Of a stretch of 43,632 nt of DNA, positions 1 to 43,632 are shown piece after piece (the first letter of the stretch is position 1; every line of letters starts with the position of its first letter). The notes under the pieces were generated by a model that did not search any database, had not been told where the DNA came from, and saw only the letters and a program-made list of their open reading frames with translations. A program made the translations under genes and the position numbers. The DNA is from Bacteroidaceae bacterium (lineage in GTDB: Bacteria > Bacteroidota > Bacteroidia > Bacteroidales > Bacteroidaceae): positions 1-43,632 of the forward strand of contig JAGAYF010000015.1 in NCBI GenBank assembly GCA_017940605.1. Direction: 5' to 3'.

Positions 1-662
1 AGATGTTTGAAAATCAAGAAGCCTTTGATGAGTTAATTGAAAAATTGAAAGAACTGGATATCCACGAAGAAGTGGTCTTGATTCCTGCTGTTGTTGGATT
101 GAATGAAAACAAAGCAGATATCATACAACGTGAAATAGGAAAGCGGGTTCGCCTTGTGGCAACGCTTCCGCCATCTTTAGGGGGAGTTAGGATTCAAACG
201 TTGTTAAGAAGGCGCTTTACTTCACTTGGTGGTATTTTCTTAAACGGAGATGTAGTCAATGGCGGTGTCATTAAAGATGGAAAACTGTTGAATGTTAAAA
301 CAAACAATCTTCCTGATGAAGAACTTGTGGCAGATCATTATGTGTTGGCAACGGGTTCGTTTAAGAGTCGCGGTTTAGTTTCAAATTATAATAAAGTGTC
401 AGAACCTATTTTTAATTTAGATATTGATGCTTTGGCAGAAAGAAAGGATTGGACAAAAGACAATGTCTTTGAGGCACAGCCTTATTGGTCATTTGGAGTA
501 GCCACGGATAATCATTTTAACGTAAAAAAAGAAGGTCACGTCTTGAGTAATTTCTATGCAATAGGATCTGTCTTGAGTGGTCATAATGCTATTAAGCAAG
601 GTGACGGAACAGGAGTAAGTGTAATCAGTGCCATGGCTGTAGCCGATAATATCTTAAAATAA
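1..662 (+). CDS. glpB: Anaerobic glycerol-3-phosphate dehydrogenase subunit B, C-terminal part
   Basis: The window opens inside this gene; 219 residues can be read up to the TAA, about half of the roughly 420 residues usual for GlpB, so the N-terminal FAD-binding half lies outside. The visible part matches the C-terminal half of GlpB: a substrate-domain stretch followed by a final FAD-binding segment (NFYAIGSVLSGHNAIKQGDG, then VSVISAMAVADNILK). GlpB is a flavoprotein of the GlpABC complex, which oxidises glycerol-3-phosphate to dihydroxyacetone phosphate in anaerobes and passes electrons towards menaquinone. glpC follows after 6 nt, as in the usual glpABC order, so glpA probably lies just left of the window. 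The identification rests on residue patterns together with the glpC neighbour. Confidence 0.87.
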   Translation, partial: MFENQEAFDELIEKLKELDIHEEVVLIPAVVGLNENKADIIQREIGKRVRLVATLPPSLGGVRIQTLLRRRFTSLGGIFLNGDVVNGGVIKDGKLLNVKTNNLPDEELVADHYVLATGSFKSRGLVSNYNKVSEPIFNLDIDALAERKDWTKDNVFEAQPYWSFGVATDNHFNVKKEGHVLSNFYAIGSVLSGHNAIKQGDGTGVSVISAMAVADNILK

Positions 663-668
663 ACAATT

Positions 669-1919
669 ATGTCAGAACTTCAATTACTCAATATCAGTGA
701 GAACGATTTGGAGAAATGTCTCAAATGTTCAATATGTACCGTTTATTGTCCAGTTTCAAGTGTAAGTACAGAATATCCCGGACCTAAACATGCAGGACCT
801 GATGGTGAACGCTACAGAATGAAAGATGCCAGATTCTTTGATGAAAAGGCATTAAAAATGTGCTTAAATTGTAAACGATGTGAAGTGGCGTGTCCCCAAG
901 GTGTTAAAGTAGGCGATATTATCCAAAGCGCACGCATAAAATATTCCAAACACAAGCCGGGATTACGTGAAATGCTTCTGGCTAATACAGATGTGATGGG
1001 CAAACTTGCAACTACAATGGCTCCAGTTGTTAATGCATCTTTAACATTATCTCCAGTCAAGGTGGCAATGGATGGAATGCTTGCAATAGATAAGCATCGC
1101 ACTTTTCCTGCTTATGCCAGTCAAAAATTTGAGACTTGGTATAAACGTTATGCTGCAAGTAAGCAAGAACAATATAAAAATCATGTCAGTTATTTCCATG
1201 GATGTTATGTAAATTACAACTATCCCCAACTTGGAAAAGATTTGGTAAAAGTAATGAATGCCATTGGATATGGAGTCCATCTGTTGGAAAAAGAAAAATG
1301 TTGCGGAGTTGCATTAATCAGTAATGGAATGCCCCAACAGGCAAAGAAGCAAGGTGAAGTCAATATGGCATCCATGCGCAAGTCTATAGGAAAAGGATGG
1401 CCAATAGTGACAACCAGTAGTACTTGTACTTTTACGATGAAAGATGAATACGAACATTTGTTGCATATAGACAACAAAGATGTTGTTCCTTCATTAGGCC
1501 TTGCAACAAAATATATCTATCAATTGCTGGAAGATAAAAATGTTAAGTTGGTGTTTAAGAAAGATTTCAAGAAAAGAGTAGCATATCATACTGCCTGCCA
1601 CATGGAGAAGCTTGGTTGGGCTATCTATAGTGTGGAATTGTTAAAGATGATACCTGGGCTGGATTTTGTCATGCTTGATTCAATGTGTTGTGGAATTGCA
1701 GGTACGTATGGTTTTAAGAAGGAAAACTATCCAGTGTCACAAAAGATAGGTGCGTCGTTATTCAAACAAATAGAAGAAGCTCATGTTGATGCTGTTGCGA
1801 CAGACTGTGAAACATGTAAATGGCAGATAGAAATGTCTACAAATACACAGGTACTCAATCCAATATCAATATTAGCCGAAGCTATTGATGTTGAAGCAAC
1901 AATGGCATTGAATGTATAG
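669..1919 (+). CDS. glpC: Anaerobic glycerol-3-phosphate dehydrogenase subunit C (iron-sulfur, membrane anchor)
   Basis: This 416-residue protein has two classical 4Fe-4S motifs, C17/C20/C23/C27 and C65/C68/C71/C75, followed by two cysteine-rich CCG domains with CCG cores at residues 211-213 and 340-342. That arrangement is the heterodisulfide-reductase-like architecture of GlpC, which links the GlpAB flavoproteins to the membrane quinone pool. No strong transmembrane helix is obvious, which is normal for the family. The start is the ATG 6 nt after the glpB stop, and glpK begins 6 nt after its own stop, so these genes are almost certainly co-transcribed. Confidence 0.93.
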   Translation: MSELQLLNISENDLEKCLKCSICTVYCPVSSVSTEYPGPKHAGPDGERYRMKDARFFDEKALKMCLNCKRCEVACPQGVKVGDIIQSARIKYSKHKPGLREMLLANTDVMGKLATTMAPVVNASLTLSPVKVAMDGMLAIDKHRTFPAYASQKFETWYKRYAASKQEQYKNHVSYFHGCYVNYNYPQLGKDLVKVMNAIGYGVHLLEKEKCCGVALISNGMPQQAKKQGEVNMASMRKSIGKGWPIVTTSSTCTFTMKDEYEHLLHIDNKDVVPSLGLATKYIYQLLEDKNVKLVFKKDFKKRVAYHTACHMEKLGWAIYSVELLKMIPGLDFVMLDSMCCGIAGTYGFKKENYPVSQKIGASLFKQIEEAHVDAVATDCETCKWQIEMSTNTQVLNPISILAEAIDVEATMALNV

Positions 1920-1925
1920 TAAGTC

Positions 1926-3422
1926 ATGAAAGAAAAAAAGTATATCCTTGCATTGGATCAAGGGACGAGTAGCAGCAGAGCCATTATCTTTAATCATACT
2001 GGCGAGATATGTTCTGTCGCACAGAAGGAATTCACGCAGATATTTCCTCAATCGGGTTGGGTCGAGCATGACCCCATTGAAATATGGATATCTCAATCAT
2101 CGGTCATAGCCGATGCGATGAATAAAATCAATCTCAATGGAAAAGATATAGCAGGTATAGGGATTACCAATCAGCGTGAGACGACAATCCTTTGGGATAG
2201 TGAAACAGGAAGACCAGTCTATAATGCAATTGTATGGCAAGACAGAAGAACATCTGCCTATTGTGATGAATTGCGACAGCAAGGTTATACAAATGATATA
2301 AGAAAAAAAACAGGTCTTATCATAGATGCATATTTCAGTGCAACAAAAATTAAGTGGATATTAGACAATGTTCCTGGTCTTCGTGAGCGTGCGGAGTCTG
2401 GTAAGCTGAAGTTTGGCAATGTTGACAGTTGGCTTCTTTGGAATCTGACTAAGGGAGAAGTTCATGTTACAGATGTTACAAATGCCAGCAGGACCATGTT
2501 ATTCAATATTCATACATTGCAATGGGATGAAGAGCTGCTGTCGTTGTTCAATATACCCATGTCAATAATGCCAGAGGTAAAATCATGCAGTGAAATATAT
2601 GGATATACCAAAATATCTACTCTTGACAATGAAGTTCCTATCTGTGGTATGGCGGGTGATCAGCAGGCCGCACTCTTTGGACAAATGTGCCTTGAAAAAG
2701 GTGCAGCCAAAAATACCTACGGAACGGGTTGCTTCCTAATGATGAATACAGGAAATACTCCAGTAATGTCTCAAAATAACCTATTGACAACAATCGCATG
2801 GAAAATAGGGAATGAGACTGCATATGCCCTGGAGGGGTCTGTTTTTGTTGCAGGTTCTGCTGTCCAGTGGCTGCGTGATGGATTAGGAATAATTAAGTCG
2901 TCTTCAGAAGTTGAGGAGTTGGCCGCTTCTGTTCCTGATTCCGGAGGTGTTTATTTCGTTCCAGCATTGACGGGAATGGGCGCTCCCTATTGGGATCAAT
3001 ATGCCCGAGGTTCAATAAGTGGGATAAGTAGAGGAACAACTGCGGCACACATAGCAAGGGCAACATTGGAAGGCATTGCTTTTCAGACATATGATATAGT
3101 AAATGCTATGATGTGTGATACTAAAACTGAAATAAAAGGTTTAAAGGTCGATGGTGGTGCATCTCGCAATAACTTGATGATGCAATTTCAGGCAGATATT
3201 CTCAATACGGAAGTCGTGCGTCCTAAAATTACGGAGACAACTGCTTTAGGCGCGGCATATATGGCAGGATTAGCTGTTGGCTTTTGGAGTAATTTGGATG
3301 AATTGCGCCAACAATGGCAGGCTGAAAGTCGTTTTATGCCAATCCACGCTCAGACGGAAGCAATAGCTCAAAGCAAATCAGGGTGGGCTGATGCGATAAA
3401 ACGAACATTAACAACAAAGTAA
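1926..3422 (+). CDS. glpK: Glycerol kinase
   Basis: Glycerol kinase phosphorylates glycerol with ATP to sn-glycerol-3-phosphate, the substrate of the dehydrogenase encoded just upstream. The 498-residue length matches the family (about 500). The N-terminal phosphate-binding loop DQGTSSSR is at residues 11-18, and [10 protein letters not shown] carries the catalytic Asp at residue 245, the number used in the E. coli enzyme. The C-terminal FGGY signature region (VDGGASRNN, then [11 protein letters not shown]) is complete. The gene sits 6 nt after glpC and 19 nt before glpF, so uptake, phosphorylation and oxidation are encoded together. Confidence 0.97.
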
Positions 3423-3441
3423 CAAAATAAAATTTAATGAT

Positions 3442-4185
3442 ATGTTAGAACCCCAGTTGTTTCATAATTGTTTGTTGGAATTCCTAGGAACGTTAATCTT
3501 GATTTTGATGGGCGACGGTGTATGCGCCGCTTGCAGTCTGAATAAGTCCAAGGCCCAGGGAGGTGGTTGGATTGTCATTGCCATGGGATGGGGATTGGCC
3601 GTCATGTGTGGCGTTTTTGTTGCTCATGATTCAGGGGCACATCTAAACCCAGCAGTATCAGTGGGGTTGGCTATCTCTGGATGGTTTCCATGGTCTCATG
3701 TCTTGCCGTATGTGCTAGCTCAAATGGTAGGAGCCTTTTCAGGGGCTATCTTAGTTTATATGATGTATAAGGATCATTATGATGCAACACCTGATGGAGA
3801 TACAAAATTGGGCACTTTTTGTACGATGCCTGCCATTCAAGGTCACAAGATGCGCAATCTTTTTGCAGAATTCTTAGGTACATTTGTTTTGGTTCTACTT
3901 ATTTTATGCATTGCAGACAAGAACTACCACAATCCTATGAATACAGGTGGAGTAGGGGCTTTCCCCGTTACATTTATAATTGTAAGTATTGGTATGAGTT
4001 TGGGAGGTGTCACTGGCTATGCCATCAATCCTGCTCGCGATTTAGCACCTCGCGTAGCTCACGCCATTTTACCAATCAAGGATAAATGCGGCAGTGGATG
4101 GCATTACAGTTGGGTGCCCGTTGTAGGTCCATTGTTAGGTGCATCTTGTGCTGCTGTTATTGGCTTCCTTTTTGGTTTGTGTTAG
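3442..4185 (+). CDS. glpF: Glycerol uptake facilitator (aquaglyceroporin)
   Basis: A 247-residue MIP-family channel with six hydrophobic helices and two half-helix NPA motifs, HLNPAVS with Asn69 and INPARD with Asn196. The Asp directly after the second NPA-Arg is the known mark of glycerol-conducting members as opposed to strict water channels. It lets glycerol cross the inner membrane by facilitated diffusion, and GlpK then traps it. The first NPA is followed by Val-Ser where E. coli GlpF has Val-Thr, a minor difference. It lies between glpK and a GlpT-type transporter in the same operon. Confidence 0.95.
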   Translation: MLEPQLFHNCLLEFLGTLILILMGDGVCAACSLNKSKAQGGGWIVIAMGWGLAVMCGVFVAHDSGAHLNPAVSVGLAISGWFPWSHVLPYVLAQMVGAFSGAILVYMMYKDHYDATPDGDTKLGTFCTMPAIQGHKMRNLFAEFLGTFVLVLLILCIADKNYHNPMNTGGVGAFPVTFIIVSIGMSLGGVTGYAINPARDLAPRVAHAILPIKDKCGSGWHYSWVPVVGPLLGASCAAVIGFLFGLC

Positions 4186-4205
4186 AATAATAAGAACAAC
4201 AAAAT

Positions 4206-5603
4206 ATGAAACTGAATTTTTTATCACCTCCTGCTTATAAAGCAGAACAGTCTGGCCCTGAAGCAGACAAACGCTACAGGGCTTTGCGTTGGCAAGTCTT
4301 TTCGGGCGCTTTCATTGGTTATGCGGCATTCTACATTGTTCGCAAAAACCTCTCCATGGCAATCCCTATGCTTGAACCCTTTGGCATTAGTAAAGGTGAG
4401 TTGGGTACAGTATTGGCAATGAATGCTGTAGCCTATGCTCTTTCAAAATTTTTAATGGGTTCGGTAAGCGACCGTAGTGATGCGCGAAAGTTCCTTCCCT
4501 TAGGACTTGTTCTTAGTGCGCTGGCTATGATGTTTATGATAGTGCCCATTACGGGTTTTGACTTGGCTAATCATCCAGAGAATAAGACATGGGCGATTCT
4601 GTTGATGGGTATCTTGAACTTTTTGGTAGGGTGGTTCAACGGTATGGGTTGGCCTCCTTGCGGCAGGGTAATGACCCATTGGTTCAGTCAGACAGAAAGA
4701 GGTACTTGGATGTCTTTTTGGAATTGTGCCCACAATGTTGGTGGAGGCTTAGTAGGTCCTATGGCTACATATGGCGCGGTTTGGTTCGGTTCTTGGTTCT
4801 ATGGTAGCCAAAGTGAATTATACTTTTTGGCGGGAACGTTCATCTTTCCTTCGGCGGTAGCCATTCTCATCGCCCTGTTAGCTTATTGTTTGCTACGTGA
4901 TACGCCACAAAGTTGTGGATTATGCAGTGTAGAGAAATGGCGTAACGATTATCCTAAAAACTACAGTGAGAAAGCAGAAGAGGTCCTGTCGACCAAAGAC
5001 ATCTTTTTTAAGTACGTATTTAACAATAAATTCCTCTGGTACATTGCATGTGCCAATGCTTTTGTCTATATGGTGAGATATGGTTGCTTGGATTGGGCTC
5101 CGACAATACTTACTGAAAAAGGAATTGACCTGAAATCAGCGGGATGGGCATATTTTGCCTTTGAATATGCTGCCATACCAGGAACGATTGTGTGCGGATG
5201 GGTTTCCGATAAGTTGTTCCATGGCCGTCGTGCACTGCCGACAATCATATTTATGAGCTTGGTGACGTTGTTCATCATTATTTATTGGATGGCAGGACAG
5301 AATATTACATTAAATTTAATCGGTTTGGTCGGAATCGGATTCTTTATTTATGGTCCGGTCATGTTGATAGGAGTTCAGGCTTTGGATTTAGCACCTAAAA
5401 ATGCGGCAGGTACGGCAGCCGGGCTGACGGGCTTTTTCGGCTATTTCTTCGGAACGGCCATTTTGGCCAATACATTGATAGGCTATGTGGCTGATTCGGC
5501 AGGTTGGAATTGGACCTTTGCCTTGTTCTTGGCTGCATGTGTATTGAGTATCTTGCTGATGGCTTTGACATTGAAGGAAGAAAATCGGACAGAGCAGAAA
5601 TAA
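4206..5603 (+). CDS. glpT: Glycerol-3-phosphate:phosphate antiporter, GlpT type
   Basis: A 465-residue major-facilitator protein of the organophosphate:phosphate antiporter family, close to the 452 residues of E. coli GlpT. The segment FIGYAAFYIVRKN near residues 36-48 contains Arg46, which lines up with the substrate-binding Arg45 of E. coli GlpT, and a second conserved Arg lies in YMVRYGCLDWAP of the C-terminal half. It would import sn-glycerol-3-phosphate in exchange for inorganic phosphate, giving the operon a second entry route besides GlpF/GlpK. About 20 nt separate it from glpF and 25 nt from the next, related transporter. Confidence 0.9.
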   Translation: MKLNFLSPPAYKAEQSGPEADKRYRALRWQVFSGAFIGYAAFYIVRKNLSMAIPMLEPFGISKGELGTVLAMNAVAYALSKFLMGSVSDRSDARKFLPLGLVLSALAMMFMIVPITGFDLANHPENKTWAILLMGILNFLVGWFNGMGWPPCGRVMTHWFSQTERGTWMSFWNCAHNVGGGLVGPMATYGAVWFGSWFYGSQSELYFLAGTFIFPSAVAILIALLAYCLLRDTPQSCGLCSVEKWRNDYPKNYSEKAEEVLSTKDIFFKYVFNNKFLWYIACANAFVYMVRYGCLDWAPTILTEKGIDLKSAGWAYFAFEYAAIPGTIVCGWVSDKLFHGRRALPTIIFMSLVTLFIIIYWMAGQNITLNLIGLVGIGFFIYGPVMLIGVQALDLAPKNAAGTAAGLTGFFGYFFGTAILANTLIGYVADSAGWNWTFALFLAACVLSILLMALTLKEENRTEQK

Positions 5604-5628
5604 TAACAATAATGATAATAAATAAGTT

Positions 5629-7110
5629 ATGAGTAGCACGACAAAAAAATCCTTTATGTATTGGCAGTGGCGAACGATCATTACAACGATGATAGGTTAT
5701 GCACTGTTCTATTTTGTACGTAAGAACTTTTCTTTTGCCATTCCCGGCCTAAGCGCAGAATATGGAATAACTAAGACAAGTTTTGGTATTATAATGACAA
5801 TTGTGACAATCGTATATGGTGTGTCACGTTTCCTCAATGGTTTCATTGCAGACCGTTTGAATGCCCGATATCACATGGCTGTCGGTTTGTTGCTTTGTGC
5901 CATCGCCAACTATGCCTTTGGCTTCGGTGCTGACCTTAGTTCTTTGATTACAGGTCAGACGAGCGGCCCGCAGTTTACTAATACAATGGTCTTGATTTTC
6001 GGTGTCATCTTGATTATCAACAATCTATTCCAAGGAACAGGATTCCCTCCTGTTGCACGTTTGCTGTCTCATTGGATTCCTGCCAATGAATTGGCAACCA
6101 AGATGTCTATTTGGAACACTTCTCATTCCATTGGTGCAAGTTTGGTGGCCATACTTTGTGGTTATGTAATGGGTACATTGGGTGTTAACATGGCTGCCAA
6201 TCCAGAGATTGTGGCCAATATAGCAGCACATCTTCATGTCGATATGGCTGATGCTGCCCGTATGCAAGGAGTATTGGAATCGGCTGCCCATGTGGGAGCT
6301 TGGCGCCTATGTTTCTGGATACCGGCCACGATAGCCTTGGTGGGTGCTTTGGGTATCTTTATCTTCTTGCGTGATACGCCCTCCTCTGTTGGTTTGGCCG
6401 AAATTCATGAAACCAATAAGAAAGGCAAGGGTGCCAATGCCGATTACAAAGACTTTATTCGTCGCAAGGTATTCCGCAACAAATGGATTTGGATATTGGC
6501 CATAGCCGATTTCTTTGTGTACATCGTCCGTTTTGCTGTTTTGGACTGGGGCCCCACTTTCCTTAAGGAAGCTCGTGGAATGTCTTTGGCCAATGCTGGT
6601 TGGACTGTGGCTGTATTTGAAATCTTTGGAATTATAGGAATGTTAGTCAGTGGTTATGCTACCGACAAATGGTTGAAGGGCAAAGCTCACCACACATGCC
6701 TCTATTGCATGGTCGGTGTGGCCATCTTTATGACAATATTCTTGATGCTTCCTCACGGAACGACCATGTTCTGGATGGTCATTGTCTTGGCAATGGCAGG
6801 CTTCTTTATTTATGGTCCGCAGGCCTTGATAGGTATTGCGGCAGCCAATCAGGCTACCAACCGTGCAGCCGGTGCTGCCAATGGCTTGATAGGTATGTTC
6901 GGATATGCCAGTGGCATTGTCAGCGGCATCGGTGTCGGTATCTTTGTCGACCTAATGAACAAGGTAAATCCTGAAAAGAGCTGGGATTATGTCTTTATGG
7001 GCATGATAGGTATCGCCATTATCGGTATTTTTGTATTCATGCTGATGTGGAATGCCAAGGCCGACGGCTACGATGAAGAACATGCAGGCGAAGAAGTAAC
7101 AACTAATTAA
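5629..7110 (+). CDS. Second organophosphate:phosphate antiporter (GlpT/UhpT family)
   Basis: A 493-residue major-facilitator protein clearly related to its upstream neighbour. It keeps YFVRKN with Arg31 near the N-terminus and IVRFAVLDWGP in the second half, the two positions that bind the substrate phosphate in GlpT. It differs by an extra loop of about 30 residues around residues 185-220, between helices of the first half, with an Ala/Asp/Met-rich sequence. Its substrate cannot be told from sequence: glycerol-3-phosphate, another phosphodiester breakdown product such as glycerophosphoglycerol, or a hexose phosphate are all possible. Operon position favours a glycerol-linked substrate. The HAD phosphatase begins 13 nt downstream. 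Confidence 0.85.
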   Translation: MSSTTKKSFMYWQWRTIITTMIGYALFYFVRKNFSFAIPGLSAEYGITKTSFGIIMTIVTIVYGVSRFLNGFIADRLNARYHMAVGLLLCAIANYAFGFGADLSSLITGQTSGPQFTNTMVLIFGVILIINNLFQGTGFPPVARLLSHWIPANELATKMSIWNTSHSIGASLVAILCGYVMGTLGVNMAANPEIVANIAAHLHVDMADAARMQGVLESAAHVGAWRLCFWIPATIALVGALGIFIFLRDTPSSVGLAEIHETNKKGKGANADYKDFIRRKVFRNKWIWILAIADFFVYIVRFAVLDWGPTFLKEARGMSLANAGWTVAVFEIFGIIGMLVSGYATDKWLKGKAHHTCLYCMVGVAIFMTIFLMLPHGTTMFWMVIVLAMAGFFIYGPQALIGIAAANQATNRAAGAANGLIGMFGYASGIVSGIGVGIFVDLMNKVNPEKSWDYVFMGMIGIAIIGIFVFMLMWNAKADGYDEEHAGEEVTTN

Positions 7111-7123
7111 TTCAAATACAAAT

Positions 7124-7954
7124 ATGGAAACAACGCTGAAAGAAAAATTGGCCCGTATCAAGCATGTAGCGCTTGACATGGATGGAACGATTTATATGGG
7201 TAATACCATATTTCCCTATACGATTCCATTCTTGAATAAACTGAAGGAACTGGGCATTTCCTATTCTTTTTTAACCAATAATCCATCTAAGTCATTGAAT
7301 GACTATTTGGCAAAATTGGCAAAAATGGGAATTCAGGCTACGGCTGAAGAGATGTATAATACGACAATCGCTACAATAGACTATATCCATGCCCATTACC
7401 CTGAAGCCAAGAAACTGTTCCTGTTGGGTACGCCGAGCATGATTTCCCAATTTGAGCAAGCAGGCTTTATATCAACGACTGATGACCCTGATGATGTACC
7501 CGATGTCATTGTTGCTGCATTTGACATGACGTTGGTTTATCCCCGTTTGTGCCGTGCTGCATGGTGGATATCGCAGGGTATTCCCTATATTGCTACCAAT
7601 CCCGATCGTGTTTGCCCAACCAATGAGCGCACCATCCTCGTGGACTGTGGATCTATATGCAAGTGTCTGGAAAGTGCCACGGGGCGTCAGCCTGATATCA
7701 CGCTGGGAAAGCCTGACCCCAACATGTTGGTAGGTATTCTCCAGCAGAAGCATCTGCAGCCTGAGCAAATCATGATGGTGGGCGACCGTATCTATACCGA
7801 CATCAAGATGGCTCAGAATGCCAATGCCTTTGGTACGTTGGTCTTGTCGGGCGAGACGACGCTTGATGTGGCTAACAGTGCGCCCAATCCCCCCGACTTT
7901 ATCTGCGAAAGCATTAAGGAGTTGGGAGAGTTGCTGGAACAAGCTCACAAATAA
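7124..7954 (+). CDS. HAD-superfamily IIA phosphatase (NagD/phosphoglycolate-glycerol-3-phosphate phosphatase-like)
   Basis: A 276-residue HAD hydrolase. Motif I is LDMDGT with nucleophile Asp18 and acid/base Asp20; motif II is in FLTNNPS; the C-terminal GKPDPNM and MVGDRIYTDI supply the motif III lysine and motif IV aspartates. The long central cap makes it subclass IIA, like NagD, pNPPase and eukaryotic glycerol-3-phosphate phosphatase. It probably dephosphorylates a small phosphorylated metabolite in the cytosol. Position between the GlpT-like transporters and gatZ suggests glycerol-3-phosphate or a sugar phosphate as substrate, but this is inference. Its stop lies 4 nt before the next start, so translation is probably coupled. 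Confidence 0.87.
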   Translation: METTLKEKLARIKHVALDMDGTIYMGNTIFPYTIPFLNKLKELGISYSFLTNNPSKSLNDYLAKLAKMGIQATAEEMYNTTIATIDYIHAHYPEAKKLFLLGTPSMISQFEQAGFISTTDDPDDVPDVIVAAFDMTLVYPRLCRAAWWISQGIPYIATNPDRVCPTNERTILVDCGSICKCLESATGRQPDITLGKPDPNMLVGILQQKHLQPEQIMMVGDRIYTDIKMAQNANAFGTLVLSGETTLDVANSAPNPPDFICESIKELGELLEQAHK

Positions 7955-7958
7955 AGCC

Positions 7959-9290
7959 ATGAAAACGGACAATCCCCTGTTGTCATTGGCGGCAAGAAGG
8001 AGGGAAGGTATTGCTTCGGGCATACCATCCTATTGCAGCAGCAACCCTTTCGTGATAGAAGCGGTTATGCAGCAGTCCAAACGATTTGATGATCATGTGT
8101 TGATTGAGGCTACTTGCAACCAGGTCAACCAGTTTGGCGGATACATAGGTATGACACCCTCGCAGTTCCGTGATTATGTCTTTCAAATAGCCGATGACAT
8201 TGGCTATGACAGAAGCCACATTATATTAGGAGGCGATCACCTGGGGCCTCAACCCTGGAAAGAACAACCTGAAGCCGTGGCCATGGCTAATGCGTGCGAA
8301 TTGGTTCGCCAATTTGTGTTGGCTGGATACCAAAAGATCCATTTGGATACCAGTATGCGCGTGGGTGATGACAATGTGGACCAGCCCTTGGGTGACGAAG
8401 TCATTGCCCGGCGTGGCGCGCAACTGATGGTAGTGGCTGAGGATGCTTTCATGCAGTTGAAAAGCCAGAATCCTGACGCTGTTCACCCTGTATTTATCAT
8501 TGGAAGTGAAGTCCCTATACCCGGTGGAGCACAGGTGGAGGAGGAAATGTGCGTTACCGATCCCCAGGATTTTGAGAATACCATACAGGCATATCAGAAT
8601 GAGTTTGAAAAAGCAGGTATTGCCCACCTTTTCCAATATGTCATAGCTGTAGTTGTTCAGCCTGGCGTGGAATTTGGCGATGCTGATGTACATAGGTACA
8701 ACCCTGCGGAAGCCATGGCACTTTCATCGAAGTTGAAAGACTATCCCAACTTGGTCTTCGAGGGCCATTCCACCGATTATCAATCTCCCCAGTCACTGAA
8801 ACAGATGGTGGAGGACGGTATAGCCATATTAAAGGTTGGCCCAGCCCTGACGTTTGCTGTTCGTCGTGCCTTGTTCGCATTGGCCAAGATGGAAAATGAA
8901 TTGGTTACAGACGAAAGTAGGCGTTCGCATTTCATTGAAGTGCTGGAACAAGTCATGAATGACAATCCCAAGGATTGGCTCAAATATTACAAGGGAACTC
9001 CTCAGCAGCAATCCCTGAAGCGTAAGTACAGCTATTCCGACCGTTGTCGTTACTACATGGGTGTTCCGCAGGTCAAGCATGCTATTAAGACACTGTTTGA
9101 CAATATGGAACAAGTTGATATACCCATGGGAATGTTGGAACAATATATGCCTTTGCAATATATCAAGGTACGCGACGGACATCTTTCCGTCCTTCCGAAG
9201 TCGCTTGTTATTGATTCCGTTGTTCAAGTGATTGATGACTACAATTATGCTACTAAGTATCATTTCATGACAAGCAGTGCCATGGTATAG
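7959..9290 (+). CDS. GatZ/KbaZ family protein (tagatose-bisphosphate aldolase accessory subunit or tagatose-6-phosphate 4-epimerase)
   Basis: The 443-residue product matches the GatZ/KbaZ family from its N-terminus (GIASGIPSYCSSNPFVIEA) to its C-terminus, at the family's usual length. The ATG 4 nt after the upstream stop is preferred over a longer in-frame reading starting inside the phosphatase gene. In enterobacteria GatZ and KbaZ are non-catalytic partners of the class II aldolases GatY and KbaY; other members have been described as D-tagatose-6-phosphate 4-epimerases. No gatY/kbaY-like aldolase is in this window, so an independent enzymatic role is plausible. It is the last gene of the glp operon and is followed by two terminator-like hairpins. 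The link between tagatose-type chemistry and glycerol-3-phosphate is not explained by the sequence. Confidence 0.85.
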   Translation: MKTDNPLLSLAARRREGIASGIPSYCSSNPFVIEAVMQQSKRFDDHVLIEATCNQVNQFGGYIGMTPSQFRDYVFQIADDIGYDRSHIILGGDHLGPQPWKEQPEAVAMANACELVRQFVLAGYQKIHLDTSMRVGDDNVDQPLGDEVIARRGAQLMVVAEDAFMQLKSQNPDAVHPVFIIGSEVPIPGGAQVEEEMCVTDPQDFENTIQAYQNEFEKAGIAHLFQYVIAVVVQPGVEFGDADVHRYNPAEAMALSSKLKDYPNLVFEGHSTDYQSPQSLKQMVEDGIAILKVGPALTFAVRRALFALAKMENELVTDESRRSHFIEVLEQVMNDNPKDWLKYYKGTPQQQSLKRKYSYSDRCRYYMGVPQVKHAIKTLFDNMEQVDIPMGMLEQYMPLQYIKVRDGHLSVLPKSLVIDSVVQVIDDYNYATKYHFMTSSAMV

Positions 9291-9325
9291 GATAGTAGAT
9301 GATTGATACATAGTGTTTTATTAGA

Positions 9326-9374
9326 AAGACAAGGGCGCGCATCAGTTTCTCATGTGTGCCCTTGTCTTGTTTTT
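9326..9374 (+). terminator. Intrinsic terminator after the glp operon
   Basis: AAGACAAGGGC at 9326-9336 and GCCCTTGTCTT at 9358-9368 form a perfect 11-bp stem, extended inside the loop by CAT/ATG, followed by GTTTTT. It lies 36 nt after the gatZ-family stop. Being symmetrical, it may also act on the converging DUF6359 gene. Confidence 0.8.
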
Positions 9375-9432
9375 ATGGCAGGTGATGAAAATAAAACAGC
9401 CTTATTTGTCAAACATTAGTCCGAGTAATTTT

Positions 9433-9475
9433 AAAAAACTCGGGGAGTTTTTTTAAAAAAGTCCCCGAGTTTTTT
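9433..9475. terminator. Bidirectional terminator between converging genes
   Basis: AAAAAACTCGGGGA (9433-9446) and TCCCCGAGTTTTTT (9462-9475) form a long stem with A-tract and T-tract flanks, and the loop itself is a T-run/A-run that can extend the pairing. The symmetrical form suits termination of both the glp operon (+) and the lipoprotein gene (-), which converge here. The rest of the 9291-9530 gap holds nothing else I recognise. Confidence 0.8.
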
Positions 9476-9530
9476 CGCATAGGTTGCTGTATGAAATAAT
9501 GCACAAGCCTGCAAGAACAAACTTTTGTCC

Positions 9531-10109
9531 CTATCGACCGCCGTTAATCAATGTGCCCTGCTGAAGAATGGGAATGGAGTCGTGCTTGTCGGTCGTGCTT
9601 TGGGAAGTGCTGTCGGATGCGGATTCAACAAGTTGGAAAGACTGAATGGTCTTGATGCCGCATGTGGCAAAATATTTTTCCAATTTTCCTGTAATGATAA
9701 TGGCGCGATGGTGTAGCTCGGGATGTTCCATCAGGTTCAGTGTATTACGGAAATAGGAATCCTTCTCCAATCTGACAGGAAAGCAGTTGTTGCCAACCGT
9801 TTCGTAGCGGCTGGAGGCCAAAAGAATGTTTGTGCTATTGGTAAAAGGCGGTTGAAATTGTGCCGAAGCCAATTGTGTGCCTGTGGCAGTACCCACGATG
9901 TAGCCTTTTATGTGGATTGTGGTGTCTTGGCCGTACTTGAATATAGCTTGGGCTTCTTCAATGGTGTGGACAGTCATTGTAGAATCGGTAATGAGGATGG
10001 GTGTGTCAGGCTGTGTGGGAGATGCTGGCTGGGTGAAATCCTGTCGTTCGCATGCTGCAAGCAGGAGTGCCAATAGCATGGGGAGGGTGTAAATAAAGTA
10101 AAATTTCAT
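9531..10109 (-). CDS. DUF6359-type lipoprotein
   Basis: A 192-residue lipoprotein. The signal sequence ends in a lipobox LLLAAC with the lipidated Cys at residue 20, followed by a Ser/Thr/Pro-rich linker. The body from about residue 45 resembles the small OB-fold-like domain annotated as DUF6359 in Bacteroidales (patterns IHIKGYIVGTATG, NILLASS, then a GKLEKYF strand). The C-terminal 25 residues are Ser/Thr/Asp-rich and probably disordered. It is likely anchored at the outer membrane or cell surface; its function is unknown. The -7 box at 10131-10138 would drive it, and it converges on the glp operon. Confidence 0.75.
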   Translation of the reverse strand: MKFYFIYTLPMLLALLLAACERQDFTQPASPTQPDTPILITDSTMTVHTIEEAQAIFKYGQDTTIHIKGYIVGTATGTQLASAQFQPPFTNSTNILLASSRYETVGNNCFPVRLEKDSYFRNTLNLMEHPELHHRAIIITGKLEKYFATCGIKTIQSFQLVESASDSTSQSTTDKHDSIPILQQGTLINGGR

Positions 10110-10130
10110 GCGAACTTGTCAATGGATGTG

Positions 10131-10138
10131 CAAATATA
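10131..10138 (-). promoter_or_regulatory. -7 box of the DUF6359 gene
   Basis: Read on the - strand this is TATATTTG, a full match to the Bacteroidetes TAnnTTTG element, 21 nt before the lipoprotein start. No convincing -33 TTTG stands at the expected distance. It forms a divergent promoter region with the box at 10174-10181. Confidence 0.5.
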
Positions 10139-10173
10139 CAAATGCTTTTGTGTTCCGTCGACGTTGTTTTGTG

Positions 10174-10181
10174 TAATTTTG
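10174..10181 (+). promoter_or_regulatory. -7 box of the polyferredoxin gene
   Basis: TAATTTTG matches TAnnTTTG and lies 18 nt before the chosen ATG at 10200. A TTTG stands at 10147-10150, 23 nt upstream, slightly far for a -33 element. The box supports the start at 10200 over an earlier in-frame ATG at 10122, which would lie upstream of it. Confidence 0.6.
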
Positions 10182-10199
10182 CATCAAATTTATAGAATC

Positions 10200-10919
10200 A
10201 TGGTAAAATGGTGCGTGCTGATCGTTGTCATTATCATATTTTGCTTGTGGACGTTGCATGACAGGGTGCAGCGTGGCAGGAAAAAACAAAAGACGGCAGT
10301 CAATCGCAGCAGGCGTAAGTTCCTTACAATGTCGGCTTCCCTCATGCATGATGAAGGCACGGCTGCATTGGCAGGCAAGGTGGCTGGCGGCGTAGCGGCT
10401 GTGACGGGTAGACGCAATCCTAAGAGTAAGGTGCGGTTATTGCCTGCCGGAGCGGTGAGCGAAGAACATTTTTTGTCGAAATGTAATGCCTGTATGGCCT
10501 GTGTGGAGGCATGTCCGCAGCATGTCCTGGAACCTGGGATGAGTTTGGGCGAAGGCATGTCCATGCGATTGAACTTCCGACAAAACGGTTGCCTGGAAGA
10601 TTGTGTGAAATGCAATGAAGTATGTGCACCAGGAGCCCTGACGGCCATTTCGACAGAGGATAAAAAAACAATACAGATAGGCCATGCTGTCTGGGTGCGC
10701 GAAAACTGCAAGGCAGCTCAGGGTGAGGAATGCACGGCCTGCGTGGATGCCTGTCGTAACAAGTGCATTGAGATGATACAGAACGGCCGGCATTTCTATC
10801 CTATTATCAGCAGTGAGCATTGCACGGGATGCGGAATGTGCGAGGCCCATTGTCCTGCCTCACCGCTGAAGGCCATCTATGTGGAGGCCTTTCAGGTGCA
10901 CCGTGAAATCATGGGGTAG
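10200..10919 (+). CDS. Membrane-anchored polyferredoxin (NapG/MauM-like 4Fe-4S protein)
   Basis: The 239-residue product has an N-terminal transmembrane helix (residues 3-19), a basic stretch, and then four cysteine groups. The first is C95/C98/C101/C105 and the last C208/C211/C214/C218, both classical CxxCxxCxxxC(P) ferredoxin motifs. Two middle groups (CLEDCVKCNEVC, and ECTACVDACRNKC) complete a four-cluster pattern like NapG, NapF or MauM. It should carry electrons at the membrane. Between helix and clusters sits SRRKFLT (residues 37-43), which looks like a twin-arginine motif although it is not at the N-terminus. No partner oxidoreductase is adjacent, so the redox partner is unknown. The start is fixed by the -7 box 18 nt upstream. 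Confidence 0.8.
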   Translation: MVKWCVLIVVIIIFCLWTLHDRVQRGRKKQKTAVNRSRRKFLTMSASLMHDEGTAALAGKVAGGVAAVTGRRNPKSKVRLLPAGAVSEEHFLSKCNACMACVEACPQHVLEPGMSLGEGMSMRLNFRQNGCLEDCVKCNEVCAPGALTAISTEDKKTIQIGHAVWVRENCKAAQGEECTACVDACRNKCIEMIQNGRHFYPIISSEHCTGCGMCEAHCPASPLKAIYVEAFQVHREIMG

Positions 10920-10981
10920 GATGTTTTCAGGAAACAAAGCGGGTAATTATGAAGTTAAATCTAACCATAAAGAGAAGAACC

Positions 10982-12145
10982 ATGAACAAGAAATCGCTCA
11001 TCATCGTACTGCTTGCCCTCGTATCGCTGGCAGGGCAGGCACAAGAAGTCAATCCGTTCCTTTCGTTTATCCAAAGGCAGACGGCAAAACCATTTGACTA
11101 CGTCACGCAGAAATTAAAGATGTATAACGTGGTTTCGTTGGGTGAAGACCATTGGGTGAAAGACCACATGCAGTTTCTGGCAGACTACCTTGACTACATT
11201 GCAAGCGACACGACATTCCATATAGACGCACTTGCATGGGAAAGCGGCAACAGTATAGACCAAAAGAAGGCAGACACATTGATGAGGTCGAAAACCTTTC
11301 GTGAGGACTTGGCGCTTCAGATACTCCGCAACGCCGCTGATACATACGGATGGCCGTACAAGGAAGCCATAGAGGACATCAAAGCTTTGTGGCGATACAA
11401 CAAAAAGCAGGAAAAGTTTACCCGTTTACTCTTGCTTGACCCTCCATACATGCTGGAAGTGCTGGATGGTGAAAGATATGAATATACGTTGAGCCGCGAC
11501 CAGTCCACGGCCAACAAGATTGCAGGCTATGTGGGTTGGAACATGAAGGTTCTCTACTATGCTGGCTCTTCGCATACACAGCGCCAGTTCCATTATTCCT
11601 ACAACACGGAATCGGGGATGTACCATGTCCAGGCTACCGCAGGCAAGATACTGTCCATCCTCTATCCCAACAGAGTGTTTTCCATCAAACTGTGGGGTGG
11701 TTTGATGGAAAGCTACGGCTACGTTCCTGCAAAGGATGATTACCGTTGGGAGCGGTGCGGCGACGGATTGGCCGATGAAGCATTCCGTCGGAATGATAAC
11801 CGTCCCGTTGCTTTCGACATGGCGGGCAGTCCGTTTGCCGACATCAAAGTATCGGACTTCTTCCATTTCAGCTATACTGAGCAGATGCTGAGTAGGACAA
11901 ACGGCAGTCCATTTAGGGAAACCGAAACGATGGGCGATCGCATTGATGGCATTGTCTTTTTCCGTCCGGTCAATGAGTTTTCCATTCCGCACATTGAGCC
12001 CAAATTGTTTGACGACAGTTTTGTCGAGCGCATAGGCAAGCGCACCAAGGGCGAGGTGAAGACATGTAGCGATGTGTACCGATACATGAAGAAAGCCCAT
12101 CCTGTATTGGCCGAAGAGGCAGACAAATATATAGAAGAAAAATAA
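10982..12145 (+). CDS. Secreted GExH/GxxH protein (EreA/ChaN/Tiki-like), function unknown
   Basis: A 387-residue protein with a signal peptide ending near residue 21 (LVSLAGQAQ) and no lipobox, so it is probably periplasmic. The pattern SLGEDHW (Gly54, Glu55, His57) and a later AGSSH (Gly195, His198) resemble the GExH and GxxH motifs shared by erythromycin-esterase-like, ChaN haem-binding and Tiki/TraB proteins. I cannot assign a substrate and do not claim macrolide resistance. The ATG at 10982 directly precedes a normal signal peptide; an in-frame ATG at 10949 would add basic residues in front of it. It follows the polyferredoxin by 62 nt on the same strand and ends at a symmetrical terminator. 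Confidence 0.6.
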   Translation: MNKKSLIIVLLALVSLAGQAQEVNPFLSFIQRQTAKPFDYVTQKLKMYNVVSLGEDHWVKDHMQFLADYLDYIASDTTFHIDALAWESGNSIDQKKADTLMRSKTFREDLALQILRNAADTYGWPYKEAIEDIKALWRYNKKQEKFTRLLLLDPPYMLEVLDGERYEYTLSRDQSTANKIAGYVGWNMKVLYYAGSSHTQRQFHYSYNTESGMYHVQATAGKILSILYPNRVFSIKLWGGLMESYGYVPAKDDYRWERCGDGLADEAFRRNDNRPVAFDMAGSPFADIKVSDFFHFSYTEQMLSRTNGSPFRETETMGDRIDGIVFFRPVNEFSIPHIEPKLFDDSFVERIGKRTKGEVKTCSDVYRYMKKAHPVLAEEADKYIEEK

Positions 12146-12168
12146 TCAATAAACTAAATACAAAATAG

Positions 12169-12201
12169 AAAAGGCATCTGCCATATAGGCAGATGCCTTT
12201 C
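12169..12201. terminator. Bidirectional terminator between converging genes
   Basis: GGCATCTGCC (12173-12182) and GGCAGATGCC (12188-12197) form a perfect 10-bp stem with a 5-nt loop, flanked by AAA and TTT. It lies between the stops of the GExH protein (+) and the DUF4468 protein (-). Confidence 0.85.
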
Positions 12202-12228
12202 TATGATGACAAGAAAAAGATTTTGTGA

Positions 12229-12867
12229 CTAAAATTGTGCATCGGCCTCCTGGAAGATGGCATTTACCCTGTCGATCGTGGCACGGCGGAATTTTCCAGG
12301 TTCTTTCAGGAACTTTGTCTTTGATTTGTTGAATGCTTGGCTGTCTGTAATCCAATCTTCGGCCTTGAGGTACGAACCACCGGTCTCGCGCTCGGCCTCA
12401 TATCGGTAGGATAGGTTGTTGATGGTAAGGAGTACGGTGTTCTCCTGAACGTCAATGGTCATTTGGTAGAAGAAGTCGGTCACGTCCTTTTCCCACGCGC
12501 GCAACTTAAATGCCATTTCTTCTGCCATGCTGGCAATGACTTTGCCTTGTTGGGCATCGGCAACGGTGATTTGGGATATTTCGGTCTTTTGAGACTGCTC
12601 AATCAAATTTTCTGCAAACTGCTGTGCCTTCTTCATCAAAGTTTCCTGCGACACTCCCTTTGTTGTTATCTTCTTCTGGAAAGTGACAATGCCGTCCTTG
12701 ACAGGAACTTTGCCCGTCCAGTACTTGGCTTTGTCGTCGTTCAGTTTCTTTTCGGCTTTTACCTTCCGGTTGCTTGCTCCTTGGCGCAGAACGTTATCAT
12801 TGGCGTTCTGAGAAAAGCTAAACGCGGTAAGGCTCATGGCCAGCAGTAATAAAAATATTTTCTTCAT
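12229..12867 (-). CDS. DUF4468 domain-containing secreted protein
   Basis: A 212-residue protein with a clear signal peptide (MKKIFLLLLAMSLTAFSFSQ). The middle part resembles DUF4468, a domain common in Bacteroidales and described as having a TBP-like fold: GIVTFQKKITTKG near residue 60, then an amphipathic helix and two strands ending in LLTINNLSYRYEAE near residue 150. The role of the family is unknown. Many Lys/Gln/Glu residues suggest a soluble periplasmic protein. It has its own -7 box at 12891-12898 and shares a terminator with the converging gene. Confidence 0.75.
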   Translation of the reverse strand: MKKIFLLLLAMSLTAFSFSQNANDNVLRQGASNRKVKAEKKLNDDKAKYWTGKVPVKDGIVTFQKKITTKGVSQETLMKKAQQFAENLIEQSQKTEISQITVADAQQGKVIASMAEEMAFKLRAWEKDVTDFFYQMTIDVQENTVLLTINNLSYRYEAERETGGSYLKAEDWITDSQAFNKSKTKFLKEPGKFRRATIDRVNAIFQEADAQF

Positions 12868-12890
12868 CGTGATAAGTGTTTATTTCAAGG

Positions 12891-12898
12891 CAAAAATA
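12891..12898 (-). promoter_or_regulatory. -7 box of the DUF4468 gene
   Basis: On the - strand this reads TATTTTTG, matching TAnnTTTG, 23 nt before the start codon. A weak TTG stands 22 nt further upstream. It lies between the lipid kinase stop and this gene, so the two same-strand genes are probably transcribed separately. Confidence 0.55.
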
Positions 12899-12983
12899 GG
12901 ATATTTTGCGGATATGGATGCAATAAAAGGCGTTTTTCTTTGAAAAAAGTGATGTTTTTAATGGTTGTGCGCCGTGCTGTGCG

Positions 12984-14003
12984 CTACAATCCTAGTTTTT
13001 CCAATATCTCGCGGCTGCTATTGGCAATCGTTTGGCCCAATATGGTGTTGGAGTACATCTTGTTGCGGAAGACAATGGACAAAGCCTGTATGAAAGGCAG
13101 GGGCTTTATATTCGCCCGCTGGTTAATGATGACGTGAAGCTGTTGCGGAATGGCCTCCAACGTGATTTCGCGCGCTCCCCAAAACGGATCGCCGTCCCTG
13201 TGCAGGTATCCCTCGCCTTGGCGTTGTATCTTGAGCTTCCTGGTCTGAAACATTTTTACGTTGCCCTTGTTGGGGAGCGTCCCGTTAAGGAATTGGATGG
13301 CCAGGATGGGGGCTTCCACAAAGTTGAACGGCTCTATGATGGTGACGTCCAACACGCCGTCATCCATGGAGGCCTTGGGGGCAATGTAGGCATTGTTGCC
13401 GTATTGAGAGGCGTTGGCACAGGTAATGAGGAAGGCCTTGTGTTCCGAAACGTTCCCGTTTTCGTCCTCCAGGAGGTAGGTCTCGGGTTTGTAGTTCAGT
13501 ATTTCGCGCACGGCATTCTCTACATAGGAAAGCGGACCGCGCTTCATACTGCTGTCGAACTTGGCACTGATGTAGGCATCAAATCCCATGCCGCAGGTAC
13601 AGAAGAAAGGCAAGCCGTTGATGCGTCCGTAGTCGATGGCCTTGACTTGGTATTCATTGATGAGGCCTACTGCTTTCCTGTACTCTAAGGGGATGTGCAG
13701 GTGACGCGCCAATCCGTTGCCCGAACCGCAGGGAATGATGCCCAGCGCCGTTCGTGAGTTGACCAGGGAGCGTGCAATTTCATTGATAGTCCCGTCGCCC
13801 CCCACGGCAACCACTGCATCCATTCCGTTCTCAACTGCCATGGTCGCCATGACGGCTGCATGGCCGCTGTATGAGGTGTATTTGATGCGCCAGTCAAAGC
13901 GCGAGGAGTCCATCGTGGATTCGATGGCTGTCTCAATCAGGTGCTTTGACGTGCCGCCCGATATAGGATTGATGATAAACAGGATGCGTTGTCTTGTATC
14001 CAT
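12984..14003 (-). CDS. Diacylglycerol/sphingoid lipid kinase-family protein (YegS/DagK-like)
   Basis: A 339-residue protein of the diacylglycerol-kinase catalytic family. The N-terminal nucleotide-binding domain shows INPISGG at residues 11-17, VGGDGT at 67-72 and PCGSGNGLARHL near 98, the hallmark loops of YegS/DgkB and sphingosine kinases. The C-terminal beta-sandwich domain is complete. It phosphorylates a membrane lipid with ATP; the lipid cannot be read from sequence. Divergence from serine palmitoyltransferase makes a sphingoid base or ceramide a reasonable guess besides diacylglycerol. The ATG at 14003 is preferred over 14015 and 14027 because the -7 box at 14025-14032 places the transcript start near 14018. 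Confidence 0.87.
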   Translation of the reverse strand: MDTRQRILFIINPISGGTSKHLIETAIESTMDSSRFDWRIKYTSYSGHAAVMATMAVENGMDAVVAVGGDGTINEIARSLVNSRTALGIIPCGSGNGLARHLHIPLEYRKAVGLINEYQVKAIDYGRINGLPFFCTCGMGFDAYISAKFDSSMKRGPLSYVENAVREILNYKPETYLLEDENGNVSEHKAFLITCANASQYGNNAYIAPKASMDDGVLDVTIIEPFNFVEAPILAIQFLNGTLPNKGNVKMFQTRKLKIQRQGEGYLHRDGDPFWGAREITLEAIPQQLHVIINQRANIKPLPFIQALSIVFRNKMYSNTILGQTIANSSREILEKLGL

Positions 14004-14024
14004 ATTCCTTCCCATTAGGGACTG

Positions 14025-14032
14025 CAAAGATA
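14025..14032 (-). promoter_or_regulatory. -7 box of the lipid kinase gene
   Basis: On the - strand this reads TATCTTTG, identical to the -7 box of the divergent serine palmitoyltransferase gene. It is 21 nt before the chosen ATG. No -33 element is obvious. Confidence 0.6.
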
Positions 14033-14154
14033 GTGATTTTCTCGGTAAGTTTCCATCCTGTTTACCATAATAAAATTATAAAGTCTCCTTACTTTAAAAT
14101 AAGTTGTTTTTATATCCTTTTTTTGACTTTTTGTAGCAAAAATGAACAATTTAT

Positions 14155-14185
14155 TTTGACATTTCAACTACTTAATGTATCTTTG
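14155..14185 (+). promoter_or_regulatory. Promoter of serine palmitoyltransferase (-33 and -7)
   Basis: TTTG at 14155-14158, 19 nt, then TATCTTTG at 14178-14185: a textbook Bacteroidetes primary-sigma promoter. The transcript would start near 14192, leaving a leader of about 40 nt before the ATG at 14231 and excluding no in-frame start. The divergent gap 14004-14230 holds nothing else recognisable. Confidence 0.85.
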
Positions 14186-14230
14186 CAGCCTGATTTGTTG
14201 TGAACGTATAATTTGAGATATAAAACCAAT

Positions 14231-15415
14231 ATGGGATTATTACAAGACAGGCTCAAGCAATACACCCTTCCGCAGCAGTATATGAAGATGGGAATCTACC
14301 CATATTTCCGTGAAATAGGCGGCAAGGAAGGAACGGAGGTAAAAATGGATGGCCATGACATCCTAATGTTTGGCTCCAATGCTTACACGGGCTTAATTGA
14401 CGATGACAGGGTAATCGAAGCCGCAAGCAAGGCACTGCATAAGTACGGATCGGGCTGCGCAGGCTCCCGATTCCTGAACGGAACACTTGATTTGCATGTC
14501 CAACTGGAGAAAGAGTTGGCTGAGTTCATTGGAAAGGATGAGACGCTCAGCTTCTCGACCGGCTTCAGCGTCAATGCGGGTGTCATAGCCTGCCTGACGA
14601 GCAAGGACGACTACATTATCTGCGACGACCGCGACCATGCTTCCATAGTTGACGGCCGTCGTCTTTCTTTTTCCAAGCCATTGAAGTACAAACACAATGA
14701 CATGGAGGACTTGGAGAAGCAGTTGAAGCGCTGCAACCCCGATGCCGTTAAGCTCATTGTGGTCGACGGCGTCTTCTCCATGGAAGGCGACTTGGCCAAC
14801 CTGCCCGAGATTATCAGGCTGAAGCATAAGTACAACGCCAGCGTGATGGTCGACGAGGCTCATGGCTTGGGCGTGTTCGGCCGCCAGGGACGCGGTGTGT
14901 GCGACCATTTCGGATTGACCGACGAGGTGGATTTGATTATGGGAACGTTCAGCAAATCGCTGGCATCCATTGGAGGATTCATCGCTGCCGACAGCAGCAT
15001 CATCAACTGGCTGCGCCACAACACGCGCACCTATATATTCAGTGCCAGCAACACGCCGGCGGCCACGGCTGCCGCGCTTGAGGCGCTCCACATCATACAA
15101 AACGAGCCCGAGCGCATAGAAAACCTGTGGAAAGTGACCAACTATGCGCTGAAACGCTTCCGCGATGCCGGCTTTGAGATAGGAGAGACAGAGTCTCCCA
15201 TTATTCCGCTCTATGTTCGCGACACAGAGAAAACCTTCATGGTGACCAAGCGCGCGTTTGATGAGGGAGTGTTCATCAATCCCGTTATTCCTCCTGCCTG
15301 TGCCCCGCAAGACACGCTGGTTCGCTTTGCTCTCATGGCCACCCACACGCAAGAGCAGGTGGACCGTGGTGTAGAGGCCCTCATCAAGGTGTTCAAGGAA
15401 ATGGATCTTTTGTAA
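14231..15415 (+). CDS. Serine palmitoyltransferase (alpha-oxoamine synthase family)
   Basis: A 394-residue PLP enzyme. The lysine that binds PLP is Lys242 in GTFSKSLASIGG, and VDEAHGLGVFG supplies the cofactor-contacting Asp and His. Alpha-oxoamine synthases include glycine C-acetyltransferase (Kbl), AONS (BioF) and serine palmitoyltransferase. GSNAYTGL near the N-terminus, the IGGFIAAD stretch and the host group favour serine palmitoyltransferase, which condenses L-serine with a fatty acyl-CoA or acyl-ACP to make 3-ketosphinganine, the first step of sphingolipid synthesis in Bacteroidales. The ATG at 14231 is used because an in-frame ATG at 14213 adds six unrelated residues. The gene has a strong promoter and terminator and is monocistronic. 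Kbl is the main alternative. Confidence 0.82.
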   Translation: MGLLQDRLKQYTLPQQYMKMGIYPYFREIGGKEGTEVKMDGHDILMFGSNAYTGLIDDDRVIEAASKALHKYGSGCAGSRFLNGTLDLHVQLEKELAEFIGKDETLSFSTGFSVNAGVIACLTSKDDYIICDDRDHASIVDGRRLSFSKPLKYKHNDMEDLEKQLKRCNPDAVKLIVVDGVFSMEGDLANLPEIIRLKHKYNASVMVDEAHGLGVFGRQGRGVCDHFGLTDEVDLIMGTFSKSLASIGGFIAADSSIINWLRHNTRTYIFSASNTPAATAAALEALHIIQNEPERIENLWKVTNYALKRFRDAGFEIGETESPIIPLYVRDTEKTFMVTKRAFDEGVFINPVIPPACAPQDTLVRFALMATHTQEQVDRGVEALIKVFKEMDLL

Positions 15416-15440
15416 AGGATATTCATATTGCCTACAATGA

Positions 15441-15470
15441 AAATCCCGCACATCTGTGCGGGATTTTTTG
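15441..15470 (+). terminator. Intrinsic terminator of serine palmitoyltransferase
   Basis: AAATCCCGCAC (15441-15451) pairs with GTGCGGGATTT (15456-15466) around a 4-nt loop, followed by a T-run to 15469. It begins 26 nt after the stop codon. Confidence 0.92.
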
Positions 15471-15546
15471 TTTGTCCAGGGCCATGCACTGCATTGTCCA
15501 TGCAGGACCATCCTGCGTGAGTCCGCGAGGCAATGGTGTTATGGGC

Positions 15547-15650
15547 AGTTTTGTCGCCTTGTTTGAAAATTATAGTGCCTTGTAGGTGTGCTTTTTACGC
15601 CTTGTCTGAGAAATGAGAGGCCGCGTTCTCATTCTTTTGCGCCTTGCACA
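15547..15650 (+). repeat. Degenerate 21-22 bp tandem array A (five units)
   Basis: Five copies of a CGCCTTG-like core begin at 15555, 15576, 15598, 15619 (as GGCCGCG) and 15640, spaced 21, 22, 21 and 21 nt. Most are preceded by a T-run and a purine; the third, TTTTTACGCCTTGTCTGAGA, is the best match to the consensus TTTTrCGCCTTGTyTGAAA seen in three other gaps of this window. Stop codons fall in all useful frames, so it is not coding. It lies in the 491-nt gap between serine palmitoyltransferase and pfp, on the coding strand of pfp, about 220 bp before the pfp -7 box. The rest of the gap (15651-15860) shows no gene or clear structure. Confidence 0.75.
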
Positions 15651-15865
15651 GGAGGATTGACCTTGGAAATATCACGGAGGTGCTGAATCGCGGACGGAAT
15701 ATGGCATTCCCGGGCAGGAGGAACGGTGCTTGTGGGGCGGCTGATGAGGAAAATATAGGCTAAAGTAGGCGACGTGATGGATGGAAATGGAAAACTTTTT
15801 GACGACAACGGATTCCGCAGGGTGATTTCCTGGGCAAAACACGCGCTTGTTTGCTCAAAATAATG

Positions 15866-15873
15866 TAATTTTG
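15866..15873 (+). promoter_or_regulatory. -7 box of pfp
   Basis: TAATTTTG matches TAnnTTTG and stands 33 nt before the pfp ATG. TTG and TTTG occur at 15847-15853 but closer than the usual 19-21 nt. Confidence 0.6.
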
Positions 15874-15906
15874 CACAGACTTTGAATTTCTATATCTGGA
15901 TAAAAT

Positions 15907-17556
15907 ATGAATAAGAGTGCTTTACAAGTGGCAAGGGCAAACTATCAACCCAAATTGCCCAAAGGTTTGCAGGGAACGGTTACCCTGAAGGAAGGTGCGC
16001 CCACTCAGAGTGTGGGCGACCAGGATGAGATCAAAAATCTTTTTCCGAATACTTACGGACTGCCATTGGTGGAATTTGTCCCCAGTGCCGATGGTAAGAG
16101 CGATGCAACAAATACAAGCGTCAACGTGGGCGTGATCCTTTCCGGCGGCCAGGCTCCGGGCGGACACAACGTTATCAGTGGTTTGTTTGACGGCATCAAG
16201 AAACTGAACCCCAACAACAAGCTCTATGGATTCCTGCTGGGTCCCGGTGGCCTGGTGGATCACAAATACGTGGAACTGACGGCCGAAGTAATTGATGAGT
16301 ACCGCAATACGGGTGGTTTTGACATCATAGGGTCGGGCCGTACAAAATTGGAGGAAGTGGATCAGTTTGAGAGCGGCCTCAAAATTCTGAAGGAACTCAA
16401 CATCAACGCTGTTGTCATCATTGGCGGCGACGATTCCAACACCAATGCCTGCGTGCTGGCCGAGTACTACCTGGCTAAGGGTACGGGCGTACAGGTGATA
16501 GGCTGCCCCAAGACCATTGACGGCGACCTGAAGAATGACCAGATTGAGACCAGTTTCGGTTTTGACACGGCCACGAAGACTTATGCCGAATTGATTGGCA
16601 ATATTGAACGTGATGCCAACAGTGCCAAGAAGTATTGGCACTTCATTAAGCTGATGGGCCGCAGTGCTTCGCACATCGCATTGGAATGTGCCTTGGAGAC
16701 GCAGCCCAACATCTGTCTCATATCGGAGGAGATACAGGAAAAAGGCCAGACACTGGACGATGTGGTGACCTATATAGCCCAGGCTGTTGCCGACCGTGCT
16801 GCCGAGGGCAAGAACTACGGCGTGGCCCTCATTCCTGAAGGCCTGATTGAGTTCATTCCTGCCGTGAAGAAGCTGATTGCTGAGCTGAACGACCTGCTGT
16901 CTTCGCCGGAATATGCTGCCGACGCACCGGCCGACCGCATTGAGTGGCTGAACAACAAGCTTTCTGCCGAGAATGCCCCCGTCTTTGCCTCGCTGCCCCG
17001 TGCATTTGCCGAGCAGCTGACGGGCGAGCGCGACCCTCACGGCAATGTGCAGGTGTCATTGATTGAAACTGAGAAGCTGCTGTCGCAGATGGTGGCCAAG
17101 AAACTGGAGCAGTGGAAGGCTGAGGGCCGGTTCAAGGGTAAGTTTGCTGCGCAGCATCACTTCTTCGGCTATGAAGGCCGTTGCGCCGCTCCTTCCAACT
17201 TTGACGCCGACTATTGCTATTCGCTGGGCGTGAGCGCATCGGAACTGATTGCCCGCGGCAAGACGGGCTACATGGCCATCGTGAAGAACACGACCGCACC
17301 GGCCGACCAGTGGGTGGCAGGCGGTGTGCCCATCACCATGATGATGAACATGGAGCGTCGCAGCGGCAAGATGAAGCCCGTTATTCGCAAGGCGTTGGTG
17401 GAATTGGACGGCGCACCGTTCAAGACCTTTGCTTCGCAGCGCGATGAGTGGAAGAAGAACACCTGCTACCTCTATCCCGGACCCATTCAGTATTGGGGGC
17501 CGAGCGAAGTGTGTGACAAGACGACCGAGACACTGCGCCTGGAGCAGCAGAAATAA
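15907..17556 (+). CDS. pfp: Diphosphate--fructose-6-phosphate 1-phosphotransferase (PPi-dependent phosphofructokinase)
   Basis: The 549-residue length and sequence fit the long PPi-dependent phosphofructokinase group. [10 protein letters not shown] near residue 80 is the phosphate-binding loop. GGDDS at 173-177 has Asp in place of the Gly found in ATP enzymes, and PKTIDGD at 201-207 carries Lys202; both are established marks of PPi use. The enzyme reversibly makes fructose-1,6-bisphosphate from fructose-6-phosphate with pyrophosphate, saving ATP in an anaerobe and also serving gluconeogenesis. It has its own -7 box 33 nt upstream and lies downstream of repeat array A. A structured stretch separates it from the lysozyme gene. 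Confidence 0.95.
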
Positions 17557-17609
17557 AGAAATAGGGTGGTACGTCGCCTCAACGCAGGTGATGCACCGCC
17601 GATAGTACC

Positions 17610-17646
17610 GTAGAGACACCCCAAGCTTTTTCCAAGGTGTCTCTAC
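17610..17646 (+). terminator. Hairpin between pfp and the GH25 gene
   Basis: GTAGAGACACC (17610-17620) and GGTGTCTCTAC (17636-17646) form a perfect 11-bp stem with a 15-nt loop, followed by only TTT. It could be a weak or attenuating terminator rather than a full stop, because the next start is 13 nt later and no promoter is seen between. Confidence 0.55.
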
Positions 17647-17659
17647 TTTGGTTAAGAAA

Positions 17660-18511
17660 ATGGGACTGATTGACTTAAAACGTGCAGAATACAAATTGAG
17701 GCAGGTGGGCCATGCGTGGTTTCCCGTGCGTGCGCCCAAGTGGCTGCAGTGGCTCTTTGCTGTCCTGACGGTCATGGTGTATGGCTTTGTGTTCTATCAT
17801 TTTTTCGTCAGTCCCCTGTCCTTGAGGTGGAAAGGCCTGTTCGGCGATACCTTTCCGGCCGGCTATTCCATCCGTGGCATTGACATTTCCCACTATCAGG
17901 GGCGTATAGACTGGAAGAAGCTGAGACATGCATTGCTGAATGATGAACCAGTGAGCTTTGTCCTGATGAAAGCCACTGAGGGAACGGATTTTCTGGACGA
18001 ATATTTCCTCAGGAACATGGAGCAGGCCAAGGACGCGGGCTTTATCTGCGGTGCTTACCATTTTTTCCTTCCTTCAGAACCTGCCGAGGCGCAGGCAAAG
18101 TACTTTATTGAGAATGCGCAGCTGGAGGACGGCGATTTTCCGCCTGTGCTGGATTTCGAACACAGGGGAAGGCTGACCGCCCAGGGGGTGAGGGACGCCG
18201 CCCTTGCGTGGCTGAAAATCGTTGAGGCACACTACGGCGTGAAACCCATTATTTATACCAATTATAAGTTCAAATTGGCCTACTTAAGTGACACCCTGTT
18301 TGATGCGTATCCCTATTGGATTGCCCATTACTATGTGGACAGCCTCAAATATGAGGGAAAATGGAAACTGTGGCAGTACACGGACAACGGGCAGTTGGAC
18401 GGCATAACGGGGAGGGTGGACTTCAATCTCTATAATGGCTCCATGTACGACCTTCACAAGTTCTTGATTGGCCATAGGGAGGAAAATGAATTTTATGAAG
18501 AAGAAGAGTAA
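17660..18511 (+). CDS. Membrane-anchored GH25 lysozyme-like muramidase
   Basis: The 283-residue protein has a cytoplasmic basic N-terminus, one transmembrane helix at about 30-50, and a GH25 domain from about 72 to 270. GIDISHYQG holds Asp75, and LDFEH holds Asp165 and Glu167, the catalytic DxE pair of GH25; KATEG and WQYTDNGQLDG are further family signatures. It should cleave the MurNAc-GlcNAc bond of peptidoglycan from the periplasmic face of the inner membrane. The Glu-rich tail ends in a run of five acidic residues. The ATG at 17660 is chosen because the earlier in-frame TTG would fall inside the hairpin flank. rarA begins 18 nt later. Confidence 0.88.
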   Translation: MGLIDLKRAEYKLRQVGHAWFPVRAPKWLQWLFAVLTVMVYGFVFYHFFVSPLSLRWKGLFGDTFPAGYSIRGIDISHYQGRIDWKKLRHALLNDEPVSFVLMKATEGTDFLDEYFLRNMEQAKDAGFICGAYHFFLPSEPAEAQAKYFIENAQLEDGDFPPVLDFEHRGRLTAQGVRDAALAWLKIVEAHYGVKPIIYTNYKFKLAYLSDTLFDAYPYWIAHYYVDSLKYEGKWKLWQYTDNGQLDGITGRVDFNLYNGSMYDLHKFLIGHREENEFYEEEE

Positions 18512-18529
18512 CGTTAAAAATTGAAAGGT

Positions 18530-19804
18530 ATGGCAGCACCGTTGGCAGAACGCATGCGACCTACGTCGCTGGACGATTATATCGGGCAGAAACACCTGGT
18601 GGGCTGCGATGGCATCATCCGAAAGATGATAGAGTCGGGTCGTGTGTCCTCGTTCATCTTGTGGGGCCCGCCTGGCGTGGGCAAGACCACGCTGGCCAAT
18701 ATCGTTGCCCACCAGTTGAAAGTCCCTTTCTTCACATTAAGCGCAGTTAGCAGCGGTGTGAAGGATGTACGCGACGTGATAGAGAAGGCACAAAAGAGCC
18801 GTTTCTTCAACAGTGCCGCTCCTGTGCTGTTTATTGACGAAATCCACCGCTTCAACAAGTCGCAGCAGGATTCCCTCTTGGCGGCAGTGGAGAAAGGAGT
18901 GGTCACGCTGATTGGTGCAACAACGGAAAATCCGTCCTTTGAAGTCATTCGCCCGCTCTTGTCCCGATGCCAAGTCTATGTATTGAAGAGCTTGACGCAC
19001 GAAGACCTGCAGGAACTGCTGAAACGGGCCATAGAAAAGGACGAACAGCTGTCGCGGCGTACTGTAGAGGTGAGGGAAACCGACGCACTGTTTGCATATA
19101 GCGGTGGTGACGCGCGAAAGCTGCTGAACATCATTGACTTGATATCCTCGTCGGCCCAGGAGGACCAGCCCATTGTCTTTACAAATGAGATAGTGGCCAA
19201 GGAATTGCAGCAGAACCCACAAGCGTATGACAAGAACGGGGAAATGCACTACGACATCATCTCTGCTTTTATCAAGAGCATTCGCGGGAGCGACCCAGAT
19301 GCCGCCCTGTATTGGTTGGGCCGCATGGTGGCTGGCGGTGAAGACCCAAAATTTATTGCACGCAGGTTGGTAATTTCGGCAGCCGAGGATATAGGGTTGG
19401 CTAACCCGAATGCCCTGTTGCTGGCCAATGCAGCGTTCGACGCCGTGGATAAAATTGGCTGGCCAGAGGGCCGAATCCCATTGGCAGAGGCGACAGTGTA
19501 CCTGGCATCAAGTCCTAAGAGCAATTCGGCCTATCTAGGCATTGGGAAAGCGCTGCAAGTGGTTGACGAAACGGGCAATCAGCCTGTGCCGCTCCATCTT
19601 CGCAATGCGCCGACGGAGCTAATGGGAAAATTAGGCTACGGAAAGGACTACAAGTACCCGCATGATTTTGCGGGAAACTTTGTGGAGCAGCAATACTTGC
19701 CGGATCATTTGAAAAATCTGAGGTTGTGGAGCGCGCAGGACAATCCAACGGAGATGAAACTGCGCGAAAACCTGAGGAATAAGTGGAAAAACCGTGAATA
19801 TTAG
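18530..19804 (+). CDS. rarA: Replication-associated recombination protein A (AAA+ ATPase)
   Basis: A 424-residue AAA+ ATPase of the RarA/MgsA/WRNIP1 family, close to the 447 of E. coli RarA. Walker A GPPGVGKT is at 46-53, Walker B LFIDEIHRF near 104, and sensor 1 GATTENPSF follows. The C-terminal half (DIGLANPNAL, YLASSPKSNSAY, GYGKDYKYPHDF) is typical of RarA and absent from clamp-loader subunits. It acts at stalled replication forks in the cytosol. The first Met of the conserved N-terminus MAAPLAERMRP is used as start. The PcrA/UvrD helicase gene begins 9 nt after the stop. Confidence 0.95.
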   Translation: MAAPLAERMRPTSLDDYIGQKHLVGCDGIIRKMIESGRVSSFILWGPPGVGKTTLANIVAHQLKVPFFTLSAVSSGVKDVRDVIEKAQKSRFFNSAAPVLFIDEIHRFNKSQQDSLLAAVEKGVVTLIGATTENPSFEVIRPLLSRCQVYVLKSLTHEDLQELLKRAIEKDEQLSRRTVEVRETDALFAYSGGDARKLLNIIDLISSSAQEDQPIVFTNEIVAKELQQNPQAYDKNGEMHYDIISAFIKSIRGSDPDAALYWLGRMVAGGEDPKFIARRLVISAAEDIGLANPNALLLANAAFDAVDKIGWPEGRIPLAEATVYLASSPKSNSAYLGIGKALQVVDETGNQPVPLHLRNAPTELMGKLGYGKDYKYPHDFAGNFVEQQYLPDHLKNLRLWSAQDNPTEMKLRENLRNKWKNREY

Positions 19805-19813
19805 GCTTACCGA

Positions 19814-22114
19814 ATGACTGATTTAGGCTTTCTTGACAACTTGAACCCCTCCCAACGCGCCGCTGTTGAGTATGTGGACGGTCCTTCCCTGGTAATTGCA
19901 GGGGCAGGCTCTGGTAAGACGATGGTCCTTACGTATAAGATAGCTTACCTGCTGAAATTGGGATTCAAACCCTATACAATCCTTGCGCTGACCTTTACAA
20001 ACAAGGCCGCAAGGGAGATGAAGGAGCGCGTGGCCCAATTGGTGAACATCTATGAGGCGAGTTCGCTGCGCATGGGGACGTTCCATTCCATTTTCAACAG
20101 GATATTGCGTCGCGAGGCAGGTGCAATCGGTTTTTCTCCCAACTATACGATATACCAACCCTCCGATTCCCGCAGCTTGGTCAAGAGCATCGTGAAGGAA
20201 ATGGGCCTGGACGACAAGGTATACAAGCCTCAGGTGATTTGCAACCGTATATCGGAGGCCAAGAACGCCCTTGTCTTCCCCAATGAGTACTTGGCGAGCC
20301 AAGAAATCAGGCGGCATGACAGCTCTGCCAATATTCCACACGCAGGAGAGGTGTATATGGCCTATTTTCACCGTTGCCATCAGGCCAATGCCATGGATTT
20401 TGACGACCTGCTGCTGTATACCTATTTCTTGTTTGAGAAATATCCCGAGATTTGCAGCCATTATGCCCACTTGTTCCAGTTTGTCCTTGTCGATGAGTAC
20501 CAAGATACCAACTATGCCCAGCATAAGATTCTTGGCCAGCTGACATCCGTAAACAAAAAGATATGTGTCGTGGGCGATGACGCGCAAAGCATCTACAGTT
20601 TTCGCGGAGCGAAAATCGAGAACATCCTGCGTTTTACCCAGGAGTATGAAAACGCACGTCTGTTCAAGTTGGAATTGAACTACCGCTCCACACAGAACAT
20701 CGTTGGGGCGGCCAACAGTCTGATCAAGCGGAATCAGCGGCAGATACCCAAGAGTATCTACAGTGAAAACGAGAAAGGCCGTCCCCTGTTGCTGCGCCGT
20801 GCATACAGCGATGTGGAAGAGGCCGAGATCGTCTGTAATGAGATTCAGAAATCCTGCCGCCACGGCAACATTTCCTACAGCCAGGTGGCCGTACTGTACA
20901 GAACGAATGCCCAGAGCCGCATATTCGAGGAATCGTTGAGGAAACACGGCATCCCATATCGCATATACGGCGGTTTTTCCTTTTACGACCAGAAAGTCAT
21001 CAAGGATGTGCTGGCCTATTTCCGCTTGATTGTCAATCCCAACGACGAAGAAGCGTTCAAGCGTATCGTAAATTATCCTACGCGCGGGTTGGGCGATGTC
21101 ACCATAGGGAAAGTCCTTGCAGCCGCCTCGGAAAACAATGTCAGTGTCTGGGAAGTGATGGGCAACCTGGCTACATATAATTTGCAGGTCAATGCCGGCA
21201 CGCTGAAGAAACTGGAAAGTTTCTGTCATCTTATATCAAGTTTTTCCCAGCAGCAGGTTGATGCCTACGAATTGGGCCAATTGGTGTTGAAAGAGTCCGG
21301 AATCATGGCCGAGGCCTATCGGGACAATTCCGTTGAGGGCAAGGAAATGCGCGACAACCTGTCAGAACTCCTGAACGGCATGAATTCCTTCGTCGAGATG
21401 CAGCGCGAGACGGGCGATGAGGAGAGAATATCGCTGTCCGACTATCTGAGCGAGGTGGCCCTGCTGTCCGACACCGACGATCCCAAGACCGAAAACAAGG
21501 ACATGGTGACGCTGATGACCGTCCATGCCTCCAAGGGACTGGAGTTCGACATGGTCTTCATCGTAGGCATGGAGGAAGAGCTCTTTCCCAACATGCAGAC
21601 GCTCTATTCCCAGCAGGAACTGGAGGAAGAGCGCCGGTTGTTCTACGTTGCCATTACCCGTGCCAAGAAGCAATGCTTTCTCAGTTGCGCCAAGTCGAGA
21701 TTCCGCTTCGGAAAGGTGGAGTTTTTCCAGCCCAGCCGTTTCCTTACGGAGATAGACCGCCAATACCTGCAGGACGACAAGCCAGCCGCCTCTGCAGCGC
21801 CTTTCGACAGCAGGCCCAAGGCTTCCCAGCCCAACAAATGGCAGGAACTTTTTGCCTCACGCCCAGCCGAGAAACCCATGCGCAGGGTAGTGGCCTCCAA
21901 CCACGGCAGCGATGAGGAAGAACCCCGTTTAGACTCCGTCCTGATCAACGGAATGCGATGCACGGTGGGGAGCAGGGTCGAGCATGCCAAGTTTGGCATT
22001 GGCGAAGTCGTTGAACTGTGCGGCCCTGCCGATGCCTGCAAGGCCACGGTACGCTTCCGGAACGTGGGAGAGAAGAAATTGTTGTTGAAATATGCCAAGT
22101 TAACCGTCTTGTAA
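19814..22114 (+). CDS. pcrA: ATP-dependent DNA helicase, UvrD/PcrA family
   Basis: A 766-residue superfamily 1A helicase with all motifs in order: Q-motif LNPSQRAAV, motif I GAGSGKT (30-36), II VDEYQDTN, III VVGDDAQSIYSFRGA, IV NYRST, V TVHASKGLEFD and VI VAITRAKK. The length fits PcrA/UvrD. The C-terminal 70 residues (GSRVEHAKFGIGEVV) form the small Tudor-like domain that binds RNA polymerase in PcrA. It unwinds DNA 3'-5' in excision repair and in clearing replication blocks. With rarA directly upstream the two form a replication-repair pair. PcrA and UvrD names are used interchangeably for this family in Bacteroidetes. Confidence 0.95.
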   Translation: MTDLGFLDNLNPSQRAAVEYVDGPSLVIAGAGSGKTMVLTYKIAYLLKLGFKPYTILALTFTNKAAREMKERVAQLVNIYEASSLRMGTFHSIFNRILRREAGAIGFSPNYTIYQPSDSRSLVKSIVKEMGLDDKVYKPQVICNRISEAKNALVFPNEYLASQEIRRHDSSANIPHAGEVYMAYFHRCHQANAMDFDDLLLYTYFLFEKYPEICSHYAHLFQFVLVDEYQDTNYAQHKILGQLTSVNKKICVVGDDAQSIYSFRGAKIENILRFTQEYENARLFKLELNYRSTQNIVGAANSLIKRNQRQIPKSIYSENEKGRPLLLRRAYSDVEEAEIVCNEIQKSCRHGNISYSQVAVLYRTNAQSRIFEESLRKHGIPYRIYGGFSFYDQKVIKDVLAYFRLIVNPNDEEAFKRIVNYPTRGLGDVTIGKVLAAASENNVSVWEVMGNLATYNLQVNAGTLKKLESFCHLISSFSQQQVDAYELGQLVLKESGIMAEAYRDNSVEGKEMRDNLSELLNGMNSFVEMQRETGDEERISLSDYLSEVALLSDTDDPKTENKDMVTLMTVHASKGLEFDMVFIVGMEEELFPNMQTLYSQQELEEERRLFYVAITRAKKQCFLSCAKSRFRFGKVEFFQPSRFLTEIDRQYLQDDKPAASAAPFDSRPKASQPNKWQELFASRPAEKPMRRVVASNHGSDEEEPRLDSVLINGMRCTVGSRVEHAKFGIGEVVELCGPADACKATVRFRNVGEKKLLLKYAKLTVL

Positions 22115-22141
22115 AGCACTAAAAAATCATAAACCCCATTC

Positions 22142-23578
22142 ATGTCAAGAAAAAAGAACCTTCCGTTACTGGAAAACGTTACCATAACCGACTTTGCTGC
22201 CGAGGGCAAAGCCTTGGCGCGCATCGATGGCATGGTCATCTTTGTTCCCTTTGTCGTGCCAGGCGACGTGGTCGATTTGCAGGTCATTAAGAAAAAGCAC
22301 AGCTACATGGAGGCCAAGGCCGTGAAGTTCCATCAATACTCCCCATGGCGCGTGCAGCCCTTTTGCCCTCATTTCTCCGTGTGCGGCGGCTGCAAGTGGC
22401 AGACGTTGGCCTATGCGAAGCAGTTGGAGTACAAACAGCAGCAGGTGGTGGATGCGCTGGAGCGAATAGGCAAGATAGAGATTCCCCAGGTCAGGCCCAT
22501 CATGGGCGGTGAGCACCAGCAGGAGTACCGCAACAAACTGGAGTTCAGTTTCAGCAACAAGCGTTGGCTGACCGAGGCTGAGATAGCACAGGAGGTCCGC
22601 TATGACGACATGAATGCCGTGGGATTCCACATACCCGGTGCTTTCGACAAAGTACTGGACATTACGGAGTGCCGGTTGATGGGGAATTTGCAAAACCGCG
22701 TGCGCAATGGTCTGCGCCGCTTCGCCGTTCAGAACGGCTTGTCCTTTTTCGACCTGCGTGCCCAGACTGGATTGCTGCGCAACCTGATGTTCCGCACGTC
22801 CAATTCGGGCGAGACCATGCTGCTCATCCAGTTCCACATGGAGGATGCCGGGCAGGAGCAGCAGGCGCAGGCGGTATTGAAGTACCTGGACGAGACATAT
22901 CCCGAGATAACCACGATTGTGTGGGTGAATAACCTGAAGTGCAATGACACGGTGGGCGATTTGGACCTCCAGGTATACAAAGGACAGGGATTTGTGTACG
23001 AAATGATGGAGGACCTGCGGTTCAAGGTGGGGCCCAAGAGCTTCTACCAAACCAACAACGAGCAGGCCTACAACCTGTACAAGGCGGTGCGCGACTACTG
23101 TGGCCTGACGGGCAGCGAACTGGTGTATGACCTATACACCGGCACGGGAACGATAGCCAATTTCGTAGCTCGCCAATGCCGCAAGGTGATAGGCATAGAG
23201 TATGTGCCCGAAGCCATTGAGGATGCCAAGGAAAATGCCCTGCTCAACGGCATAGGAAACGCTGAATTCCATGCCGGCGATATGAAGGACGTGCTGAACG
23301 ACCAGTTCATAGCCGACAACGGCCGTCCCGACGTGCTGATTACCGACCCGCCCCGCGTGGGAATGCACAAGGACGTGGTCGACGTCATCCTCAAGGCGCG
23401 CCCGCAGCGGGTGGTATACGTGAGCTGCAACCCCTCTACGCAGGCACGCGACGTGGCCCTCATGAACGAACTGTACAGGGTGGTCTCCATCCAGCCCGTG
23501 GACATGTTTCCCCATACCCAGCACATTGAAAACGTGCTGCTCATGGAACTGAGGGACGAGCCGCTGACAAAAGACTGA
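22142..23578 (+). CDS. rlmD: 23S rRNA (uracil-C5)-methyltransferase RlmD/RumA family
   Basis: A 478-residue SAM-dependent RNA methyltransferase. An N-terminal TRAM domain (about residues 10-65) is followed by 4Fe-4S ligands C75, C81, C84 and, at a distance, C177, as in E. coli RumA. The Rossmann part shows YDLYTGTGTIANF for SAM binding, DPPRVGMH, and the catalytic Cys in VSCNPST. It methylates a uracil of 23S rRNA, in E. coli U1939; the exact site here is inferred, since related RlmC and TrmA enzymes differ little. The gene lies 27 nt after the helicase and 16 nt before an unknown gene. Confidence 0.92.
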   Translation: MSRKKNLPLLENVTITDFAAEGKALARIDGMVIFVPFVVPGDVVDLQVIKKKHSYMEAKAVKFHQYSPWRVQPFCPHFSVCGGCKWQTLAYAKQLEYKQQQVVDALERIGKIEIPQVRPIMGGEHQQEYRNKLEFSFSNKRWLTEAEIAQEVRYDDMNAVGFHIPGAFDKVLDITECRLMGNLQNRVRNGLRRFAVQNGLSFFDLRAQTGLLRNLMFRTSNSGETMLLIQFHMEDAGQEQQAQAVLKYLDETYPEITTIVWVNNLKCNDTVGDLDLQVYKGQGFVYEMMEDLRFKVGPKSFYQTNNEQAYNLYKAVRDYCGLTGSELVYDLYTGTGTIANFVARQCRKVIGIEYVPEAIEDAKENALLNGIGNAEFHAGDMKDVLNDQFIADNGRPDVLITDPPRVGMHKDVVDVILKARPQRVVYVSCNPSTQARDVALMNELYRVVSIQPVDMFPHTQHIENVLLMELRDEPLTKD

Positions 23579-23594
23579 CGCAACGCCTTCTGTC

Positions 23595-24308
23595 ATGCAC
23601 ACCACCCATCAGTACAATTCCTCGCTGGCCAGGCGCATGCAGCCCTTCATCGAAAAAAACGATTGGCAGGGCTTGGTGCAGTGCCTGGACCGCATGACCC
23701 ACTCGGAGTTCCGCACGGCGGGGCTGATGCTCAGCCAGAACATCCTGCCTGCCCTGGACGAGGAGCGCTTCTGGGCCTGTTTTCAGGTGCTCTATGGCAC
23801 AAGCCCCAAGGCCTGGCTGGTAACGCTGCTGAAATCGGCGGTGGACATGTATGCCGACGGTCGGTTGCAATTTGGCGGCGCGGTATTTGACGGCATGTGT
23901 GCGCTGATTGTCGACGAAGAGAGGAAAATAGACGAGCACAAGCTGTTGCAGATGTTGCTGCCCGTGCTCAAGACACCGCAGGAGGTGGTGCAGCTGTTGG
24001 CGCAACTGCACCTGGATGACTCGCAGCGGGCTATCCTGTACTTGCTGGAGCAGGACACGCTGCCGTGCAGCTATGTGCTGTTCCAACAACTGAGGCGGCT
24101 GGACCATGAGCCCGAACGACTGTCGCTCTACTGCGCCAAGCTGCTGCAGAAGGGCAGCGGGCGCGCGTTCAACCTGGTAAGCATTGTCAAGAACTATTTT
24201 GACCTGCCCCAGGTGAGGGGCACGTTTTCGCTGAAGATACCGCCCTATGAATTGTCGCGGTTGGAAACATCCTATGACGAGTTCCTGCGCATCATGAATC
24301 GCATTTGA
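23595..24308 (+). CDS. Uncharacterised helical protein
   Basis: I do not recognise this 237-residue protein. It has no signal peptide, transmembrane helix or cysteine cluster. The sequence is Leu- and Gln-rich and almost entirely helix-forming, with successive amphipathic segments such as LLKSAVDMY, LLQMLLPVLKTPQEVVQLLAQL and LLEQDTLPCSYVLFQQL, suggesting a soluble helical-repeat scaffold. GC-rich codon use equals that of its neighbours, and the reading frame is tightly placed 16 nt after rlmD, so it is very probably a real gene of the same transcript. Downstream there is no clear terminator before the array-containing gap. Confidence 0.75.
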   Translation: MHTTHQYNSSLARRMQPFIEKNDWQGLVQCLDRMTHSEFRTAGLMLSQNILPALDEERFWACFQVLYGTSPKAWLVTLLKSAVDMYADGRLQFGGAVFDGMCALIVDEERKIDEHKLLQMLLPVLKTPQEVVQLLAQLHLDDSQRAILYLLEQDTLPCSYVLFQQLRRLDHEPERLSLYCAKLLQKGSGRAFNLVSIVKNYFDLPQVRGTFSLKIPPYELSRLETSYDEFLRIMNRI

Positions 24309-24393
24309 ATCATGGTGTCGGGCCGAAAAAGTTTTTGAATATGTCTGAAAATCAATCAGTCCCGGGCAGAGTGGAAATATGAGGCCCAAGAAT

Positions 24394-24482
24394 GGTCTTT
24401 TACGCCTTGTCTGAAATTTCTTGCGCCCCGTTTACCGCCCTTTTACGCCTTGTCGGTCCGCCTTTTGCGCCTTTCCGTTTCA
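24394..24482 (+). repeat. Degenerate 21-22 bp tandem array B (four units)
   Basis: Cores begin at 24403 (CGCCTTG), 24424 (CGCCCCG), 24446 (CGCCTTG) and 24468 (CGCCTTT), spaced 21, 22 and 22 nt, each preceded by a T-rich run. The first unit, CTTTTACGCCTTGTCTGAAA, is the consensus itself. The array lies in the 347-nt gap before yceD, on its coding strand, about 155 bp before the yceD -7 box. The remainder of the gap has an imperfect hairpin at 24501-24523 (GGGTT/AACCC with GCCC/GGGC) and no gene. Confidence 0.75.
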
Positions 24483-24605
24483 CCGGTGCTTGATGGGGTG
24501 GGGTTGTGCCCGTTGGGCAACCCGTGCTGACTGGTGATGGGTGGCCGTTTATGGGGCGTGGAAAAAATATTCATTCAAAAGAACAAACAAAAACAGCGGT
24601 TGTCA

Positions 24606-24635
24606 TTGCTACATCAAAAAATATTTGTATTTTTG
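24606..24635 (+). promoter_or_regulatory. Promoter of the yceD-rpmF-fabH operon
   Basis: TTG at 24606-24608, 19 nt, then TATTTTTG at 24628-24635, 20 nt before the yceD ATG: a good Bacteroidetes promoter. Confidence 0.75.
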
Positions 24636-24655
24636 CACGCCAATTGTAATGTGTG

Positions 24656-25111
24656 ATGGCTTATATATTCAATCTGAACACAATGCACGCCCCAAAGGCC
24701 AAGCTTCAGTATCACATTGGAGACGAATTTTTCCAGTCGAAGGACTATAGTCTCGTGAAGGGCGGCGATGTCGATGTCAGCATCACGATAAACAAGGTGG
24801 GCAATGCCTACGGCGTCAGGCTGCACCTTGACGGCAAGGTGTTTGCCAGCTGCGACCGGTGTGCAGACGACTTGGATGTAGAAGTGCATTCGGACAATGA
24901 GGTCAGCGTCAGGCTGGGCACAGCCGAACAAGTGGACGAAGATGTCGTGTGCGTGGATGAGCGCGACGGGGAGTTGGACCTGGAACCCCTGATGTACGAC
25001 TATGTCATCCTGTCCATGCCCGCACGTTGCGTGCACGGGGAAGGGCAGTGCAATCCTGACATGCAGGCGCAGTTGGACCAGTATCTGGTGAACACCGACG
25101 AAGATTTGTAG
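24656..25111 (+). CDS. yceD: YceD/DUF177 family protein (23S rRNA accumulation protein)
   Basis: A 151-residue protein of the DUF177 family, recognised by the CDRCADDL motif in the middle, an acidic region with VDERDGELDLEPLMYDYVILSMP, and a C-terminal Cys pair around HGEGQC. In many bacteria and in plants the family is encoded next to rpmF and is needed for 23S rRNA accumulation. The order yceD-rpmF-fabH here is the widespread one. An overlapping GTG precedes the ATG by one codon; the ATG is used. A second Met at residue 10 is possible but would remove a normal N-terminus. Confidence 0.88.
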   Translation: MAYIFNLNTMHAPKAKLQYHIGDEFFQSKDYSLVKGGDVDVSITINKVGNAYGVRLHLDGKVFASCDRCADDLDVEVHSDNEVSVRLGTAEQVDEDVVCVDERDGELDLEPLMYDYVILSMPARCVHGEGQCNPDMQAQLDQYLVNTDEDL

Positions 25112-25152
25112 ATTAAACAACTATATTAAAATACATTAAACACTAATAGAAA

Positions 25153-25338
25153 ATGGCACATCCTAAAAGAAGACAGTCAAAAACAAGAACCCTGAAAAGA
25201 AGAACCCACGATAAGGCCGTAGCTCCCACATTGGCCAAGTGTGCACATTGTGGCGAATGGTACGTGTACCACACCGTATGCCCCAGCTGTGGTTACTACA
25301 GAGGCAAACTTGCTGTAGAAAAGGCCGTAGCCGAATAA
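25153..25338 (+). CDS. rpmF: 50S ribosomal protein L32
   Basis: A 61-residue basic protein, the usual size of L32, starting MAHPKRRQSKTR and carrying two CxxC pairs (CAHCGEW and CPSCGYY) that form the zinc-binding site of the C+ type. It is part of the large ribosomal subunit. It sits between yceD and fabH, 13 nt before the latter. Confidence 0.97.
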   Translation: MAHPKRRQSKTRTLKRRTHDKAVAPTLAKCAHCGEWYVYHTVCPSCGYYRGKLAVEKAVAE

Positions 25339-25351
25339 CAGGCATCTGGAA

Positions 25352-26356
25352 ATGGGTAAACTTCATGCAATAATAACGGGCATAGGTGGATATGTGCCCG
25401 ATTATGTGTTGACCAATGACGAACTGTCGCAGATGGTTGACACAAACGACGAATGGATCATGACCCGCATCGGGGTCAAGGAGCGCCGCGTACTGAAAGA
25501 GGAAGGACTGGGCAGCGGATACCTGGCCAAGAAGGCCGTAAGACAACTGCTGGACAAGACAGACGTTGACCCCGACACGATAGAGGGCGTCATTTGTGCA
25601 ACCTGCTCTCCCGACTACCATTTTCCGTCCAACGCATCGGAAGTGGTGGAGGAAATGCACTTCTCAAAGGCCTTTGCCTATGACCTGGAGGCTGCGTGCT
25701 GTGGCTTCATCTATGCCATGGACACGGCATCCTGCATGATTGAGAGCGGACGCTACAAGAGGCTGATTGTCGTGGGTGCGGAAAAAACGACTTCCTTTGT
25801 AGACTATACCGACAGGTCGACATGCCCCATCTTTGGCGACGGCGCAGGTGCCGTGCTTGTGGAGGCAACCGAGGAAGACCTTGGCTGGCAGGACAGCATC
25901 CTGCGCACCGATGGTTCGGGATTCCAGTACCTGCATCTTCCTGCCGGCGGATGCGTGCATCCTGCCACGCACGAAACGATAGACGCCAAGATGCACTTCA
26001 TCCACCAGGAGGGTCGCACCGTGTTTAAATATGCGGTGACGAACATGAGCAACCTGACGGCCGAAATTGCACAGCGGAACGGTTTGAACAAGGACAACCT
26101 GGATTGGATTATTCCCCATCAGGCCAATGTGCGCATCATACAGGCCGTGGCCAATACGCTGGAAATGCCAATGGACAAAGTGCTGGTGAACATTCAGCAC
26201 TATGGCAACACAAGCGCGGCCAGCCTGCCCTTGGCCCTGTGGGACTTTGAGAAGAAGCTCAGGAAAGGCGATAAAATCATTCTGACTGCTTTCGGAGCAG
26301 GATTTGTGTTCGGATCGGCCTATCTGAAGTGGGCGTATGACGGAGCAGAAAAATAA
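25352..26356 (+). CDS. fabH: Beta-ketoacyl-ACP synthase III
   Basis: A 334-residue thiolase-fold enzyme that condenses acetyl-CoA (or branched acyl-CoA) with malonyl-ACP to start fatty-acid synthesis. The catalytic triad is visible: Cys116 in EAACCGF, His256 in IIPHQAN and Asn in YGNTSAAS. Most FabH proteins have Ser after the catalytic Cys (AACSGF); here it is a second Cys. The start ATG is in a normal FabH N-terminus (ITGIGGYVPDYVLTNDEL). It is the third gene of the yceD-rpmF-fabH operon; an inverted repeat lies between it and era. Confidence 0.95.
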   Translation: MGKLHAIITGIGGYVPDYVLTNDELSQMVDTNDEWIMTRIGVKERRVLKEEGLGSGYLAKKAVRQLLDKTDVDPDTIEGVICATCSPDYHFPSNASEVVEEMHFSKAFAYDLEAACCGFIYAMDTASCMIESGRYKRLIVVGAEKTTSFVDYTDRSTCPIFGDGAGAVLVEATEEDLGWQDSILRTDGSGFQYLHLPAGGCVHPATHETIDAKMHFIHQEGRTVFKYAVTNMSNLTAEIAQRNGLNKDNLDWIIPHQANVRIIQAVANTLEMPMDKVLVNIQHYGNTSAASLPLALWDFEKKLRKGDKIILTAFGAGFVFGSAYLKWAYDGAEK

Positions 26357-26398
26357 TTGTAAATAGGAAACCGTTCTTATAGAAGACACATAATCAAT

Positions 26399-26438
26399 GA
26401 TTCCTGCTCCTCTATGAACAAGTAGAGAGGCGGGAATC
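26399..26438 (+). other. Long inverted repeat between fabH and era
   Basis: GATTCCTGCTCCTCTA (26399-26414) and TAGAGAGGCGGGAATC (26423-26438) form a 16-bp stem with an 8-nt loop. Two positions are G-U wobbles and one is a C-A mismatch, so the stem works better as RNA than as a DNA palindrome. No T-run follows, so it is not a standard terminator. It ends 28 nt before the era ATG. Confidence 0.6.
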
Positions 26439-26466
26439 TTGAGTTTAGAAGTAAAATGGGAAAGTG

Positions 26467-27357
26467 ATGGCATATAAGTCAGGATTTGTGAACATTGTGG
26501 GGAATCCCAACGTGGGGAAGTCCACACTGATGAATCTGTTTGTCGGAGAGCGCATCTCGATTGCCACGTTCAAGTCGCAGACGACGCGACATCGCATCAT
26601 GGGCATCCTGAATGAGGACGACTGCCAGATTGTCTTCTCGGACACCCCTGGCGTCCTGAAACCGCACTACAAGTTGCAGGAGTCCATGCGCGCATTCAGC
26701 GACGAGGCATTGGTGGACGTTGATGTCTTGGTCTATGTGACCGATGTGGTGGAAACGCAGGAGAAGAATCTTGATTTTATTGAGAACGTCAACAAATTAA
26801 AGCAAATACCTAAGATAGTTATCATTAACAAGATCGATCTTACCGACCAGCGTGTGCTGGAAAAATTGGTCGATGAGTGGAAAGACCTCATTCCCGATGC
26901 CGAAATCTACCCTGTGTCTGCCAAGGCACGGTTTAACGTCGATCGGGTCTTGGACAGGATCAAGGATTTGCTGCCTGAGAATCCCCCGTATTTCGATAAG
27001 GACCAGTTGACGGACAAGCCCGTGAGGTTTTTCGTCTCAGAAATTATCCGGGAAAAGATTCTGTTGTATTATGACAAGGAGATTCCCTATTGCGTTGAGG
27101 TGCAAGTAGACAGCTACAAGGAGTCGGACGGATTGGTAAGGATTGAAGCAATCGTCTTCGTGGAGCATGAGAGCCAGAAAGGCATTGTCATCGGCCATCA
27201 AGGCGTTGCGTTGAAGAAAATATCAACCGAAGCGCGAAAATCCATTGAGAAATTCCTTGACAAAAAGGTATATATCCGTATCTTTGTCAAGGTAAAAAAG
27301 GGTTGGCGCAACTCAACGAAGGAATTGAACCAATTTGGCTACAAACAAAACAGTTAA
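26467..27357 (+). CDS. era: GTPase Era
   Basis: A 296-residue GTPase: G1 GNPNVGKS near residue 11, G3 DTPG, G4 NKID, and a C-terminal KH domain with [14 protein letters not shown] and [13 protein letters not shown]. Era binds the 3' end of 16S rRNA and aids 30S assembly. GTG and ATG stand one codon apart; the ATG is used. der begins 14 nt after the stop, so the two ribosome-assembly GTPases are co-transcribed. Confidence 0.96.
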
Positions 27358-27371
27358 AGAATAATTTGACG

Positions 27372-28685
27372 ATGGGAAACATTGTTTCAATAGTGGGAAG
27401 ACCCAATGTGGGCAAGTCAACGCTGTTTAACAGGCTGACTAAAACGCGTCAGGCAATAGTGAGCGAAATTTCGGGCACGACGCGCGACCGCCAGTACGGC
27501 ACGGTGGAGTGGAACGGCCAGACTTTTTCGCTCATTGACACGGGCGGTTGGGTGTCCAACACCGATGATATCTTTGAAGATGAGATACGCAGGCAGGTTA
27601 AGATAGCTGCCGAGGAGGCTACGGCCATTCTGTTCGTAGTTGACACGATGACGGGCGTCACTGACATTGATAACGAACTGGCAGATATCCTTCGGAGGGT
27701 CAAGAAGCCCGTGCTGGTTGTTTCAAATAAGACGGATAATAACAATCTGCAGTATAATGCGGCCGAATTCTACTCCCTGGGATTGGGCGAGCCCTATTGC
27801 GTCTCGGCTCTGTCGGGCAGCGGAACTGGAGACTTGTTGGATAAATTGGTAAAACTGTTTCCCAGCGAAAGTGATGCTGAAGAGAACGATGGTTTGCCGC
27901 GTTTCGCTGTCGTCGGTCGCCCTAATGCGGGCAAGAGCAGCCTTATTAATGCCCTTGTGGGGGAAAATCGCAATATTGTGACTGACATTGCGGGCACGAC
28001 ACGCGATTCCATTGACACCCGATACAACAAATTCGGGATGGATTTCAACTTGGTCGACACCGCAGGCATCAGAAAGAAAAGCAAGGTGAGCGAAGATTTG
28101 GAATTCTACTCGGTAATGCGCTCCATCCGCGCCATAGAAAATGCCGATGTCTGCATCCTGATGATTGACGGCCAGCGAGGCATTGAGACACAGGACCTAA
28201 ACATTTACCGTCTCATACAACAGAACAACAAAGGGCTTGTTGTTTTTGTCAACAAGTGGGATGCCATTGAGGACAAGAGCCCCAAGGCCGTCAAGTACTA
28301 CGAACAGACCATCCGATCGCGCACTGCGCCCTTTACGGACTATCCCATTTTGTTCGGTTCGGCCCTAACCAGCAAGAACATCTTCCAAGTGCTGCAGGCT
28401 GCCGAGCAAACCTACGGCCGCATGAAGAAAAAAATCAGTACGTCCAAGCTGAATGAGGAGATGCTGCCCCTCATCGAGGCCTATCCGCCGCCATCGCTCA
28501 AGGGCAAGTACATAAAGATAAAGTACTGCTCCCAAGTCCCCAATACAAAAGTACCTACTTTTGTGTTCTACGCCAATTTGCCGCAATATATCAAGGAACC
28601 CTATGCCCGCTTCCTGGAAAACAAAATCCGTGACAAGTGGGACTTGAAGGGTACGCCCATCAAGTTGTTCTTCCGTCAGAAATAG
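27372..28685 (+). CDS. der: GTPase Der (EngA)
   Basis: A 437-residue protein with two tandem GTPase domains, the unique mark of Der: GRPNVGKS near residue 9 and GRPNAGKS near residue 183, each with its own DTxG and N/TKxD motifs, then a C-terminal KH-like domain ending FFRQK. It acts in 50S subunit maturation. The ATG at 27372 opens the conserved N-terminus [16 protein letters not shown]; an earlier in-frame codon inside era is rejected. The stop codon directly abuts the next ATG. Confidence 0.97.
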
Positions 28686-29078
28686 ATGAAATACATACTC
28701 TGCTTGTTCCTCACCTTGCTCCTATTCGTGGGCTGCAAAAGGTCGGCATCGCCTCAATACGACCAGGCTACCGATGTAGCCGTGAAGTACGTAAATCTCA
28801 TGGAACAAGAAAAATACGACGATTTGTTAAAGGATATTGTTTCCTGCGACAGTGCCTCTGATGTCTATAGAAGCAACATGCGGACGTTCCTGAAACAGTT
28901 CGTGAGAAGCAAAAAGAAAACCCACGTGGGCCTGAAAAAAGTGGAAAGCCTGAAGACCGACATACCCCAGGCTGCCAATGCGGTTGAAGTATACCTAAAA
29001 CTGACCTACCAGAACGACAGCACCGAACTGATATGCTTTCCCATGATTTGGGACAAGGGCCGCTGGCGTTTGCGCTGA
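28686..29078 (+). CDS. Small lipoprotein, DUF4878-like
   Basis: A 130-residue lipoprotein: signal sequence with lipobox LFVGC, lipidated Cys17. The mature part (about 110 residues) begins with a helix (AVKYVNLMEQEKYDDLLKDIV) and ends in beta strands (YLKLTYQNDST, then MIWDKGRWRLR). This is the pattern of small NTF2-like/DUF4878 lipoproteins common in Bacteroidales; the assignment is tentative. It starts immediately after the der stop with no gap, so it is translationally coupled to der. Its function is unknown. Confidence 0.75.
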   Translation: MKYILCLFLTLLLFVGCKRSASPQYDQATDVAVKYVNLMEQEKYDDLLKDIVSCDSASDVYRSNMRTFLKQFVRSKKKTHVGLKKVESLKTDIPQAANAVEVYLKLTYQNDSTELICFPMIWDKGRWRLR

Positions 29079-29125
29079 TTAAGGATTTTTATCATTCCAT
29101 TTAGAAGCATTTGTCTGCCAATGCG

Positions 29126-29133
29126 TATTTTTG
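29126..29133 (+). promoter_or_regulatory. -7 box of the TPR gene
   Basis: TATTTTTG matches TAnnTTTG, 13 nt before the chosen ATG at 29147 (25 nt before the alternative at 29159). TTTG at 29110-29113 is too close to be a standard -33 element. Confidence 0.55.
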
Positions 29134-29146
29134 TAGACCAAATAAA

Positions 29147-30397
29147 ATGAAATCGGCCATGATTAAGAAATGTATTTGCCTCGTCTTTTGCCTGATGGCA
29201 GTGGGTCATGCCCTTTCCCAAAAGGAGTACAAGACCCTGCGTACCTATATTAAAAAAGGCGGAAACCTTGCCCAGACTATGGCAGTCGTCCAAGCAGCTG
29301 AGAAGGACGACGAATTGAAGGATGATCCCGAGTTGTACTTCCTGGCCGCCTGTGTGCAGCGCAAGGCCAACGATGCGGAGAATACCAAGATCTACCTCAA
29401 GCAGGCCTACGATACGGTTTCTTTTTTCAACACGACCTACGGCATGTTCGATTACCTGATAAAATGTGACCAGAAGGACCAATTGCCCGATGCCAAGGGG
29501 AAGGTGAAGATCAGGTATCGCTCGCGCAGCTACAACATCCTCAAGGATTACTATTCCAATATATATAATGCCGGTTTGTTCTTTACGCAGAAAAAGGATT
29601 ACCAGAATGGCAGGAAATTCTTCTCCATGTACATCGATGCCGCCAGCACTCCCATCTTCGAGAAGGACCACCTGCTGGAGAATGACAACATGATGCCGCG
29701 CGCCGCCTTTTGGTGCATGGCCAACAGCTTTGAACTGAAGGACTATGCCAATGTGTTCAAGTACTCCGACCTGGCTGCGCGCGACACGGCCAACACCGAC
29801 CTGTATTTGCAGTACCGCGCCATATCCTATGCCGCGTTGAAGCAGATGGACAACTATGAAAAGGAACTCCTGCGCGGCATGAAAGAAGAGCCCAACGACA
29901 TGTTCTTCTTTACCAACCTGACCGATTACTACAACTCCACGCACAACTACGCCAAGTCGCTGTCATTGGCCGACAGCATGCTCCAGATGGATGGCCGGAA
30001 GAACATTTACAAATTTGCCAAGACCGTAGTCCTGTACCATCTCAAGGACTACAATGCGTGCATCAACCTTGCCACCGAGGTCCTTGCTGCCGATTCGGCC
30101 AATGCCGATGCCTATTTCTACGCCGGCAGCAGCTACTTCAGCCAGGCCGTGGAGATAGACGACAACATCAAGCCCAACATCAACGCCAAGGAGTATGCGG
30201 CCCAGAAGTCACGCGTAAAGGAGATCATGAAGACCGCATTGCCCTACCTGGAGCGATACAAGGCACTGCGCCCCGACGACAAGGACCGCTGGGCACCGTT
30301 GCTGTACCGCACCTACCTGACATTGAACATGGGCAAGCAGTTTGCCGAGATTGACAAGCTCCTTTTGCAGGAGCAGGAGGCCCAGAAGAAAAAATAA
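29147..30397 (+). CDS. Secreted tetratricopeptide-repeat protein
   Basis: A 416-residue protein with a signal peptide (cleavage after about HALSQ) followed by helical repeats of TPR type through most of its length, for example DAENTKIYLKQAYDTV, NVFKYSDLAARDTANTDLYL and NACINLATEVLAADSANADAYFYAGSSYF. No catalytic motif is visible, so it is probably a periplasmic scaffold. ATG at 29147 is used; ATG at 29159 gives an equally good signal peptide. The C-terminus is charged (LLLQEQEAQKKK). Weak TPRs in the first half make that part uncertain. Confidence 0.8.
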   Translation: MKSAMIKKCICLVFCLMAVGHALSQKEYKTLRTYIKKGGNLAQTMAVVQAAEKDDELKDDPELYFLAACVQRKANDAENTKIYLKQAYDTVSFFNTTYGMFDYLIKCDQKDQLPDAKGKVKIRYRSRSYNILKDYYSNIYNAGLFFTQKKDYQNGRKFFSMYIDAASTPIFEKDHLLENDNMMPRAAFWCMANSFELKDYANVFKYSDLAARDTANTDLYLQYRAISYAALKQMDNYEKELLRGMKEEPNDMFFFTNLTDYYNSTHNYAKSLSLADSMLQMDGRKNIYKFAKTVVLYHLKDYNACINLATEVLAADSANADAYFYAGSSYFSQAVEIDDNIKPNINAKEYAAQKSRVKEIMKTALPYLERYKALRPDDKDRWAPLLYRTYLTLNMGKQFAEIDKLLLQEQEAQKKK

Positions 30398-30433
30398 ATG
30401 ACCGGAAAAAGCGGGTATGTATGGAAAAATGAT

Positions 30434-30441
30434 TATTTTTG
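30434..30441 (+). promoter_or_regulatory. -7 box before tRNA-Gly
   Basis: TATTTTTG matches TAnnTTTG and lies 16 nt before the mature tRNA 5' end. No clear -33 element is seen. Confidence 0.55.
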
Positions 30442-30457
30442 CACCATCAAACCCCAT

Positions 30458-30530
30458 GCGATAGTAGCTCAGTTGGTAGAGCATTGGCTTCCCAAGCCGA
30501 GGGTCGCGAGTTCGAGTCTCGTCTGTCGCT
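30458..30530 (+). tRNA. tRNA-Gly (anticodon CCC)
   Basis: The 73 nt fold into a full cloverleaf. The acceptor stem is GCGATAG with CTGTCGC (one G-U pair), the D arm GCTC/GAGC, the anticodon arm TTGGC/GCCGA with loop TTCCCAA giving anticodon CCC, and the T arm GCGAG/CTCGT with loop TTCGAGT. The discriminator base is T, the identity base for bacterial glycine tRNAs. CCA is not encoded. Confidence 0.95.
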
Positions 30531-30749
30531 CAAAATGGAAGAACAACAATCATCAAAATTATTAGTCCGACAGAAGCGATCCAAGGTTTTGGGTGGAAAT
30601 CATATTGGATGGTTTTCATGGGATTTTATTACCACATCAAAATCCTGCGTCCGCATCAGTATGCGTCGGAAAGGCTGATGGCTATCGCCCATTCCCCTCA
30701 TTTCTGCCTATGATGTCGTGTGAAAATGGTGGGTTGGTCCTTCATCGGA

Positions 30750-30852
30750 ATTTTACGCCTTGTTGAACGGGTTTTCAGGCCTTGCATGAAATTTTTCAGG
30801 CCGCGTTTGCGGGGCTTTCGCGCCTTGCGCCATCGCTTTTACGCCTGTTTTG
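30750..30852 (+). repeat. Degenerate 21-22 bp tandem array C (five units)
   Basis: Cores begin at 30756 (CGCCTTG), 30778 (GGCCTTG), 30799 (GGCCGCG), 30821 (CGCCTTG) and 30842 (CGCCTGT), spaced 22, 21, 22 and 21 nt. Each is preceded by 3-5 T. This is the most regular of the four arrays. It lies in the 480-nt gap between tRNA-Gly and the BspA-like gene, on that gene's coding strand, about 110 bp before its -7 box. The rest of 30531-30935 shows no credible gene. Confidence 0.78.
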
Positions 30853-30935
30853 TGTGCGCTGTCCTGACGTGCCTTCCTTCTTGGGGCTCGTTGGTGGCGG
30901 CGTGTGCCCCGCGTGTGTCTTCATGCGGCGGAATG

Positions 30936-30967
30936 TTTGGATATTACACATAATTTTCGTAATTTTG
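30936..30967 (+). promoter_or_regulatory. Promoter of the BspA-like gene
   Basis: TTTG at 30936-30939, 20 nt, then TAATTTTG at 30960-30967. The transcript would start near 30974, which makes an in-frame ATG at 30978 unlikely and supports the start at 31011. Confidence 0.82.
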
Positions 30968-31010
30968 TGCGTGCTAAATGTTGAATCATCTGATAAGAAA
31001 CACTGATTGT

Positions 31011-31826
31011 ATGATGAAGAATAGAGTGGTGGGCCTGCTGAGTGCCGTTGTGCTCAGTGCCATGTTTTCGGTTCGTGTGGGTGCGTTTGTCGTGGGCGGC
31101 ATCAACTACGAGGTGCTGAATGACACCTCCGTGGCGGTCATATCGCTGTTGGAAGGTCACTATGAGGGCCACGTTGTCATTCCCGAACACATCCGGCACG
31201 GGGGCACGACCTACACAGTGACGACCATCAAGTCGCTTGCCTTCTGTGAGTGCACCGAAATGCTGAGCATCCAGTTTCCTGCCACGCTTACCTCCATCGG
31301 GGGGTACACCTTTGAGCAATGCACGGGCCTGCGCAAGCTGGTCTTCCCCGATGCGCTGGAGACCATCGGCGGCTACGCCTTCAATGAGTGCGCCTGCCTG
31401 GAGGAAGTGCATTTTGGGCGCGGCCTCAAGACGTTGGGCAATGAGTCTTTCTCCAACTGCCTGTCGTTGCGTGCGGCTGTCCTTCCTGACGGGCTCAAGT
31501 CCGTTGGGCACTATGCCTTTGCGGGATGCCGCAGCTTGCAGGAGGCCATCCTGCCGCCGTCCGTGATAGCCCTGGGCCGCTATGCTTTCTATGGTTGCCC
31601 GCGGTTGGCCCGTGTGGTCCTGCCTGCTTCGCTCCATCGGTTTCAGGAGGGTACTTTCCAGGGATGCACCACCCTGCAGGCTGTGCAAGTGCCGTATCGC
31701 CGGCCGCTTGAGGTGATCAGTAATACGTTTGATGCCGCGCGTGTCACCATCCATGTCCCCTCAGGGTGCAGGGAGGCCTATGAAAAAGCCCCCGTTTGGA
31801 AAGATTTTAGGGTGCTGGAAGAATAA
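31011..31826 (+). CDS. BspA-like leucine-rich repeat secreted protein
   Basis: The 271-residue protein has a signal peptide (about residues 1-26) and six LRR_5 (BspA/TpLRR) repeats of about 23 residues, with the pattern AFxxCxxLxxVxLPxxLxxIG, for example YAFNECACLEEVHFGRGLKT and YAFYGCPRLARVVLPASL. Repeats of this kind occur in surface proteins of Prevotella, Bacteroides and Treponema and often mediate adhesion. No C-terminal sorting domain or lipobox is present, so how it stays on the cell, if it does, is unclear. Two ATGs stand side by side; the first is used. Confidence 0.85.
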   Translation: MMKNRVVGLLSAVVLSAMFSVRVGAFVVGGINYEVLNDTSVAVISLLEGHYEGHVVIPEHIRHGGTTYTVTTIKSLAFCECTEMLSIQFPATLTSIGGYTFEQCTGLRKLVFPDALETIGGYAFNECACLEEVHFGRGLKTLGNESFSNCLSLRAAVLPDGLKSVGHYAFAGCRSLQEAILPPSVIALGRYAFYGCPRLARVVLPASLHRFQEGTFQGCTTLQAVQVPYRRPLEVISNTFDAARVTIHVPSGCREAYEKAPVWKDFRVLEE

Positions 31827-32006
31827 AACGTCTTTCCCTGATAATTTTAAGTAACTCGGGATTATTTTTATAAATGACTTTCTGTCTCAAAAATGACGGA
31901 AAGCCAATTGTTCCACTTGCGGTATAATGTGTAGATGTCCCGCTTGGATGATGAACTTGGCGGGGGAGGGCGAGTACCTGTCCTGAGTAATAGAAAAAGT
32001 GGGGGT

Positions 32007-34610
32007 TCAGGGTTCCATGACCAGGCGGAAGCCGTTGTTAAGAAGCATGCTTCCTGTGGCATCGTAGCTGCGGTAGGTGGTACGGCAACTGTTGTTTTCG
32101 CCCAACCAGCAGCCGCCGCGCAGGCATCGGTAGCCGCCGTCGGATGGTCCTTGCGGATTGTGCTGCGCCTGGGTGGGGTATCTGCCATACCAGTCGGAAC
32201 ACCATTCAAAAACATTGCCGCTCATGTCGTAGAGGCCCAGTTCGTTGGGCTGCAATTGGGCTACCTCATGGGTGCTGCCGCCCGATGAGAAGACATTCCA
32301 TGCCACATCGGCCACGTTGTCGCTGCCACTGTATCGGTAGCCACGCGAGTGGCGGCCGCCGCGTGCTGCATATTCCCATTCGGCCTCGGTGGGCAGGCGG
32401 AATTTGCGGCCCGTGAGTGCGCTCAACTTTTGCATAAACTCATCAATGGAGGCAGGAAGTACGCGTTCAATGGGAAAATTGCCGCCCACACGGTTGTTGG
32501 CGGTGTTGGCTTTCTTTCCCATGACGGCTATCCACAGTGCTTGTGTTACCTCGGTCTGACCAATGTAGTATTCGTTAAGGGTAACCTGATGGACAGGGCG
32601 CTCAGAGGCATAGCCGTCTTCGCGTCCCATGGCAAAAGTGCCGCCCTCGACCTTGATCATCTTGAAAGGTACGCCCTCTATCTCAAATGATTCAAAGGGA
32701 ATGTCGGGAACGACTTCCGTTTTTTGCCCCGAGGCCGTTTGGGTGTAAGGCGGAGTGAAGTAGTGGTGGCAGTTGCGCCCCACGTTGGTTAGCTGGTTGT
32801 TGGGAATGCCGTGGCGACCGGATCCTTGCTCCATCAGTGTCTTGAGGTCGGCAAAGTAATGGGTGTAGACGGCGCGCGGCAGGGCGTGATGGCGGTGGCA
32901 AACGCTGGCGGCAAGGCCTACGACTTCGCCCATCATGGCTGTGGTGCGCATGACGCGCACAGAGCCAAGGGCAATGTGGGTGACGCTGATGTCGCGGCCG
33001 GCCATAAAGAGGTTGTCAATCTTCTTCGTGTAAAAGCAGCGGTATGGAATGGGGCTGAGGGGTACTTCTTCCTGTACGCAGATGCTCTTGAACTCGCGAC
33101 CAGGGAAGAACTTGCTGTTCTCAGGCTCGGGATAGTGCAGGTCAATCGTCCATGAGGAGGTGGCCGTCGCATCATCGTAGATTTTATTCTCTATGATGTC
33201 GGTCTCTGTCATGACATAGTCGCCCACCAGACGGCGCGACTCACGCTTGCCACTGACATGGGATACCCAGCCCAGCTGCAAGTTGGCATATTTTTGTTTA
33301 TCGGCGCAATGGTTCTTGAGATAGGACCAATTGGCGTAGATGACCAACATGCCGTAATCGCGTATTTGCTCAGCTTCGCTGATTTGGTCTTTCATCATGC
33401 CCGTCTCCCACGTCCACATTCCCTTGGTGACCTGTTGAACGCTTTCCTCCGTGAAGTTGCATCCGTAATTGAATTCAGGGAAAGGCACAGGCTGCGCTTT
33501 TTTCTCGGAATTCCACTGCAAGGAAGCTCCCAGCACCATGCGGTCGCGTTGGTCGGGTGCGCTTTGTTCGCCAAAGTCGGATTTGCTCTCGCGTCCTACC
33601 ATGTATTCTGCCCCTGCCATAACCCCAATGTTGCCGTCGCCAGTGCAGTCGGCAAAGAGAGGGGCGTTGAAGCGCGTGAGAATACCATTTTCAATGCCAC
33701 GCCCAATGACAGACTTGATGTGAAGACCCTCTTGTTCTACGCGAATGATGCGTGTCAGCGTAAAAAGGGAGATGTTGCTCTCGGCCTTGACGATATCCAT
33801 CTTTCGGTCGTCGGCATAATATTCCTCGGGCATGGCATTTCCTTTGCGTGTGGGGGCAAATTCCTTGAGCAAGTTGCCCAAATTGGGGTATGGCTCGCAA
33901 GTGATGGAGCCTCCCAACTGCACACGAACCTCACTGGAATTATTGCCGCCCAGTACGGCGCGGTCTTGTATGAGTGCTACCTTGAGACCTTGGCGTGCTG
34001 CGGCCACGGCAGCGCATATGCCAGAATATCCACCGCCCACGACGACAAAATCATATGTTCCTCCTTCCTGTATGTCCTCATAATGGGGAATGAGACGGCG
34101 GCGTAGGACCTCCATGTCCTCTTTGTCCGTGTCGAGTTTGGTCAGTGGCTTTGTGGAAAGCAGGATGGCATCGGCGCGGCCCTCGAATCCCGTGAGATCA
34201 TGGAGGGCAAGGGTGACATGGCCCTTGTTGAGCCGTTTTTTGCCAGCCAGTTGCCATTGCCATGTCTGTCCTGTTGCTCCCAAGGTGGTGGCGAGTGGTT
34301 CGCCGTTGACCTTCAATTGGAAACGACCCGCTCCCTCTTCATTGGAAAACGGGGCGGTCCAGTTGTATGTGCGCACATAGATGTAATAGATACCCTTGGC
34401 GGGAATGTCAACGGCGGTTTGTGCGTCGGCAACGGGGATGCCTTGTCCATGAGCCAGCAGGTAAGGCGAACCCATTTGGTCGACAAATTGCTGGTCGACG
34501 GTCCATCCTCCCTTGTCGCGGAAGGCCTCGGTTTCAACAAGCAGGCTTCTGGCAGTGCCAGTGAGTGAAAAGAAAACTGCCGTGGCGGCAAGGAGGAGGG
34601 ACGGTTTCAT
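32007..34610 (-). CDS. Secreted FAD-dependent oxidoreductase fused to a SUMF1/FGE-like domain
   Basis: An 867-residue secreted protein with three parts. After a signal peptide (1-21) comes a beta-rich domain (about 22-155) resembling the carbohydrate/xanthan-lyase-associated modules of this family. Next is an FAD-dependent oxidoreductase of the FAD_oxidored type (about 185-620) with dinucleotide motif VVGGGYSG at 190-197 and GGNNSSEVR near 221. The C-terminal 220 residues are a formylglycine-generating-enzyme (SUMF1) fold: EGGTFAMG, QTEVTQALW, RLPTEAEWEYAARGG, YDMSGNVFEWCSDW, NNGFRLV. The FGE active-site cysteine pair does not seem to be present: only SCRTTYRS remains in that region. So the domain may not make formylglycine. 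It lies 25 nt after asd and may share its transcript. Confidence 0.85.
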   Translation of the reverse strand: MKPSLLLAATAVFFSLTGTARSLLVETEAFRDKGGWTVDQQFVDQMGSPYLLAHGQGIPVADAQTAVDIPAKGIYYIYVRTYNWTAPFSNEEGAGRFQLKVNGEPLATTLGATGQTWQWQLAGKKRLNKGHVTLALHDLTGFEGRADAILLSTKPLTKLDTDKEDMEVLRRRLIPHYEDIQEGGTYDFVVVGGGYSGICAAVAAARQGLKVALIQDRAVLGGNNSSEVRVQLGGSITCEPYPNLGNLLKEFAPTRKGNAMPEEYYADDRKMDIVKAESNISLFTLTRIIRVEQEGLHIKSVIGRGIENGILTRFNAPLFADCTGDGNIGVMAGAEYMVGRESKSDFGEQSAPDQRDRMVLGASLQWNSEKKAQPVPFPEFNYGCNFTEESVQQVTKGMWTWETGMMKDQISEAEQIRDYGMLVIYANWSYLKNHCADKQKYANLQLGWVSHVSGKRESRRLVGDYVMTETDIIENKIYDDATATSSWTIDLHYPEPENSKFFPGREFKSICVQEEVPLSPIPYRCFYTKKIDNLFMAGRDISVTHIALGSVRVMRTTAMMGEVVGLAASVCHRHHALPRAVYTHYFADLKTLMEQGSGRHGIPNNQLTNVGRNCHHYFTPPYTQTASGQKTEVVPDIPFESFEIEGVPFKMIKVEGGTFAMGREDGYASERPVHQVTLNEYYIGQTEVTQALWIAVMGKKANTANNRVGGNFPIERVLPASIDEFMQKLSALTGRKFRLPTEAEWEYAARGGRHSRGYRYSGSDNVADVAWNVFSSGGSTHEVAQLQPNELGLYDMSGNVFEWCSDWYGRYPTQAQHNPQGPSDGGYRCLRGGCWLGENNSCRTTYRSYDATGSMLLNNGFRLVMEP

Positions 34611-34635
34611 GTTGTTAACTATATAAGGAAAAAGG

Positions 34636-35649
34636 TTACTTGATGTTGCCTACTTGATGGAGATACTCTGCTATTTGGACGGCATTGAGAGCCGCTCCCT
34701 TGCGAATTTGGTCGCCCGTGAGCCACAATGTAATGCCGTTGTCGTTGGCAAGGTCTTTCCTGACGCGGCCGACATAGACATCATCTTTTCCAGCGGAATG
34801 GAGCGGCATGGGATAGACGTACTGCTGCGGATCATCCTGCAACGTTACGCCCGGGGCCTGGGCCAAAGCGGCACGAACTTCCTCGACCGTGAGCGGTTTC
34901 TCGGTCTCAACCCACACGCTTTCGCTGTGGCTGCGCAAGGAAGACACCCTGACGCAGGTGGCACTGGTCCGCACGTCGCTGTGCATTATCTTACGCGTCT
35001 CGTTGAACATCTTCATTTCCTCCTTTGTGTAGTCATTGGGGGTCATGACGTCGATTTGGGGAATGACGTTATAGGCTAACTGGTGGGGAAATTTCTGAAT
35101 GGTCTGCACGTCGCCTGTTTCCAGCAATTCCTTGTATTGTTGTTGCAATTCGGCCATGGCTGCCGCGCCGGCACCGCTGGCACTCTGATAGCTGGAGACG
35201 TGAATGCGCTTGATGTGGCTCAGCTTTTCAATGGGCTGCAGGACTACCACCATCATGATGGTCGTACAGTTGGGGTTGGCAATGATTCCGCGCGGACGGT
35301 TCAAGGCATCCTGGGCATTGCACTCGGGAACGACCAGGGGAACGTTCTCTTCCATGCGCCATGCACTGCTGTTGTCTATCATGACTGCGCCATAGCGCGT
35401 GATGTCTTCGGCGAATTCCTTGGATGCGCTGCCGCCGGCGGAGACGAAGGCGACGTCAATGTCCTTGAAATCGTCGCCGTGCTGCAATAGTTTGACGGTA
35501 TATTCTTTGCCCTTGAAGGTATAAGTCTTTCCAGCGCTGCGGGAAGACCCGAAGAGCGTGAGTTGGTCAATGGGGAAATTGCGCTCGTCAAGGATGCGCA
35601 TGAATTCTTGTCCTACGGCGCCGCTTGCGCCTACGATTGCTACGTTCAT
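34636..35649 (-). CDS. asd: Aspartate-semialdehyde dehydrogenase
   Basis: A 337-residue enzyme that reduces aspartyl-4-phosphate to aspartate-4-semialdehyde with NADPH, the branch to lysine/diaminopimelate, threonine and methionine. The N-terminal loop [11 protein letters not shown] is at 6-16, the catalytic Cys128 is in NPNCTT, and [10 protein letters not shown] and the C-terminal [13 protein letters not shown] are family signatures. The first Met of the Rossmann start ([10 protein letters not shown]) is used; a longer in-frame reading would run through the -7 box. The FAD/SUMF1 fusion gene follows 25 nt downstream. Confidence 0.96.
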
Positions 35650-35685
35650 AATGCTTGAATACTTGAAATTTGTTCTATTCAAGTG

Positions 35686-35693
35686 CAAAATTA
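35686..35693 (-). promoter_or_regulatory. -7 box of asd
   Basis: On the - strand this reads TAATTTTG, 36 nt before the asd ATG. No -33 element stands at the usual distance. Confidence 0.6.
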
Positions 35694-35755
35694 GAACATT
35701 TTGGTAACATTCAGCCCCTCGGCAGAGCAAAAATGCCCAAAAGGAAGCCGATGTT

Positions 35756-36496
35756 TCAGAAAAAGTCGTACTTAATGCCGAAGCAAAGACTCAGAATGTC
35801 GCCTAATTTCAAGTAGGAGTTGGGAATGGCGCTTACCAAGTACAGGTCGTTGGTGCTTAGCTCATAGTAGAGCGAAATGCTGCTGATGCGCCGCCGCTTT
35901 TGCATGGGAATCTGGTAGCGAAAGCGTTCGCCTACAAAGACATTGCTCCTGACACTTGTGGAAAAGCCATAGTAGCGCTTGGGGTATTTGGAGGGTTGGC
36001 GCGACCAGAACTCCTCGCCAAATACAGTGTTGAAGAACAAGCCGCAGGAAAGCGGCTCAAACTGCCAATTTCCGTGCAACGTAATGCGAAAGGGAATGTA
36101 TCCCTGCTTGATGGTCATGGTAAGTTTGCTGGTACGTGTGTCATAGGCGGGCAGGAATCCGAACATGAGGTCGGTTTCCCAAATGCGCCGCTGCTTTCCG
36201 TAGTGCCACCCCATGCCTGCCGACAGCAGGCCGATGCTGCCGGCGTACTGCAGCTTGACCTGCGAAGGGATGAGCCCATGCCAGAAACGATTGTAGCGTT
36301 CAATGCGCTTGCGATAGATTTCGTTGAGTAGCAGCACCGAGTCACTGTCATGATTGAGGTCATCGGCTGCCCATGCTGCGGCCGTACCCATGCCGTGCGA
36401 GGGCAATGCCAGGCTCTCGCCACGTTCCTGCGCAATGGCAGCAGTGGTCAACGGCAGCAGAAGTAAGATGAGGATGCTATATCTTGACAGCTTCAT
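35756..36496 (-). CDS. Predicted outer-membrane beta-barrel protein
   Basis: A 246-residue protein with a signal peptide (cleaved near AAIAQ, residue 21-22). From residue 80 it alternates polar and hydrophobic residues with many Tyr/Phe/Trp, as in a small barrel ([53 protein letters not shown]). It ends in FGIKYDFF, and a terminal Phe is typical of outer-membrane proteins. I do not recognise the family. Its ATG lies 20 nt inside the end of the metallophosphoesterase gene, so the two are translationally coupled and probably work at the envelope together. An earlier in-frame ATG further inside that gene is rejected because it precedes the signal peptide. Confidence 0.7.
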
Positions 36497-37304
36497 AAGT
36501 GTAGGTGTCGCGTGTGATGGTGAATACCAGATACGTGCGTTCCTTGGCGCAGGCACATTGGTAGTAAGGAACACCGCCCTCGAATGGGTATTCAATGGTC
36601 GTGTGGTGGTTGTGTCCGCAGATGCAGAACTTCAAATTGGGGAACTGGTTCAGGCTGTACTCAAAATAGTCCAATACGTTGTTGTTGAACTGCTCGCTGC
36701 CGGGTTTGGCATGCATGGCCACCACGGTCTGTACCGCGTTGGGGCAGAGGTTGTGCAAGTCAGTCTTGATGTATTCAAAATCGGGTACGGCAATGGAGTA
36801 GTCATATTCAAAGGCATTGGTGTTGAGGCACAGGAAATGCACGAAACCCGCGTCGAAACTGAAGTTGACGTCGCCGTACAGCTGTTGATACACGTCCTCG
36901 CCCGTACCCAGGCAGTCGTGGTTGCCGATAAGGCAGACATAGGGCATGGACAGCTTTTGGTAGATGTTGCGCATCCACAGGAATTCCTTGGTAAGGCCAA
37001 AGTCGGTATGGTCGCCGCAGTGGATGACAAAGTCAATGTCACCCCGTTGGTTGATGGCTTTTATTAAGTCTTCTGTATCATCGTACCACCGTTGCGTATC
37101 TGAAATTTCGGCAAAGCGTATGGTATCCTTGTCGGCGCACAATGCCTCTATCTTACGGATGTTTTCTTGGGTCAGATGCCTTGCGCCGTCCAGGCGTCCG
37201 TCATAGGGGTGGTACTCTATGAGGTCGCATGAGGTCACCCCAATGCAGATGAAGAGGATGGCCAAGAGAAACCTGGGATGTAGAGGGTAAGGCACTCGTT
37301 TCAT
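36477..37304 (-). CDS. Metallophosphoesterase lipoprotein
   Basis: A 275-residue lipoprotein with lipobox GVTSC and lipidated Cys26. The mature part is a calcineurin-like phosphoesterase: EISDTQRW (the DxH of most members is DxQ here), IHCGDHTD, LIGNHD, AMHAKP and CGHNHHT provide the metal ligands of a two-metal centre. It hydrolyses phosphate esters outside the cytosol; the substrate is unknown. The Met opening the signal sequence (MKRVPYP) is used rather than one six codons earlier. A TAACTTTG box begins just upstream, and repeat array D lies further upstream in the same orientation. The predicted outer-membrane gene overlaps its end by 20 nt. Confidence 0.83.
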   Translation of the reverse strand: MKRVPYPLHPRFLLAILFICIGVTSCDLIEYHPYDGRLDGARHLTQENIRKIEALCADKDTIRFAEISDTQRWYDDTEDLIKAINQRGDIDFVIHCGDHTDFGLTKEFLWMRNIYQKLSMPYVCLIGNHDCLGTGEDVYQQLYGDVNFSFDAGFVHFLCLNTNAFEYDYSIAVPDFEYIKTDLHNLCPNAVQTVVAMHAKPGSEQFNNNVLDYFEYSLNQFPNLKFCICGHNHHTTIEYPFEGGVPYYQCACAKERTYLVFTITRDTYTYEAVKI

Positions 37305-37309
37305 GGTTA

Positions 37310-37317
37310 CAAAGTTA
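37310..37317 (-). promoter_or_regulatory. -7 box very close to the metallophosphoesterase start
   Basis: On the - strand this reads TAACTTTG, a full match to TAnnTTTG, ending 5 nt before the ATG at 37304. If used, the transcript would begin at or next to the start codon (leaderless). No -33 element is visible, so a chance match is possible. Confidence 0.4.
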
Positions 37318-37457
37318 CGCATTGATTTTCTAATATCATTGTGTTTCAGTGAAGTTTAAGTGGTCTGTTTGGAACTTTTTCTGTTCCTTTTTTCTTTTTC
37401 CTCTATTCAGATGGTGCGTTCCTTACGACATGGAAGGAAATCCTGTTGCCCATGTTC

Positions 37458-37545
37458 CCTCTACGGGCAAGGCGCAAAAACTGCTCCAATGCGGTCCAAT
37501 AAATTTCCGACAAGGCGTGCCGTTTCGGCGTATGGGGCGTATAAA
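37458..37545 (-). repeat. Degenerate 21-22 bp tandem array D (four units, - strand)
   Basis: Read on the - strand, cores begin at 37539 (CGCCCCA), 37517 (CGCCTTG), 37493 (CGCATTG) and 37474 (CGCCTTG), spaced 22, 24 and 19 nt. The second is followed by TCGGAAATTT, close to TCTGAAATTT in array B. It is less regular than the other three. It sits in the 582-nt divergent gap between the metallophosphoesterase and the MATE gene, oriented towards the former. A forward CGCCTTG at 37602-37608 stands alone. Elsewhere the gap has CCAACCAT/ATGGTTGG (37705-37712, 37738-37745) as a loose inverted repeat and no gene. Confidence 0.6.
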
Positions 37546-37845
37546 ATCACCTTTCTTCCCCATATGGATGAATATGGTCCTTTTCGCGCGGTGTCATGAG
37601 CCGCCTTGATGGTCCGGATTGTGTCTTTTGAAAAATGTCTTACCTGATCTTCTGTCTTCACCTTTCCCCCTCCTTGTTCTGACGTGAGGGACAGCTGGTT
37701 TGCCCAACCATCGGGACTGATGGTGTGCTTTTCCTTATGGTTGGCAGCCGCTGCGCGGTTTCATCTTCCCGGCTTGGCCAGTCGGCAAGCCATGGCATGA
37801 TGTTTTTTCTTGGCAAGGAATAGGGGAGTGGGCATATCTTTTTTA

Positions 37846-37853
37846 TATCTTTG
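37846..37853 (+). promoter_or_regulatory. -7 box of the MATE gene
   Basis: TATCTTTG, the same box as at serine palmitoyltransferase, 33 nt before the ATG at 37887. It rules out starts upstream of about 37860. Confidence 0.65.
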
Positions 37854-37886
37854 CATTTTGATTGGTATTATGATGCCTTGTGCCCT

Positions 37887-39296
37887 ATGACAAAAGATGA
37901 ATTGCTGCTGAGAATCCGCGAGGGTGGGGAACTGACGCGTGAGCATCAGCTGAGGCTTGTGGCCCTGCTGAGTGTTCCTGCCATTGTTGCGCAGGTCTCC
38001 AATATCCTGATGAATTACATTGACGCTGCCATGACGGGGTCGCTCGGGGCTAACCCCAGTGCAAGCATAGGGCTGGTTTCTACGACGCTGTGGCTGTTCT
38101 GGAGCGTCGTGTCGTGTGTATCCACGGGTTTCTCTGTCCAGGTGGCGCATCGCATCGGGGCTAATGACTTCAGGGGCGCACGTGATGTGCTGCGCCAATC
38201 CATTGTGTCGAGCATCGTGGTCAGCGTGCTGACTGCGCTCGTGGGGGCGGCCATTGCCTGGCAGCTTCCCGTGTGGCTGGGAGGCGAAGAAGTGATACGC
38301 CACGATGCCACCGTCTATTTTCTGATATTTGTATTGGGGATGCCGTTGGCCATGATGGACATGCTGGCGGGCGCAATGTTGCGTTGTGCCGGCGACATGA
38401 AGACACCCAGCGTGGCCAACATAGTAATGTGTGTGTTGGACATCCTGTTTAACTTTTTCCTCATCTTTCCGTCGCGTATGGTTGAGCTAATGGGACACCC
38501 GCTGTGGATTCCCGGTGCAGGATGGGGAGTTGCCGGTGCGGCCGTGGGCACATGCCTGGCCGAGGCTGTCGTGGCGGGCTGGCTTATGTGGTACGCCACG
38601 GTCAGGAGCAAGGAACTGGCGTTGTGGCAGGAAGTGGGCAGTTTCCTGCCTACGAAGGTTACGCTCAAGAGGGCATACGGCATAGCTGCGCCCATGTTCG
38701 TGCAGCGCGTAGTGATGAATGTAGCCCAGATCGTCAGTACCATGATTGTTGCGCCCCTGGGCGCAGTGGCAATTGCGGCCAATTCGTTTGGTATTACGGC
38801 CGAGAGCCTGTGCTACATGCCGGGCTATGGCATAGGAGAGGCCGCAACGACCCTGGTTGGCCAAAGCCTGGGGGCCGGACGCAAGGACCTTACGCGCCGG
38901 TTGGCATGGATGACGGTGTGGGTGGGCATACTGGTCATGACGCTCATGGGGGCGGTCATGTGGCTGGGCGCTCCGTGGATGATGGACTTGTTGACTCCTG
39001 TGGAAGAAGTGAGGAGGCTTGGCGCAGAGTGCCTGCGCATTGAGGCGTGGGCCGAGCCGATGTTTGCTGCCTCGATAGTGGCCTACGGTGTCTTTGTCGG
39101 CGCTGGCGATACCATGAAGCCGGCTGTGATGAACCTGGTGTCCATGTGGGCTGTCCGCATTACGCTGGCGGCAGTGCTTGCTCCCACGATGGGACTGCAC
39201 GGTGTGTGGATTGCCATGGCAATCGAGTTGTCGTTCCGCGGCTTGATATTCCTGGCGCGGCTGAAATGGGGCGGCTGGATAAGGGAACTCAAATAA
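37887..39296 (+). CDS. MATE-family multidrug/Na+ antiporter
   Basis: A 469-residue integral membrane protein with twelve hydrophobic segments in two homologous halves, as in MATE exporters. Family features include LSVPAIVAQVSNILMNYIDA in helix 1, the conserved GLGxxxQ-like stretch GYGIGEAATTLVGQSLGAGR in the second half, and the polar kink residues. It exports cationic or other compounds against Na+ or H+. The start at 37887 follows the -7 box; upstream codons are excluded. It converges on menA with only 12 nt between stops. GC-rich codon use matches its surroundings. Confidence 0.9.
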   Translation: MTKDELLLRIREGGELTREHQLRLVALLSVPAIVAQVSNILMNYIDAAMTGSLGANPSASIGLVSTTLWLFWSVVSCVSTGFSVQVAHRIGANDFRGARDVLRQSIVSSIVVSVLTALVGAAIAWQLPVWLGGEEVIRHDATVYFLIFVLGMPLAMMDMLAGAMLRCAGDMKTPSVANIVMCVLDILFNFFLIFPSRMVELMGHPLWIPGAGWGVAGAAVGTCLAEAVVAGWLMWYATVRSKELALWQEVGSFLPTKVTLKRAYGIAAPMFVQRVVMNVAQIVSTMIVAPLGAVAIAANSFGITAESLCYMPGYGIGEAATTLVGQSLGAGRKDLTRRLAWMTVWVGILVMTLMGAVMWLGAPWMMDLLTPVEEVRRLGAECLRIEAWAEPMFAASIVAYGVFVGAGDTMKPAVMNLVSMWAVRITLAAVLAPTMGLHGVWIAMAIELSFRGLIFLARLKWGGWIRELK

Positions 39297-39308
39297 AACT
39301 GACGGGAT

Positions 39309-40196
39309 TTAACTCAACAAGATACCAACGGAAAGTAGGATTCCGAAGATAAGCATATTGCGTGACGTGAGTCCCAGCACCTTGTTGAGGGCACGTCCTT
39401 CACGGATGCGGACCATCTTGTTCCATGTTTGGAAGTGAAGGGGTAGGTACAGCAACGGCAGAAGGATGGACCATCCCTGATGGGTGATACACAGGAGCAG
39501 GGGGAACAAGCAGCCTGCTATTCCCGTTATCAAATACTGGCGGTTGCCAAAGGTCTCTCCAAAGTGTGCAATGAGTGTACGTTTGCCCGATATGCGGTCG
39601 GTGTCGCGGTCGCGGTAGTTGTTGACGATAAGCAAGAGGTCGATGATGCAGCCTACGGAGAGGGAACAAACGATGCTCTCCCAATGGAGTGTGCCGCTGA
39701 CGACAAAATATGTTCCCATGACAGGGACGAAACCGAAAAACACAAAGACCAGCAAATCGCCCAGCCCCATGTAGGAAAGTCGGGTGGTGTAGAGAAAGGC
39801 AAACAATACGCACGCTGCCCCCAACGCAATGAGCCATGGACTGCTCCACAAAAGTACGGTTGCTCCCACGGCGCAGGCGGCTGTGACGACAAGGGCAATT
39901 CCCATCTTCATCGCCTTGGGGGTAATCCATCCTTGAGCGCATGCGCGCTCTGGGCCTAAACGGTCGGACCTGTCAGTGCCTCTCAGGAAATCGTAGAGGT
40001 CGTTGATGAAGTTGGCAGCAATTTGCATGAGGCAGGCAAAGGCAAAACAGAGCGAGGCAGGCCCAATGGCATGATATCCGTCGTGCCATGCCAATGCTGC
40101 ACCGACCAATACGGGAACGCATGCCCCCGTCAGTGTCTTGGGCCTGGCTGCAAGCATCCAGGCCTTGCATGAGTTGGGGCGTACTTCGCTATACAT
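39309..40196 (-). CDS. menA: 1,4-dihydroxy-2-naphthoate polyprenyltransferase
   Basis: A 295-residue UbiA-superfamily prenyltransferase with about eight transmembrane helices. The first Asp-rich motif is NDLYD (65-69) and the second NNYRDRDTD near residue 190; both bind Mg2+-prenyl diphosphate. RPKTLTGACVPVLVG at the N-terminus is typical of MenA. It attaches the prenyl tail to dihydroxynaphthoate in menaquinone synthesis, the quinone that GlpABC would reduce. It is 33 nt downstream of the decarboxylase beta gene and may be read from that operon. Confidence 0.92.
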   Translation of the reverse strand: MYSEVRPNSCKAWMLAARPKTLTGACVPVLVGAALAWHDGYHAIGPASLCFAFACLMQIAANFINDLYDFLRGTDRSDRLGPERACAQGWITPKAMKMGIALVVTAACAVGATVLLWSSPWLIALGAACVLFAFLYTTRLSYMGLGDLLVFVFFGFVPVMGTYFVVSGTLHWESIVCSLSVGCIIDLLLIVNNYRDRDTDRISGKRTLIAHFGETFGNRQYLITGIAGCLFPLLLCITHQGWSILLPLLYLPLHFQTWNKMVRIREGRALNKVLGLTSRNMLIFGILLSVGILLS

Positions 40197-40229
40197 ATAT
40201 TATATATAGGAAAGGAGAAAACTGTCGGT

Positions 40230-41387
40230 CTAATTGAGGAAACCTAACAGGACACCGGCTGCCAATGCACTGCCAATCACGCCCGCCACATTGGGCCCCA
40301 TGGCATGCATCAGCAAGAAGTTGCTCTTGTCGTATTCTTGTCCTACCTGATTGCTGATTCGGGCGCTCATGGGGACGGCAGAGACTCCGGCATTTCCGAT
40401 GAGCGGATTGATTTTCCTGCCTTCGGGCAGGAAAACGTTCATGAGTTTTACGAAAATGATGCCCGAGGCCGTCGCAACAATAAAGGATAGTGCGCCTATC
40501 AGGAAGATGAGCAATGTTTTTGTGGTCAAGAACTCACTGGCTTGGGTGGAGCAACCTACTGTAAGGCCAAGCAGAATGACAACGATGTCATTGAGTGAAG
40601 TGCTGGCGGTCTTGGCCAAACGCGTGGTCTTTGTGCTTTCCTTTAGCAGGTTGCCGAAAAACAGCATCCCCAATAAGGGAAGCCCTGACGGGACGAGGAA
40701 TGTTGTCATCAGCAATCCCATGATGGGAAACAGGATGCGTTCGGTCTGGGACACATGGCGGCCGGGTTTCATGCGTATGGTACGCTCTTTTGGGTTGGTG
40801 AGCAAGCGCATGAGCGGCGGTTGGATGAGCGGAACGAGTGCCATGTAGGAATATGCACAGACGGCAATTGCCCCCATGAGGTTGGGGGCTAATTTTGAGG
40901 AAAGGAAAATGGCCGTTGGGCCGTCGGCACCGCCAATAATGGCGATGCCGGCAGCCTGATTAGGCTCAAAACCCATGGCCAGTGCCAGCATATAGGCGGC
41001 AAAGATGCCAAACTGGGCAGCGCCGCCTACCAATAATAATTTGGGGTTGGACAAAAGAGCCGTAAAGTCGGTCAGCGCACCGATTCCAAGGAATATAAGG
41101 GGCGGATACCAGCCGTTGACAACGCCCGAGTAGAAGAAATTCAGTACGGAGTTGTCTTCATACAGGCCTATCTCCAATCCGATGGCCTTAAAAGGGATGT
41201 TGCCCAGGATAATGCCGAATCCGATGGGTACAAGCAGTAGTGGTTCAAAATCTCGCTTGATGGCCAGGCGCAGAAATATGAACCCTACGAGAATCATAAT
41301 GTAATTCCCGTAATATCCGCAGGCAAATCCGGTAAATGTAAGGAAGTCGGCAAGTTTGGTCCCAATGAAGGCCCACAGACTGTCCAT
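40230..41387 (-). CDS. mmdB: Na+-translocating decarboxylase beta subunit (methylmalonyl-CoA or oxaloacetate decarboxylase)
   Basis: A 385-residue membrane protein with about ten helices, the Na+-pumping beta subunit. The signature GGADGPTAIF (from residue 152) contains the conserved Asp155 that in OadB takes part in Na+ binding. It decarboxylates carboxybiotin and moves Na+ out of the cell. A second conserved region GNAGVSAVPMSARI is at the C-terminal third. The gene order with the biotin carrier and carboxyltransferase favours methylmalonyl-CoA decarboxylase of the succinate-propionate route, but oxaloacetate decarboxylase cannot be excluded from beta alone. Confidence 0.9.
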   Translation of the reverse strand: MDSLWAFIGTKLADFLTFTGFACGYYGNYIMILVGFIFLRLAIKRDFEPLLLVPIGFGIILGNIPFKAIGLEIGLYEDNSVLNFFYSGVVNGWYPPLIFLGIGALTDFTALLSNPKLLLVGGAAQFGIFAAYMLALAMGFEPNQAAGIAIIGGADGPTAIFLSSKLAPNLMGAIAVCAYSYMALVPLIQPPLMRLLTNPKERTIRMKPGRHVSQTERILFPIMGLLMTTFLVPSGLPLLGMLFFGNLLKESTKTTRLAKTASTSLNDIVVILLGLTVGCSTQASEFLTTKTLLIFLIGALSFIVATASGIIFVKLMNVFLPEGRKINPLIGNAGVSAVPMSARISNQVGQEYDKSNFLLMHAMGPNVAGVIGSALAAGVLLGFLN

Positions 41388-41399
41388 AGAAAGAATTTC

Positions 41400-41897
41400 T
41401 TATCCGATGGTAAGCAAAACAGTTCCCTCCATGACGGAGTCGCCCTTGTTTACGTTGATGGATGTAACCGTTCCGTCACATTCTGCCGTGATTTCGTTCT
41501 CCATTTTCATGGCTTCCAGAATCAGAACGGCCTGTCCGTTGGTCACTTTGTCGCCTACGGCCACCTTGATGTCGTTGATGACACCTGGAAGTGGGGCTTT
41601 GATGGGAGTTCCGCCTGCTGGAGCTGCGGCTGCAGGGGCAGCTGCAGGTTGTGCTGGGGCAGCGGCTTTGGGAGATTCAGTTTTGGACTCTTCTGCCTTG
41701 GGTGCTTCAGCCACGGGTGCGGCTACGGGGACAGCTGGCTGGGCTGGGGCGGCCGGAGCGGCGGCTGAGGCTGTACCATTCTGAATCTCTACATCATATG
41801 ATGTGCCATTGACTGTGACTTTGGCCTGATTCCCTACAACGGATTGGATGTTGACGGTGTATTCAACGCCATTGATTTTGTACTTGTATTCTTTCAT
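41400..41897 (-). CDS. mmdC: Biotin carboxyl carrier subunit (gamma)
   Basis: A 165-residue protein in three parts: an N-terminal strand-rich segment (1-40), an Ala/Pro-rich flexible linker (about 43-92), and a C-terminal biotinyl domain with EAMKMENE, where Lys131 is the biotinylation site. The linker lets the biotin swing between the carboxyltransferase (alpha) and the membrane beta subunit. It lies 12 nt upstream of the beta gene. Confidence 0.92.
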   Translation of the reverse strand: MKEYKYKINGVEYTVNIQSVVGNQAKVTVNGTSYDVEIQNGTASAAAPAAPAQPAVPVAAPVAEAPKAEESKTESPKAAAPAQPAAAPAAAAPAGGTPIKAPLPGVINDIKVAVGDKVTNGQAVLILEAMKMENEITAECDGTVTSINVNKGDSVMEGTVLLTIG

Positions 41898-41918
41898 CTT
41901 GATTTTATTTGTATTCAG

Positions 41919-42185
41919 TTAAAAATTCGTGTTTGTAAAGCCGAATGCCTTGGAATTCCATTCCGTGGGCTTGTGTATAATGGTGATGATACCGCTTTCC
42001 TCATCGTGATCGCTGTTGCTCACACAATTGCTCAGGGCCAGGGCAATGAGGGCGGCGTGCAGTTGTGCCTCGGGGCTTTGTGCCGCAGCACCGGTTGCGC
42101 CTTCCCATTTCAGGGATGAGGCATCGCTGCCGTCAAGCACCAATTCGAGGTCTAGGTTTTGTGATTTTATTCTTAATATACTCAT
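41919..42185 (-). CDS. MmdE-like small subunit, homologous to the end of the delta subunit
   Basis: An 88-residue soluble protein. Its C-terminal half (ALIALALSNCV, then HDEESGIITI and EWN) matches the C-terminal tail of the upstream delta-like protein (VAIGLALHEYS, then HDPESGIITI and RWN). In Veillonella methylmalonyl-CoA decarboxylase the epsilon subunit MmdE is known to resemble the end of MmdD, so this is probably its counterpart. The ATG at 42185 is used because earlier in-frame codons fall inside the upstream gene. It lies 21 nt upstream of the biotin carrier gene. Confidence 0.68.
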   Translation of the reverse strand: MSILRIKSQNLDLELVLDGSDASSLKWEGATGAAAQSPEAQLHAALIALALSNCVSNSDHDEESGIITIIHKPTEWNSKAFGFTNTNF

Positions 42186-42226
42186 CGCAATTTTGTTTTG
42201 TGTTGGTTCAGCCAGCATGTTGGCTG

Positions 42227-43189
42227 CTATTGTTTCAATGTGCGTTCCTGAAGTTCGCGCCCGTGGTCGTTCCATCTGTTACCGCCCTGTCGGCGTATGG
42301 TGATGATGCCGCTTTCGGGGTCGTGCGCCTGGCTGGAACTGTATTCATGCAGTGCCAATCCAATGGCTACCCATGTGGCATCGTTCTCACTCAGATCCAA
42401 GCTAATGGCGGCCATGGTCGCTGCGTCGGCAGGGCTGGCTGCGTGATTTCTCGGACCGTGACGGTAGATGTCGTAGGCATCGGAGATCTTGCTGAACAGG
42501 ACGAAAACGATGAAAAGCAAGAGTATGCTGCCGAAGACGATACCCATGGCCATCAGGGACAGGGCAACCCCATAGGGGTCTTTTTCTTTGAACTCGCCCA
42601 CCTTGTCTCCTTTTTTGTGAAAGTTGTCATTGGCGGCCTTGGGGGTGATTTCGTCGAAGGAGCATGCTTTCCATGTCCGTCGGTTCTTACTTTCGTCGTA
42701 GAAACAGGCCCATGACTGGTCCTTACCCAATGTGGGGGGTACGGTGACCGAGTCAAGTAAAGTCTCGCCGTTGCCATCGTAGAAGGCAATGAAGTTGGAA
42801 CGTCCGCCCTGCAGTACAAAGTTGAGGTGCAGCGTTCCCAGGTTGGTCTTGCCGTCCGCAAAGAACACAATCTGTTGGCGTGGGCTGACCTTAGTCTGCG
42901 GATCGCCGATGGCAATGGGGCTCATCATGCTGATGCGCTGTGCTGCCGTCAACGTTTCGTCCAGAACGGCGGGGTTGTCGGTCAGATAGCATCCGCCCAG
43001 GTTGATAGAACTCCAGGAAGTATTGGTAATTTCAATCCATGCCCCCCTGTCACCGTATTCATCGGTGAGTCCGGTGGTGTTTTCCACGAGAACCTCGCTT
43101 ATCTTGAAGTGTTCGTTTCCCTGTCCCCAGGCATGTTGTGCGCTGAGGCCCAGAAGTATCGATACCGTCAAGGTGAGAAACCTACGCAT
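42227..43189 (-). CDS. OadG/MmdD-like delta subunit with an N-terminal lamin-tail domain
   Basis: A 320-residue protein: signal peptide (1-23, ending HAWGQ), a beta-sandwich of lamin-tail type (about 27-155; ISEVLVENTTG, GAWIEITNTS, GGCYLTDNP, QIVFFADGK), one transmembrane helix at 206-232, then a cytosolic tail (about 235-320). The helix plus tail corresponds to the delta/gamma (OadG/MmdD) subunit that assembles the decarboxylase complex. The large N-terminal domain would face the periplasm and is not found in classical Veillonella MmdD. The ATG directly before the signal sequence is chosen. It lies 29 nt downstream of the carboxyltransferase stop. Confidence 0.82.
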   Translation of the reverse strand: MRRFLTLTVSILLGLSAQHAWGQGNEHFKISEVLVENTTGLTDEYGDRGAWIEITNTSWSSINLGGCYLTDNPAVLDETLTAAQRISMMSPIAIGDPQTKVSPRQQIVFFADGKTNLGTLHLNFVLQGGRSNFIAFYDGNGETLLDSVTVPPTLGKDQSWACFYDESKNRRTWKACSFDEITPKAANDNFHKKGDKVGEFKEKDPYGVALSLMAMGIVFGSILLLFIVFVLFSKISDAYDIYRHGPRNHAASPADAATMAAISLDLSENDATWVAIGLALHEYSSSQAHDPESGIITIRRQGGNRWNDHGRELQERTLKQ

Positions 43190-43218
43190 GTGGCAGAAAG
43201 GCACGGATGAAGGCTTGA

Positions 43219-43632
43219 TTACAAAGGAATGTTGCCGTGTTTCTTGGCTGGTCGGCTTTCGCGCTTGGTGGCCAGCTCTGCCAGGGCGCGGCAAATGCGG
43301 AAGCGCGTGTTGCGCGGCTCTATCACGTCATCCACGAATCCGTAGCTTGCAGCCTGGTAGGGATTGGTGAAGAGGTCGTTGTATTCCTTTTCCTTTTCTG
43401 CCAGGAACGCCTTGGGATCTTCGTGATCCTTGGCTTCCTTGGCGTAGAGGATGGACACTGCGCCGCTTGCGCCCATGACGGCCATCTCTGCGCTGGGCCA
43501 TGCATAGTTCAAGTCGGCTTTCAGCTGCTTGCAGCCCATGACGATGTGGCTTCCGCCATAGCTCTTGCGTATGGTGACGGTTACCTTGGGCACTGTGGCC
43601 TCGCCGTAGGCAAATAGGAGCTTGGCTCCGTG
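43219..43632 (-). CDS. mmdA: Carboxyltransferase (alpha) subunit, C-terminal part
   Basis: Only the last 137 codons and stop are inside the window. The reading frame stays open to the edge ([16 protein letters not shown]), followed by [30 protein letters not shown] and the ending [16 protein letters not shown]. These are signatures of the acyl-CoA carboxyltransferase family (methylmalonyl-CoA decarboxylase alpha and propionyl-CoA carboxylase beta). This supports the methylmalonyl-CoA over the oxaloacetate assignment, because oxaloacetate decarboxylase alpha belongs to a different family. It transfers the carboxyl group to biotin and is the first gene of the operon seen here. Confidence 0.92.

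Follow-up and report, generated by a model that had tools for sequence, protein, structure and literature searches.

Rows of putative protein-binding sites phased two helical turns apart and copied across a Bacteroidaceae genome

The window analysed here is the whole 43,632-bp stretch of contig JAGAYF010000015.1 from a Bacteroidaceae bacterium (assembly GCA_017940605.1), whose GTDB family includes Bacteroides and Phocaeicola. Gaps in the window were defined by a set of genes that we picked from the open reading frame list. With this hand-picked set, all four gaps longer than 300 bp (491, 344, 580 and 528 bp) carry a tandem array, as the initial annotation had claimed. None of the four other gaps of at least 150 bp (180, 185, 240 and 240 bp) does. 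The arrays are located as follows.

15550..15652, + strand: array 1, delimited from the sequence, with a profile match at 15569-15652 (47.5 bits)
24365..24481, + strand: array 2, with a profile match of 70.9 bits
30746..30852, + strand: array 3, with a profile match at 30746-30846 (75.4 bits)
37461..37559, - strand: array 4, with a profile match of 62.9 bits

Array 1 lies about 135 bp 3′ of the serine palmitoyltransferase stop codon, past a terminator-like hairpin, and consists of the five units TTTTGTCGCCTTG, TAGTGCCTTG, TTTTACGCCTTG, GAGGCCGCGTT and TTTTGCGCCTTG. Array 2 precedes a yceD-like gene, whose YceD match is under the curated cut-off. It holds the sole exact copy in the assembly of the motif TTTTrCGCCTTGTyTGAAA (24398-24416), followed by units every 21-22 bp. 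Array 3, five units at 22-21-22-21, has a tRNA gene on one side and an LRR gene of the BspA type on the other. Array 4, located between diverging metallophosphoesterase and MATE transporter genes, is the most degenerate of the four. The arrays are present where four to five copies of this motif had been reported. Scored on the window by itself with up to 3 mismatches allowed, the 19-base motif gives 3 matches against 0.08 expected, a count reached in 0 of 100 shuffles. The motif is also enriched beyond the window, as one check proposed in the initial annotation demanded, with 90 matches genome-wide compared to 1 for the reversed pattern.

Each array represents a copy of a single composite element of about 124 bp and contains 3-6 units in a largely fixed order, spaced at 22-21-22-21/22 and including a distinct unit ending in CAGGCCGCATTGGCC. 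The arrays are thus more than the degenerate tandem repeats described earlier. The second check proposed in the initial annotation, on 21-22 bp spacing, was passed too: of the 187 distances between successive units, 165 measure 21 or 22 bp (2 are 20 bp and 2 are 23 bp). The units open with TTTT at this interval. Alignment of 38 arrays over 66 columns revealed 609 substitutions against 2 gap cells. The number of indels is a minimum, because the profile favours indel-free copies and the rows aligned come from the better-scoring part of the 52 copies. Among the scorable rows, all 35 of 35 keep one GCC-to-GCC distance at exactly 21 bp, and 33 of 34 keep another at 43 bp. Spacing is fixed and the linkers are free to vary: identity reaches 93-100% in the GCC columns of all five units and is 34-64% in most linker columns. 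Conservation is clearly uneven along the element (range 34-100% per column; χ2 of 945, 104 degrees of freedom). The proposal of sites lying on the same face of the DNA, two helical turns apart, is consequently well supported in this genome. None of the seven scored units of the TTTTRCGCC type is palindromic. Outside the 124 bp no conserved flank was detected in these copies, and only a weak inverted unit occurs at the start of the element.

In 439 kb of own sequence the element profile identified 52 arrays, as opposed to none after the DNA was reversed. The estimated copy number is about 117. Beside the window, 20 stretches (395,550 bases) were chosen from contigs with motif matches, which biases the share of gaps with an array upward. 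Genes were called with a crude, home-made caller. No array falls inside a reliable gene (0 of 52), and the typical distance from a stop codon is about 115 bp. Arrays occupy 31 of 47 tandem, 10 of 14 convergent and 5 of 18 divergent gaps of 250-1000 bp; divergent gaps are thus depleted compared to the others (41 of 61; Fisher p = 0.006). The claim that every large gap carries an array holds within the window but not genome-wide, where even the upwardly biased share is 46 of 79. Carriage by viruses found no support, as two array patterns had no exact match in viral contigs.

No match to the composite element was found in 40 relatives, which include 18 congeners. Its sequence is private to the species; the two-turn period is not. 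In the lag test with 44 columns, a period of 21-23 bp was found in 52 of 86 significant gap arrays of related genomes (654 gaps), compared to 2 of 9 outside them (190 gaps). With 24 columns the values were 39 of 72 and 2 of 7, and for lag 22 alone 29 of 86 and 1 of 9. The units of these arrays are mostly unrelated to each other in sequence. RUG11179 has its own motif, with 188 and 183 matches on the two strands (partly in the same arrays) and none in the control. Two cultured species have a mapped array: Xylanibacter brevis ATCC 19188 (L208, around 12867) and Prevotella communis E15-14 (L185, gap 17064-18382). Xylanibacter brevis and RUI122 share an orthologous array whose two versions differ in exactly one whole 22-bp unit and in substitutions outside the GTAACCAAAG core. 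Since the exact paired core occurs at only 2 loci in X. brevis, array copy number differs widely between species. In the loci of the three nearest named relatives (L142-L144), the element profile found no match at the gap of array 2, which measures 347 bp here but only 96 bp in L142 and, in L144, 182 bp; in these two loci the upstream gene could be placed. The array is thus not kept at the one orthologous place compared, which indicates that a given location is not indispensable in the long term. Arrays of other species are also enriched in convergent gaps (18 of 97, against 38 of the 557 remaining gaps; Fisher p = 0.0004, calculated from 19 and 40 arrays including 3 from outside the 654 gaps).

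The lag test has low sensitivity. Applied to our own genome, it reported 21-23 bp in 9 of 117 gaps with 44 columns and in 7 with 24 columns, where the profile finds 52 arrays; a missing signal in genomes G017, G018 and G019 therefore means little. Either version or both flagged 11 own gaps: only 7 contain the composite element, two (window position 9421 and L019 17925) hold a terminator-like repeat, one (L021 16204) holds a different array, and the remaining one is L025 6524. The controls were partly simulated first-order Markov sequences. Since 21 can be divided by both 3 and 7, certain lag-21 gaps (L085 and L204 among them) look like microsatellites or coding sequence, and lag 21 in G012 partly reflects 7-bp microsatellites. 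Other multiples of 3 account for 27 of the 86 significant gaps, some being plainly rpmF. In G010, G020 and G021 the top lag is based on only 5, 3 and 4 gaps, respectively. All 80 loci from named relatives surround fabH, so that many gaps are orthologous rather than independent, and several loci come from one species. The count of 58 unit clusters is an overcount, as own arrays were split into several and those of G005 into three.

Related species keep the array spacing with quite different letters, which suggests docking sites for a DNA-binding protein. We lean towards reading the arrays as rows of predicted protein-binding sites, phased two helical turns apart and copied across the genome. 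Each array would offer 3-6 double-stranded sites to a fairly abundant protein, and the two-turn spacing would set neighbouring copies on one face of the DNA, able to touch and presumably to bind cooperatively. Copying in a BIME- or MITE-like manner would have spread the element of about 124 bp to some 120 positions, most of them directly 3′ of genes and away from promoters. Once occupied, an array might act at gene ends as a boundary of nucleoid or supercoiling domains, or as a block to read-through. From one species to the next the site sequence would turn over fast, presumably in step with the protein, under a constant two-turn geometry. More tentatively, Prevotella- and Bacteroides-like relatives may have such a system in common, in which a fast-evolving protein assembles along one DNA face on two-turn arrays 3′ of genes, with site sequences private to each species and geometry alone inherited.

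The initial annotation had suggested a nucleoid-associated or regulatory protein. From the sequence patterns such a protein may bind the arrays, and neither of the two candidate families examined, RAYT and HU-HIG, yielded it. HU-HIG has 13 paralogues here but 3 in G005 and 4 in G008, both of which bear arrays, and it is matched in all 41 genomes as well as in E. coli and other controls, so its distribution does not follow that of the arrays. RAYT (PF01797) is present in 19 of 41 genomes, with one copy each in the array-bearing G010 and G012. None was found in our own assembly (73% complete), in G005 and G008 (both 99% complete) or in G020 and G021, so RAYT-driven spread of the REP type is not required. 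The one IS4/IS5-type (DDE_Tnp_1) gene found in the assembly has no unit within its 2.1-kb locus.

A less probable but serious alternative is a non-autonomous, MITE- or BIME-like mobile repeat with minisatellite units, whose conserved letters would reflect recognition by a transposase acting in trans. Its copies would build up 3′ of genes since insertions do least harm there. Such recognition could impose the same constraint as a resident protein. The common unit order over about 124 bp without a common flank, the confinement of the family to one species, its absence from L142-L144 and the longer gap at array 2 all fit a mobile repeat. So do the ends of some families as judged by eye: A+T-rich outer ends in the G008 family (about 200-260 bp), and inverted ends in the G005 and G010 arrays and also the G008 family. 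There is a precedent in BrickBuilt, a MITE containing a 23-nt tandem repeat (PMC4596501). However, decaying copies should diverge evenly, yet column identity ranges from 34 to 100% and length is held. The 21-23 bp period of many unrelated families is left unexplained as well. Also counting against it are the five RAYT-free genomes, though G010 and G012 have one RAYT each, and the unit-free locus of the one IS4/IS5-type transposase found.

A role of the arrays in RNA, as reserve terminators or 3′-end stabilisers, appears improbable. Their distance from stop codons and the convergent enrichment shared with other species would agree with it, as would the near-palindromic unit (score of at least 6.5) seen in 23 of 59 other-genome arrays, a raw count with no null in a set that includes 3 arrays from outside the 654 gaps. 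However, no consensus RNA pairing was found across the 38 arrays, and strand relative to the gene is near even in tandem gaps (20 versus 13). In a simple scan, a terminator-like hairpin precedes 8 of 52 arrays, placing these beyond the terminator, and lies on the other side in 5 of 52, and an Rfam scan of the window returned nothing but a tRNA. Still less credible is an intrinsic curvature of the DNA in which phased T-tracts act without a specific protein; bending by such tracts had been offered as an alternative in the initial annotation. The TTTT opening of our units at 21-22 bp intervals is what curvature would predict, but GCC and not the T-tract forms the most conserved letters. Nor is the feature general: the consensus unit carries an A-tract in 27 of the 59 other-genome arrays and lacks one in 32.

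If the arrays are indeed phased protein-binding sites, a main group of gut bacteria would have such sites chromosome-wide. Sequence searches would miss them because every species spells them differently. They would provide a direct handle on chromosome organisation or on the insulation of neighbouring genes in gut bacteria, and a rare natural case of inheritance that preserves spacing but not sequence.

Several known systems share part of these properties. REP and BIME elements lie between genes, near gene ends. BIMEs are high-copy and regularly spaced, with units in alternating orientation, and bind gyrase, IHF and Pol I (PMC2817692); REP units are palindromes of 20-40 bp tagged GTAG or CGTC (PMC3733652). 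Our arrays likewise occur in many copies between genes and tend to avoid divergent promoters. Unlike REP, their unit of about 22 bp is not palindromic, its consensus has neither tag nor their complements, and no RAYT of the kind associated with GTAG families was found in the 73% complete assembly. Plasmid iterons are rows of sites of about 20-22 bp bound on one face of the DNA, with sequences unrelated between plasmids and similar spacing, and they sit next to a rep gene at a single replication origin. The tandem sites at helical spacing are alike; however, our arrays are found at 52 places in 439 kb, those of the window beside ordinary genes.

BrickBuilt was the only similar description among the literature matches listed, which is weak proof of absence. 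According to PMC4596501, this MITE of Porphyromonas gingivalis has 19 copies with 23-nt direct repeats and IS5-type inverted ends, 1 to 22.8 repeats lying inside a leader and tail. Its repeats are direct, always intergenic, dispersed and species-limited, as here. In contrast, our element has an estimated 117 copies or so, with 3-6 units in fixed order, and no IS5-type ends were found. DNA uptake sequence dialects are also species-private short motifs in high copy (PMC3630211), but they are single sites, whereas 37 of the 40 unit matches in the scanned DNA of our genome fall within phased arrays. Finally, the system that relatives may tentatively share can be likened to satellite DNA co-evolving with its binding protein, of which it would be a bacterial counterpart.

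The 19-base unit motif, at three or fewer mismatches, has 90 matches in the source assembly (2.01 Mb, 73% complete, with the window as contig C48), against one for the reversed pattern. An iterated profile was applied to the window and 20 stretches (395,550 b) chosen from contigs with motif matches. It gave 56 matches, which merged into 52 arrays, and none on the reversed DNA of the same set. This DNA holds 40 of the 90 motif matches, 37 of them within arrays. Scaled by unit matches, with stretches chosen from contigs that contain them, the whole assembly is estimated to hold about 117 arrays. The window carries four:

15550..15652 (+), array 1
24365..24481 (+), array 2
30746..30852 (+), array 3
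37461..37559 (-), array 4

A gene for serine palmitoyltransferase of the CFB type, a sphingolipid enzyme (window 14213-15415; 681 bits, cut-off 640), is immediately upstream of array 1. Array 3 is immediately followed by a gene for a BspA-type leucine-rich-repeat protein (window 30978-31826).

The arrays of this assembly have 3-6 units, in an order common to the copies (TTTTACGCCTTGT..., TTTTACGCCTTGTCYGAAA, TTTTTCAGGCCGCATTGGCC.., TTTTGCGCCTTGT.., TTTTGCGCC). No flank conservation outside the element of about 124 bp is common to them. Successive units (n=187) are spaced by 22 bp in 107 cases and by 21 bp in 58. In an alignment of 38 copies, the GCC of unit 2 lies 21 bp from that of unit 3 in 35/35 scorable rows and 43 bp from that of unit 4 in 33/34. 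The 66 columns contain 609 substitutions against 2 gap cells, an indel count that is a lower bound since the alignment comprises the higher-scoring copies and the profile works against indels. Identity to the consensus ranges from 34 to 100% per column (χ2 945, 104 df), with GCC at 93-100% in each of the five units and most linker columns at 34-64%. Fixed spacing, few gap cells and variable linkers thus indicate that array length is conserved in places where the sequence varies.

None of the 52 arrays lies inside a reliable gene. Among gaps of 250-1000 bp, an array is present in 31/47 tandem, 10/14 convergent and 5/18 divergent gaps, fewer in divergent gaps than in all others (Fisher p 0.006). 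Within tandem gaps, arrays in the sense of the gene (n=20) start at a median of 115 bp past the upstream stop, and antisense arrays (n=13) at a similar distance; the strand is therefore near even. RNAalifold found no consensus base pair across the 38 copies. Together these two results point to arrays acting as double-stranded DNA instead of RNA.

A symmetric repeat resembling a bidirectional terminator (CTCGGGGAGTTTTTT..AAAAAAGTCCCCGAG beside TTAGTCCGAGTAATTT) is a second repeat of the assembly, in two convergent gaps:

window 9291-9530 (core about 9438-9490), terminator-like repeat
locus L019, about 17925-18030, terminator-like repeat

An unrelated second 22-bp array, GGAAGCACTCC with a free linker, occupies 16204-16310 of locus L021, roughly 100 bp away from an array of the TTTTRCGCC type (16003-16105): the period is equal and the sequence other, in one genome.

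The closest named records by FabH (89-90% identity) are RUG376, RUG11179 and RUG11829, where RUG denotes rumen genomes. A 35-base composite pattern matched 28 times in the source assembly and never in 40 other genomes, including 18 congeners. Single units with two or fewer mismatches numbered 56 in the source assembly and 0-2 in each of these congeners, the control level (0-3). Viral contigs gave no exact matches to array patterns. The element profile found nothing in the loci of the three nearest named relatives around the gap of array 2 (L142-L144); this gap measures 347 bp in the source assembly, 96 bp in L142 and 182 bp in L144.

ORF-free gaps in 10 genomes were scanned for self-matches at lags 10-60. 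The top lag was 21 or 22 bp in seven, the source assembly (G000), G005, G008, G010, G012, G020 and G021, and not in G017, G018 or G019; this top lag rests on 3-5 gaps in G010, G020 and G021, while that of G012 stems in part from 7-bp microsatellites. G005 and G047 are one assembly (RUG11179), matched by coordinates. In G012 (L078-L087), microsatellites of the AACCTATAACCAATA and GTTAGGAATTAGGA types occupy several gaps, and several distinct 21-bp arrays are also present. The repeat sequences behind the top lag differ from genome to genome. Example units from these and further genomes are:

RUG11179: GGAACNTACRTTCC
G008: ACAAGGTCGGACCTTGT
Bacteroides bin of locus L214: GCTACCCGAGGGGGTAGCAGTC
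X. brevis: GTAACCAAAG

Share of 21-23 bp periods among significant gaps (0/100 simulated controls), in the 44-column and 24-column tests
Source assembly (117 gaps): 9/12; 7/9
Six congeners (177 gaps): 14/25; 8/19
Four other genera of the family (72 gaps): 3/4; 3/6
80 named loci around fabH (405 gaps): 35/57; 28/47
Other families of the order (60 gaps): 1/3; 1/1
Other orders of the class (69 gaps): 1/5; 1/5
E. coli (61 gaps): 0/1; 0/1

A significant period of 21-23 bp occurs in 52/654 gaps of relatives other than the source assembly, compared to 2/190 outside (Fisher p 1.5e-4). Lag 22 alone accounts for 29/86 significant gaps in relatives and 1/9 outside, and a prior scan over lags 12-60 was concordant. 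Seventy arrays fell into 58 sequence clusters, a figure that is an overcount. The 21-23 bp period, unlike the array sequence, is not private to the source assembly.

The motif of RUG11179 matched 188+183 times on the two strands of its own genome, partly covering the same arrays (control 0), and 0-1 times in each of seven others. Prevotella communis E15-14 gave 22 matches to its own 22-bp pattern against 6 in the control, about five being plain microsatellites by eye. An exact paired core is found at two loci each in X. brevis and RUI122; in the array common to both, exactly one 22-bp unit and substitutions outside the core distinguish the two versions, in DNA that is 94% identical. The Bacteroides bin of L214 has six matches to its own pattern, at two loci, and four other Bacteroides genomes have none. 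Array copy number therefore varies widely by species. By eye, the G008 family (L064-L076) is a repeat of about 200-260 bp in which A+T-rich outer ends (TTTATTATATAAAA) enclose a palindromic core with a 21-bp period.

The element spread by copying, as its fixed unit order shows, and a mobile origin is therefore compatible with the data. A plain mobile repeat nevertheless leaves unexplained why conservation is uneven and why a single period recurs among many families that are unrelated. The arrays fit a row of putative protein sites on one face of the DNA, because the two-turn spacing and the core are fixed, the linkers are free, a common RNA fold is lacking and the position is behind genes. Among binding protein families, HU-HIG gave no clean fit.

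The closest working analogue is offered by REP/BIME arrays (PMC2817692, PMC3733652). Membership fails on the palindrome, the tag and the REP-associated transposase (RAYT), none of which transposases was found in the source assembly. No description of the wider period pattern across species was among the literature matches listed. The nearest named element is the BrickBuilt MITE (PMC4596501), with a 23-nt period; the same source gives 41-, 23- and 22-nt repeats for P. gingivalis W83. BrickBuilt may be one instance of this wider period pattern.
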